The notes below the pieces were generated by a model. That model was not told the DNA's origin. It did not search any database and was given only the letters and a program-made list of their open reading frames with translations. 64,000 bases of DNA from Trebouxia sp. TZW2008 (Eukaryota; Chlorophyta; Trebouxiophyceae; Trebouxiales; Trebouxiaceae), in the NCBI GenBank assembly GCA_002118135.1, contig BDIU01000384.1, positions 1 through 64,000 of the forward strand, in the 5' to 3' direction. The stretch's first letter is position 1; every line of letters begins with the position of its first letter. Positions 1 to 64,000 of the stretch are shown piece after piece. The translations under genes were made by a program, and so were the position numbers.

Positions 1-1520
1 AGTGTCTTCCCGGTTGTCTTACGGGCAGGCTTAGGCCTGCCAGCGGCCGTGTCGCTCATGTCGCTGTTATAATCGTTATATTGTTGCATCTCGAGTTTCT
101 CAGTACAATAGGAGCAGCGCAAACATCGCAACAGCAGACATTGGGCAGCCCACCTGGTGCGTTGGCATCTTCAGCTGCGCACGTGCTATGACTACTTGTT
201 TATCCGCACGGGCTGTCACAGGTTTTGTCCACGTGAAAATCCTTCGTTGACTGCAGGCCGCACGTCTGGCGTAGAGATGATATGAAGGCATTTGCCAAAC
301 TTCGCGTTGTAGTGATTATCTCGCTGCATCGTGATGATCTCGCTGAGCTGGACCCTCGGCCATCAGAGTGCATTTGTTTTGCAAGCGATGTCAGAGACGC
401 TATGACATGGATTGAATATGGTGGACAAACTTGCATTGCCATGATCTGGCATGTGCGATGAGGCTGCTTGTCTGGCTGAAGCAGGTAGACTCCTTCTGTA
501 CTACCAGAGTGTCATGCATGCAGTAGCATCATGCGAGGCCTTGCTTGCAGTGCAAAAGCTGCGCAAGCAGTGGTCGCCATGGCGATCAGTTTTGCTTAAA
601 GTTTCATCAATTCATGACAACGTGCTGAGAGAACACATCCAGATAATCAGGAACAGCTGTCAACTAAATATGCAGTTAGTCAAGAAATGTCAGTTTGGAA
701 GTGTAACTTGAAACACTCACAGCAATAGTCAGTGATGTCTTGAAAAGTCCTACTGATAGTGTACATTCTGTATGCAGGGTAAAGATCAAAACCCTGAAAA
801 CCCTTCACCTAGTCCTAAGCTCTGCACTATACCACGTACACACATGCATACATTTGTTTCAACTGACCTCGTTGCTGACAGAAACACCTTCGGCTATATA
901 TGTAGTATGCATGTGCAGGTGCTGACAATGCTGATTGCTGACTCAACAAAAGATGACATTTTGCAGATGCCCACATGCCACGCTTACATTGGCACGCAGA
1001 GGCTTGCACACATGCCACAATTGCAAGCAGGAGTGCTACTCGCATATGTGAGTAGGAAGATCAACTAGGAGACTGCTGCTGGGTTGTGTGTGTATGTTGC
1101 TGCGTGTGCTGACACTGAGGCTGTCATGTCGAAGCTGTGCACGCAGTCAGCTGCCTGCCTTTGGCAGATGAACAGCAGCGGTGGTATGAACAAAATCTGC
1201 TGCGGCTGGATACTTTTGAGGGGCTTGCAATGCTCTGCCTATCTAGAGGTTCAGATCTCGCGCCTGTCCCATGCTGTGATGCGCCTGTGTGTTGTGATTT
1301 TACCGCTGTTGCCCTCGACTGCAATGCACATGAACACATGGTGAACGATCAGCCTTGTACCCAGACCACGCAAGAGTCTTGGTTGTGATGGTGACTTAGA
1401 CAGGTGCGTTACAAGCCTGCCCCATGCTGTGATGTGCCTGTGTGTCATTTTACTGTTGTTGCCCTCAACTACAGAGCATATCAGCTTTTCAACATTGCAT
1501 CGCACTTGCATTGCAAGGGA

Positions 1521-1609
1521 CCAATCTGGTTGGAGACACTCGATTGCTCCAGTATGTACCTAGCTGGGCCTGCTGAGCCTGTCTAGCACATATATAGAAT
1601 GAAATGGGA
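1521..1609 (+). repeat. SINE-like interspersed element, copy A
   Basis: This segment shares a core (GGTTGGAGACA, then GTACCTAG, GGGCC and GCTGAGCCTG) with the segments at 21101-21222 (reverse) and 23350-23510. It ends in a degenerate GAATGAAATG tail, as expected of a retroposed element with a tetranucleotide-repeat tail. It is the shortest and most degenerate of the three copies. Calling it a SINE is inference; no RNA polymerase III promoter is clear. Confidence 0.55.
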
Positions 1610-1804
1610 AAATGCAAATGTGGTCAGAACTCCTGTGTACAACTTGGGCATGAGCTAGGCACATGTGTTGCAAGCAAGCTCTCAGGCAAGTGTATGTTAA
1701 GCTTGATTAGCACACCCTGGGTGTGGCACAGTGTGTGCGTGTGTGTGGCTATGATCAAGCAGGGTGGCTTGACCTTAACAGGGGGAAAATGTAACAGGGT
1801 AGCA

Positions 1805-1875
1805 CATAAGCTAGTGAATCTAGCCTGGTGGCATCAACCGATTGCATGTCACTAGGCTAGATTCACTAGCTTATG
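1805..1875. repeat. Perfect 22-bp inverted repeat (hairpin)
   Basis: The arms at 1805-1826 and 1854-1875 are exact reverse complements separated by 27 nt. The pairing can extend about 4 bp into the loop with one G:U pair. A transcript from either strand would form a strong stem. It could be the remnant of a small inverted-repeat transposon or a small-RNA precursor; nothing in the sequence decides between these. Confidence 0.8.
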
Positions 1876-2067
1876 CTTGAGTGCTTGAAGGCATGCCATC
1901 TTCAAGTTGATGACATAACAGTGCTGCAGGCCATGAACGCAACTCGACTGACATTGCCGCAGTTGCCGTGCTTGTAAGAGGTGTTGCAACAGCTCACATC
2001 AAACTTACTAATGGTACAACATCACCTGCAGCCACAGCATACAGCATAGCTATGTGAAAGTGCTTAC

Positions 2068-5000
2068 CCTGGAAAGGCCTGAAACCTGGCGCCGGGGCTA
2101 TTCTGGGGGAAGCCCTCAGGCAACTGCTGTTGCTGCTCAAAGCCCTCAGCCTGCCCTTGCTGCCTTGCCATACCTACAGCCTGAGGGTTTGGGTGAAACC
2201 CTCCTGCCCCATAGGGGCTCCCATAGCCGCCACCATAGCCAAAGCCACCGCCGCCCCCAAGTTGCATTTGTTGCATCTGGGCTGCCATGACATTGGCAGC
2301 GGGGTAGGAGGGGTAGGGGCTGGGGGAGAAGGGACCCAAGCCGTAGGGGGGTGCCATAATGGCTGGGTTGAACCTGTATAGCCCACAAACACATCAGCTG
2401 GTGTCTATGGCCCCTGGATTTTCTGGAGCATTCAGTACAAAAGGTGGTACAGATCTGGAAGTTTTGGGTCATTGTCACCTGCAACCTGTCCCCAAGTGTA
2501 CCCTGCACCTGTGATGGAAATGCAAGCAATTGTAGGGTGCATGCTCTCAAGCTAGGCATGAAGGCCACCGGCGTGACAGCAACAATGTCTGGCAGTACGC
2601 AAGCTTATTGAATAGAACAGGAGTTAGTGTTGTGAGCACATGGTCTCTGAAGTCAAAAGAAAGCACAGGCTGTGCATCTTTGATGATGACACATGCCAGG
2701 CAATTGTGCCATGGCATCAAGGCTTTATCAGCTGAAAAGGCCGACCAGGTTGTACTATGGCAGACTCAGGCAGCAAAGCATGCTGATGAATATGAATATG
2801 ACTATGCATGTGAATGTGAATATGAATATGAATGCATATGACCTGAGAGGCCACACTTGACAGCCTATGCTTGAAGAGCAGCAAGAACGATAGCCAGCAG
2901 AAGCCTGCTTGCAATGCTGCATTTGTCACCAAGTATCTGAAGACTTGGCTGTACATGTACACACAACGCTACTGTCTACTTGAGATCTGGTTGACTCAGG
3001 CCGCAGTTTTGGCAGCAAATGAACCACTTGGCTTGTAGATCTGCCAAAACTAAGACAGGTATCAACCTTCAACACTCAGAATCATTGCTTGTGCATAATC
3101 ACTCGTGACCGACAGCAGCAGCTCAGCCAACAGCGCGGCGCACTTCAAAACACCCTCAGTTGTAGACAGCTTCAGATCTACTCAATTCGACTCAACACAT
3201 TTGCTGAGGCGTAGATCGTTCACAACTTATGTCACGGGATGTCAACAAACCTAAGGCTGGTGCAAGCAACCTATAAGCAACACTGCGCAAGCAATGGATG
3301 CTGATGCTCTGTGGCAGGATGCACACGGACAAATTCAATTTTGGACACAGCCCACATGCATGCAAATTGGACAAATGCTGGGCAGTTACTGTTGCAGCTG
3401 CAATGCAGCACATGTTCGACCCAGAACTTGCTTTGAGTCCAGCATGCAATCAATGCTATTATCCCTTCTCAGTCTGAAGTCTTCTCAGTCTCATGCTGTT
3501 CCTGGAATAAGTTTCTGGAATTCTAGAAATGTTGCTGCTGCTGACGCGGCATATTCAATGCTGCCAGAATCAACTGTACTGCAACTGATGCAGCAGCTCA
3601 CTGTTCAAGCTGCTGATGTAAGACACCGTCACTAATGGTGATGTAGAAAATGGGAATCAATGCTGCTAGAATCAACTGTGATGCTAGTGATGCAGCAGCT
3701 CAATGTCAAAGCTTCAGGTCTAAAGGGAGTCTTGCTGCTGCTGACATGGCACATGACAATGGAACAGTGCCAACTTCAATAGCGCTGCCATTCACGACGT
3801 AGCACACTGACAAAGCTGCTTGCATAACGTGTGTTGTTGCTTCTGATGCAACACATCACAAACGGGCCACGATTGCTGAAGTGGCACATGACAGTCAATG
3901 CTGCTAACATCAACTGTGTTGCGGTTGATGCAAAAGCTCAGTGTCAAAGTGTTGGGGATACAGACAGTGCTGCTGTTGTTGAGGTGTCACATGGTTTAAG
4001 CTGCTGGGATAAGGCAGTGTTGCTGTGAATGACATGGCACATGACAGTCAATGCTGCAACGATCCAGTGTGCTACTATTGATGCAGCAGCTCTCTGTCAA
4101 AGCTGCTGAGGTGAAACAATGTCACCAATGCTGAGGTGAAACAATGTCACCAATGCTGATGTGACACATGACAATGAATACTGCTAGAATTGACTTTGCT
4201 GCTTTTTCTGCAGCACCTGATTCTAAAATCAGCTTTCAGCGCTGCTTCACTTAATAAGGCTGCTGTTGATGCAGCAGCTCACTGTAGAAAGCTGCTAAGA
4301 TGACAGTGCTGCTGTTGCTGATGTTGCACATGCCAATCAGCGCTGCTAGACTCAATAAGGCTGCTGTTGATGCAGCAGATCATTGTCAAAGTGGCTAGGA
4401 CAACATAGAGCTGCTGCTAACATGGCATGTGTCCCTGCTGCTATGCTATGCAAATCAAGTCTGCTGCTGTGTTCGCAGCAGCTCCTCAAAGCTGCTGGCG
4501 TAAAGCAGTGTTGCTGTGGCTGATGTGGCACAAGACAGTCAATGCTGCTAGACTCAACTGTGATGCTGTTGATGAAGCAGCTCACTGTCAAAGCTGCTAG
4601 GACAACACAAAGCTGCTGCTGCTGCTGACATGGCGCATGCCAACACAGCACGTCAGTGATGAAAGTTGCCGGGATAGGGCAATGCCACTGTTGTGGCTGT
4701 GGCACAGCAGTCTGGCACAGCAGTCTGCTGAACAGGACTCATTCTTGCTGACTAGGCACTAAAGCCAGGTCAGCAGCAAAACTCCTCGTGCCATGTCAGC
4801 ATCAGCTGCACAGCTGAGCTGGCAACCAGCTCCACTGCCAGGTCAGCAGTGAGCCTTTTGTGCCATGTCAGCATGACGCACATTGCTGTTGTGGCATCAG
4901 CGAGCCAGCTCAGCATTACTGATATGTTGCCAGTGCCATAGTGCTGTCATTTCATTGGCATAGGAGTGCTGAACTGACGCTCAGAAACAGAAGAGTGACA

Positions 5001-7771
5001 TGATATGCACGCATGCCTGCTGGCAGGGAACAAGTATGCATAGGTCTGTTAGCACAGGCTTCAAGGACAGCTCAGACTAGATAGCTAGACCGTTTTAAAC
5101 TTCTGCATCAGGTGTGATTGTTTTGGAAAAAAAATGTCTGCTGCAACAGCCACCACGCAGCTTTGCAACAGACACTATCTTGCAAAACAACACAACTCAA
5201 ACAGGACTGCGCAACAAGTCTAGGTGTACTTGGAGCTAGGCTAGACCCTGCCTGGCACTGAAATATATCAGCTATGATTACAAACTAGGCCAGCCCAGCC
5301 CTAGAGTGAATTGACAAACCCTTCGCAGAAAGAATACTGCGCAAACTGTGTTGTGGAGCACAGAGCGCTTCCATGCAGCCCCAGGGCTGCTTCACAAGCT
5401 TCACAAGCCCTGAGTGGTCAGGAAACACATTGCAGCACTGCATGAGTAGTGCTGGGGGGCAAAACCTCTTTGAATACAAAGTTGACCAGCAGCATGTACA
5501 TGTCATTGACAACAATCAGGTGGACAGACACAAAGCTGTCCTGTAATAGGGTTATTGCATAGCACTGACACACTGATGTCTGGTGCCTTGTCAGGGTTTC
5601 ACAGGTTGTACAGCAAGGTATCTCAAGACGCCACATGAGCTTTTGATCATGATTTGGCAGACCTACACATCCCTTGCCATCTTGCAAATCCTTGCAAGAC
5701 TCAATGCTGGGCGCACATCACAAACAAGACCCTGACCTCCCCAATCTAGGGACCCCCCACATGCGCTGATCTATCACCTCTTGCCAATTTGCATTGCAAC
5801 TCTCAAGCAACAATAGAGCAGATGAGCATATCCTATGGCCCCATACTCACCCATGCCAAAACTTTAGGGGCCGAGCTGGCCTGGGGATTAACCCCACCCT
5901 GGGCCCCCTGATATTTGAGGTCCCTCTAACATGCACTTTATCAAGCCTTGCTGTTTGCAATACCATTCTCAATCAACAAAAGGGCAAAGGAGCATACCCT
6001 ACGCCCCCATAGCCTCCCATGGGAAAATTTTGAGGTCCCAGCTGGCCTGGGAAGACCCCCACCCTGGCGCCCCCCATCATGCGGGGTCCTCCCCAAAGGC
6101 GCTGATCTATCAAGCCCCTGCTGGCAACAGGGCCAGAGCCCCGGGGCGTTGCCGATTTGACCTCAACTCGTTTGCCTGACAGCTCGTGCATCGACCCCAT
6201 TGAAAAGACTTGCTCAACAGACGAGTCGCGCTCAAACGTTACAAAGCTGCATACAGAAGAAGCTGTTGATGCCTGTGGCAATAAGAGCTTGCGAAGGCTT
6301 GGAGCTTCCAAGATGAGGAAGCATCAAATGCAGGTTGAGTGTCCGAGGGCTCGTGCACTGAGCCCATTGGGAGTACTTGCTCGACAGACGAATCGCAGTC
6401 AAACGTCATAAAGTTGCCTCACCAAAGGCTGTTACTGCCACAATCACAGAGTGTGCAGTGCATGGCGAAAGTCACTGACAAAAGTCAGAATGCTGAAGGC
6501 AACCTGCATGCATTACTTCAGAAACATCTGTGTCTATAACAACCACGGAGTAACATGTGGTCATGAACAAGCCTAGAGACATTATACAATGACAGCATGA
6601 TAACTCATACATAAGCAGTATGCAGTCAGCACTATACGCTGCAAAGATAAGAGTGACAGGGACAGTGAAGCAGAAACAAATTTGCTCGCAGCAGCAGGAT
6701 TCATGGTGCAGCCTATGACATTGCTTGAGGAAATCTGAAGCTCACCCAAAGCCTCTGGATCTGCCGCTATGGTGATCAATCATGATCTGTGCTTCAAGGA
6801 CTGGCCCAAACTTCTCAAAGTATTCTCGGAAGTCCTCTGCAATCATACGCAGTGTTTGGGCAACCTGACTAAAATGAGATTGCAAGCTCAATTCTAGGTT
6901 TGCAGAAATTTAAACAAGTTGAGATTTGATGTGCGCTGACAGAAAACGGCATTGAAATAATCAATTTGAGGCAACTGCTTGTGTGTGCACATAGCAGAGT
7001 CACAGGATTTCACGAATAAGCGAGTGAGCAATGACAATGAAGTCAGAAAAAGGCTTCTTTCAAAACTTGCCTTCTTTTGTTGCTGGCGCCAAACCTCCTA
7101 CAAAAATCTTTTTACTTCTAGGCTGCTGCTGAGGAGGCACTGAGCGTTTTGCATCTATCTGCACAGCACGTCATCAACCTCGTGAGGGGTAGACAGAAGA
7201 TTGCAGGCGATGCCAGGATGCTTAAGAGCTGTCACGCGTCTTGCAAAGCTCTTGCTCGCACCTGTCTACCCTGCAGCTCGTGCTTCTTCTCGCAAACTTT
7301 GTCTGCGACGGCCTCGTCGACGTACGTAACAAAGCCAAACCCCCGCGGTTTCTCGGAAACGCGATCTTTCATGACAACCTGTGCATAGCGAGCAAGACGT
7401 TGACGCTGGTGACGAACAGCAAGCGCAGGCTTGACGAGTCTTGCGATGGCAGCCTACCACTTCTGTCATTTCTCCATACTGACCAAAGTGCTCTCGCAAG
7501 TCCTCTGCAGGTCAGGTCAGACTAGCTCAGTTAGCCCCAAGTGAGCATCAACTGCGAAAGCAACTCAAGCTTGTCAGGCTTACCTTCTGTAGTATTCCAT
7601 GAGAGGCCACCTAGGAATAGCTTCACACCACTGCGGACACAGTGAGCCAGTCAAGTCGACTGAAACAAGTGTGCGTGCCAACTGCACGTCGAGTACATGC
7701 AAAAGAACCCACGTCGACTGGCTACGACCGGCACTGGTCGAAGCTTCCGCCTGCCTCGCTTCATCTGCCAT
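2068..7771 (-). CDS. Two-RRM RNA-binding protein, hnRNP/Musashi-like (3' end unresolved)
   Basis: Exons in coding order are 7713-7771, 7584-7630, 7458-7504, 7262-7378, 7071-7158, 6746-6836, 5998-6246 and 2068-2373; their phases agree and give at least 334 residues. The first ATG lies at 7771. RRM1 has RNP2 KLFLGGL and RNP1 RGFGFVTY; RRM2 has KIFVGGL and RGFGFVTF. A Gly/Tyr/Gln/Pro-rich tail follows (GGGGGFGYGGGYGSPYGAGG). This is the layout of hnRNP A/B-, Musashi- and DAZAP-like proteins, which bind mRNA in nucleus or cytoplasm. The donor after 7071 is GC (gcaagt). The last exon ends in phase 2 at a gtaagc donor, so the C-terminus is missing. The final intron is about 3.6 kb. Exon 5998-6246 has diverged partial copies on both sides. 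The family is clear, the exact orthologue is not. Confidence 0.82.
2785..2840. repeat. GAATAT-like microsatellite
   Basis: An imperfect run of GAATAT and GAATGT units lies inside the large RRM-gene intron. Confidence 0.75.
3500..4735. repeat. Degenerate CTGCTG-rich satellite-like array
   Basis: Phrases such as TGATGCAGCAGCTCA, TGTCAAAGCTGCT, TCAATGCTGCTAGA and GACATGGCACATGAC recur in the same order at intervals of roughly 100-180 bp, in at least seven diverged units. The array lies inside the RRM-gene intron, has no conserved reading frame, and matches none of the exons I identified. Confidence 0.75.
5800..5935 (-). repeat. Ghost copy of RRM-gene exon 7, 3' part
   Basis: On the minus strand this reads as a diverged version of the end of exon 5998-6246, with GQLGP and MGEYG matching GQLGP and MGGYG. 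It lies just downstream of that exon, in the intron, and has an in-frame stop. Confidence 0.65.
6310..6425 (-). repeat. Ghost copy of RRM-gene exon 7, 5' part
   Basis: The minus strand reads SVEQVLPMGSVHEPSD, a diverged copy of SVEQVFSMGSMHELSG from exon 5998-6246. It lies in the intron just upstream of that exon. Confidence 0.7.
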
Positions 7772-8177
7772 CGACGACAAGCAGAGGCAATCCTACGACG
7801 GTTGCATGAGTGCTGGCCTGACGCAGCAGATCTTGCTCGCTCGACAGGAACAGATGCCCTCGACACCTTGACCGGTTGAAGTGTGCCCCTCTGCGAGCAC
7901 ATGCTACCGTAGTTACTACGTCATTCACACCGTAACAAGCACCTATCGAGAGATCGCTTGGGGTTGTTCGTTTTATACCAAACTTTCTTGCATGCAGCAT
8001 TGCGCAGGACAAATGTCACCAGCGGATGCTGCGAGCTCTTCCAAAACAGGTGGCCATTACTGCCATCTGTAAAGCAAATTTGCCATGCGCAGAATCCAAG
8101 AAGGCATCCCATTTGCGCATGTGCTGTGTCTGCTGTTGTTTGAAACGGGAACTCTAAATCGAATTTGACGATCAGTC
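7772..8177. promoter_or_regulatory. Putative bidirectional promoter region
   Basis: This roughly 0.4-kb gap separates the divergently oriented RRM gene and the small CxxC ORF. The call rests on gene arrangement; I recognised no specific element. Confidence 0.35.
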
Positions 8178-8630
8178 ATGCGTGCACTTGTGCCGAACCG
8201 TCTTACGAGTTTAGGTCAAGCGTCTGGCCAGCGCGAGTTCGCAAGCGTGTTAGAGGGGCAGTGTGCAACTGCAATGGCAACTTCAAGGCGCTTCAGCACA
8301 GACGAGATTGCTGCGATGCCTTTAGATCAGTTGCGGCATCTTTCTGACCTGCAACTGTCCGAGCGAGAGCTGGCAGACGTGATAGAGGCTATTCACAACG
8401 GTGGCGCGCAAGTCGAGATTCATGATCAGAGCAGTGCATCATATCAGCCTGCAGACACGCAGCAGTGTGCTCTGTGTCAGGCAGTCGAGCAGGTCGACCG
8501 AGAACACTGCTTGATCTGTCAAGGCGGGGGCAGTGCTGCTCAAGTTCACGAACAGCTGCAGCAGTTTGCTGATTGGCGTCAGTGGTATTCACAGTATAAA
8601 CAATGGTTTCACCAGCAAGGCCCCTCTTAG
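8178..8630 (+). CDS. Small hypothetical protein with paired CxxC motifs
   Basis: This single open frame encodes 150 residues; a later ATG at 8274 would give 118 residues and may be the true start because the first part is low in features. The C-terminal half has CALC and CLIC, a C-x2-C-x11-C-x2-C spacing that could bind one zinc ion, preceded by an acidic helix-prone segment (LQLSERELADVIEAI) and followed by a Gln/Trp-rich tail. I do not recognise the family. Support comes from its length without introns in an intron-rich region and from its fit to the strictly alternating gene order. It ends 260 bp from the convergent CHLH2 stop. Confidence 0.45.
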   Translation: MRALVPNRLTSLGQASGQREFASVLEGQCATAMATSRRFSTDEIAAMPLDQLRHLSDLQLSERELADVIEAIHNGGAQVEIHDQSSASYQPADTQQCALCQAVEQVDREHCLICQGGGSAAQVHEQLQQFADWRQWYSQYKQWFHQQGPS

Positions 8631-8889
8631 ATGAGCAGTGACTAATGCACAGTCCTGGTCATCACAGCGCACAAGCCTGTCAACGTCGTTGCAAGCATAC
8701 ACCTGAATTCTATTCAATGCATGGTACATCTTTAGTACTAGCAGGGTCCCCCGGGCTGACTATAATCATCTAGTCTTTGGTCTCAAACAGCTTTAACAAA
8801 ATCCTTCACCTATCTATGAACTCCAGACACGATCTGCTGAATCCGATGTACGTTCAAAGCTGCTCTATCTACAAATGCTACAGCAATGC

Positions 8890-11800
8890 CTACTTGATGC
8901 CTTCTAGTTGGGCGTCCATGTCAGAGTACATGCTCTTGAGCTGCTCAAGTGTTGCATCATCTGGCTTCCACATGCCTCGACCAGACGCCTCGAGCATTCT
9001 CTTCAGTAGATTGCTGAAAGCTTGAGGGTTGTTCCTGTGCCAATGTAAATGACATCAGCAGATCCCACACCCCTCTCTCACATGGAACGCTGATGCGTCG
9101 CTCAGTCGTAACCTATGTGCTCACCAACATCGACCACGGCTGACAGGCATACAAATCCACAAGACACATCTGAGCTGAGATGATTTTTCAAAAGCATGTT
9201 AGCAGACCTCACTGCAGCCTGTATAGACATGATGCGTAACCACAGCATTCAGCTTTGACAAGGACGACAACTTCTTTGAAGCATCTGCAGAGATGATGCA
9301 TCAGACACGGTCCAACAGTGCCTGAGCTCTTTACTCAAGCTGGACTTTGGGACACGTGTCTACATGGAGTGCATGCAGACAAAACGCTGCGTTCAGACCT
9401 TTAGACTGCACGTGAAGTAGCTGCTGAGTAATGGGGTTCGTGCAGCATGAGTTCTCTGTTTGAGCTGCAAACTGGAAGCTTTGAGAAGCAGAGTGAGAAA
9501 TGAGCACCTGGCCATGTAGCCAGCAATGCCTTTGATCCCATATGCGCACTGCAACATTCAACAAGTTGCAAACGCTGTGAGAAGGGAAAGACAACAAAAC
9601 CAGAGCTTACTTGCGCAGCTTATCAGCCATATCTTGGTCAAGAGCATAGGTGTCCGCAGCTTGGTCAAATACCCACTTCTCTGCAAAGCCTGTGGTGGCA
9701 CCCCACCCAATCATTGCTGTCATGCGCTGTGAGATCTCAAACGCCCCTCCAGAGCCCTGGTCTGCCATTGCCTGAGCAACACAAACCAGAATTTGTTGCA
9801 GCAACTTCAAAACAAGGTCCAAAGATTCAAACACACACGTGAATCACCCAATCAAGGGGGACTTCAGGCAGCAACATGAGCCTGTCTCAGTCACAGTAAA
9901 TGTTGCGGAGCTCATGGCTCAGACAGCTTACTATGCTTCAGGCCTGCTCACAAGGCAGCGCCCTCATTCTGATGCAAAGAAGAACACAAGCAATCTCAGG
10001 ATGCAATGAAACCTTCTGGGCAAGGCCAGACTGACTCCGTTGAGGTAGTTTGCAGGGGGAACTTTCTCTGCTGCATGCTTGGTTAGTACAGTATCCCACA
10101 CAGAAAGCAAAGCAAGTCTGACGAAATTTGCAAAGTTTTGCAAGTGTAGGCGTCACCTTGGCCCACTTGGGATTGAGCAGCTTGCTCCTATACTCCAAGC
10201 GTAGCACATCGGACAGCTCCTGAGGCGTTGCGTCTTTGCCAAAAGTCTCCACAATGGAACACCCCACTGACTTGCCATCTTTGCGCGCATTTTCTGCTGC
10301 TTTCTTCAAGGCGCCTGTAGATCCAAGTAGATGTAGCCTTGATGCTGCCTCCAAATCAGTAATCTTGCTGTCAGAGCATCCAGGCACATTATCATAAGCT
10401 GTGAAGCAATGGCATGTAAAGAGACCCTAGCACTGAGTGTGGGGCAGGGGGGGGGAGGGGTTGATATAGCAAACCATTCTTGCCACACTCCTTTAGTCAA
10501 CAATTTGCCCACGTGGTCAATTTGCCACCATTAGAGGCTGGCTACATACAAACGCTGATGGATGCAAGAATGAGAGAGATGTGTGTACACATGATAAACA
10601 CTGATGGCAGAAGTTGTCCAACCTGTGTTGGCATAATACTCCTGGATGTCTGTGAGACCATATTCCACGCTGTCAATCTCCTGCACCACTCGGTCTGTGG
10701 TGCCCAACAGAGCTTCCAACACCTCTGGCCTTGCTGTCCCTCTCTCTGAACCCCTGCATACACACAAATGGCCCCACTACTGAGTTGATGTCAGGCCATG
10801 TGCACCGTGTAGCTGTCTGTTTCCTGCACAACTTGGTCTGCGGTGCCCAGTAGAGCTTCCATCACCTCTGGCCTTGCTGTGCCTCTCTCTGAGCCCCTGT
10901 GAACATGCAGAGCAAGCGTAAACAAGAATGTGCCAATGGCAGACCATGTGCGCCATATGGTTAAATTCCTGTCCAACAAGAGAAAAAAGCTGTCATGAGC
11001 ATTGTGTTGATGCCAGGCTACATGTGCTGAGTGCCTGATTATTCTGCCATGCTGCACAGAACATGTGATGCCTGCATGGAACCAGGCAGATCTTGGTGCT
11101 GATGACAATGACAAGCAACACTTGCCATCATGACAGCAAGAATGTCAACAACATGCCATATGAGGAGGCGTTTCTGGAGGCCCAGGTGTCCCCCAGCTCA
11201 CTATCAATCTCCCGTTGGCGACAATCTTAGTGACATCAAGAATGCAAAAAGAACAGGAAAAAGAAGATATCATCCGCTTGCCTGCCATATGAGAAGGCAT
11301 TTCTGGAGGCCCAGGTGTCCCCCAGCTCACTGCCATTCTCCCACTGACTGCTGCCCACTCTCTCGTTCACCATGCTGCCGTAGTCACCTGCTGGGTTGCT
11401 GAACAGCCTTGCTGAGCTGTTTGCCAAGCCCTTGTCAGTCATGGCAGAACTATGCTTCCTGCATGGCAGAATTTGATGTTGCTATTGCTCTTCTTCACGC
11501 TGCCATAGTCGCCTGCTGGGTTGCTGAACAGCCTTGCTGAGCTGTTGACCAAACCTTTGTCAGTCATGGCAGAACTGTGCTTCCTACACAGCAGAACATG
11601 GTGGCATGATTGCAGTGTTTTGTTTGTGTCACCATGCTGCCGTAGTCACCAGCTGGGTTGCTGAACTGCCTTGCTGAGCTGCTTGCCAAGCCCTTGTCAG
11701 TCATGGAAGAACTATGCTTCCTGCATGGCAGAACATTGCAGCATCATTGGCGCCCTGTGTTGCTGTCACCTTTATGCCAACAAGCTCAGTTCGGCATGGA

Positions 11801-14800
11801 AAGGTGCAACCAAGAATCATCAGTCAAGGTCAGTGATGAGAGAAAGATAGACCGCAGGACCAAGATCAAACACAGCATCAGCAGGTGCTGCTCTGCAACG
11901 CAAGCTAGCAACCTGACACTCACTGCAGCAGTTACAGCGAACAATTCAGTCAATGTTGTGGTGAAGTGAGATCAGTTCATGCATTGACATGACCTAAACG
12001 AAAACAAACCACATCACCAATTTGAATTGCACTGAACAAGATTATCGAGGCATGGTGCAAGATGACTGCTCACCTGATGAAATTGCGGTCAGGCGCTTCT
12101 GGGGCTTGAGCTGCACGCTTGAACAGATCATCCAGGAGCTCAACAACATTTTGGAATGAATCTCTAAAGATGCCGCTCATGTTGCACAGCACGTCCACCC
12201 TAGGCCGCCCATCCATCTCCTGTACAGGCCAATGTAAGGTAAGATGGACAAAAGCAACAGTCCTGTAGTTGATAGTGCAAGATGAAGTTGGTGTTGACAA
12301 CATTGTTGACTACAACAACAAAGGTCGTAATTTGACCGCATGCATTTCTGAAGATGCCGCTAATGTTGCACAGCACATCAACCCTAGGCCGTCTGTCCAT
12401 CTCCTGTATAGCACAATGCAGATTGAAGTCAACTTATCCTACACATATATACTCTCTAGTATGCAACATCCTGTGCAGGACCCCTGTGTTGGCCGTCCAT
12501 CCAACTCCTTTAATTGACACAGCAAGGTGAAGTTGCTGATGATGGTGGTGACATTGTTGCATACAACAACAAGGGTTGTAGTTTCACAACTTTCTGGAAT
12601 GAATCTCTCAAGCTGCCGCTCATGTAGCACAGCACATCCAGCCTAGGTCTCCCATTCATCTCCTGTATAGTGCAACGCAAACTGAAGTTGGATCAAAGGG
12701 GTTCGACATCAATTTGAAGAATTCAACAGATTTTGACCTAAAGTTGCCGCAGCAGATCCGCTCTAGGTCGTCCATCCATCTCCCGTAATTGACAGTGCAA
12801 GGTAAAGTTGACAACAGCAACATTTTTGACCACAACAAGAATGGTAATAAGTGTAACGATAACAAGAGTGACAGTGGTCAAAGTGAGGTTGACAGTAACA
12901 GTGGTCTAGCAATAATAAACGCATAAAAGTCTCAATGAAACCATCAAAGTGACGATCGTGGATGGCTTATATCACCTCCAAGGGCCGAAGCTCATATCTT
13001 GCAACTCTGCCTGTTGCCTCTCCTCAGTGGCACATGATATGTACTTTCTTTTAAGCATGCATTTGTTGACAACAGCGAGATATCTCAAACTGCTTGTTCA
13101 GCATGATTGTGGTTGTGAGTGGCTTGCAACACCTCCAAGGGCACAAGCTCATATCTTGCAACTCTGCTTGTTCGCTCTTTCCAACTACATGCTGTATGCA
13201 CTTTCAGCATGCAATTTGTGAAAATGCGGAAAGAGCTCAAACTGTTCGTTTAGTATGACCATGATTTTGAATCGCTTGCAGTACCTCTAAGGGCACAAGC
13301 TCATATCTTGCTACTCTGCCTGTTGCCTCTCTCAAAGGCCGCGCACCCACAAGGTAAAGAGCTATAGCAACTGACTCGCCTTTGGTCTTGATTGCATCCA
13401 AACCCCACAAGTTTACCTGTGAATACAGCTGACTTGATTGGTTCTACAAATGCATAGGCATGAGACGTCACAAAACAGTATGAATGCTCAGCGGCCCAAA
13501 CAGCTGTGAGCCAGCATGCAACTTGTTGCAGGTCCAGTTGTACACATTGCGTCATCTGATCAAGTGCACAATAGTAGGGGCGCCAAACAAGATGACGAGT
13601 GCACAAGAGTAGAGGCGCCATGTAACAACATGAACGCCCAGAGTTGAGCTTTGTATGATCTGATTAAGTACAGAAGACAGTAAGCGCCACATATCAAAGC
13701 AATGCAAACGCTCACTTTTGTGTCACACACACCTGGTGTGTGTGCTCAAACGTGCACAGACTGTTAGTGTCATGCTGAAAGATCGCTAGACTCACTGCAA
13801 CAGTCTCTGGGTAGGTACAATTGTTGGCAGCCTGTCAAACACTGATGATAACAATAACAACGCATGCCACTTTCTAGCAAAGATGCTAGGTAAGTGTGGC
13901 ACAAGTCTTGGCACATGTCAAGCAATGTGAGCGCTCAGTGTTGGCCAGACGCACCGCAACAGTCTCTGGGTAGGCGCCGTTGTTAGCATCTCTATGAGCC
14001 TTCAAAATGCCTTTGGCTGCTGCTGCTCCTCTCTCCAATGCTGCTTGACTTGGCATGCGGTATGGATCTAGCGCATGTATGTTGCGCCCTGTAACAACCA
14101 AATACATAATTACGTCTGTCTGCATGACTGTCAATGTCTGTTGATGAATGGTGCAGCTTGTTAGCATCTCTGTGGGCTTTCAGAGTGCCTTTGGCTGCTG
14201 CTGCTCCTCTCTCCAATGCTGCTTGACTTGGCATGCGGTATGGATCTAGCGCATGTAAGTTGCGCCCTGTAACAACCAAGTACATAACTACATCTGTCTG
14301 CATGACTGTCAATGTCTGTTGATGAAGTGTATGCCCTGTTGGCATCTATATGAGGTTTCAAATGCCATTGGCTGCTGCCGATCCTCTTGTCGAGGCGGCC
14401 TGGCTAGGCATACGGTATGATGATAGAGCATCTATGTTGCGCCCTCTCATAATTGCGACTCATCAAGCGGTCAGTAACAAGAATACACCCATTTAGTCTG
14501 ACTGTCTCTATGCGTGTTGACAAGATATCGTCTAATCAGTCTCAACTTGATGGCAACACCTTTTTAAGGCTGCCTGGCTGGGGATGCGGTATCAATCCAG
14601 TGTATGTGTGATAGACCCTATCATGAGCAGTTGGTTGATCATGGGCCAGGCAAGTCACCGTGCCTGTCTGTATGACTATCTCAACAACTGTCCCTACTGT
14701 CTGTCAGCAAGGAATCAGATAGACCTGTCTCATTTAACGGCAACAAGCATCTGCAAAGTTTGTTTGCATGACAACAGGATGAGTGGTTGAGCTGACCTGT

Positions 14801-17800
14801 TGGCAAGACCCCAGCGCCATCCCGCAGCAGGTCACCCCCTGCTTGTGGTTGAATGTACTCCCCATTCAAGGCACGCACTATGGAGGTCATCTCCTCTGTG
14901 TTCTGATGCAGGAGACTCTTGATGTTCAACGCCTCATCCAGCTTTGTCTCTTCTTCAGAGGCTATGCTGCTGCCTGATGTCGACGCTCCATTCTGCAGCA
15001 TAACAGCGGCTTGACGGAAATGATCTTATCTGTGTTCTGTTGCAACAGACTCTTGATATTCAGCGCCTCGCTCAGCTTTGCCTCTTCTTCAGAGGCAATG
15101 CTACTGTCTAATATGAACGCTCTGTTCTGCATCACATGCAAAAGTTCACAGAAAGTCATCTCTTCTGTTTGCTGTTGCAGCAGACCCTTGATGTTCAGGG
15201 CCTCGTTCAGCTTTGCTTGTTCTGCATCAGCTTTGCTGCTGCCTGATTGGGACGCCCCATTCTGCATCACATCAACTTTGAAAAGAGCTATCTTTTGATG
15301 TCTTTGAATGCCACTGACCCTTGATATTCAGCGCCTTACTCAGCTTTGCCTCTTCTTCAGAGGCAATATTGCTGCTGCCCGATGTTGACGCTCCATTCTG
15401 CAGCATGTCAAGAGTTTGACAAAAATGCTCTTCTCTGTCTTTTGATTGAAGAGACCCTTGATATGCAGTGCCTTGCCCAGCATTGCCTGTCCTTCAGTGG
15501 CTTTGCTGCTGCCTGATGTAGACGCTCCATGCAGCATTCTACATCACCCCACAAGCAATGCTGAAATATAGCCTGCAGTAGGAACAATGCTTGAACGTTG
15601 ACCTCAAATAGGAACAATGGTGGAACACGGATTTGCATACTGGCATGACTTGCGCTGCTGCTTGATGAGAACGTGCAGTTGCTAGCATCTACTTGAATAA
15701 CAGACAAAGGATGCGTCGCAGTCTGTTGCATCGCTTGTGACATGCAGCTAGCTCTCAAATGGATATGAGCAGCTGCTCACCTGTGAATATATGCGCTGCA
15801 ATCTGGCTTTGATAGCACTCAAGCTTTCCCCACTGCTGTTAGACACCACATCGATTGCTGCTGGTGAGAGACTCTCGCCAAAATAGGCTTCCAGGTACTG
15901 CCCTAGTTTGTCAGGGCCTGGGCGCTGTCCCAAAACATGCAGCCCCTCAGAAAACAACCTTGTCTCCACCACCTGCAAGGCGAAAAGCATCAAGCCTTGC
16001 AATAATCCAATTTTGAGCCTAATGATCTCAAAAGTTGTGGGGAAAGCAACAGAGAAGACCAAAATGGACACATGCAGCCCTTCAGAAACCCGCCCTGTCT
16101 TTATTGCTGCACCCAGGAAGACATTGACCTTGCAAATTGTCCAACTTTTCATTGCATTTGGCCATGCTGCTTGCATTGACAATGCCTGTTTGGCCAGCAT
16201 TGGTCGACAGCTTCATTGACCTCTTGGCACTGATATTTGCACACCTGGGTTGGATCATTACAGGCGCATGCTCGAAAAGCACAAGCAGAAGCAGCAAACT
16301 CACCCATGCAACTCAGCTCAGCAAAAGTCAATAGGATCAGTAGGCCCGTTGCAGCTGTACAGCAGTGCAATGCGCAGAACACAGAGCTCGATGGACATAT
16401 TACCTCTTGCCATGGCCGTGGGTTTGTACCTACATTGCTGCAACTCTATAGACAGGATGTCTCATGATGATTTTGCAAACCCAGGAGCGTTCTTGCAGAA
16501 GTGACACACCTGTAAATATTGGTAAATGCGGCTGACATACTCTGAGAACTCTTCTTCACTCACAGCCTCAGCTGACTTGGGACTCAACAGCTCAGACTCG
16601 GATGATAAAGAGGAAGACGAAGATGTTGAAGATGAGGGTGGAGACGAAGAGGCAACAGGGGCATTTCTGAAGGGGCAGTCTTGGTCCAGCCCTGTTTGGG
16701 ACAGATTCTGAATGATGGGACCTCTCAGACTGTGATTGGCTTCAGGCTTTTCCCTATACTCTTCCACTAGGCCTTTCAGGGTTGCCAGCTGCTTGTACAG
16801 CCCGGCTCTGCATGAACAGCATGACAAACAAATAAGGACAATTGGTGAATGATGATTCAATAGCAATGTGAGTGTGATGGGATGGTAGACAAGAACAATG
16901 ACAAAAGACTTATGAAAAATCCAGCATCAGCAACAAACAGAACAACAACATGAGTACCTTGTCGTATTTCCAGCACAGGGTGCATGTGTTATATGATAAG
17001 TCGATACTTTAGCACAAAGAATGTGGACTTGAACAGTGCAAGAATAGATGAGCGTCTCTCACACGGGCATCGTTATACTCTGAGCAATCACACGCTCAGC
17101 ATTGAGTCAGAGACACCAAGTTATATCTTGATCAAAAAGTGAGATATACAAAATGCAGAAAACAAGCATTACAAACATTGACAAGATTTGTAATCAACTG
17201 TTGTTGAGTACATTACCTGGCATAAGGAGGCACGTTATGAGAGATGATTGTTCCATAGCCCCTCCTTTTGGCCAAAATAGACTCTGACGGATTGTTGGCA
17301 GCATACACATACACATTTGGCATGTCCCCAAGAAGCACATCTGACCAGGAAAGTCCTGAATTGCCTGCAGAAAAGAAAGCCTCCAGATTCAGTGCAAATT
17401 CCAATACAACCTGGACGATGCAAAGCATATTTATCCTGAATTACTTGACAAAGTTGATTTCATGCTAGCTCTGTTGACTGTAACTGACTCAATATATTCT
17501 GCAACTGCAAGGAGCGACAGTGGTCTTTGAGCAGCATCCCTAGTGATGTATCTGGCAGCCATGTCACATTGCTTGCCAGGATGATGTGTTGAGGCAAACA
17601 GGATGGACAACAGGCAAAGCTCAGCTTAAATGAGTCTCAAACAGAGGTATGCACGCCATAACTTGCTTCAGCGGCAGCAAGTAACGGCACAAAGCAAGGC
17701 TTGGCTGGACACAGGAACATGACATCAAGAGGCAAATGGCAGCATACCTAGAGGTGCGCCAGGCAACCATTCTACAGTGCCATGCATGCCAAAATGCACG

Positions 17801-20800
17801 ACTGCATCTGCCTTGTAGTCCCGCTGCAGCCACTTGTAGAAGGCAGCATACTGAGGGTGGGGGGTCAAGTCCCTGCATTGCATGAAAAGCATTGCCTTAA
17901 TCTGAAGACATAGAGAACATGAAGCCCCTTCCAGCAGTAATCTGCATAGTTATTGACTGTTGACATGGTGCATTGTGACTTGTTGCCTACTTTCAGGATA
18001 CATACGCGCTGAAAGGTTGTAGGCGTCAAACAAAGGCAGCCTTTTGCATAAACAATGGTGTGAAAAAGTTGGGATTGCAAAACATTTGTGATCTACAATA
18101 AGTATGCGAGTGATGCCATAATTAGGAAGAAATACTCATGTCACCTGTCAAACAACAGGCGCATTGGGTCGCCTTCAACTCCTAACGCTGGCTGCACACC
18201 AATCCACACATTCCCTACCTGGATCCCAGACACCACTGCATTGCCTGCACCAGCAACATCACTAGTAAGAAATGATCATGTCAACTGTCAAACAGCAGGC
18301 GCACTGGATTGCCTATCTGGATCTCAGACACAAGAGCGCTGCCTGCACCAGCAGACATCAGAACTGTGACCACCAGCTGTGATGATGCCTTTGCCATGGC
18401 ATCAGATCGTTCCTGTTGAAGGTAGCAGTGTCAGGCACAGAGAAAGCGCAAAGAGGCGGGTTGCTTGCACAATGGGATTGTCAACGTCTGAGGTAGCTGC
18501 AATTGCCAGCAACGTCACAGTCTGACCGTAGTCACAAGGTAGTCACAGTCGTCACAACAGACTAATCTAAAGCTGAAAAGGCAATGCCTCTTAAGAAAAC
18601 CAGATAACCCGCTGCTGTTTCTTTACAATTTGCACACAGACAGCTGTACATCTCAGGCAGAGGGACCACAACAACAGCTCCGCTTATGCAACTTTGCGGT
18701 CATGCCATAGGGTGATCAGCGTATCATAGGTAAAGACTGACCTGAAGCTGAAGTGGCAATGCCTCTATAGGAAGCCAAATCCCCCCATTGCCTCTCCATA
18801 GAGCTGACCAGCACATCAGACTCAGGCAAGAAAGGGATGGGACCCCACTCTGTGGGACCCCAGTCAGGGGGGTAGGTCAGCATCTGCTTGAGCTGCCTGT
18901 GATCAATCTCAGCTGCTGTTGCCTTTGCACCAAAGCTCTCTGCCTCACCAGCACCCCTGCAGAAGGGCAGACAGCTTATCGATTGCAAACAGCATGAGTG
19001 TGCATCAGGCAGGCAGGGGGATGAGCCTGCATTTTGTGGGACGCCAATCAGAAAGGTAAGTCAGCATTTGATTCAGCTGCCTTAGTCCCTTAGCTGCCTG
19101 TGATCAATCTGAGCTGCTGCTGCCTTTGCAGCAAAGCTCTCTGCATCTCAAGCAGCCCTACATAATGCAGGACAGCACATATGTTGGAAGCAGCATGCAT
19201 TGTCTTCAGGCAAGAAAGCAGTGGGGAACCAGTCCTTGGGATCCCAGTCAGGGGGCAGGTCAGCATTTGCTTTAGCTGCCTGTGTTTAATCTCGGCTGCT
19301 GTTGCCTTTGCTCCAAAGCTCTTTGCCTCTCCAGCACCCCTACGCAAGGCAGGGCAGCCCGCTTGTTCTGCATATGTCTGTGTCAAGCAAAAAAAGATCA
19401 GGTTTTCACTCAGGGGGAAGCCCAATTGAAAGGGTAGGTCAGCTTCTGATTCAGCTACCTTAGTCCCAGCTCAGTTGCCACTCATTGACCAGTGCACGAG
19501 GATTGTGTTTGTGCGTTGAAACAAAAGCGACAGCATAACATGGGTCGACAAAGTCTCACTTATGTCTCTATTCACTGCATCGATCCAAGAAAGATATCTG
19601 CCCAAAATTTGTGACCAAGACAGGCACACACCTCTTTTCAATGCTAGCTTTGCCTTCGTAGATAGCCCGTTGCTCTTCTTGCATCTTCAGAGCAGTGACA
19701 ATGGCCTCGCCATCAACCCTCCCAGATTGCCAGTCAGGGCCCAAATTGTACCCTTGCTGCTCCAATTCGCCCAGCAAATTGGCTAGGGAAGCCGGCACAT
19801 TCAGTAGGGCTGCTGTTCCTGTTGCACCCACTCCTGGCGGGAAACCATACAGCAGAATTGCAATCTTGCGTTCCTGCGAGCTCAAGACAAACCTGTTTAA
19901 TCGAGCACAGGAAAAGAGCAAGAAAGAAGATTTGTGAATAAATTGCAATGATGATAGAATTGCGATCTTGCGCTCCTGCAAGCGCACAGAAAGTACGACC
20001 AGATGAAGCAGAAGAGTTGCAGGATGATGAAGAAGAACGCGTGGTTTGCCAACTCAAGCATCAGAGCGGCTAGGCCATAACATTGATCACATTGCGTGCC
20101 CTAGTCATTGCATTTACAGGAGCGTCTTTACTAGACATCACTCTTCCATCTCATTGCACAGGTCAGAAGCAACAAAAAACTTGTCATGACAATCCAATTC
20201 ACACAGACTAAACTTGCTTTCTTAAGTGAAATTGATGTAACACTGATCTCATTGACAATGCTCCTGGCCTGAAAGATGACAGCACCATTGACAACAGAAA
20301 AGTCCCGTCGCGACAGCAAGACTAGCAGCTGCAACAACCACAAATCTCACAGTGTGTACATTCATAAAGTTGAAATATGGTCATTCTGACACGAAATCAT
20401 GCCAATCAAAGATGCCAGACCAACCTGAGGTTGTGATCTTCGTAGATTCACCCATTTCCTGATGCGCTGTGACAGCCTGGTGACGCGCTCCGAAACCAGA
20501 AAGATGTTATCCCCCACCAGGCCCCCCAGGGGCACTGTGTCAATGGCCCCGTCCAGCTCTGGCAGGGAGTATAAAACCACGCTCTGCAGTCCTGCTATGC
20601 CGTCACGGCTCCAACTTGCCATGTCCTGCATCCATGTACTGCACCAACTCAGAATCTGCGAGCTGGGTTGACTAAGAACAGGAATGTGCTGAGACAGTCT
20701 GATGTCGTGCTTAGAAGAAATTAAACGTGACCCCCCAAACAGACCGTCCAGGGGTACTGTGTCAATGAGCCCATTCCCAGCAGGGAATAAAAAATCACGC

Positions 20801-23800
20801 TCTGCAGTCCTGCTATGCCGTCACGGCTCCAACTCGCCATGTCCTGCATCAAAATATTAGGTGAATGAATTTGGATAGGAATTCAGAAACCAGCAGTATC
20901 AGTTGTCAGGTTCTGCACTCTAGCTATCGTCACAGTTCTAACTTACCGTATCCTGCACACAACTACTGGAGCAGCTCAGGAGTCTGTGAGCAGACCCGAA
21001 TGTATGTACAACAGGACTATGACACGCCATCAGGTGGCTCATGTGGATGAATAGTGCAGCAGTAACCATGTAGGCCACGTTCTTGGCTGTCAGAATGCAG
21101 CATTCATTCATCAATTCATTCTAGGCGTATGCTTGACAGGCTCAGCAGGCCCAGCTAGGTATGTACTGGAGCAATCAACTGTCTCCAACCAGTTTGGTCC
21201 TGTGCTATCCTAGACCATTTAACCTGTGCATGAAGGTGAGGTCCTTGTAAGCAGTTGTCTGCCAAGTGTCTCTGGGTTTGCCTCTAGTCCTGTCAGAATG
21301 TTCTTGGCCACATCAGCCTGCCTGACCCCCTCCATGGTCCCTGCTGGGGACCCCATCAAAGGGCAATCCATCGAGGTCTGGTGTCACATGGCTCACCTGG
21401 ATGAGTAGTGGGGCAGCAACCATGTAGGGCACATTCTTGGCTGTTAAGATGCCCTTGGCCACATCAGCCTGCCTACCCCCCTCCATGGTCCCCGCTGGGC
21501 CCCCCACAAGGGGGAATCCTATGGTGCTGACTACTGCATCCACTGCCACAGCATCTGCCTCTAGTGTTGGGTTACTGCCCTTGGACTTGCCTTTTGCTGC
21601 TTGCTCAGTGGTGCTTGTCAACAGGTCTCGCACCTACACACCAACACAGTGGTGCTTGTCAGCAGGTCCCACGCCTACAATTAACAATACACCAAGCCTT
21701 GAAATGGGTCTACAAAGCCAAAAACAACAGTCCTTGCACTGTGAGGTCGAGGCTTCTGCCCTTTGACTTGCTCTTTGCTGCTTGCTTGTTGGTGCTTGTC
21801 AACAGGTCCCGCACCTGCACACTGACAGGCAGTGAGGCCTCTGCCCTCTGAGTTGCCGTATGACTTGTTCTATGCTACTTGCCCAGTAGTGCTGATTACT
21901 GCATCCACTGCCACAGCATCTGCCATTAGTGTTGGGTTGTTGCCCTCTGAATTGCCCTTTGCTGCTTGCTCAGTAGTGCTTGTCAGCAGGTCTTGCACCT
22001 CCCCACTGACAGACAGTGAGGCCTCTGCATCTACACACTGACAGCCAGTAAAGCCACTGCGCTTTGACTACCCTTTGACTGTCCCTTTGAATTGCCCTTT
22101 TTTGCTGGCTTGTCAGCAGGTCTCGCACATACATGCTGACAGACAATAAGGCCTCTGCTGTTTGAGTTGCCCTTTGCTGCTTGCTCAGTGGTGCTTGTTA
22201 GCAGATCCTGCACCTGTACTTTGACGAACAGTAGCAAAGCCACACGTTTGACAGTCAGTTAGGTCTGGAGTACTGTATATACACAAGTTTTTGGTACTAC
22301 ACTAGGTAGTCAGCTGGCATGTTGGCTGTGGTGCATAATAATGTTGCATAAGGCACCGTCTGTCTGAAAGGTAAACTGGAGAGGCTGAAGGCAACTGTGA
22401 GCAGGCACTCATCAATGTGTGAGTGACTTCAATGCTTTTGAGAAAAGCTGCCATGGTTTTGATGCTCTGCTGCTTCTTTTTGCCTGTTAGACGGATTTCT
22501 GACACCATACAGCGTGCAGAAAGACAGAAAGAATGAGCACTTACCACTGTGTGGGCTTCGATGCCGTTGATAAATATTGGAATAGGTCTCACTCCCTGCT
22601 CCTCCATATTCCCTATCAGCTGCCCAATGTACATTTGCTCCGTAATGACGTGCTTACGGTACAGTAAGACAGCCACAGTGGGGTGGGTGGGGTCAGCTTT
22701 TAGGGGTCCATGCTTGCTGTACCATTTCATGTACTCAGCTGGGCTGCTGAAGTAGCCATCATGCTGTGGATGCAAACACCCTGCAGCACAAACCAAGTAT
22801 GAAAACATATGTATAGCAGGCTGTTGCAATTGTTATGAAGGCGCAAAGTCACCCTTGCCGACACTATGAAGTTGTTTGCCCTATGTGACGTTCCGTGCTT
22901 GCATTAGAGCTGCTGATTTCCTGATGCATTGTGGTTGGACCAAATCTTCTGCACGCAAATGTGAGCGCAAGCACCCTATGCTGTAGCTTGATCAAGCCAG
23001 CTTTGTGCACATCATGATGAAACAGGGGACACAGACAAGCTCTCAAAGACTGTGGACAAACAAGCAAGATCGCGCATGCTGCCGCAGGTGCTGCCCTCTG
23101 TAATGCTAGGATGTTGTACCTGTTGCAGGGTTCTGCAGATTTGAGCTGGGCTGACAAAGGTATAACTGTTTCACTACACCGTGTTGACAGTTGCAGGAGT
23201 TTCTCAGAGCTGAACAGACATGGTAACAGTACAGACTGCCTTATCAATGTATGTTTGGGCAGTTGTCAGGCACCCAGGCCAAAAGTAAACCCAGAGATAC
23301 TTAGCAGTCATTTGTGTACAAGGGCCTCTCCGCCCTCCATGTCCAATATAAATGGTTTGGGTTAGCACATGCTCAAACTGGTTGGAGACAGTTGATTGCT
23401 TCTGTATGTACCTAGATGGGCCGGCTGAGCCTGCCTAGCCCACGTTTACAATGAATGAATGAATGAATGAATGAATGAATGAATGAATGAATGAATGAAT
23501 GAATGAATGAAAGAAAGGTACGTATGTGGCAACGAAGTGTCTATTGAGATGCCTGAATGACTGAACGCTCAATATAACGGCATTCTTGCTCGAAGGACAA
23601 TGTTGTCAACACCCAAGTCAGTCGCCATAAAGAGAAATTAATGTACCTGTTGCAGGGGTCTCCAGGAGCTTAGCGGGGCTAGTGCTGGTTGGCTTGAAGT
23701 ATTGATCTACCAGGTAAGCAAACATAGAGGCCACATTTGTGCGGCCGCCCTGGTTCCAGTAGCTGTAGATGGTCAGCCAATTGCGCAGATCCTTAGCCTT

Positions 23801-26800
23801 CTGCCCTGCACACCACCTTATGAAGTTCCGTGATTGTTGCTGATTTCTTACGATTGTCTCTGGGCTCTGCTGATATTGTGACAGTAACTGTGGATGGTCA
23901 GCAATTTACGCAAGGCCTTGAGCGTTTGCCCTGCACATCGCATGATAGTCTGCAACATGTCATTGGCCACGGAAACATGAAACACAATATTGATGATCGG
24001 TGGCAGGTATGCAACCAAATTTGCAAACATGGAAGCCACATTGGTGTGACCCCTTTGGTTACAGTAGCTGTAGATGGTCAGCCAGTTGCGCAGGTCCTTG
24101 GCCTTCTGCCCTGCACACCGCACTTTGGTGCAGAACTTATTTCTGGTCTGGGTCAAGTCACGAAAAACAGCATGTTTGGCTTGCATTTCACTTTGTACGT
24201 TTCTTCCTGCATTTGCAGGGTTCTAGTGACGTTACATGACCCTGCTAGGTGTTCATCCCTCAAACAAAACACCCAGAGGTGAAGCTGTTGTAACAGAAGA
24301 CAAGGACACCTGCTTCACAGCATGCTTAGACAAAACCACACAAGTAAAGAAAGTCTTGCCTGGCAGGGAAACAGTTTGCAATGTTGCTGCAATCCACAAA
24401 ACCTCAATGTGTGAGCCCTAGCCAACTCAGGGAGAGCAGCCACTTGCAGTGCTGCTGTAACTTCTTTCACTTTTGAGCATTGGCCAAGCGTCTAGACTTG
24501 CCTGGCAGGAAGTTCAGGAGCTGGAGCACCAGCTTGAGGAAGGGGGGCATTGGTGGACTTGGACTGCTCTATAATATGATGATGCTGAAGGTGATGCAGA
24601 TGATGCTGATGATACTGAAGAAGACTTAGAATCTTGAGAATGCGTCAAGCCTGAACTCAGCTTGTCTGACAGGAACTTGCGCAGCTTTGACCCCAGCGGA
24701 AAGCAAGGTAGGGAGACAATTCAAACCTGGACAGTTCTGCATTATGCGTGTTGCTTGAACAGGGGAAGCTTTCAGCACAGGTCAAACATGAAGACTGACC
24801 TGGCAGCACAGGTCAAGCATGAAGACTGACCTGGCAGAAACTTGAGTAGCTTGGGCCCCAGCTTGAGGAATGAGAGGTAGCCCACCATGCGGTCTTCTTC
24901 CCTCTGGCTGCCAAACAGCCCCAGCAGCTTCTTCACAGCTGGTGGTGGCCCCTTGGACTTCCCGCCTGATGCACCCATCTGCACTTCAACAAGCAATATT
25001 GAGAAAGATGTGTGCTCTCTGGCATCCAAACTTGCTATCAGATAGAAAGCTCTGTTATCATCCGCAATGTTGGAATACAAAAAGATGTATACAAGTAGAT
25101 GTGCATCTTTGTGCAGGGCTGACAGCTGCTGCATAGCTGCAGCAGCTTCTTCCAGCTGGCAGCTGCCTGTGAGAATCTGCTTGGTCCAGTTGGACGCAAC
25201 CAGAATGCATCATGTGACAGCTTGCATTCAACAGACCTGGAAAGCGCCAATTTGAGTGCTGGACATGAGCTCTAGAACAGATTTAATACTAAGCAAACAG
25301 GAGTTTGGTTCAACTTGGTCAAAGTCACAATGCATCATGTGACAGCTTGAAAACAACATACCTGAAAAGTGCCAATTTGTGTTGCTGACACGAGCTCAAT
25401 TGCAGATTTAGGTACCAAAAGAACTTTTGTCCAAATTTGACTTCAGCCATTCCACTTGATTGTAGTCCGCAGACTGCCATCATGCATCATGTGACAGCTT
25501 AGGTTTGACACACACCTGAAAAGTTAGTCTGTGTGATGGATGTGAGCTCTAGCTTGTACTGAAACACCTTGCGCACTGAGGTTTTCACATGGGCTTTAGC
25601 CACTCCACTTGGGTGCAGCTGACAAGCAGACTGCTATTATGCATCATGTGACAGCTTGAGTCAACACACACCTGAAAAGTGCCAATTTGTGTGGTTGACA
25701 TGAGCTCCAGTGCTGATTCAAACACCAAACGGACTGGAATCTTGTCCACTTTGGACTTCAGCCACTCCACTTGGTCATAGTCAAAGAGCAGACTGCCGAA
25801 AAAGATGTCTGCCTCTGTCAGGGCCTTTTCAATTTGGGAGCGCCTGGGTTCTAAATCCCTGTCACTGAAGACATGCAAGCGCACGTTTGGCAGCTTCTCT
25901 GACAACTCTTTGGCTACCTGCAAGAAGCAACACCAAGTCTAGAGTTGAAATGTGTTTTTTGAAACCCAAAATGTTTCTCACAACCTCAGGTCAATACGTG
26001 CCTTGGCAGATGTTTGATTGGAATGCATGGAGTTTGTTGCTTGCAGGGGAGTTGTTTGTATAGTCAGGGGTCGCTATTAAGAAACAGGAAGACGCAGTGA
26101 AAGTTGAAGAGCTATGATCAGATCACGTTGGCATTGTACCAAGCTGGTTGGTATGTTGAGCATGCTGAAGGCAAGAGCTGCCTGCACTGTCTTTATCAAC
26201 AGATAGTGTCTGGTCATCTTTGGGTCTTGCCAGCACTTATGTCTGGCGACTTCACAGGTCATGTTGAACTTAGTTTGCCAAACTCGCCTGTCACATAGCA
26301 GTGACATGCAGTTCTTACCTGGTTGTACAGGCTGACATTGAAGCTCTCAAAGCCTGTTATGAGGCAGATGCTGACTGTGTCCTTGCCGCCTGGCAGAACC
26401 TTATCTGCCATGCCTTCCATATCATCTGCATCCATGACGCACTTGAATGTTGGAATAGCACTTAAATATTCGACAAGCTGATGTCAATGCTCTCAAAGCC
26501 TTTAACAAGGCAGATGCTGACTGTGTCCTTGCCGCCTGGCAGAGCCTCATCTGCCATGCCTTCCATATCATCTGCATCCATGACGCACTTAATCATTGGA
26601 CAAGCTGATGTCAATGCTCTCAAAGCCTTTGACAAGGCAGATGCTGACTGTGTCCTCGCCTCCTGGCAGATCCTCATCTGCCATGCCTTCCATATCATCT
26701 GCATCCATGACGCACTTAAATATTAGACAAGCTGATGTTGATGCTTTCAAAGCCTGTGATAAGGTAGAAGCTGACTGTGGCCTTGCCGCCTGGCAGAACC

Positions 26801-29591
26801 TCATCTGCCATGCCTTCCAGATCATCTGCATTCACAACATGTTCAAGCTGCAGTCATGCCACTTTCACAGAAGATTCCTGCTTGCATCAACTTCGCTGAT
26901 TCCAAAGAAATCTGTCCTGATGTCAGCTTGCCCATACTCAGAGGCAACTCAGATTGCGACAGTTGCTTCCCAATTGCATGGTTTTGACAGCAAGCATGCC
27001 CTTACATCAAGTCGCACATTAGCACATGCTGATAGGGCTGACCCCTCAGGGTTCAGGAAGTTCTGCTGAATGCTGCCACAGATGTTGACCAATTGCACGA
27101 CAGCAAGAGCAGTGTGGACCCTAAGGAATACAGTGATCTCTCTCTATAAGGATACTTGCTATACGGACACCATTGATGTAAGGACAATGCAGCCGGGAAG
27201 CAAGCACTGCGTTCTGAGTACAATGTAACTTCTGAGTAGGGTCAAGTTGATGTAAGGACATTTTTCTTGATATCCAATGCAGTCGTCATAAAGCGAAATT
27301 ACTGTATGCATGCCATCCGAGAACGGCAAAACATGCCTTCAATTTTCTGTGACGTCATGACACTACAGCAGATGAAGTCATTGAAGCACACACAACAAAT
27401 CGTTACATGTGTTTGCCCTTGCAGACAGTCATCAAGCTTTGTGCTACAGCACTGTAGTTCAAGCGGTCATGCGCATGCACTGCCACAATCCATACAGTAT
27501 GAAATGGTTGTTGCGCAACAATAATTTGCGCATTGCGCATATGCAGTCATTGCATGATGGGCATCATTGCTACTGTAGTGCATGACTAATGCAACCAAGA
27601 TGCGTGAGACACACCTGGGGTGTCATCAATGTCAGCCTGCAGGATTGAGGCTCTCAAATCCTCAATCTCCCTTGTGAGCCGCGTCCTCTGCAGCTTTGCT
27701 GTCTGAATTTCATGCTGAGTATGGGCCCAGCCCTTAGGGTCTGAACCCTCCTTGTTCTTCAGCAGCTGGTTCATGGCCTGCAAGGACAAAAAAGTGTTTT
27801 GTTGTAAGTATTGAAGTAAAAAGTTCAAAGTCGTGCGAAACATCAAGTTGTTGTAGAGCAACAGTAACAGCTGACATCAGACAACAGTCTTTTTCTCGTC
27901 GCGTGAAATCCTGATTTATTTTGTGACCTTTTCATGGCTGTTGCACAGTGAAACGTCTTCACAAGCACAGTCAAACATAAAGAGAGTTTTGAGGACAAGG
28001 CAATTGGGAACCAATCATTGCATTTGACTGCGATGGTATCTCTGAGTAAGGACAATTTGGCAAAAGGACAAATTTCTTGGTAGACCACCAGTCGCTGTAA
28101 TTATAGGTCACTGTAGTGGAATGTGACTGACCTCTGGCTGTGTGCGGCCTAGCCTACCAAACGCTTCTTCATTGAGACCACTTGTTGCAGCAGCGTCTGA
28201 CCTTTCAGAGCCATTGCCACTGCTTGTGGGTGTGGCAAAGGCATCCTGGTACAGGCTGTCGATGCGCTGTTGAAGCTCTGCTGACTGCAGCAAAGCATGC
28301 AATGGATCAGTGCAAAGGCAGACACCGTTAGCATGCAGCAGTGCTGACAAGAGTTGTGTCTGATCCATTGAAGCCGTTGCCAACGCTTGTGGGTGTGGCA
28401 AAGGCATCCTGATGTAGGCCGTCGATGCGCTGTTGAAGCTCTGCTGACTGCAGCAAAGCATGCAATGGATCAATGTAAAGGCAGACATCGCTAGCATGCA
28501 ACCTTGCTGACAGCAGCTGTGTCTGATCATCCGGAGCCATTGCTTGTGTCAAAGGCATCTTGGTCTAAGCCACCAATATGGTGTTGAAGCTATGTTGACT
28601 GCAGCAGAGCATGCCTTCAATTAAAGCAAAAGCAGGCATTGCAACTGTGACTGAGCAATTTGCAGATGTTGCATTGCAAGTCACGCAGATGTTGATGTTT
28701 ACATGGGTGATGGAGACATTATGGAGGTAACAAATGCAGCCTGGTATAGGCTGTCAATGCGCTGTTGAAGCTCTGCTGACTGCAGCAAAGCATGCAAAGG
28801 TTCAGTGCAAGTGCAGGCACTGTGACCGTGACTATTGCATAAATATGGGCCATATGCCATTCGCACTTCTTGCATTGCCTTATATTGCAGGTAATGCATA
28901 TGTGAAGATCCACATAGGCGGTAGACATGTGCAGAACTAAGCTCAGGAGTGCAAAGACAATTAGCTGCCTCAGAAACACTTTCAGCCATTCCACCCTAGT
29001 AAGAGAAGAGAGAGAATAATTTTATATGCTTTAGCCAGCCAACAAGGCTGATCACATGTGCCACACTGTGGCAATGACTATATGTCCANNNNNNNNNNNN
29101 NNNATGTTGCGCAAAAAAAGCGCGCATGTTATAACCGCAGCTCTCAAACAAACCAGGGTACTTGGTTACCACCAACAATGACAAATTTAAGATGAAAGCA
29201 TGATGACCAGACAATTATGCGTTCCTTGCATGAATGCACATGCCTTGTTATTCTGTCAAGAAAGTACCTGCTTTTCAAGCTGCTGAAGCTGCGATCGCAA
29301 ATCAGACGCTGGCAAGTTCTCATCTGCGGTTTCCTTTTCCAGGTTGTCCAGAAACAGCTCTGTTTCTGACTGTAGTTGAGCAGCTGTTGAGCTTGCGGAC
29401 AGGATGACTTTCCGGGGAGGCTGAAGACGATATGGCCTGGTACAGATGGTCGGCCGCGCTTGGTGAGCGGTGTGTGCTGTTTGCCGTGAGCTGTTTATTG
29501 GTCGAGGGCGCTTCTGAGGCTGACACAGCACTGGGCGACCTTGGCCAGAGATCAACGTCGACATTGTTGCGAGTTTTGTCCGCAAACACAA
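8890..29591 (-). CDS. CHLH2: Magnesium chelatase subunit H, isoform 2 (CHLH2)
   Basis: CHLH is the large porphyrin-binding subunit of plastid Mg-chelatase, which inserts Mg into protoporphyrin IX together with CHLI and CHLD in chlorophyll synthesis. I reconstructed 26 phase-consistent exons: 29268-29591, 28132-28284, 27615-27777, 26319-26425, 25672-25917, 24831-24978, 23647-23805, 22545-22780, 21397-21633, 20425-20625, 19632-19873, 18742-18956, 18145-18244, 17748-17872, 17217-17364, 16510-16807, 15781-15972, 14797-14992, 13955-14088, 13285-13416, 12074-12219, 11282-11458, 10623-10753, 10157-10314, 9611-9771 and 8890-9034. They total 4,674 nt, or 1,557 aa (1,548 from the second ATG at 29564). 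A basic Ser/Thr/Arg-rich leader suggests plastid import. The CobN/ChlH motif [13 protein letters not shown] lies near residue 875, with GDPMRLLF just before it and [14 protein letters not shown] near 1165. Wording such as [13 protein letters not shown] fits the green-algal CHLH2 type rather than CHLH1. Intron 22 uses a GC donor. Most introns hold ghost copies of adjacent exons. Confidence 0.93.
10808..10903 (-). repeat. Ghost copy of CHLH2 exon 23
   Basis: The minus strand reads [27 protein letters not shown], closely matching the start of exon 10623-10753. It includes the splice-acceptor flank, but its 3' part has lost the match. It lies in the intron upstream of the real exon. Confidence 0.85.
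11155..11220 (-). repeat. Ghost copy of CHLH2 exon 22, 3' end
   Basis: This repeats the end of exon 11282-11458 (a GGAGGCCCAGGTGTCCCCC block on the plus strand) about 125 bp downstream of the original. The exon's GC donor context is not kept. Confidence 0.8.
11459..11735 (-). repeat. Two ghost copies of CHLH2 exon 22, 5' part
   Basis: [15 protein letters not shown] of exon 11282-11458 recurs on the minus strand around 11510-11560 and 11640-11700, at spacings of about 125 and 137 bp upstream. Each copy also carries the CATGCAG acceptor-like flank. Confidence 0.85.
12330..12800 (-). repeat. Three ghost copies of CHLH2 exon 21, 5' part
   Basis: The start of exon 12074-12219 ([17 protein letters not shown]) recurs near 12335-12405 ([17 protein letters not shown]), 12590-12665 ([14 protein letters not shown]) and 12745-12785 ([10 protein letters not shown]). 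Each is preceded by a CAG acceptor-like flank. Spacings are about 180, 260 and 120 bp. Confidence 0.88.
12960..13215 (-). repeat. Two ghost copies of CHLH2 exon 20, 3' end
   Basis: The exon end around 13285-13335 recurs near 13129 and 12973 at a regular 154-156 bp spacing, downstream in the intron. The block AAGCTCATATCTTGC is kept, but reading frame and donor are degraded. Confidence 0.85.
14089..14620 (-). repeat. Ghost copies of CHLH2 exon 19
   Basis: A near-intact copy at about 14160-14345 reads [20 protein letters not shown] (the real exon has RNIH), 179 bp upstream of exon 13955-14088 and including the GTTACAG acceptor. A more diverged copy lies at about 14345-14450 and a very decayed one at about 14550-14610. 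Confidence 0.88.
14993..15545 (-). repeat. Four ghost copies of CHLH2 exon 18, 5' part
   Basis: Copies of the stretch beginning NGASTSGSS and continuing [18 protein letters not shown] occur about every 135 bp upstream of exon 14797-14992 (near 15050, 15190, 15330 and 15480). Examples are [20 protein letters not shown] and [18 protein letters not shown]. Frame is kept in several, but the exon's conserved continuation (ALNGEY) is absent. Confidence 0.88.
16060..16135 (-). repeat. Ghost copy of CHLH2 exon 17, 5' part
   Basis: The minus strand reads GRVSEGLHV, matching [10 protein letters not shown] near the start of exon 15781-15972, about 130 bp upstream of it. Confidence 0.7.
18270..18390 (-). 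repeat. Ghost copy of CHLH2 exon 13
   Basis: This repeats the CTGGTGCAGGCA acceptor region and the CGCCTGTTGTTTGACAG-like end of exon 18145-18244, with an internal deletion. The donor position has TTGACA in place of GTGACA, so the copy could not splice as the original does. Confidence 0.82.
19010..19480 (-). repeat. Two to three ghost copies of CHLH2 exon 12
   Basis: Copies of [19 protein letters not shown] and the following Pro/Trp stretch occur at about 19020-19160 and 19195-19350, with a faint third near 19400-19470. The middle copy reads [19 protein letters not shown]. They lie upstream of exon 18742-18956. Confidence 0.85.
20720..20960 (-). repeat. Ghost copies of CHLH2 exon 10
   Basis: The minus strand at about 20730-20850 reads [16 protein letters not shown], identical to the start of exon 20425-20625, then diverges. 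A short second copy near 20900-20960 keeps only the acceptor and a few codons. Confidence 0.85.
21010..21396 (-). repeat. Ghost copies of CHLH2 exon 9, 3' part
   Basis: Downstream of exon 21397-21633, its 3' part ([20 protein letters not shown]) recurs at about 21215-21395 and again, shorter, at 21010-21090. A SINE-like element (21101-21222) lies between them. Confidence 0.78.
21101..21222 (-). repeat. SINE-like interspersed element, copy B
   Basis: On the minus strand this matches copy C (23350-23510) through AACTGGTTGGAGACAGTTGA and the later CTGGGCCTGCTGAGCC block, then ends in a degenerate GAATGAATTGATGAATGAAT tail. It is inserted in CHLH2 intron 9 in the sense orientation of the gene. 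Confidence 0.65.
21634..22235 (-). repeat. Array of ghost copies of CHLH2 exon 9, 5' part
   Basis: [15 protein letters not shown] of exon 21397-21633 recurs about four times upstream (near 21650, 21800, 21990 and 22200), with Thr/Ser changes and stops. The most distant copy still reads [17 protein letters not shown]. Confidence 0.87.
23350..23510 (+). repeat. SINE-like interspersed element, copy C, with (ATGA)15 tail
   Basis: The core at 23350-23450 matches copies A and B. It runs directly into a pure ATGA tetranucleotide run of 15 units (23451-23510). The link of a shared core with an ATGA-type tail in all three copies supports retroposition with a microsatellite-like 3' end. It lies in CHLH2 intron 7, antisense to the gene. 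Confidence 0.7.
23830..24135 (-). repeat. Two ghost copies of CHLH2 exon 7
   Basis: The copy at about 24000-24135 is nearly complete and in frame: [19 protein letters not shown], then [11 protein letters not shown] (real exon: SYWNQGG, MFAYLV). The copy at about 23830-23950 is more diverged ([12 protein letters not shown]). Both are upstream of exon 23647-23805. Confidence 0.88.
24440..24830 (-). repeat. Ghost copies of CHLH2 exon 6, 3' end
   Basis: The exon end ([10 protein letters not shown] plus donor flank) recurs near 24660-24700 (KLRKFLSDK) and 24500-24540 (LNFLPG). The donor flank itself is duplicated at about 24780-24830 as two near-identical 30-nt units. Confidence 0.75.
25240..25640 (-). 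repeat. Ghost copies of CHLH2 exon 5, 3' end
   Basis: Downstream of exon 25672-25917, its end ([11 protein letters not shown] plus GTGTGT donor flank and a CATCATGTGACAGCTT block) recurs about three times, near 25250, 25380 and 25520, at about 130-150 bp spacing. Confidence 0.82.
26466..26850 (-). repeat. 127-bp tandem array: three ghost copies of CHLH2 exon 4
   Basis: Three head-to-tail units of 127 bp (starting near 26474, 26601 and 26728 on the plus strand) repeat exon 26319-26425 with its upstream flank. They read, for example, [19 protein letters not shown] and then [15 protein letters not shown]. None ends in the CAG/GTAAGA donor of the real exon; stops follow instead. The copies are thus unlikely to splice normally. 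Confidence 0.93.
28380..28805 (-). repeat. Three ghost copies of CHLH2 exon 2
   Basis: [20 protein letters not shown] from exon 28132-28284 recurs upstream at about 28380-28460 ([15 protein letters not shown]), 28555-28605 (very decayed) and 28720-28785 ([10 protein letters not shown]). Spacing is about 150-180 bp. The CTGCAG acceptor is kept in each. Confidence 0.88.
29089..29103. other. Assembly gap (15 N)
   Basis: A run of 15 undetermined bases lies in CHLH2 intron 1. It may mark a collapsed or unsequenced repeat and does not touch an annotated exon. Confidence 0.99.
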
Positions 29592-30004
29592 ACTTTTGCG
29601 TCAAAATGGATCAAGCGAAGCTCGTGCGCGCTATATGCAGTATCGCAAGCTACGAAGCCGTAGCTCGTGCATGTGAAGGCATGCAAACGAGACTATACGT
29701 CTGTTCAGTTGGCACCGCGCGATCGGTGCTGGTGCTTTCGCCCGGTCAATTTCTATTCGAGCCTGTACATGCGACGTCAATGCGCATCCTGAAGAGCGTA
29801 CACGCAGGGCGCTACGACATCACGAGGGCGACTCGCTTACACTGAAGCTTCGCTCCTGACTCATCGCACCAAGCACTTGAACCCATTGCACCGCTCTCAC
29901 TCGCAGAGGACGATACGCCTTCGATCATACTGAGCACTGCCAAGCGGTGAGCACTGCAGTGACTCTGTTTGCGTACGTCGACTCCAGCTGATCAGCCCTG
30001 TAGC
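29592..30004. promoter_or_regulatory. Putative bidirectional promoter, CHLH2 / USP39
   Basis: This 413-bp gap lies between divergent start codons. It is more GC-rich than the introns. No named element was recognised. Confidence 0.4.
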
Positions 30005-32761
30005 ATGAAAAGGGAGAGGCCTGAGGAGGGCGAGGAGGGGCCAAACAAGCTGCAGCGGCAGTCAGGTGATCTAGAGGATACAACGGCCGACGGCAGTCGA
30101 CAAGGGTCAAAGCCTTCCAGCAAAGTCAGGAAGGGAACAGAATGCCCTTACCTTGACACCATCGCCAGACAGGTGGAGACTCTTACTGTCTGGGCACAGT
30201 TTGGCTCTGTAAGAGGCTGGCGGTTCTGACGCTTGACGTGCTTGCAGAACCTTGACTTTGATTTTGAGAAGTGCTGTGTGGTTTCCTTGAGTCCCATCAA
30301 TGTATATGCCTGTCTAGTATGCGGCAAGTACTTCCAGGCGAGTCCTGTCATTCTGCTCAGATGCGCAAGATTTATACAATGCTGCTTGCTTTGTATCTGC
30401 AGTGCTCATGTACAATTTCAAGGTATGCTTGCTGTAGGGACGAGGGCCCAAGACAAATGCATTCACCCACTCCCTAGAAACGAATCATCACATGTTCATG
30501 AAGCTAGACAATGCCAAGGTGTGTGCTTGCATTGCTCTTCAGCATACAATGCTTTGAGCTTCAGTCATTTCATGACATTGCATTTTGCTCAGCACAGGCA
30601 GCAATGGACAGACTAGATTAGGCATGCATGGTGCTGATGGTGTAATGAATGTGTATACAAGGTCACTCATTTGCATACATTGTTCCAGTAGCAATATGTG
30701 CAATGCTTGTTGCCTGCTGTTTGCCATCAAGCTGCACTGATGCAAAAGTGATGCAAGACAACGATAAATATCTGGCCATGCAGATGCTAGACTCATTGCC
30801 GTTGTACACATACCTGTCTGGGTCATTTGCCACTGTTGCACAGGTGAATTTGCGCAGCACAGGACCGCTGCACATGACGCCAACTGTACTCCCTGCCTGA
30901 TGGGCTACCTGTTGATGTCATTTGCTGTTGCTGCACAAACATATGTCCCCGGCAAGCATACTGAAAGTAAGATCTGTCAACAGGTGTACTGCCTGCCTGA
31001 TGGTTATGAAGTAGAAGACCGGTCATTGGAGGTCATCAGATATGTGCTCAACCCCACCTTTAAACATGAAGAGGTAATTGTTGCACGTAGTTGGCCACCA
31101 TCTACTCATTGTATCTGCGTTTAGTCACAGCGCACAAGACTATCTTACAGCTGTTTGCACTGCAACAAATCAGCGCGTTACGCTCGGTGGTTCCTTGTGT
31201 GTTGTGGTTGTTTGCAAATGGAAAGCATCAGTGCCTCAACCTGTTGTGTCATGATTTATGGCAAAAGAAGGCAAATGGTCTGCCGCAAAATGCATTGAAC
31301 TTCACCCGTTTGGTCGTTTGATGATGCTCAGAACAAGCTGGCCTGGCAAGATAGGACGTGGGTCACGCACACACAGCACATGTGCTAAGAAGTGTAATCA
31401 GTATTCTCTAGTATCAATTGTCAGCTGCTGCTGGTTCATGGCAGACTTTCTGCCATTGCCTGGCTGGCATGTCCATTCACCGCTTAGTTTCCAGACAGCC
31501 AAACAATCAATTGGCAATCAAAGACACTGCTTTGATTGCTTGATTTGACACATGTGCCCGCGTGAATGCAAGGCATGTAACATTGATGCCTCACCCTGCT
31601 CCTGTAGGCCATACAGCAGACAATCAAAGACACTGCTTGTATCGCAGTTACAAACCTCAACAAGTCAAGTGGCAAGTATAGAACCTGCTTGGGCTGCAGA
31701 TAGCCAGTTTGGATAAGGAAGTCACGTGGGCGCGGTCTCTGGAAGGCCAAGAGTACATGCCTGGGCTTGTGGGGCTGAACAACATGAAGAACAATGACTA
31801 TGTCAATGTGGCGGTCCAGATTCTGGCTAGAGTTGTGCCCATCAGGAACTTTTTCTTGGACGCATCCAACTATGCATCTTGCAAGTCCTTGCTGGTGCAA
31901 CGTTTTGGCGAGCTGCTGAGGAAAGTTTGGAACCCCAGGAACTTCAAGGGACAGGTAAGGAATGTAGTCACCAGTCGCATGAATGTATTGAACGCTCTAG
32001 AATTTTCAAGGCACGCGTGAGAAATGCACTTCAAAAGGTCATGAATGCATTTGGAATCCCTTGACCTCCAAGGAACAACTATGAGCAAGCAGCATCAGGC
32101 GCTTCCTGTTCTATGCCCAGAAGGAACCTTTTTCTTAGACCTACTTAATGCTTGCTGCAAGTATCTGCTGGTGCAGCGTCTTGGCGAGCTGCTCAGGAAA
32201 GTTCGGAACCTCGGGAAGTTCAAAGGGCAGGTGGGGAATCAACTCAAAGGGAGCTTGATTGCATTTGAAACACTAGGAACTGCAACAACAGGTGAGGATT
32301 GTTCTAGCAAGGAGCATAAATGCATTTGACACCCCAGAAACTCCCAGGCACAGGTGGAGAATGTGTTAGCAAGGAGCAGGAATGCATATGAAACCGCGGA
32401 AATTTGAAGGTGGGTACGAAATGTGATCACAAGCAGCGCCAAGGTGCTTCCTGCTGCATGTACCGGGTGTACACTATTGCTGCTTGTTAGACATGTTGTG
32501 ATAGTCCCCAACGTCTTGGCCTCATCAGGACATGTCTAATCAGCAAACAACAGTATACACTTTGTGCATGCAGCCGGAGTATAATTAGCAAACGACAGTA
32601 TACACTCTGTGCATGCTGCAGGAGTATCATAAAAACAGAGCTTGACAGGCCTAGCATAGGCTCTGTGCAGTTTGAGAATGGAGGGATTTATCGCCCAGAC
32701 GCAGCAGTGACTTGTGTCGTGAAGTCGACAGCAGTTGTCAAATTGCCAGAAACATGCAATT

Positions 32762-32806
<45 letters not shown>

Positions 32807-35437
32807 GCAACTGCATACCAGCAGCAGCAGCCAATTGCATAACAGCAGCAGCAGCAGGCAACTGCATAACAGCAGCAGCAACAAGCACTCCTGACCTTGT
32901 GGCTTTGTATTGTTAGATGGAAAACATTCAGTAGGAAAGACATTGTTCATTTTTTGTTTACCTTGTGTATAGGTGAGCCCGCACGAGTTCATGCAAGCGG
33001 TGATGAGCAGCAGCAACAAGCGCTTCACCATTGAGCAGCAAGGGGATGCGCTGGACTTCTGGGCCTGGTTCACCAACACCCTGCACCAGCATCTGTCTGG
33101 CAGCAAGCGCAACAAACCCAGCATCATCTCCAGATGCTTCCAGGTCAGGCACATCACTGCAGCAGGCTGAATCCAACTTGTGCCAAGCAGCATCTCTGGA
33201 CGCATTCAGGGCAGTTTAATTACTGCAACGATCTTTGTGCAATAGACTTCTGGACCGGATTCAGCAACAGCCTGCACAAGCAATACAAGCTCAACATTGC
33301 CCTCAGATGCTTCCAGGCTATACTCATCACTTGCTGCAGACCAAGTACCATCTCTGTTCTGTAGCATCTCGTAGGCAGATGTAAATGCAAAACACATCCA
33401 GATCCTGACCTTGGCAACACCGCACGGGCACATGTCAATGCAGGGCGAGCTAGAGGTGACAACAGAGGCAGGCACAGGCAAAGCTAAGGAGCCGAATGCA
33501 GCAGGACAGGTTACTGATGTGGTAGACCGAGTGCCCTTCCTGTTTCTGGGATTGGATTTGCCCCCAGCCCCCCTGTACAAGGACGTCATGGAGACCAACA
33601 TCATTCCCCAGGTACGCATGTCATGTAAGCGCGTCATGCAAGGATGTCATGGACATCAGTGTCATCTATGAAGTGGCCAGAACAGACAGTGCATGTTCTG
33701 GTCCTGTTTTTCGAGCCCTAACTTGAGTCCATCCACCCTACGCAAGGACGTCAAAGAGACTCACACCATCCACTCAGTTGTTTCACAGTGTGGTTTGTGA
33801 CCGACTGATGCCTGTACGTTCATTGCACTAGCTTAATGCACTAGCTTGACAAACTGGCTGACGGGTCACCCCCAGTACAGAAAAACAAAGTTTGTGCTCT
33901 GCTCTGTTCTCCTTGGCTCTCATCCCAGGAGTGTGAGGATGCCCAGATCAGGCGTCAACATGAAGTGCCTGGTCCCAATCAGCAGCCTGACAGTGACTGC
34001 CATTTGTTGCCTTTTGCAACATGGCGTTGACCCTTGTCTGTTGGTATGGAAGCCATAAACCGCTTTACAATGCAATGTATCTGTTAATGTTTGAGGGGTA
34101 CCCAGGCCACCTCAGGACTGCAGCATGGCAAGCACATCACATGCATGCGCCTGAGTACAATTGAGTCAGTTGACGAGTGCGTGCGTGTGGTGGTGCGTGT
34201 CTGTGCGTGCACATCTGTGTCCAGACATTCTCCTGACATCAGGCGCCTTAAACAAGACCAGACTCTTTGATACGAGCTTGTCATGTCTGCATGTCCGCAT
34301 GTTTGACCTGCTAAAAGGGCTTGACAAACAGCATATCAGTGACAACATAAAGGCAGGCCGGCCATCGTTTCTGCTTTGTACCAGCTTGTCATGTATGCAG
34401 ATCCCCATCTCTGACCTGCTCAAGAACTTTGACAAACAGCACACGAGTAACATTGCAAGGCAGGCCCTGTTTCCAGTTTGTATCAGCTTGTCATGCCTGC
34501 AGGTCCCCATCTTTGACCTGCTGAAGAAGTTTGATAATCAGCACACCAGTGATGACATAAAGGCAGGCAGGCGGCGCTTCAGGTTAACTAAGCTGCCGGC
34601 ATACATGGTGCTGCACATCAAGCGCTTCACCAAGAACAACTTCTTTGTGGAGAAGAACCCGACCATTGTCAATTTCCCTGTCAAGAATTTGGAGTTGAGA
34701 GACATTGTGCCAGTGACCTCTGGTAAGCTGTGCTGCACATCAAGCGCTTCATCAAAAAACATGTTGTTATGGAGAAGACCCAACCATTGTCAGTTTTCCT
34801 GTCAGACATTTGGAGTTGAAAGACATTGTGCCAGTACTCTTTGCAAGCTGTACTCAATACTCCAAGCAAAGCCCATTCTCTGTAAACCTGTCCCTACTGA
34901 GTCCTGCTGTGAGTCCAGGCCCTGCAGCGCATTGCAGCTGCATTGAGATAACCCAACATGAACACTGCTATGAATTGCAATGTTTTTACTAGTTGTCAAT
35001 TTTTCTTTCAAGAATTTGAAGTCGAGTCCAAATTCTTGACAGGCAGATTTCTTTAGGTATTGTGCCATTACCCTGTGGTAAGCTGCTGCAGTTCCAGCAA
35101 AAACGGCAAGCAACTGCCATTCAAGCATGACTTGAATCATGTCTGTTCGTACACTGCTGTTTTTGATATAAAGCTCAAGAGATTTCACATTATTTTATAC
35201 TTTGCTGCATTTGCAGGCAAGGAAGGCAAGCAGCTGCCATCCAAGTATGACTTGATTGGCAATGTTGTACATGATGGCAAGCCTGGAGCCGGAGGCACTT
35301 ACAGACTACATGTCCACAGAAAAAGTGAAGACGCTTGGTATGAGGTCCAGGATCTCAGAGTGACAGACATATTGCCGCAGATGGTGGCGCTCAGCGAGAC
35401 ATACATGCAAGTATATGAGTTGAAATCGCAAAGCTAG
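30005..35437 (+). CDS. USP39: U4/U6.U5 tri-snRNP-associated protein USP39/SAD1 (inactive ubiquitin protease)
   Basis: USP39/Sad1 supports tri-snRNP assembly or recruitment in pre-mRNA splicing in the nucleus. Nine phase-consistent exons give 487 aa: 30005-30172, 30248-30337, 30438-30518, 30984-31073, 31700-31954, 32973-33143, 33444-33611, 34503-34722 and 35217-35437. A charged N-terminal tail leads to CPYLDTI, then a UBP-type zinc finger (CLVCGKYFQGRG, with later His residues), then the USP fold (VSPHEFMQAV, HIKRFTKNNFFVEKNPTIVN, ending VTDILPQM). The box that carries the catalytic Cys in active USPs reads GLVGLNNMKNNDYV, so the nucleophile is absent, and the usual catalytic His region reads GTYRLHV; both match the known inactive family. 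The intron after exon 2 has a GC donor (gcgagt). Several introns hold ghost copies of exons 5-9. Confidence 0.95.
31985..32420 (+). repeat. Ghost copies of USP39 exon 5, 3' part
   Basis: The copy at about 32127-32230 keeps frame (LLVQRLGELLRKVRN, then FKGQ and a GTGGGG donor-like site), 277 bp after the original. Several short fragments of the exon end plus donor flank occur near 31990, 32065, 32275, 32335 and 32395. Confidence 0.85.
32764..32883 (+). repeat. CAG trinucleotide repeat, pure then interrupted
   Basis: A pure CAG run of about 13 units (to 32802) is followed by interrupted CAG blocks to about 32883. It lies in USP39 intron 5. Open frames across it are low-complexity artefacts. 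Confidence 0.9.
33160..33340 (+). repeat. Ghost copy of USP39 exon 6, 3' part
   Basis: DFWTGFSNSLHKQ, then LRCFQ near 33246-33320, repeats DFWAWFTNTLHQH and SRCFQ of exon 32973-33143, about 180 bp downstream. Confidence 0.8.
33615..33785 (+). repeat. Ghost copies of USP39 exon 7, 3' end
   Basis: Short repeats of the AAGGACGTCATGGAGAC block of exon 33444-33611 occur near 33640-33660 and 33745-33770. Confidence 0.68.
34280..34490 (+). repeat. Two ghost copies of USP39 exon 8, 5' part
   Basis: The start of exon 34503-34722 (VPIFDLLKKFDNQHTSD) is repeated upstream at about 34295-34365 (MFDLLKGLDKQHISD) and 34398-34465 (ISDLLKNFDKQHTS). Each is preceded by the same CTTGTCATG-rich acceptor flank. 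Spacing is about 105 bp. Confidence 0.87.
34735..35145 (+). repeat. Ghost copies of USP39 exon 8 (3' part) and exon 9 (5' part)
   Basis: The region 34735-34850 repeats the VLHIKRF and later IVPV stretch with its donor; a fainter copy lies at 34985-35095. The region 35085-35145 repeats the GKQLPSKYDL start of exon 35217-35437 as GKQLPFKHDL. Confidence 0.8.
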
Positions 35438-36080
35438 CTCGCTGAGCTTATGGAGTTGAGAGCTCAGGCACTGGCAGCTTCTGAAAATTGCATGTGCAGC
35501 TTCTTTTAGTGGTTCTATCAAACGTGTGCAGTTTGCTCGGCAAGACATCTTTGTGCCTGAATGTGGGCAACCGCAGTCATGTACTGCATAGCGCCTATGT
35601 CGTTCCCAGTTGTCGACTTTCATTTGCTTACCGTCAGAATGTTGATGGACTGCGTCAAGGAGTACAATCACAGTACAGAAGTATGACTAGTAGTAGCATG
35701 CTTCCTCAGCTTTTGACAACATGCAGGTTGTCATTGTCCTTCATGACATGAAAGCGCTGCACAGAGCTGTCTGCATCACTGAGCATGTGCGCTCATTTTT
35801 GTATGTATCACAGTCAGGCCATCGAGGAGCCATCCTTTTCCAGAGGATTGTCAGCAGTCTTCTGTACATAGGAAAAAGAAGCAAGACCAAAACATTGCAA
35901 AAGGGCGCACATACAATGTTAAGGCATCAAAGCACAACTCTGCAGCAAAATACACAACTTGTAGTGAAGCTGAGCGCAGGAGTCCATGCTTGTTCAGCAA
36001 TGGTTCAAACAGCGGACAAGGCGCAAGCTAAACACACCAATTGTGTGGCAGTGCTTGTGACACAAAATAAACAAGATCAT

Positions 36081-39000
36081 TCAATGCCTGTCAGCGTTCA
36101 CAATGGCTTGTGTATCAGCTGATTCAGCCGGCTGCTGCTCCATGACTTTCAGCAGAAATTCGTACACAGTAAAGACAGCAGCATTGACTATAAACGCCCT
36201 TGTTACTGTGGCTGTCATGCCATTGAAGAAGACTCCTCGGCCCTCCTCTCTCCAGCTGGTTTTGGCACAGTCTATCCATCCTGCAAATGTCAGCGAATGA
36301 TGGACTCAGAATATACTGTAGCTGCACGCCACAAAGCAGGCTGTCAATGCATCAGACGGTTGAGTGGTACAGGTTATGCATCACGAGAAAGCTTGCAATT
36401 TCCAACAAGCTGTCTGCGATCCCAATTGTGGCAATGATCATGCTTTTGACAACATGACTTACAAACTTGGCACATCTCAAGTTGGAAAACTAGAGGTTTG
36501 TGTCCCAGATGCTGCGGGCATGAAGTTGACAGCCTTCCACAGTGGTCAGGGCAGAAAGCAAAGCTGGTAGGGCACATGTCATAAGGGCAGCAGCAGGCTG
36601 TGATGCTTGTTGGCTGTAGACCAGCTTTAATTTCAATTTGCTGCCAAATTGCAGCCATCATTGTATGCATGCAGTCTGTCTGGACAGTCAAGGAGCAAGC
36701 CCTTCCACAATGCTCAGAGTGCGTGAACAATGCTCAGAGGCGAGCCACCCGCTGCGCTTGCAATCAATCCTTGACAGAGTTTGCAAAATTTCTCAAGAAA
36801 TGGTACCTTTGTACTCAGAGTCAATCTTGCTAGTGGCCTGTATTCTAGACTTGATGACATCCAGAGGGTACACACTCCACCAAGCAATGGAGCCAGCCAG
36901 CCCACCTGCACACCATTTACACTTAGCGCAAGCCTCACATTTCTGGATGCCTGAGCAACAACAGCCTGCAGATGCTAGCAAGCCCGCCTACACATATTTC
37001 ATGTCAAAGATGTCTGAGTCTTCAGAAGCAAGAGTCAAACAGTGATATCTGTGATTCAGCTCGACAATAGGTCTGATAGCATGTGCCATAAATGGCAATC
37101 TACAATCAGATCACCCAAAGCTATTAGCTACAAATGCCTATAAACGCCAAGAGTACAATTGCATGTATGACTAAGTGCAGACCCATTTGAGCAACCCAAG
37201 TCTGCATACATGCATGGCATGTTTGCAGCTGATGTTAAGATTTTGGCTGGTACATTCAGAGCGTCAATGTCAAGCCTGAGCAGATAAGACTTATGTCACA
37301 TGCACTTACCCTGTATGCTGTTCACTGTGATGGTTGCTGTTATGACTGTGACTTACCAGTATTGCGTACGGCCAGGACAATGTCTTATTGCTTTTGGCAC
37401 AAACGCTTACCAGCAGTGAGTAAAGCCAGGGGACCGATTTCCCCAGAAGCTCTGCTGCCGGGTTGCAGCACTTCTTGCATGCCCTCATACACAGCAAAGT
37501 AAACTCCAAAGCTAGGCCAGTCTCTCACTAGAGTCACTGCTGTGCCACGCCATAGTCCTGTAGTTTCATCAATGGTACGGCTTTCTTCATGTGTAGGAGA
37601 CAACCAGCAAAATGTCTTAAGCACACAGAACTGAGGTCTGTTCAATGAAACTCAAGCCGGAGATGGGCCAATGCCCCACTAGGAACATTGCTTTGCTGCA
37701 TCATAGACCTGTATTGCAAGCTTGGCCATCAGAATCTGCGTGCGACATGACACACTGCCTGTTCAGTGTTTGATTAGTCAGAGGTCGTTGAGGGGTCATT
37801 TGCATATAATTTACATGTTGATAAAGACAATGCTGATGATAATGATAACGGCCATATTCTTGGTTGATTGCACAGGGAGCTGACCAGTGATGCCCTCTTG
37901 CATGGGCACCTGCCGGAGCAGTCTGATGGGACCCACATGCTGTATGTTGCGTGCATCATTGCCAAGTTGTGGTTGGAGTTTGACACAGATGCCCTCTTGC
38001 ATGGCATGTAAAGCAGATTGCATGTCTTGCATGTTGCATGTGTTGCATGTATGGCATGTATTGATATTAAGGTGCAGAGGGAGCTTACCGGTAATGCCCT
38101 CTCGCATGGCAACCTGTCTGAGCAGCCTGATGGGCCCCACATACCCTGGATGGCCTGGCAGCTGCGTCTGAAGCTGCAGCCTGATCTTCAGCAGCTCTGT
38201 TGGTGTGGTGATTGCAATCTGCATGAGTCCAGAGAAGGTACCTGCAAATGCAGAATGCATTCTACCACATCGGACGCTGAATGATTCAATGCCTCACCAT
38301 TTGAGTGAGATATGATAAAAGCTGTTGTGTGAGGCAAAACAGCCTGCAAAACTAGTCTGCTTGCTGAGAAGCATTGCTGCCCATCTCTTGATCCAGCCAC
38401 ACATCTTCTGCGGGACTATGATGTTCCTGAAGGCTGTGCATCATGTGACAGAGAGCTTGCCAAAGCATGCCTGCTGAGACAGCAATAGCAGCAGCAGCAG
38501 CAGCAGCAGCAGCAACGGAGAGAAGCAGGGATGCACAACAACTCAAGAGGTACAATTTGTGAGCTTTCAGAAATGCTTGCACAGCACAGGTGGAAAACAA
38601 TGACTGACTTCTGGTATGGCACACCATACTTCTGTCCAATGCTAAAGCGCTCTGCAAAAATTGGAAGGCATGTGATATGAACAACAGCAGCTGGCAAGTG
38701 GCCATGAAAAGCAGCGGAACAGCCTGGCAATCACCATGCAAGCCAACCGTCGGATGTCACTGCATGGCCATTTAGTGAGCCATTCCTATGGTGAACTGTT
38801 GTCTTTGTAGCTAACATTAAGGTCTGGCACTCCAGTCAGCAGGTGACCTATGGCAGACTTGGGTACAATTGCAGTGCGCAAAGATTTGTTGTGCGATGCT
38901 TTTGCAAGCCAATTTGACCACTGCAAAGTGATGAAGGCTCTGAGGTTTGATGCTGGTGTGCGCGTGATGCTGATGTCTGCAGGTTCTGCTGTGAGTAGCT

Positions 39001-40205
39001 GTCATATTTTCAGCAAATCACAGGTGACGCTATGCTGCTGTTAGCCGAAGCTGCAAGACTGCATGGCAGTACAAGACATGATGCTCCAGTTCGCCCAATC
39101 GAAAGTTGCAACTTTCAATTAACATGCAGGGGAGTGCCATGGTTGAATCTGGAATGAAAAGGCAGATGAGTAAACACTTAAATGCATACAAGAGTTAGAC
39201 AATCTACCATGCGCGACGTCATGCATTAGCCCCCACACCACACTGGCGCTTCATTGAGTCAATCCATGTGTCATGGCACCTTACAGGTCTCTCTGTGCAA
39301 GTCCTGTGTACAGCCAGTTACAGAAACGCTGTAAATTTAGGTATGCACATCCATATCTATGAGTAGAGACAAACCTATGGCGTCAATAACTGCTGCATGC
39401 CTGGCTGTGAATATACACGTGCAAATGTACAGCTATAGGCAGATACTGAAGGATGCAACGTATTCACCTGCTGCATAGACCTGCCAGAGCTTGAGAGGCT
39501 GCTTTGCATCAGTGCGCGAGGTGTCCCTGTTGGCAAGCCACCTACAGCCGACGCCATAGGAATAAAAGACGACGGCATTCTGCGCTCAAAACAGCCAATT
39601 TTCAGCTCAAGAGTTCAGCTCGGCTGTGGCGGTATGCAGACTATTTCAGTCTCAGCGTTTTGCCGTGAAATTGTTTCTTGCTGAGGGGCGCCTTAGGCCA
39701 AGGTGTGTGTGTTGGAGCAGGGCAACTGAGCAGGGCAACTGAGCAGGACATGCATCAAGCAAAGAAGGAAGGGCCATGGGATAGCCTGCTTCACGTCATG
39801 CAAGGTTGCCATCAATTGCATGCACCCACAGTAACAGTTATGAAATGAAGGACAACCTGCATTGCAATAGTTGTGATGGGATAGCCTGCACCCTTGAACA
39901 GAGAGCGCACACCCTCTTGTCTGACAATGTTCTGCCACATGCTGGCCAAGCTTCTGGTGCATGATGACTTCTGCTGCAGCCGCACACGTACCACGTCCAA
40001 AGGCTGTCCTGCTATAATCCCCGCTACACCTCCAGCAGCACCTGAGAGCAATCTCTAGCAGACTGAAGGGCTGTGCCTGAACTGTGATAATACATGTTCA
40101 CATCGGGATCGCACCTGCTAAGAAATCCTTGACAGCAGGTGACAAGCGGTAGATGGAGTATGGGCTGTGAGTGGCTCCTAGCGACGCCGAATGCTGCTCC
40201 GTCAT
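36081..40205 (-). CDS. Mitochondrial carrier family protein, BAC2-like (basic amino acid carrier)
   Basis: This inner-membrane transporter of the SLC25 family is 328 aa from seven phase-consistent exons: 40115-40205, 39857-40041, 39468-39579, 38089-38241, 37411-37557, 36807-36905 and 36081-36280. Three repeats carry the signature P-x-D/E-x-x-K/R: QPLDVVRVR, TPTELLKIR and YPLDVIKSR, near residues 43, 146 and 252. FLAGAAGGVAGIIAGQPLD and GLWRGTAVTLVRDWPSFGVY resemble plant BAC2 and animal ornithine/basic amino acid carriers. The TELLKIR middle repeat also fits this group, but substrate assignment from sequence alone is uncertain. There is no long N-terminal extension, as usual for the family. 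The start codon is the first ATG of exon 1. The gene is convergent with USP39. One intron holds a ghost of exon 4. Confidence 0.9.
37870..37940 (-). repeat. Ghost copy of carrier exon 4, 3' end
   Basis: The minus strand reads VGPIRLLRQVPMQEGITG, against VGPIRLLRQVAMREGITG at the end of exon 38089-38241, about 180 bp downstream. The donor is changed from GGTAAGC to GTCAGC. Confidence 0.88.
38007..38063. repeat. TTGCATGT-type short tandem repeat
   Basis: Four to five units of a roughly 10-12 bp motif (TTGCATGT, GGCATGTA) lie between carrier exon 4 and its ghost copy. Confidence 0.65.
38488..38514. repeat. CAG trinucleotide repeat
   Basis: A CAG run of about nine units lies in an intron of the mitochondrial carrier gene. 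Confidence 0.9.
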
Positions 40206-40603
40206 GCAGGCGCCAGCGAGCTACTTCATGCAGAACCCCGCCTGGTTGGCTTAGCCAGGGATAACATGCACGTCACGGACGCAAGTTGTGAGTATGTCGA
40301 AGCCGATCGGTGCGTCTGCAGGCCGCTTGTCCAGCCGCCACCACGTCTTGAAATGTCTTGAACGAAAAGTCAGCTCGATCAATACACTGAAAGCTATTGT
40401 CAAGCTGCTCAGACTGTTGCCGCGCGTCGGATCACCAGTGTCAATGTCAGTGCAATGTTCGTTCCTCTCTCTTAGGCATGACTCATCGGGGCATCTAAAG
40501 CAGTGACCTTGAACGTCTTCTTCCTTTCTTGTGCTTGGGGATCGTGAAGCGATCCCGAAAGCATGCACACATACGAGAGGCACAGCGATGCGTACGCACA
40601 AAC
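40206..40603. promoter_or_regulatory. Putative bidirectional promoter, carrier / thylakoid protein
   Basis: A gap of 398 bp separates the divergent start codons. Support is positional only. Confidence 0.35.
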
Positions 40604-41719
40604 ATGCTCGCGCAAAAAGCGCCTTTGGCGAGCGTACCTGCAGCAAGGCGTCCATTCGTACCTGTCAGAACTTGCAGGGCGCCTCGAAGTCATAGAAGGC
40701 CTGTCGCTGTTAGAGCGCGCTACGGCAGCGACAGAGGTGATCAGTCGGGCTTCGCACGTCAGCAATAACATTGTCATGCCTCGGATCTGACGTGTTGGTG
40801 ATTGCAAATACGCAGGTTCCGATAGATCAGTCCTTGAAGCCTTCTTCATTGGCAGAGCTTTCGCAGGTTGGCAACAATGTGCTGCACACCGACCTTTCTG
40901 TCTTGCATAATTGACAAACACTCGATGCCTGACTTCGGGTTGGGCTGTATACTCTGCTAAAGCTGCTGCCTTTGAATAGACGGTTGTCACCACTCGTTTA
41001 TCAGTGGCTTGCAGCAAGATCTGATACCCATTCTTGCTGCAGAAAGTGTCAACGATAAGCTAGGAGCCGCTGTAGGCGACTTCCTTGCAGAGGTTGCCAA
41101 GGCTGACGCTGAGCGGCGCCAGAGGTGGAAGTAAGTGCTGCTCAGATGCCTTTGCCCTGCAGCTAGCATACAACCAAGCTTGGCCTAAGCCCTGCGTGGC
41201 GTGTAGGGAGTTCGAGAGCGAAATTGAAGACAGAGCTCGTACAGCTTTCAGCAAAGCTGCTGAATCCAACAAGACAACACAGAGGCAGCTGCCAGAAAAT
41301 GCAACCTTGCCACAATCAACAACAAACACGTCAGTGCCGCGCACAACAACAAACAGACCTATTGCGCCAGTAGCCACAGGCAGACCCCGTCCACAAGCCT
41401 CTACTGCCCAAATCAGCCAACTCCAGGTCAGCTGCTACATACCTTCTGCTTGTGTTATGCCTCAGAGCTCACTGCAGATTGCACTGTCTGCAAGCTAGCT
41501 ACCCCTCACAAGCGCAGCACTGCTGAATGCAGCAAGGATGTCCTTTTTCATTTGATCTGTTTGAGTTGGAACAGCTCGAGGGACGCATCAGTGCAGACCC
41601 GGCATTGAGTATCAAAATGACTGCTGAACCTTTTGCAGGAAACAGTGGATGATCTGCGAGCTGAATTGGCCTCAGCCCGGTTTGAGCTGCAGCAGTACAA
41701 GTCAAGCAGGAAGCCATGA
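40604..41719 (+). CDS. Plastid thylakoid-associated protein (DUF6825-like)
   Basis: Five exons (40604-40736, 40816-40866, 41043-41130, 41207-41426 and 41639-41719) join in phase to 190 aa. The first about 45 residues (MLAQKAPLASVPAARR and more Arg/Ala/Ser) look like a chloroplast transit peptide. The core FFIGRAFAESVNDKLG, then DFLAEVAKADAERRQRWKEFE, resembles the short cyanobacterial and plastid proteins annotated as thylakoid-associated (conserved GRAFAE and ADAERRQ blocks). A Thr/Pro-rich linker and a C-terminal amphipathic helix (DDLRAELASARFELQQYK) follow. The molecular role is not established. The reading rests on exact phase agreement at all four introns and on the family pattern as I remember it; a database search would settle the name. 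Confidence 0.72.
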
Positions 41720-42371
41720 TGCAAATGACAGTAATGGTGCCTTCATGACAATCACCCAAAGATGAATCATCAGATGTGACTGTTGATGTGGAGCATCTGC
41801 ACAAGCTGACACCAGCAGCAAAATGCCATGCTAGTATATGACCAGTATGGATTTTTTTGCCACAGATTTTGCCTGTCGCCAAATTTGTTTTATGATGAAT
41901 TTTGTTCAAAACTCTGCCTGCCTTCTCAGGCATAATGTTATCGCTTGTCAGGTTAGTTGAAAACAGTTGCTGTCACATTTGAGGTCAACGTCGGCTGGTC
42001 ATCAGTCTGGCTTGACACAGACAGTGCAGCGCAATATCACCAATCATGTAGATTGCACAGCATTTGAACCCTTTTGCGTTTATCATGCACGGCTAAAAGT
42101 CGTCGAACATGATACGGCAGTGGTTTTGACATTGATCATGACCACTACGGCTGGTGAACACTGATACGATGCTGTTGGCTCATGCAATAACTTGCGCTTA
42201 TACTGTGCATGTTCATACACATCTGAGTACAGGCCCCAAGCAAGATCTAATCGCGTGCGTCGTCAGTCAACATGTGCATTTGCAGCCAATGACTTTTAGC
42301 CTTGCGGCCCAGCATGAGAGAACAGACACTTCAGCACACTTGCCGTGATCCCGATTGCACAACATTCAGCC

Positions 42372-45300
42372 TCAAGCCAACCCTGGAGTGCCAGCAAGAA
42401 TGGTGAAGAAATAGCTGACTTCCAGAGGTCCATCCTCGAGCAAATCGGTGCAATGCACAGCATTCTGCACTTTGTTCAGCCCAAACTTGGCCCTGATGGA
42501 GTTGGGTCTGAGCATGCGTGCAATTTCTGGGTCTGCAGGGCCTGCCAGTTCCCTCACAGCTTCAACTGGGTTGGCTCCATCAGCATCTGCCAACTCCATA
42601 GCTACAAATGGACCTGCACCGCCAATTGTAATTGATGTTTTTTCATGATCTGCACAAGCTTCTTAACATCTAAGTTTTCAGTTGTGTCAAGGCGAGAGGG
42701 CTAAGCATCTTCAGCTGCAATCTTGTGCCAGGAATGAAGCATCAAAGTCATGTTGATGATTTCTCAGTCTGACATGCAAGCCAAGATTTGCCCTTAGCAG
42801 CCTCAATCAGCTCGACTCATCATCATCAATCATCAGCTTCTGCTGTTCCAAAGAACAAATTTCTGAAATGACTGAACAATCAATTACCGGAGCAATCAAG
42901 CAATCAATCAGTATAATCTGCAGTCTGGGGCCCACAAGGAAACAGAAGAGAAAGAAAAGGAGACAAGAAGGAGCATGCTGCAGGGTGGTATATCCCTCTC
43001 TGCATTGAAGCAGCTTGGCATTGCTGCTCTACAGGCAGCAAGTCCACAGCAGAAGTACCTGCAGTGAGCTCGTCCAGCATTCCTGAGAACTCGCCAGGAG
43101 GCACAACTCCCTTGTACACCTCCAGGAACTCAGTGGCATTCACGTTGTCCAGGCTGAACATCTGCAAAGCTGTGATCACAAAAGCCTGCAAGCCCACATC
43201 ATGATACTGGGAAGCAGAATATTTGACTCAAGACCAGGCTGAACATCTGCAGCGCTGCGATCATGCAAGCCTGCACGCACAGAGTTCTTTGATGATGCAA
43301 AGTTGAATGCTCAAATTGACAGGGGTTGATGGCAGCATTCGCAGTGTCCAGACTGGACACCTGCAGTGCAGTGACCACACAGACCTTTAGGCCCACATCT
43401 GCATGTTGCTTTGTAGCAAAGGAGAGGGCGGTAGTATAGAGTCAGACATTGCGCGTGACAGCCATGCAGTCAGAATGCAGCACAATTGTGGCAGTAGCTT
43501 GACAGAGCACAGGTAGGTTTTGAAGCACTGGGCATCAATGGATGCGCAGTGATGGTCAGCCACGACGCGCACAATTCTGTACAAACAATATCTGGTCATG
43601 TCCATAATAAAAGCACACTGCTCTGTGTTTTTTATTACGCTTGCTGGTCGTCCGTGAGCATCAACCCCATGGCAGATTATATGCAGCATGATGTTGTCAA
43701 GCACATTTGCAATGCATGGCAGCAAATGTTTGGAGGTGTGCTGGTGGTGGAAGAAGATGCAGTCATGGCATCATATGCTGAAGGCCTAATTTGAGCAGCA
43801 AGCGACAGATCTGGCATGTGGTCCATGCTGCTACTCTCACTCAACAAGGCACAAGATACAAATGCAGACATGGCTATGACTCCTGTTGACAGTTTGGTCC
43901 CGGGTGTATACACATACCCACAGAGATCTATAGCTTTTCTGCATCTACACTAGCTGCTGCGCATGCAAGTGCAGCGCATGAGCAGAAGCTATGCTAACCT
44001 CTGCAGTCATCCTAACACAAAGCATACTTCAACAATGACCTCCAGCCATGACACGCTCAGCTTCTTGCCAGCTACTGAAATTGACAGTGCTGATTGCAGT
44101 GTGCATGCTGTATATGCGTGCTGCTAAGCTGGTTTCTCCAGAAGAGCCAAAATGCAGGCAACTGCTTGTGGTTATCAGTATTGGGGGTCATGGCTTGCTT
44201 GTTGGGCCTTCGCAATGATCTGTTTTGCCACAACAGATCTCACAGCGTGTGGCTTGATTAGGCACAGCGGGGTGTTCAAGCCCAGATCACACTGACCCAC
44301 ATCAGGCTGGCTGAAGACGAAGCCCAACTATGCAGCGGCAGTGTCAGGATTGTCTTGAGCCACGCCAAGCATTCTTATTGTGTTTGTGAGCATCATCAGT
44401 ATCAGGGATTATGGCTTGCCTGTTGGATCTTGGTGATGATCTGTCCCGCCAGGCCAGATTTTACAGCATGTGGCTTGATTAGGCACAGCGTGGTATTCAC
44501 GCCCAGGTCACATTTTCCCACACCAGGCTGACCAAAGAAGAAGCCCAACTCAGCAGCTGCCGTCTCAGGTGCATCTGAGCCATGACAGGCGTTCTGTGTG
44601 TTGTCAGTGCCAAATTGGGCCCTTAGGGACTGTGGTGCATCTGTCCGAGCCTTGTGTGAGTCTGTAGGACCTATCAGGGCTCTCCAGTTGGCAATTGCCC
44701 CTGCAAGGGCATGCAGGCTTGAACGGCAGACTAGTGAATCTGAAAGGTCGCAATGAAAGGCAGGCTTACAACAACGCAAGGCAGACTTGAAAGGCGACTG
44801 AAGGATTGCATGGCAGCCTCCGATAGCAATGCTACAATGCTGCAAGCAGAAGCCTTGTTGCCTGTGTATTTCAAGCCAGCCATGCGGAACTGTTCTGCAC
44901 AGCCATGCTGCTTAATTATGCTGCGTGTAACTATGCTGCCCAGCTGTGCTGCACAGATATGCTACATCACCAGATGTAAGAGACGTGCTTGAAATCTGAC
45001 CGCCAAAGGAGGTAGCAATTGCCTCTCCTTTTGTGAGAAGACATAGAAGGGAAACATGTGTACCGTGAAGTCAAAGCTGTGGAGCTAGCATGAACATGGT
45101 GTCATTGCAGGTGACTAAAATCTCATGTGATTGACGTATGTTAGCAGGACATAATGATGATGCTGCATGTCACATACACCATACCAATTTGATGCATGTC
45201 AGCAAGATATAATGGGGTGACATTGTGTCACAATAATATGTCACAACATCTCACTAATGTGTTTACATGCATGTCACAAGAGCTGAACGAGGGTGATCAA

Positions 45301-47029
45301 TTCTGCAACATCAAAATCTTGTTGCATGATACATGTCTGTGGCAACGTTCATGCACTGCACGATGTTGAGGACAATACACACATCATGGATGGAAGTCAT
45401 GAAGCAGCTCACCATCACGCACCAGCTCCATTGCTACAATGCGCCCTCCAGACATGAACTGCGTCAGCTTGTCATAGAATGGCCGGCCCTGGTGAACTGC
45501 ATAGAATTGTTGTGCCTCTGCTAGGGTCAGCTTGCACATCTTCATGTTGCTGCAACCACAGCAACATCACGCTGATTGGCATTTGCCAGCAGATACAACT
45601 TGCACACTGTTATGTTGCTGCAGTAGAGTCACACCACATGCTGCTGGGCTTTTGGGTAGGGCATAAATGCACATCTTCATGTGAGTGACGTCACGGCAAC
45701 ACAACAATACCATGCATTGCAGGGATGTTCAGTATTATCTGGCATATCTTTGACTTGCTGCAGCCACAGCACTGCAGCACATGTTAAACATCTGGCCAAC
45801 AGAAAACAACGTGCACATCTTGAATTTGCTGCAGCATCAGCAGTGTCATATATTACAGGGGGGATTGATGTCAGGGAACACATCTTGCATGCTTGTTTAC
45901 CTCAGAATGAAGCCTGATTGAAGAACAGCATCCACAATGGGCCCCAAGTATTGTACAGCATCTGGTTTTACCATCGCCAAGGTCCTGTCAGAAACCAAGT
46001 CTACAAGCTGTATTTGCTCATCCAACTGGCAGTATCATTCAACAACAGCTTGATGTACAAACTCCATTGCGCAATTGCTAGACGCTGACTTCTGCCATAT
46101 ATATGGCAAAGGGCTGACAGCAAAATTTTGCATGCAGGCAAAACGTGAGCCAGGTTCGTTGTTGGAACATGCCAGCAGATTGCAATTATAGATGACACTG
46201 GCAAGTCATGTCACAAAAGCCGCTGGTATGACTGACCTCTCCTGAGTGTCACTCAAGCGCTTCCTGGTGAATTCATCAGCATAGTCTATGAGCTTGAGCT
46301 GCCTGCTGTAAACAGTGACTACCGCCCCAATGTACAGCATTTCAGCTGTGACTGCTTCATATCGGCACCGTTTCAGGAATGTCTTGTGGTTTTTAATGTC
46401 ATACTGCACAGTGCGCTTAAGCATGTCAGCCTGTTGCTGCTAGGCAGAGTAACAAATACTAGCGACAGATGGATGACCTACCATTTCAACCTCTTTTGTC
46501 TCAGGGAAGTACAGCAGCTGATACTTCCACGTGATGCCTGAGTTGGGATCAAGCCATTCCACGAGGAATGCGAATCGCTCGGCGAAAACGCCTACCTGCA
46601 CGCAGCAGTTCCGTCGTGTCTGAGACTGCCAAACGGCGGGACGTGTTTGCTGGCATTCTCTGCCATTACCATTGCTTCGCTGCAAAGTAACAAGCTGCAG
46701 CTGTTGCAGATTGTGTGTGGTTGAATGGCTATATCTCTGAGTGTTGATCACTTGCCACACGTTAACAGCAAGCAGACCAGGTCTGACAGCCAATGCCGCA
46801 TCTGCTGCTGATATACGGACAGGCGACTGAGCATGCAGTTCGGAATGTGTTGCAAGCGCCGTCAAGCAGCACAATCAGCTGGCCTATTGCTGATACTCCT
46901 GCTCACAGTTTTGCTCAGTTTGACTAGCCAGACGCGATTTGCAGTTACTGCCTTAGTCACCGGGTAAGTAATAGCCTGAAGTTGCTGCAGAATCCGCTCC
47001 GTGAGGCTTGCCGATCGCTCAAACGACAT
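42372..47029 (-). CDS. NME7: NME7 homologue (DM10 domain plus two NDPK domains)
   Basis: NME7 proteins associate with gamma-tubulin complexes and with the inner wall of ciliary doublet microtubules; the Chlamydomonas counterpart is FAP67. Exons are 46961-47029 (tentative), 46482-46595, 46237-46403, 45901-45984, 45413-45549, 44420-44700, 43059-43185 and 42372-42613. The seven firm exons encode 383 aa; the tentative first exon adds 23. The DM10 domain ([15 protein letters not shown] to [14 protein letters not shown]) is followed by NDPK domain A ([10 protein letters not shown] to NACHGSD) and domain B ([11 protein letters not shown] to [10 protein letters not shown]), so both His-containing motifs are kept. 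The C-terminus ([10 protein letters not shown]) is where the family normally ends. Exon 1 rests only on a phase-compatible but weak donor (GTGACT). The donor after 44420 is GC. Two introns contain ghost copies. Confidence 0.9.
43199..43396 (-). repeat. Two ghost copies of NME7 exon 7, 5' part
   Basis: [17 protein letters not shown] of exon 43059-43185 recurs upstream as [17 protein letters not shown] (about 43325-43395) and as [12 protein letters not shown] (about 43235-43275). Confidence 0.85.
44185..44330 (-). repeat. Near-intact ghost copy of NME7 exon 6, 3' part
   Basis: The minus strand reads [17 protein letters not shown], then [10 protein letters not shown] and QIIAKAQQ in one open frame, parallel to [17 protein letters not shown] and [10 protein letters not shown] of exon 44420-44700. 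It is 220 bp downstream. The GC donor context CAG/GCAAGC has become CAA/GCAAGC. Confidence 0.9.
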
Positions 47030-47120
47030 GACTCAGAGCAAGCAGCATGATCACAGTCAATGATGCTTCATGGAGAAATACGGGTAGCAGATTCGCAATA
47101 TCACGAAGGCTGACTTGTGT
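47030..47120. promoter_or_regulatory. Very short putative bidirectional promoter, NME7 / SGNH hydrolase
   Basis: Only 91 bp separate the proposed divergent start codons, if the tentative NME7 exon 1 is right. Confidence 0.3.
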
Positions 47121-50100
47121 ATGCATATCGCACGACAAGCCATAGATCATCTGCATGCTTGGTCTCCCTCCCGCGTAGTAGTCGGCACTGCCCTGTCAAG
47201 CTTCGCCCTCGCATCAATATTGCTCTTCGCCAGCATTCTGACAAGCCCCCTCGATCCCTCCAGCCAAAGCTCTATCTGGCAAGTCGTCAAGGGTCCACAA
47301 AAGCAACGTTTTGAGTGCAAGGGACCGGTAACAAGCCCGGCCGAACGTCAACAGCCCTGGTGCCGGGACTTTGCGCTGAAGCTTGAGCAAGAGGTTGCAG
47401 TTTTGGACGCCGAGAAGGTAAGCTGTGGAAGGTGGTGGCGAGTTTGCAACTTTGTTGGTGCCAAGTTGGGAGTCTGCGCCACAGGGGTGTGATGCTGTTT
47501 TCTATGGGGACAGTATTACGGAGACATGGCGAGGCACAGATCAGGGCAAGCACTGTCCAAGGTGCAAAGGTGTGCCAGAAGTGTTTAAAAAGACTTTTGG
47601 GGCCAACCGCGCTTCAGAGGTCTTGGCTGTTGGTGGTGAGGTGCACAGCTTTCTGCTCATTAATAAATTTGGTTCTGCACTGATGACGCTAGTCAGCTCG
47701 CCATCCAATTGACCTTCGTGACTCACCAGCGCACTACAGACAGTCTTTCACCCGGCTAATGCAATGCGCATGCATGCGTGATTCACAATTCGGTTGTCTA
47801 GCTGTGATGCCCAATGACACAGCGTGTCCAATATCTGTGCACTCAGCATCGTGTAGCAATGTCTGACGTCACAAGATTGCATGTGCTGTCACAGGCAAAC
47901 AGTTGGCTATAACATCTGACAGGGTGTCCCGCCAAATCTGAACTGCAGTGCTGCTTGTAGGAGATCAAGCTATGCACCTGCTCTGGAGATTGCAGCATGG
48001 TCAAGTCTTCACAAAGCACATACCTCAGATGGATGTTGTCATGATTGGCACTAATGACCTAGGAGCAGCCAGTTGCATGGGCCAGGGTGAAGCTCCCATT
48101 CTCCAGGCAGCTAATGGCACTGCAGACAGGTACTTGATCCCATGTCTAGCTTCTGCAAACAGCTTTGACTGCAGCATGCACTGTCCTTTACTTTAGCTGG
48201 GGCAAGATCTTAATACTGCAAGCAGCAAACAACACTACAGACAGGGGACAGTGTCTCATGTCTAGCATCTGCACTGTCCATCACATGTTTGAACGGCGTG
48301 GTTTCATGGCTCTGTTGTGTCTTGTCTACACATGCAGCTTCAGCTGTTTGGCCAGGCCCAAAGCTCCTATTCTGCAAGCAGCAAACAGCACTGCCGACGG
48401 ACATCGACCTTCCATTTCCAGCATCTGCATTGTCTGAGATGTAAGGTGTCAGCTTTTCTGGGCAGGGCTGAAGCTCCCGTATAGCCAGCAGCAAACTGCA
48501 CTGCAGATAGCTGCCTAGCTCCTAATTGTAGGATTTGCTTTGTGCTCTGTATGCGCTGCCAGTTGCATGGGTTGGGACGAATTTTCTATTCGGGACGAAG
48601 CTTCTATACTGCCAGCAGCAAATGGCACTGCAGACAGGTACCTATCTCTGTGATCTAGCATCTGCAGTGGCTACAACATGCGCAGAGTAACGATCTCCCA
48701 TGCCAGGCACATATGTACACAAAGGGCATGACAGATTGTCCCTCAGCAGATATTGTAGACATTGCAAGTGCTGGACCTGGAGAGTAGACCATGCATTTTC
48801 AGCTTGCTTGGTCAAGATAGAAGCTGCTATTGTGCTAGCAACAAATGGCACCGCAGACGGGTGCTGATCCCTCACCTCTAGAATCTGCTTTGTGAACACA
48901 TGCGCCTTTCTGCTCATGCAAGGGTAAGGCCCTCACTCTATATGTGCACATGGTACTACACAGGTGGTCACCGCACATGTTTAGTGCCTGCTCTGCGTAT
49001 ACATGCGCCTTCACATGTTCAAGTACATGCCAAGTCCCCTATTCTAGATGCACTCAACTGCACTGCCGACAGGCGTATACGTCTCAGATATGGAATCTGC
49101 AGTGTAGGCTGTCAGCAATTTGGGACCGGGCGCAGCATGTAATGTTCAGTCAGTCGCCTGCACTGCAGACATAACTTCTATCACAATGCCTGTCTACCTT
49201 GCCTAGCATTGGCATTGAGCCTGTGTGATGCGTCAGCAGAGACCTCTTGCATCCCCCTGTGAGAGGCAAAGATGAAGAAGCGGCATCTTCGTAAGCATTT
49301 TGGCACCAGGCTTAACACTTTCCCAGAACTGAGGGTTACAGAGGGTTACTGGCCCTGATTTTGCTGTCTGCTCTGTGCAGCCGATGGAATTCCATGACTC
49401 TGCATAAAAACCATTTTTTTCTTCCACACTCAAAACGAAATGATAACAATCCAATTTTTGTCAATGCAGGATCACAGAAGTGATCAGCTATCTTCACAAG
49501 CAAAATCCCACCACATCGATCCTGATACTTGGCATTCTGCCAAGGGGCTCAGGGGAGGACTTTGAGACTAGATTCAACCTGCCCAGTGACTACAGTAGTG
49601 CGATTGCATTGGTGAACAACCGTCTGGAACAGCTTGCTATCAGCAACGTACTGTTCCATTTCGCTGATTGTGGGCCCTCACTAACAGTGAATGGCAAGGT
49701 ATGTGATGGTCTCTTTGCATTGCAAGGATTTAGCATTGCCTGCACAGTGTGTGTCAGTACATCATATTGTGTGAGTGAATGCCTGTATTTGTTAGCGCCA
49801 ATACATGGTGCCGTAGGTTTTTACACTGCTGCTGGCCAAACACGACAAATGCGGCGCAATGTCCCCAACTTAAAAAAGCGTGGTGGCACGAGGGTGAAAT
49901 GAGCATGCTTCACAAGGAACTTGCTTCAGCACAAATTCTGTACATCCTTGGCTGCATGTCTGATCAGCTTACCCATCGAAGCAGCTTCAGAAAATCCACT
50001 GCAGGTGCCTTCTGTTGTGTGCTGCTGATGACCAAAGATAGACAGAGAGACACACATTAGCAAAATACTGTGCGCAGATCTTTCCTGTGCAAAGCTGTGA

Positions 50101-50225
50101 CACTTCTTTATGCCTTGCAGCTTTCACCAGACCTCATGCCAGATGCGCTACATCCAAATGCAGTCGGCATGCAGTTGCTGGCAGAGTGTATCGCCCCTTT
50201 CATGAGGTCTCATGCAGGGCCTTGA
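47121..50225 (+). CDS. SGNH/GDSL hydrolase, PAF-acetylhydrolase-like, membrane-anchored
   Basis: Five exons (47121-47417, 47485-47635, 47961-48129, 49470-49698 and 50121-50225) join in phase to 316 aa. An N-terminal hydrophobic segment at about residues 22-45 (VVVGTALSSFALASILLFAS) predicts a signal anchor. Block I reads FYGDSITETW with the nucleophile Ser; block III reads MIGTNDLG; the last block reads DALHPNAVG with the catalytic Asp and His. This is the complete SGNH set, and the layout resembles PAF-acetylhydrolase IB catalytic subunits, which remove acetyl or acyl groups from lipids or glycans. The real substrate cannot be told. A GEAPILQAANGTADR stretch at the end of exon 3 is repeated about seven times in intron 3. 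The ATG at 47121 is the first in frame. Confidence 0.88.
48190..49175 (+). repeat. Array of about seven ghost copies of SGNH-gene exon 3, 3' end
   Basis: The segment encoding APILQAANGTADR plus its GACAG/GT donor flank recurs near 48210, 48360, 48475, 48600, 48830, 49035 and 49145, spaced roughly 110-230 bp. Examples read LILQAANNTTDR, APILQAANSTADG and SPILDALNCTADR. Flanking CATCTGCA-rich sequence is part of the unit. Several keep a potential GACAG/GTA donor. Confidence 0.92.
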
Positions 50226-50916
50226 GTCATGATGCTGACTGTACAACTGCATCGAATCTGCGTCAGAAGCGAGGCCCCTTCAAGGTTGTAGATCAGGCTT
50301 TTTGTGGCGCCTTCAAGTGTGGCGTGGAGTCGCTGAGTTGACTTGCAAGCCATGGTGAATGCACCCAGCTTTTGAGGAACCCTACTCATGTCAGCCGACC
50401 ACCGAGTTAGATTGCAATAGTCTGTAGTGTTGCTCATGCAGCCATCTAGTGGTGTGTCTCATGCATGGCTCGCGTATGGGACGACGAACTTCTCCTGTCT
50501 GAATTATTTCTGTGCGCATGCTGTTTGAGATGTGTCGGCTGTTCATGAACGCTGCTGTTTCGCAAGGCTTCCTTGAGAGCGCAGCAACCATTCTGTTGTG
50601 TGTGCAACTGCTGTCAGCTTTCCACAACGAGTATGGCCTTTCGGTATTATAGCTTTCATTCCTGTTCACATGCAACATCGTTTTGTCAAAGCCCATTCAG
50701 CGACGCACATGCTGGAGTCACCTGTTGAAACGTGAGACTCTGTATAGACACCTTCACATCACAAGACATGCACAGGACAAGACCTTCATCACACGGACAG
50801 GCTGTTCACAGGGGAACCTCCCAACACTACTTAAACGAGCTGGTCAAACGCGCACTGCAATGCCGACAGTAGCAAAGCGGATTTGCAGATCCATTCTCAA
50901 TCACGTATCAAAAATT

Positions 50917-53385
50917 TTATGCATCTGTCTCTCGCGCATCTTCTACTGGCTTGCCATGCAACACCTTCTCCAGAGCCACATTGCAAATGATGGCAAACCA
51001 GTAGATGTGCAACACCACCAGCAGTAGCAGCAGGCCATTGAATAATGTGTACAAATGGGGCTTGAAGCCCAAGACCTGCTCCACCTCAAAGCTGCAGCGC
51101 ATCAGGCAGAAGTCATTGTCAGCTGCAGAGGACCAACTGCTGCACAATTAGATGATTGCATGTTGCGCAGGTGATTGCAAAGGTGATGAGGCTCTTGCAT
51201 ATGTGACAGAACAGCCATCACAGCAGCTGCCAGCTGTCTAGTTGATGATGATGAAGCTAGCACTGCAGGCCAAGGTATTGAACACCTTTGCCTGAGTCTG
51301 ACACAGCCAGTTTCGCATGTTGGCGTGCAGAGGGCATCAGGTCTCATCCAGCATCAGATGCGCAGTATGCAAGCAGTGCTTACAAACACACCCACAGCAG
51401 CTCTTGTGTGGAAAGTCTGTCTTGCATGAACATGTGTATGCATCTCAAAGTCCACAGCTTGACAGTGGTGCATGAAGCAATGATGCAAATGTGTTGACTC
51501 AACTGACCTGGTGCTCCATACAATCCAGAAGGGAAAGTAAATCAATCGTGTGAGCACCCAAGAAGCCATGAAGACGACAAACAGAACTGTGGTGGTCTGC
51601 TCCCAGTCAGCATAGTTGAACAGCTTGGCAAGGTCCAGAAGGATATCACTGGGAAAATGCAAGATCATGATCATGGATCCAACTCTGAGAAAGCTGCACA
51701 GCACAAGCGTAATTGGGCAGCCAGTAAAACAACTTATGTGGTGCAATCTATGTACATGTTGTATTGATATATGCTGGGAATACGTCACTAATGCTGCGTT
51801 GCAACTTCCCAATGAACATTCATACTGGACAAAGCATCAAATGCTGGCACACAAGCAGACAACATCCTGACATGAGACCTCATCACACAGCAGCATGCCA
51901 CAAGAATAGCTTACAGCTTCCATTAGGTTGACAACATGGGTAACTCAGGTGAGCAATGACAGTGTGATAATGGCCTCACCCTAAGTAGTAGGAAAGCATC
52001 ACAAGAAACAAAGTGGCGACATGATGAATGAGCATGGCCCAAAAGTCATTGCGTCGAGTGTCCCACAACACCAGCATCAACAGATCTGAGGCACAAGTGG
52101 CAAAGTAGATTCTGTATAGAAACAAGAGTTGCTGCCTGCATGACAGCAGCTACTAGGAGGACCATATTTACATGGAACAGTCTGCTTCAGGCAAAATCAG
52201 CAGCCATTGCTTGCATGCCGACTGCATTGAAAGTAATTTTTGATTGCTGTTGTACTCTAAACCACATGTTGACGGTGATTAGCATCATCCCAAGGAAGAT
52301 CAAGTTATCAAAGATGGACACAATTGGTCAAAGCTCATGGCAAATTCACATCAAACAATGATATGTTGCCATGAAGGGCAAGAGAAGCACACAGGATTGC
52401 TTTGGCAGTGCAATATGCAGCAATGACTGCCCTGACAGAGCAACATTCAACAATGGTCGCCCTAACAGTACAACATGCAGCAATCACAGAGACACTGCAA
52501 AACACAGCAATCATTGCCCTGACAAAGCAGCATGCATCAGTGAATGGTCTGGCAGTGCATCATGCAGCACTGAAGCAAACTGAACCTAAAAGCTTACGAG
52601 AACACTTGCTGAGGCCAATCCTTCCAGAAGAAGCTGGTATCTTGCAGCCAGGGCTCATCACTTACAGCATACAGCCCTATTGTCAGTACTGTACTGTACA
52701 GCACAACCTGTGCATGCAAGACACAAAATGTTGACAGAATGTTGTGCTTCACGTCTGGGCAACATGACAGTCCATGTAGTGTGTCTAGCACACGCTATGC
52801 ATTCCAGATGTCCAGGCGTCCAGGCAAAAAAGAACATCATTCTGCTTTTATGTTGACAGGTTCCAGCATTGCATACTGTCAGATCAGCAACAATGATACA
52901 CACAGGAAGAAAAGCAACTGCACAGACTGTCACAAGGTAAGGACTTGCCTTCCATAAGGACTCGCTAAATTTTGTTTCCAATTGCTGACGTTTCTGGCTG
53001 GGCTGTGCTTTTACTGAGGCTAGACATGCCTGAGCTAGTCGCTGTGTAGACAACACCATACGTTGAGTGCATGTGAAAAGGGCAAGCTTTTGCGTGCCAG
53101 CAGTTTGTTGACACAAGCAGGACCATGTTTCTGAGTCAAACCAGAGCAGCAAACAAAAGCTGAAGCTTACCTTCAGGACAAGCCTATGAAGGAAGAAGCG
53201 CAGCAATGGCAGGGCAAGGGCAAGGCCTGCACCTCACTACACCGTCTGCTGAGCGTATGCTTCACTATGCAATGCCTTCAGAGGTCAGTCTTACCAAGCC
53301 AGCTTGCATATTCCTGGTGCGTTGCGGCTCCATTACCCTCCACCCAAGGATTGAATGGATCTGCCCTGCCAGCAGGGCTAGGCAT
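50917..53385 (-). CDS. LAG1: Ceramide synthase (LAG1/LASS family, TLC domain)
   Basis: This ER enzyme joins a fatty acyl-CoA to a sphingoid base to make ceramide. Seven exons (53295-53385, 53171-53226, 52949-53041, 52598-52707, 51980-52135, 51508-51693 and 50917-51091) join in phase to 288 aa. Family landmarks appear in order: PLLRFFLHRLVLK, KFSESLWK, AVSDEPW, LWDTRRNDFWAMLIHH (active-site His pair), RVGSMIMILHFPSDILLDLAKLFNY (conserved Asp residues), LTRLIYFPFWIVWST, and a C-terminal membrane helix (YTLFNGLLLLLVVLHIYWF). Length is close to yeast and plant homologues. There is no homeobox-like insert. The donor after 52949 is GC (gcaagt). The first exon (MPSPAGRADPF) rests on phase agreement only. 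Confidence 0.92.
52405..52570. repeat. Degenerate minisatellite of about 36 bp in a ceramide synthase intron
   Basis: Four to five imperfect units built from GCCCTGACAGAGCAACAT-like and GCAGCAATCAC-like segments lie between exons 4 and 5. I could not match it to an exon of the gene, so it differs from the ghost copies. Confidence 0.7.
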
Positions 53386-53812
53386 GGCAAATACCGAGTC
53401 ACACAGCTACCGGCGCTACAGCTTGCAGCGCTCCTGATGCTGTGTCCCGAGGCTCAGCCTACACCCTGGCGCTTCTGGACCTGCTGACTGCATGGAGCAA
53501 AGGCAGCAATCCACTTTGAAGTCAATGCACGTTGATTTCAGGGATCATTCAGAGCGCCGTTGCGTGATGTTACCTAGGCGAGCTAGGAAGTTTGCTCACG
53601 GAATTTGAATGCAGGAAATTGCTTGAGCTGTCTTGACTCACAACGCTGACTGAACTGGCAGAGCTTCCTCAGCGGCTTGCGACTGCAGCAACCGATAACG
53701 TGTCCAAGGCATGCAGGAGCTGTTGATGTCCCGCTGCACCAGCTGTAAGAGCCATTGCGGTCGTTTAGGCAGGGATCTCTGTTTTTGTTCTGTAGTCTGA
53801 ACATGGACGGGC
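53386..53812. promoter_or_regulatory. Putative bidirectional promoter, ceramide synthase / SAP-motif protein
   Basis: This 427-bp gap separates the divergent start codons. Support is positional only. Confidence 0.35.
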
Positions 53813-56800
53813 TCAGCGTGCTGTCGCCCGCCTCTCGGGAGCGTTCCTTGGATGATTTGCCCCGCAAAGAGCTCCAGCAACTCGCCAAGGAGGCCGGCGT
53901 AAAAGTCAGTTCTGCATAAACACACTGAAGGCTACCTTCTTGCACAGCAGCATGCTGATAGAGTGGTCACCTGCAGGGTAACATCAAGAGCAAAGACATT
54001 GTCCAGAGCTTACTGCGGTGCCTTGAGGGTCAAGAAGCAGTGCCAGGCACCGTCCAAAAAGCGCACCCTGCAACATCCACAGAGCCTCTTGCACACGCTG
54101 ACACCACTGGCAGCATCGAAGCTGAAACCAGCCTTTCAGATCATGCCAAGCAGCTTGATGATGCCATGGACGCAGCAGCTCAGCAGCAGCCAGAGTCAAG
54201 CTTGGTACAGGACCAGCCTGAGCTGGCTGCATCTGCCAAAGGGTTTGCTGACGACCGCAGAGCATCCTCAGGCATACAACAGCCACCAGCCCCAGAGGAT
54301 GATCCAGCTGCTGAAGACCTGGCTCATACTACTGAGCTGCAGCCTGATCATAAAAGCAACAGGGATGCAGCTGCAAACGCAACAGATGCCGATGATGAGG
54401 GCTGCAAAGTCAGCAAAGAGCAACAGCAAGCAGATACGCAGCCTTCAGCCAACAGCTCTGTGCCTGCACAGTCTCCTGCCATGACTGCTACTGCGGCATC
54501 AGCAAACCCAGACGTCAGCGACGTCACAGAGCAAACACAATCCAGACCTGCGTCAGCATCTCCTGCTGGTACAGAGCTTGCAAGCACACCAGACGTTGCA
54601 GCTGAAGACCCAGGCAGGGTCTCGCCGGCAGCTCAGCCTGCTTCTGAACCAGCTCGAAATGCTGCAAGCACTGCTGCTGAAGCAACTCCAGACGCTGCAA
54701 ATACTGCTTCTGAAGCAGCTTCAGATGCTACAAATGCTGCTGCTGTGGGTGCAGTGAATGGTGCTGCAAGCACTGCTACTGTGGCAGCTTCAGACAATGC
54801 AAATGCTGCTGCTGAGGTCGCAGTGGATGGTACTGCATCAGAAGCAGCCTCAGATGCTGCAGACGCTGCTGCTGAGGTGGGTGGTGACTGTGTGAGCAAC
54901 CCCTTGTATGAGGAGCCTGAGGACCTCAGGCCAGTGCCTCAAGCTGCCGTCCAACCAAGCTTGCTGAGTCAGGATCTCCAAAGGAGTCAAAAAGCTGCTG
55001 CTGCAGCAGAAGCTGGTATGCCAACTCACCAGCATCATTGTGGACATTTCTATTTGCTGCAGTTGATGTGCTTGCAAGTCCTCTAGCAGACGTGTGACAG
55101 CTCATATGTGGCTGCTCAATGTCCTGAACAACTTCAGTCCAATGCACAGAGACATGCTGTTTGTTAGCTGCATGCAGCTCTCACAGTTGTGCAACCTGCC
55201 TCAGTCCTAGCTGACTGACTTGCAAATTGGCGTTGTTAGCCATGTCTGCCTGCTCATCATTGACTTCTATATATCTTTGCAGGGGGCTCATTGCATACTG
55301 CCGATGATGGTCACAACTGCTTTGCTTGTTCACGTTCTTTTTAGTTGGTGGCAATGAGTAGGCAGATTACGAGTGAGCGACATGTTAGTGCTCCATCATG
55401 CATGGTTCAGCATGCTTGCAGTGCTAGACAGACATCAATCTGTGCTTTATATTGCAAGCATATTTCACATTGCAAGCACCTCTGTCAGGTTTTGCTTGTA
55501 AATGCATTGAGTCAAATTCTGCAGGAGAATGCTGCTGGGCTCTCTGCACCAGGGCTGCAGCTGCAACAGCAAAGGGACAGCAACTCCTGCAGGAAAGCAG
55601 GATGAACACCATTCGTACTTACTTCTCTTTGTGATTGCATCAGTCTTGCTTGCAGGAGAGTGCGCTGTTGGGCCATCTGCACCAGGGCCGCAGCTACAAC
55701 AGCAAGAGATCAGCAGCTCCTGTAGGGCAGCAGCATGATCAGCACCTGCAGTATTCCCTGTTTGCAATTGTGTCAGTTTTCCTTGCAGGAGAGGACGCTG
55801 TTGGGCCTGCAACAGGGCCTCAGATGAAACAGCAAGAGGTGAGCAGCTCCTGCGACCAGGATGTCAAAATGGCTTGTGCCGACATGACAGCTGCTCCACA
55901 GCAACTGCTAGACAGCCAGCCTGTCCATGCGTCTGAGGCCCAAAGCCAGCAGCACAGCAGCTTGGCTGTGCACCAAGGGCCCCAGGATGGGTCTATGCAT
56001 GATGTTGTGATGTCTGAGGCTGAAGAAGAGCAACATGGCAGAGAGCCAACACCTGAAAACCTTGCCAATTTAGGCAAGGCTGTTGAGTTGGTGCAAGCTC
56101 AGAGTTGCCACCTGTCACCTTCTCTGCTGACAGTGGGTCAGGTTCCTCCTGGTCTGGATTCACCTGCAAGAGATGCGTTTGAGCGAGGTCAGCCCAACTT
56201 CCAGCTTTTGTATACCTGCACATTGTTGCAAAGCGTTGCTGATTGCTGTTTGGCTCTGAGCATTGCTCATCAAGCAGCCAATGGGTGACACAGTGAGCTG
56301 GAGTTTGTTTCTCTGATCAGCATTGCGAGGCATGTAGCACTACACATTCTGTGCATTGAGTAATTTATGGGGCTACGGTTCTGATATAATGCTGAAACTG
56401 CCTTTTGCATTGCATGCACAGCCATGCAAACTGGTCTTTCGCAAACTGAGAGACAAATGCCCTGCGCAGCTGCTACTTGACTGCCAAAACCGCTAAGCTA
56501 AGCTCATGACAATTCGCTAGACCTGGAATGTCGCGCCACCAGCAAAGCAGGACTGCTCTGTTGTCATTGCCTTACTAGCCAGCTGAACTCCCTAAAAGTA
56601 TTCAGCGACCATGCCTGTGGAGAACTTGTGACAGAAATGACGATCGCTGTCTGCATCATACTATAACAGTGAAAATGGTTACCAACAGGCGTGACAACAG
56701 GAAGCTTTGTGCATATAAGCATCCTGGGGTTGCTGCTCTGAAGGCAGCAACCACCACATCAGGAATGCTGCTCCTATGCAGGGCGCAAAAGTGGCATTTG

Positions 56801-59469
56801 GCAAGGCAGCACTGAGGTGGAACTCAGACAGCTGGAGTGCCAGTGGGATGACTACAAGGTGAGTCACACAGCAGCATTGTCCTATGACACACTGCTAACA
56901 AAACTGCACCTCCCCTTGTTGTCTGAATTGTATGTGCATGCTAGGCAAGTTCAATTGAAGTGCCTACCCACAAATTCCTCGTTGCACAGATCGATCATGG
57001 GTGTGAATGGGTTCAAGCATGAGTAGCTGATCACATAAGCCCGCTGCACGTCCAGCACCTGTGTCAGCACAAGCACTCTTCTGGTTTTCATCCTGCGTGA
57101 GCAGGCTAATTGAATGCATGTGCACGTGTCTGCAACGCAGTCTGTGGCAACAAGGGGTTGGGACCTGCCAAATCTACAAGAAGTGCAGGCCAAGTCAGAT
57201 GCCCTGGAGGCATCAGGCTTTGCCAATCACACACCTCACACCTGGTGTACAATGTGGCATTCATGGCTGTTATCATCACTACATGCATAGTCTGACTAGT
57301 GACATGTGCGTGTGTGCATGGTACAGTCAGTGGCAACTAGGGGGTGGGACCTGCCAAACCTGCAGGAGGTACAGGCCAAATCAGACGCTCTGGAGGCATC
57401 AGGCTTTGCCACAGTGCACTCGCCAATGGTCAGCCAAGCCACCAGGCAGGCCATGGCAAAACAGGTCAGGATATAGTTCCAATGCATGGTCAGTTCTCAT
57501 TTATGGTGTAGGGCCCTTGTCTTGAGTCGTGCTAGCTGCTGTCAAGCAATGGCTGGGCTGCAAATTACTGCACTTGGCTGCTGGTCACTGATGTCTTGGC
57601 TTCAAAGCATCTCTGTTGCTGCTGGGCCATTCAAATTGCATCACAAGAGCAGCATTTCTGCATTCCTCTTCATTGTCATGCATTGGACAGATTGCACACA
57701 AAAAGCTAGGCACTTCAAAAAGCAAAGTGCCACCTGCAAGAACATACCTGTACCACAAGGGCATGCAAACAGCAAACGCGCAGTATATATTTCATTCGCG
57801 ATTGTGCAACATGCTATGTCATAGTGCCATGCAACACAACTTAGCTCGATAAGATACAGACAAGCAGAAGCGCAGATTTCTTGGCATGTGTGCAGGTCAG
57901 CAAAGGTGGCAAGCGCAAGGCACGTGGTGAAGAAGGTGAGGAAGGGGCAGCAGGCAGCAAGCAAGCAGGGCCATCAAGGAAGGCAGTCAAGAGGGCACAG
58001 GGCCATACGCCGTCCCGCAAAGCCCCTGCCCACAGCCACAAGGGCAACAGTCCTGCGCCGCAGTCACATGGGACTCCCCTGCGGCATATGAATGGCACAC
58101 GTGCACCATCCAGATTGGCTAACAGCACTCACGCTGCTGACCTTGAAAATGCTGCTAAGGCTGCTAGCAGCACACCTGCTGCTCAGGTGCGATTTTTGCT
58201 TTTCCTTGTATGTCATGTTAAGAGACCTGCTGCAGCCTCATGCTTTGCAGAGCCTGCCAGGCTGTCTTGCGAAAATAACTTGCTATTGACAGCATTGTAA
58301 GACCAGGAGCTGCACACTGCTAGAGGCAGTGCAACTGAAACAGTTGAGCATTGCTACACCAGTGTTGATATGTTTTCAGGGGCTGCTTGTGCATGCAGCA
58401 TCCTTATGCCTCTGGAAGCTGTTGGCATCTAGTACAATCATACCACAATACATTTGTCAAAAGGCAAAAGTATGTGTGTTCATGGCACCGTGTGTTTGAA
58501 AGACGGATTGGGGCCAGAAGCCTGCGGAAGCCATGCAACAGGGCCCATGAGCCCTTGGAGTCCTCACAAAGGCACAGCATATCTCCATATCTTTTCGGGA
58601 TACTACTCCTATACCCCGAAGGGGTACTCGATACTACCCCGTATCTTTTCGGGAAGTATCCCTTCCGGAGACTACCCCTATACGCCGAAGGGATACCACC
58701 CCAAAGGGGTGCATGCAAGATGCTTCGAGTGCTCGTATAGCAGTGCAGCAATGCTCCCTTTCACTTGTTGATGCAGACAGGGGAGGGCAAAGTGCAGAGC
58801 AGCCCCTTCTGTGCCGGCATCACCAACAAAGACACAAGTGCAGGTGTGCAGCACTATCACTTCATTTTCTGATATTGAACCTAGAAAGGATTGCTTTGCA
58901 CAGCTGGCTGCTACTGAACCCTCTAGGTGACAAGAGCTGTCCAGACACTCTGGCTGCTCTAGGCGCAGCAGGCACTGCATCTGTGCATGCATCCCATTTG
59001 TCACAGGATCATGCAGCATGAAATTGTCACACATACAGCATGCATGCTCAGTAGATATATTGCATAATGTTCAGCTGCCAGCATGTGTTCAGCTTGTAGC
59101 AAAGCTTTTGCAATGCCTTTTGGAATGCATGGAAGGAGGTGTCAGCTGCTCTTGCACCATTTCCTGATGGCCGTCAGACGCTTGTCTCACATGCTAATTC
59201 AATTAATGCAAGGTGCCAGACTGACTCTGCCAAATGAGGGCTCCCAGTGTGCTCAGGAGATTCACAGTAGTTTTGAGACTCAGAGGTCACAGTAGCTTTT
59301 GCCTGGATGTTGCAGCTGCAACATTAGCATCTATATCTGATATGCAGGTGCCAGAGCCTCAAAAGCAACAGGCATTCCCAAGCCACGACCAGCCAATGAC
59401 AGAGCCAAGAAAGCAGAAGCAACCTTTGCAGCCCGTCGAGCAGCTGCTTTGGCCAAAGTCAGGAAGTGA
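53813..59469 (+). CDS. SAP-motif protein with Ala-rich repeats and basic C-terminus, function unknown
   Basis: Eight exons (53813-53914, 53977-55015, 55789-56187, 56782-56858, 57366-57464, 57896-58186, 58777-58843 and 59348-59469) join in phase to 731 aa. Residues 16-51 (LDDLPRKELQQLAKEAGVK, then KSKDIVQSLL) fit a SAP helix-extension-helix, which usually binds DNA. The middle is acidic and Ala/Glu/Gln-rich, with short repeats of the type EAASDAANAAAE at about residues 255-330. The last quarter is Lys/Arg-rich (GKRKARGEEGEEG, SRKAVKRAQG, RAKKAEATFAARRAAALAKVRK), as in chromatin or microtubule-binding tails. I do not recognise an orthologue. The exact exon set in the middle is less sure than the ends; two introns contain ghost copies that could be mistaken for exons. 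Confidence 0.7.
54655..54890 (+). repeat. Coding Ala/Glu minisatellite
   Basis: About six in-frame units of 33-42 nt built on GAAGCAGCTTCAGATGCT-like sequence encode alternating Ala, Ser, Asp and Glu in exon 2 of the SAP-motif gene. It is an expressed counterpart of the local duplications seen in introns. Confidence 0.8.
55500..55745 (+). repeat. Two ghost copies of SAP-gene exon 3, 5' end
   Basis: GEDAVGPATGPQMKQQEVSSS at the start of exon 55789-56187 recurs upstream near 55525-55595 (ENAAGLSAPGLQLQQQ) and 55655-55730 (GECAVGPSAPGPQLQQQEI). Both keep TTGCAG or CTGCAG acceptors. Spacing is about 130 bp. Confidence 0.88.
57125..57235 (+). repeat. Ghost copy of SAP-gene exon 5
   Basis: This repeats the acceptor region and EVQAKSDALEASGFA of exon 57366-57464 almost exactly, 190 bp upstream. 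It then diverges before the donor. Confidence 0.88.
58585..58711. repeat. Cluster of short GC-rich palindromes resembling plastid repeats
   Basis: Within about 125 bp there are CCCCGAAGGGG, TTTTCGGGA, CTTCCGGAG and CCCAAAGGGG, in two related direct-repeat halves (each starts CTTTTCGGGA and ends with a CCGAAGGG-type palindrome followed by TAC). Such palindrome clusters are typical of spacers in many green-algal plastid genomes and differ from the surrounding intron. It lies in SAP-gene intron 6. A plastid origin is inference. Confidence 0.6.
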
Positions 59470-60030
59470 CTTTGCACTTTGCCCAAATGCAGCTTGTGCG
59501 TTGTCATGCAACAGTGCTTTGCCTCAAGTTTTGTGGTGTAGATGTTGAACACTCCTTGCCTGATGTGTATGCACAGCCTTAGTGCAAAGCTTGATTTATG
59601 AGGGTTTTGTGCAGTCCACATTGTGTTATAGTTGTCAAATTGATGCTGCACGCAGAAGAAATAGCAAAGCTGCACAGCCATAGAAATACATCCAGTGCGC
59701 TACAGAAGTTTCATGGATCTAGGTGTTTAGGGCTTATTGCTAAACAGACCAACGCGCTTAACACAGCATACTACTAGTGGGGCGCCGAGAGCTTGTGCCG
59801 GCAGTCTATGAAGCTGATATGGTCTGAGAAAAAGAATTTTTTCTGTCCGGGGTAGGTGATCAACACACACCACAATTCGGAATCTGTAGCAACAAATCTG
59901 GATGCAAAGAGGCAGGGAGCAAAAGGAAACGTTTCTAGCGGGAACATGAGCGCGGCTCATTTGCACCATCCCATCTGATTTAGTTAGTACGAAATACAGC
60001 GCTCATAAGCGAAGCAGAAGGACTCCTAAA

Positions 60031-62501
60031 TCACATCAAGCAATCGTGATAATCTAGGGTCAGCACATTTGTCAACCCATCTATCAGTGCAGTGATGCCA
60101 GCCACAAAGTTGGTGTCCTTGCGCCCGTCTGATGGGAAGGTGTGTGCAAAGTCTACCAATTTGATAGCTACTCGTGCCTGCTCTGCTGACTCAGCATCCC
60201 CTTCATATATGATCAGCACAGAGGAGGAATAGAAGAAGAACTCCCGCTGAGTCTGAAACCACTGCTCCAGCTGCTGCAGCTGTGCTATAGACCCTGATCT
60301 GCCTCCAAAGATGTCTATCGGCCGTAGTCCAGCCTCATTGTTAGCAAAACGAATGAGTGCCTTGTTGACTGCATCTTGCGGCAACTGCTTGCACCACCTT
60401 TTGGAGGCTCGCCAGTACCCTCTTTGGCAAGCTCTGTAGACCTGCAGCAGTAGACGGCACGTGATTTTGTGATTACCCTCCCAATGGGCACAATGTGCAT
60501 AGAACTGCCCGGCCAGTGAACACATTGTGTGAACCCTTGCCCCATGCCCATCTTGTGATCACAAATCCAGCGCATGTTGATGCAGTGATGCCTGATATGT
60601 GTGAACTTAATGTCAAGATGCATTGCAACACAGGTCAGCAGCAATGGAAATCCTGCTGCATGCTGTACGACACACAGCAAGCGTGTGTATTGCATTGACT
60701 ACCGCAAGTACGGCCAGCGAGGTGCAGACTGGGCAGACTAGTCACACCGACTTGCGTGCCGTTCAAATAGATCAGCAATACATCAAGCCGCTCACTACTG
60801 CTCAATTCTCAAGAAGAACTTGACATAAAGCCGAGGGGACTTTTGCTGCGTTTGTCACAAGTTGCTTGGCATTGACTCGTGACAAGAGAAGAACATGCAC
60901 ACTTTCTAAAGCTAATCCGATGCATCATACTGTACCTGCATGCCGCAGATCTTGAACCCAAGAGCTGCTTGTGTGGTGCTGGCGTCTTTGGCTTTGCATT
61001 TGTCTATGTAGCGCTGGTCTGCTGTAGGATACCACGTCCTGAAACCTAGCTTGATGTCTATGATGCTTGGATGCCGATACTGCTTTGCCACATCCTCCAG
61101 CTCTAGCAAAGTCACTTTGTCCATGTCCACAACGCCGACTGCACGTGACATGATGGATCAATTATTTTGTGCAGCGAATGCATGCTCGATCCTGCAGGTG
61201 CTGAAAGCCTAGGTTGTCAGCAATGTCTGTGATTGCCACAAACGTTCTCTCATGCTGAGTAGGCTGGTCAGAGGTAGTCAGAGGTTGCAATGCGCATGCA
61301 TGCCAGGGGTGAGTTCAGGTATCACACATTACTGAGTGGCGCGGTAGAGCTGCAATGTGCTGCAAGATCGATCAAAGGCCTCTGGCAAGCAAATGTTGCA
61401 CATGTTGAAAAGCAGTCTGGTGATGTGGGTGGTCGGCAACTGCTTGTGTTTGGATGACTGATTTGCAGCAGAGCTGGAAAGCTAGGTGCTTTGCAGACCA
61501 TGAACGCTTGGCATTCAGGCAACTGAAGTAATGAAGTAATTCATGGACGTAACGAAGTAATGCATAGACAAGGGCATAATGCTTTGCAGTGACTGTGTGA
61601 TGACAAGGCAACAAAACATCATTGACGACAGCACCCTCAATGAGTGCTGCTGTCGTAAGACTCAATGAAGGAAGATCTAGGGCAACTCACAGAATCGAGG
61701 CACGGCCAACAGCATAGCTGCATTTCTGACAGAGAAAGGTAGCTTGGTTTGCGACTCTGACTCATCATCTGATCTGCCGCTAATTGAAGCTTGATCATCC
61801 TCATCAGAAGCATCTTGATCAGAAGCATCTTGAGAAACTGCACTTTGGGCAGCCATGCGGATGCGAGCAGATCTCTCCTCAGCTCGAAGCTCAGATCTGA
61901 CTCGTTCATAGAATTCGCGCTCTCGTCTGCCTCTTGGGCCATTCTACAAAGCGCATGCTGTGTCAGCAGCATACAAAATGTGCAAGCACAGCAGCGTCAC
62001 TTGACATGTTTCAGTCTGCAAATGTCGCACAGCACATTTGCCACGGTCAAGGACGAAGGTGATGCTCACATGAAGCCGACCAATGTCAATTGCGTCCTTT
62101 TATTCAGCTTGCATCTTGGACAATTCTCAAAGTCTGGATGCTTTACCTGTACAGGCTTGTAGAAGTGGCCTTTCTCATCAACCAGTGACCCTGCCTTACC
62201 CTCTGCAGCAGTGGCAGATTGTGAATGGCTGCACACACTGGCAGCATCTGCAAAGGCAAAGTTTTGGCAAAGGCTCACCTTCAAAAAGATGTCCTGCTAC
62301 CTGCAGCACAATGTAGTAGGTAAACAAGATGGTCAGGGATTGGCAGACTATGCTGAAAAACGGTGAGACACGAAGCCGTACCTGATGTTTGCACGGTTGC
62401 AGATGCAGCTCTGAAAGGGCGGCATCTGGTAAAGTTGTGGTCATCTGCCTATAGTTGAAGCTGTTTCGCTCCAGCAGTGCCTCTCTCCACAATGTGCTCA
62501 T
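60031..62501 (-). CDS. IPK2: Inositol polyphosphate multikinase (IPK2/IPMK)
   Basis: IPMK phosphorylates inositol tris- and tetrakisphosphates on the way to InsP5 and InsP6. Six exons (62382-62501, 62279-62300, 62147-62202, 61691-61943, 60936-61138 and 60031-60441) join in phase to 354 aa. Landmarks in order are HQVAGHLFEEGKAGSLVDEKG, FYKPVQ, REFYERV, LELEDV, the catalytic PSIIDIKLG (P-x3-D-x-K-x-G) near residue 191, GFRTWYP, SSSVLIIYEGD and the metal-binding KLVDFAHT followed by DTNFVAGITALID. Exon 2 is a 22-nt microexon encoding AGHLFE. Exon 4 has an acidic Ser/Asp insert with a repeated QDASD. The start is the first ATG of exon 1. Confidence 0.93.
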
Positions 62502-63149
62502 ATGGGGTTGACCCCCAGCGCTGAAAGAGTTTGTGTCAGCCGCGCTTTTCGCGTCAACGACAGAAGAGCGACGGCAATGTTTGGTTGTCCTGCAGGCTGG
62601 GCCTCAAATACAGCCTTGGAACGAGCACCACAAGCACAACGAGCTCGTTTAAAAGCTGAGCCTCCTTCGTTCGCACCTCCGGCAGAAACTGTAAAGTGCT
62701 ATGCACGACCTGGTGCCAGCAAGGTGCTCGATCGATTGATACCACAGCGCAGGGTATATTTGACTAGTGTGAACGAGACGTCCTGTGCGAAATGCTTCCT
62801 TGCCCAGGCAGATGCTAATGTACTGTCTTACTAGGATTTACGGTGCAAAGCGTAAGCCTGGAGGCTACGGACCGTAACATCCCATGCAGAGCAACGCTCG
62901 AATCGAGGCATGCTGAAGATTGACGCTGTGGCGAGCAGCGCAGTGGTCGCAGTCCAGTGCGCTGTTATTGATCCGAAGGCCTGGAGTGTGTCGTCTCAAT
63001 TCTGGTGTGCAGAAGCTGCCTAGGAACCTGCGCAGCAGTAGCAAAACTGCGATCAACAGTTTCTACTTTCCATGCTGTCGTAGCTGATCAAGTACCTAGC
63101 TTTTGCTCCTTAAGCATAACGCAGCGGCTGCACCAGAGGCTTTGATATC
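62502..63149. promoter_or_regulatory. Putative bidirectional promoter / 5' UTR region, IPMK / ERH
   Basis: This 648-bp gap lies between divergent start codons. An open frame at 62502-62834 lies in it but is not supported as a gene. ERH's 5' UTR must end at the ATG at 63150. Confidence 0.35.
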
Positions 63150-63646
63150 ATGGTAGGAACATCCACGCACGTCGACAACGTGCACAGATCTATGCTTTGT
63201 TAGGTCACACTGCAATCATTCCGTAGGCAGGAGGCCATACCATCATCCTGATACAGACCTCGGGAAACAAGAACACGAGGACCTATCTCGACTTTCCTTC
63301 TGTGAACCTGGCTATGGACGGTGCGCATTGCTCAGCTGTCTTGCAGCTGTTTTTCTGTTCTGGACTCACAGGTCTACGCACCCTTTTCTGCACTATATAG
63401 CGCTTTCACAAGCACTGACTTGCAGGGCTGTGCAAAGATTTCGAGAGGAGGCTGCGCAGCTTGAATCCCTCTATGTCCACAATCACGTACGACGTGGCAG
63501 ACTTGTATGCCTATGTGGACCAAATGACAGACATCAGTGCTCTTGTGTATGCACCAGATCCCAATGCCTACATCCCCTGCAACAAAGAGTGGATCAAGAA
63601 GCAAGCCTACATGCACTTGAGAAATCAGGGAGGCAAAAGGCGGTGA
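63150..63646 (+). CDS. ERH: Enhancer of rudimentary homolog
   Basis: ERH is a small conserved nuclear protein linked to splicing, RNA decay and pyrimidine metabolism. Three coding exons give 105 aa, the normal length: 63150-63152 (only the ATG), 63227-63320 and 63426-63646. The protein begins MAGGHTIILIQTSGNKNTRTY and contains LCKDFERRLRSLNPS, ITYDVADLYAYVDQM, ALVYAPDP and YIPCNKEWIKKQAY, matching the family along its whole length. Intron 1 starts directly after the start codon (ATG/GTAGGA). The acceptor CCGTAG at 63226 was chosen because it gives MAGGHTI, as in plant ERH. Confidence 0.95.
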
Positions 63647-64000
63647 AACAGTTCAGATCAGCACGCCTCTTATTGTATCTGTCTGAGAACTGCGCCTCAA
63701 TGGCATGCGTACAGAGATATTGTTTGATTGAACAGCTGTCTTGTGAACCTCGTCGTCTGATTTGCACTTTGAGCGCATGCTTGTCAAATGATATGTCACT
63801 GAATACAGCCTGACAAGCCAAACATCACCCCTTGTACATGTTATTTCAATGACAGTTGTTGTCAATCAAATTGAACGAATGTGTGCAAGCGAGCGAGCAT
63901 TAAATTACGCTGCAATGCTGCACAGTCGAACCGATGGCCAGCATCCTGCCTGCACACAAACATGCGCCTTGACGAAACAAAGCGCAACGTAGTCAAGATC
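63647..64000. other. ERH 3' flank, no gene seen
   Basis: I see no coding or RNA gene in the last 354 bases; they presumably hold the ERH 3' UTR and the start of the next intergenic region. Confidence 0.6.

Follow-up and report, generated by a model that had tools for sequence, protein, structure and literature searches.

Introns of a green alga, probably Trebouxia, contain decaying tandem copies of their own exon edges

Why should introns contain repeated pieces of the exons beside them, and how do such copies arise and persist? The question is raised by a stretch of 64 000 nucleotides (hereafter the window) from a green alga, probably of the lichen photobiont genus Trebouxia, whose introns, according to an initial annotation, hold diverged head-to-tail copies of adjacent exon pieces together with their splice flanks. 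The annotation took this as the trace of an active, genome-wide growth of introns by duplication of splice junctions.

Exon-edge copies in the window and beyond

The densest set of exon-edge copies is found in CHLH2, a paralogue of magnesium-chelatase subunit H, which we modelled with proteins from three Trebouxia strains (exons 16a and 16b were joined by hand) and which is supported exon by exon by matches to Pfam PF02514. Edge copies accompany exons 2, 4, 5, 6, 7, 9, 10, 11 (weak), 12, 13, 18, 19, 20, 21, 22 and 23; the annotation's own list of exons is thus recovered except for exon 17, for which we see no copy, although the numbering may differ. The features of CHLH2 are:

8890..29438, minus strand: CHLH2, 26 exons, 5' end incomplete (spliced alignment to the three Trebouxia proteins P0121-P0123)
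28358..28833, minus strand: acceptor region of exon 2 (28132-28284) in three upstream copies
26473..26834, minus strand: most of exon 4 with its acceptor, copied three times upstream (26473-26580, 26596-26707, 26727-26834), 82-88% identical
26319..26425, minus strand: exon 4, real copy, 107 nt (spliced alignment)
25201..25612, minus strand: about three donor-side copies of exon 5 (25672-25917)
24476..24541, minus strand: donor-side copy of exon 6 (24831-24978)
23878..24122, minus strand: exon 7 (23647-23805), two copies on the acceptor side
21756..22225, minus strand: about four acceptor-side copies of exon 9 (21397-21633)
21035..21369, minus strand: donor-side copies of exon 9 (21290-21369, 21035-21098)
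20684..20991, minus strand: acceptor-side copies of exon 10 (20425-20625)
19005..19467, minus strand: acceptor-side copies of exon 12 (18742-18956)
14889..15537, minus strand: acceptor region of exon 18 (14797-14992) with four copies upstream of it, 73-79% identical, at a period of about 131-136
14158..14445, minus strand: acceptor-side copies of exon 19 (13955-14088), 78-85% identical
12963..13184, minus strand: donor-side copies of exon 20 (13285-13416)
12340..12822, minus strand: acceptor-side copies of exon 21 (12074-12219)
11496..11778, minus strand: acceptor-side copies of exon 22 (11282-11458), 78 and 96% identical
11154..11213, minus strand: donor-side copy of exon 22
10812..10899, minus strand: acceptor-side copy of exon 23 (10623-10753), 88% identical

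The copies of exon 4 follow each other with periods of 127, 127 and 146, and two copies of exon 21 still give weak PF02514 matches below the Pfam cut-off (12323-12394, 12579-12653). The same pattern recurs in USP39, a mitochondrial carrier, an NME7-like gene and further predicted genes, all with exon ends predicted ab initio:

34265..34854, plus strand: copies on the acceptor and donor sides of a USP39 exon (predicted 34503-34722; PDB match to USP39)
37869..37938, minus strand: donor-side copy of the exon at 38089-38241 of the mitochondrial carrier (pair 37869-37938 / 38073-38142, 84%)
44174..44375, minus strand: NDK/NME7-like exon-edge copy (pair 44174-44375 / 44395-44595)
48213..48905, plus strand: array of about five donor-edge copies of predicted exon 48029-48129
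55520..55852, plus strand: acceptor-side copies of the predicted exon from 55789
57117..57225, plus strand: predicted exon 57327-57464, copied on the acceptor side (pair with 57303-57411, 84%)

Among the gene names first given, CHLH, USP39, the mitochondrial carrier and NDK/NME7 have Pfam support, but RRM, SGNH and SAP have none in the open frames tested. At Rfam gathering thresholds, nothing matched within the window.

A self-BLAST of the window (E<=1e-5) gave 70 direct and 2 inverted repeat pairs; 69 of the direct pairs have an offset below 1 kb, and 15.8% of the window falls within local pairs. A first-order Markov resample of the sequence gave no repeat pairs. In CHLH2 we counted 57 local direct pairs versus 1 distant direct and 2 inverted pairs, and in CHLH1 15 versus 1 and 4, respectively. 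As only 2 intron positions are common to the two genes, their copies are taken as independent. Similarity of introns to their own exons is far above that to the rest of the gene. The central observation of the annotation, local head-to-tail copies of exon edges within introns, is confirmed, and the pattern extends beyond the window: local direct repeats occur in all of 18 blind 10-kb loci (156 local direct pairs, no inverted ones, and no pairs after resampling of the sequence), and the pattern is also seen in HSP70 genes from contigs other than that of the window. Internal repeats in predicted CHLH proteins served as a stand-in for such copies in relatives; a scan of 10 proteins (5 from Trebouxia) gave none within 200 residues.

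For quantification we used six protein-guided genes with 86 exons (CHLH1, CHLH2, C150, C165, C148 and C47; a short last exon was left off the models of C165 and C148). C150, C165 and C148 were chosen after Pfam matches had already hinted at copies, so that the six-gene figures do not represent an unbiased sample; C47, fetched alongside them, has no exon-edge copies. In this set the exon edge is copied into the intron at 41 of 160 splice junctions (20 donors and 21 acceptors), and 13.7% of the exonic bases have an intronic copy at >=80% identity. Degenerate intronic partial exon duplications, in which exonic sequence has a homologous, non-coding counterpart in one of the gene's own introns, are present in five of the six modelled genes and in the pooled blind loci. 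The blind loci rely on ab initio gene models; the finder recovered 23 of 26 and 21 of 24 exons of CHLH1 and CHLH2 exactly, a performance to be read in the light of its training sets, which include these two genes. Both copies were called exon in 45 of the 156 blind pairs; these were excluded from the exon/non-coding counts, including that of codon-position mismatch.

Unit size, junction position and decay

The repeated unit measures about 150 bp, with a median of 150.5 in the six genes and of 147 in the blind families (n = 79, read off the sorted list). In 35 of the 42 exon-edge families of the six genes the smallest offset lies at 125-191 bp, a tighter range than the 100-280 bp proposed initially, although 10 of the 79 blind exon-edge families have units <100 bp. 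Unit lengths are evenly distributed modulo 3 (14/12/16, six genes), which argues that the copies are not translated. Exon-edge families show one to four alignments per junction, and a whole exon lies inside the nearest copy at none of the 41 junctions.

The position of the junction within the unit averages 0.50 and is indistinguishable from uniform (KS p 0.15, n = 39; two of the 41 junctions, with the nearest copy >230 bp away, were omitted). Because the junction can fall anywhere in a unit, it does not mark the breakpoint. The annotation had the copies normally starting or stopping at the junction, which is true in part: among 28 nearest copies with units <230 bp in the two CHLH genes, 16 alignments end near the junction, but 12 extend well beyond it. 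Four of the 16 retain intron-side similarity at z >3 and one stands at 3.0, while 10 of the 12 pass the same test. No intron-side similarity was detected in 11 of the 28, 6 of which have an exon identity of 0.87-0.92. In simulated tandem duplications with exon identities of 0.81-0.88, 5-30% of alignments end near the junction; the harshest setting gives 48%, compared to the 16 of 28 observed. An anchored gapped identity of the intron-side flanks was dropped as too noisy (background identity 0.72 in aligned columns).

In support of the annotation, copy-bearing introns are 110-420 nt longer, with medians of 448 versus 336 in CHLH1 and 708 versus 393 in CHLH2, and tandem exon-edge duplications may explain much of the intron length difference in the modelled genes.

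Mismatches between copy and exon amount to 12.1/10.0/23.0% at the three codon positions in the six genes and to 13.9/10.1/24.5% in the blind loci, as expected where the copy evolves neutrally and the exon is under constraint. Net frameshifts are present in 12 and in-frame stops in 8 of 56 CHLH copies. Splice dinucleotides are retained in 50 of 68 copies (AG in 32 of 39 acceptor and GT in 18 of 29 donor copies), and the decay of the splice sites agrees with a neutral simulation; a selection against the splice sites of the copies, which we also considered, has left no sign in scores that fit neutral decay. On the exon side the copies diverge from the exon by 4-30%, and none of 103 dated copies is <2% diverged at codon positions 1 and 2 (103 of 123 copies were dated, those with <25 sites being omitted). 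A process that is still active, as the annotation had it, finds no support in these dates, with the reservation that collapse of identical repeats in the assembly could hide young copies. Identity falls as the exon share rises (Spearman -0.41, p 0.01), a correlation that fits retention anchored by the exon but would also follow from detection limits.

Origin of the exon-edge bias

Families lying purely within introns are depleted. They make up 3 of 45 families in the six genes (42 being exon-edge; p 1e-12 to 2e-4 by null) versus an expectation of 29-57% under random placement, 21 of 100 in the blind loci (79 exon-edge; expectation 60%), and 5 of 19 in the remainder of the window (expectation 73%). 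These are fewer than random placement with simulated decay predicts. We rejected detection bias as the sole cause: simulation over five ages detects 157 of 200 donor-type, 152 of 200 acceptor-type and 117 of 200 pure-intron duplications, a difference too small for 42 versus 3. For units of 100-230, pure-intron families account for 4 of 13 young and 7 of 113 old pairs (Fisher p 0.015); with two other cut-offs the contrast gives p 0.0005 and 0.002, and the young share is 6 of 16 and 7 of 28. This age split rests on few young pairs: all 4 young pure-intron pairs are in ab initio loci, and the six genes alone have 5 young exon-edge pairs and no pure ones.

Because the pure-intron depletion is weaker among young pairs, we lean towards random tandem duplication followed by persistence anchored in the exon, rather than targeting of junctions, as the probable source of the bias. 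Many independent small tandem duplications, with a unit of about 150 bp (usually 125-190), would arise blind to exon boundaries; we infer that they likely stem from breaks whose two nicks are offset by about one nucleosome and whose ends are then joined. In the six modelled genes we found no duplications that lie within coding sequence or take in a whole exon; these were presumably purged. A duplication over one splice junction, in contrast, could become fixed because use of the outer donor or outer acceptor would restore the original mRNA; the second copy would turn into intron and decay neutrally, so that each event would add one unit to the intron. Pure-intron duplications would arise as well, but with both copies freely mutated and deleted they would be lost, whereas in a junction-crossing pair one copy would be anchored by selection on the protein; this difference in anchoring could produce the apparent exon-edge bias.

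Alternatively, duplication itself may be directed to exon edges, e.g. through the positioning of nucleosomes on exons or through breaks coupled to transcription or splicing, and would then hit junctions much more frequently than the interior of introns. The excess of exon-edge over pure families (42:3 in the six genes, 79:21 in the 18 blind loci) above a detection-only null, the young class of 5:0 in the six genes, a unit near one nucleosome in length and the 11 of 28 copies lacking intron-side similarity point this way. We nevertheless regard targeting as unlikely, since the junction lies anywhere within the unit and the pooled young pure pairs (4 of 13) fall inside the random expectation of 29-57% (6 of 16 and 7 of 28 with the other cut-offs). 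Taken as a targeted process, the annotation's duplication of splice junctions is not supported on the same grounds, young pairs being less junction-biased than old ones. Doubtful, too, is a picture in which a ~150-bp (one-nucleosome) tandem duplicator acts preferentially on splice-junction regions, introns grow by repeated duplication of their exon edges and the spliceosome as a rule uses the outermost site where two to five equivalent ones are present.

Ordinary minisatellites might overlap exons by chance. Indeed, 13 of the 21 pure families in the blind loci have units of 60-104 bp, which, with the 10 of 79 exon-edge families <100 bp, makes the two classes overlap in size. Exon-edge families, however, are few-copy, have a mode near 150 bp and keep one copy anchored in an exon, so that minisatellites are an improbable source. 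Lower still we rate a function of the copies as alternative or mutually exclusive exons or as selected decoy splice sites: the frequent retention of AG and GT and the 48 of 56 CHLH copies without in-frame stop would suit such a role, but the lack of whole exons, the even unit lengths modulo 3, the neutral codon-position mismatch and the neutrally decaying splice-site scores do not.

Introners or another intron-inserting mobile element are very improbable. The element-like unit size, the many introns hit and the large-scale remodelling of introns, with units of nucleosome scale, that introners are known to cause in algae (PMC9860276) resemble our case. But every unit copies its own neighbouring exon, and the one distant pair among the 70 direct pairs of the window belongs to a separate dispersed repeat. 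Introners are dispersed (PMC9860276), whereas the two Trebouxia arrays tested, a stretch with two CHLH2 exon-4 copies and the whole intron adjoining CHLH2 exon 18, matched their own locus alone in the 68.5-Mb genome (very common words skipped), in a search that readily recovers a dispersed repeat. Furthermore, each introner copy is a complete intron, while the Trebouxia copies sit inside longer introns and include exon sequence. An assembly artefact is hardly credible: a single run of 15 N interrupts the window and near-identical repeats may collapse or be misplaced, but misassembly gives no codon-position signature such as accompanies the 4-30% exon-side divergence in modelled genes and blind loci.

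Known duplications and consequences

The statement that no standard feature class exists was too strong: the Exonize classes 'intronic' and 'inter-boundary' cover degenerate or intronic partial exon duplications (PMC12343006), and tandem duplication over an exon-intron boundary is known in single genes (PMC4974935). As in the Exonize intronic class, exon sequence is copied within the same gene, lies in an intron and decays; unlike in those classes, the Trebouxia copies are partial, cross one junction, have a narrow unit of ~150 bp and affect about 1/4 of the junctions in the six genes. Lower eukaryotes generally have fewer duplication events than vertebrates (PMC12343006), and exonic bases with a copy at >=80% identity amount to about 2% in human, 0.08% in fly and 0.06% in worm (PMC9013439); the 13.7% of the six genes exceeds the human value, with methods that differ. 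Tandem exon duplication and mutually exclusive exons share the local exonic duplication with partly co-duplicated introns (PMC9013439, PMC6071210), but the Trebouxia copies include no whole exons and do not conserve the reading frame.

Intron gain by tandem duplication (Rogers), with cases in Drosophila (PMC2891723), likewise involves duplication across or within exons and rescue by splicing, and the potato case also spans an intron-exon boundary. Here existing introns are lengthened, and in the six genes we found no exon/exon family, which would mark a new intron. Local duplication in direct orientation with no distant donor is also typical of paired-nick (patch-mediated) duplication, to which rice insertions of 10-1000 bp are ascribed (cited in PMC7407515); offset nicks have been suggested as the source of tandem duplications in rice as well as in further organisms, and cNHEJ-dependent tandem duplications have been described (PMC5730883). 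The Trebouxia units differ in their narrow size. In titles and abstract openings of the top-listed papers of an open-licence library we found no such exon-edge copies in an alga, and a term search of two Trebouxia and one Asterochloris genome paper gave no mention. The kind is known, while the scale seems undescribed in the literature searched and looks new.

Lengthening of introns where transposons are few is rarely visible, and the modelled genes allow us to count, size and date individual events. The many intact duplicate donors and acceptors within introns offer a natural experiment on spliceosomal choice between near-identical sites. The copies also put gene annotation at risk: the ab initio finder called several CHLH2 copies as exons, predicting 34 exons where the gene has 26.

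Extent of exon-edge copying

In six genes with protein-guided models we found an exon-edge copy with its splice site in the intron at 41 of 160 splice junctions (20 donors and 21 acceptors, 1-4 alignments each), and a local duplication inside 35 of 80 introns. Models of the two magnesium-chelatase subunit H genes were obtained with a purpose-written spliced protein-to-genome aligner:

Genes modelled by spliced alignment to Trebouxia proteins
CHLH1, contig C189, 24 exons
CHLH2, window 8890-29438, minus strand, 26 exons

The CHLH2 exon at 16510-16807 was joined by hand from two adjoining pieces in a serine-rich stretch; the ab initio gene finder also calls it as a single exon. Aligning other Trebouxia proteins suggested a 39-nt gap in the serine-rich part of CHLH2 exon 16 (16559-16597), probably a coding length variant rather than an intron. 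The magnesium-chelatase H protein of another contig is 92% identical to its counterpart in Trebouxia sp. C0010. In P0121, the predicted CHLH2 protein of Trebouxia sp. C0004, the N-terminal part is present twice (residues 22-363 and 361-1771; second match 77% over 342 residues), owing either to a larger tandem duplication in strain C0004 or to a gene-model fusion. Four HSP70 genes were modelled from their own or sister-gene drafts, leaving out the short last exon in two, for six-gene totals of 86 exons, 80 introns and 160 junctions. Three of these four were picked after a Pfam table, known before the genes were fetched, had revealed additional overlapping profile matches adjoining their exons (e.g. 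on C150, where profile 131-205 recurs in two upstream copies, at E 1.3e-15 and 8.4e-12 and a spacing of ~172-174 bp), and the six-gene set is therefore enriched for copies.

In this set, 13.7% of the exonic bases have an intronic copy at at least 80% identity (CHLH1 13.3%, CHLH2 24.4%, HSP70 genes 12.5, 11.2, 3.5 and 0%), compared with ~2% in human, 0.08% in Drosophila and 0.06% in C. elegans according to a study using another aligner and counting rule (PMC9013439). The HSP70 gene on C47 has no exon-edge copies. Copies cover 17.9% of the intron bases, and, in line with the growth of introns claimed in the initial annotation, introns with a duplication are the longer ones in all five genes having any: median introns with and without one measure 448 vs 336 (CHLH1), 708 vs 393 (CHLH2), and 639 vs 338, 790 vs 371 and 612 vs 280 (three HSP70 genes).

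The assembly around the window comprises 68.5 Mb in 527 contigs and the window has 49% G/C; published Trebouxia genomes span 63-74 Mb and 49.6-51.1% G/C (PMC11523091), which these values fit. Together with the 92% identical protein, this suggests a Trebouxia or a near relative. Self-comparison of the window, proposed as a check, yielded 70 direct and 2 inverted pairs, 69 of the direct ones spaced <1 kb. The process had also been claimed to extend beyond the window. Indeed, 18 blind loci of 10 kb, picked unseen by contig number and position among contigs with protein-kinase matches, all contain local direct pairs (1 to 23 each, 156 in total, one further pair being spaced at least 1 kb); these loci hold no inverted pairs, and Markov-resampled control sequence yields no repeat pairs. 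Repeats of this local kind make up 15.8% of the window; in the blind loci their share ranges from 0.9 to 31%, and 6.8% of the ab initio exonic bases there have an intronic copy at 80% identity or more, leaving out pairs with both copies called exon. The longest donor-side array seen in the window is a predicted exon end followed by about five successive decayed copies (48029-48905), and dense diverged tandem copies, unassigned to an exon, also occupy 3530-4643, non-coding according to the gene finder. Some blind loci carry purely non-coding tandem families (e.g. L036 9630-9749; unit 60-104 bp in 13 of 21, some near-identical), and these families look like ordinary minisatellites.

Units, breakpoints and placement

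In the six genes the smallest offset per family is 150.5 bp at the median (125-191 in 35 of 42 families); among 79 blind exon-edge families the median unit, from the sorted list, is 147, with 10 below 100. Junctions fall anywhere inside the unit: the exon share averages 0.50, ranges from 0.13 to 0.78 and does not differ significantly from uniform in a KS test (p 0.15, n=39). None of 41 nearest copies in the six genes includes a whole exon. Copies had been described as normally starting or stopping at the junction. Visible similarity often does end there in CHLH1 and CHLH2 (16 of 28 nearest copies), above the simulation's prediction, but 12 of 28 alignments run well into the intron, 10 of them passing a shuffle test (z >3). 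Among the 16, residual intron-side similarity reaches z >3 in four and 3.0 in one, and is undetectable in 11. Since similarity crosses into the intron in some copies and persists beyond the junction in others, the junction is not as a rule the breakpoint.

The excess of families at exon edges is real: of the 45 families in the six genes 3 are pure-intron, whereas random placement, with simulated detection rates and varied assumptions on ancestral intron length and retention, predicts 29 to 57% (p 2e-4 to 1e-12). The fractions are 21/100 against 60% predicted in the blind loci and 5/19 against 73% in the rest of the window. This excess varies with age. When units are restricted to 100-230 bp and cut-offs chosen so as to make both classes roughly equal in age, exon-edge and pure families stand at 9:4 among young and 106:7 among old pairs (Fisher p 0.015, or 0.0005 and 0.002 under two alternative cut-offs). 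Because the young ratio fits random placement and the old does not, we favour a random origin followed by quicker loss or blurring of pure-intron pairs; only a junction-crossing pair would have one copy held by selection. Duplication targeted to exon edges is less favoured given the pooled young ratio, although all four young pure families lie in ab initio loci and the six modelled genes have five young exon-edge pairs and no pure one. Exon share is larger in older copies, those of lower identity (Spearman -0.41), a trend confounded with detectability.

Decay and age of the copies

Sorted by the codon positions of the real exon, mismatches amount to 12.1/10.0/23.0% in the six genes and 13.9/10.1/24.5% in the blind loci, a likeness that supports the ab initio exons of the latter. 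Thus the copies evolve as non-coding DNA, mutating at any codon position, whereas changes in the exon are mostly confined to third positions. Unit lengths modulo 3 are 14/12/16 (six genes). Of the 56 CHLH copies, 12 carry a net frameshift and 8 contain an in-frame stop. GT is intact in 18 of 29 copied donors and AG in 32 of 39 acceptors, with scores weakening as neutral simulation predicts (donors 2.22 vs 3.22 expected, p 0.50; acceptors 3.78 vs 3.74, p 0.14); the introns therefore contain intact duplicate splice sites, and the scores give no sign of selection removing them.

Divergence at codon positions 1+2 ranges from 0.02 to >0.25 (medians 0.10 and 0.12). In the six genes its values are distributed about evenly between 0.02 and 0.14; it is <0.06 in just 4 of 55 blind-locus copies and <0.02 in none of 103, in one assembly where identical 150-bp repeats may be collapsed. 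These values fit duplication that went on over a long time and has perhaps slowed down.

Known systems and mobile elements

Degenerate intronic exon copies, tandem exon duplications and tandem duplications spanning an exon-intron boundary (PMC12343006, PMC9013439, PMC6071210, PMC4974935, PMC2891723) as well as paired-nick small tandem duplications (PMC7407515, PMC5730883) are known. In the open literature searched we found no account of a genome with about a quarter of the junctions in several genes copied and a one-nucleosome unit, and a term search of the available portions of Trebouxia and Asterochloris genome papers returned no mention of exon-edge copies. The kind is thus already known, and what looks new and striking is the scale and the regular unit.

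Introners or other mobile elements as source of the units tested are spoken against by two CHLH2 arrays, the stretch holding two copies of exon 4 and the entire intron adjoining exon 18. Neither has a match in the genome outside its own locus, whereas the same search did recover a dispersed repeat of ~70-110 bp, the sole distant direct pair of the window (1500-1620 / 23374-23455). The 40 matches scored for this repeat, out of 1395 initial candidates, lie on many contigs and both strands at 83-95% identity; it has no Rfam match and could represent a short non-autonomous mobile element.
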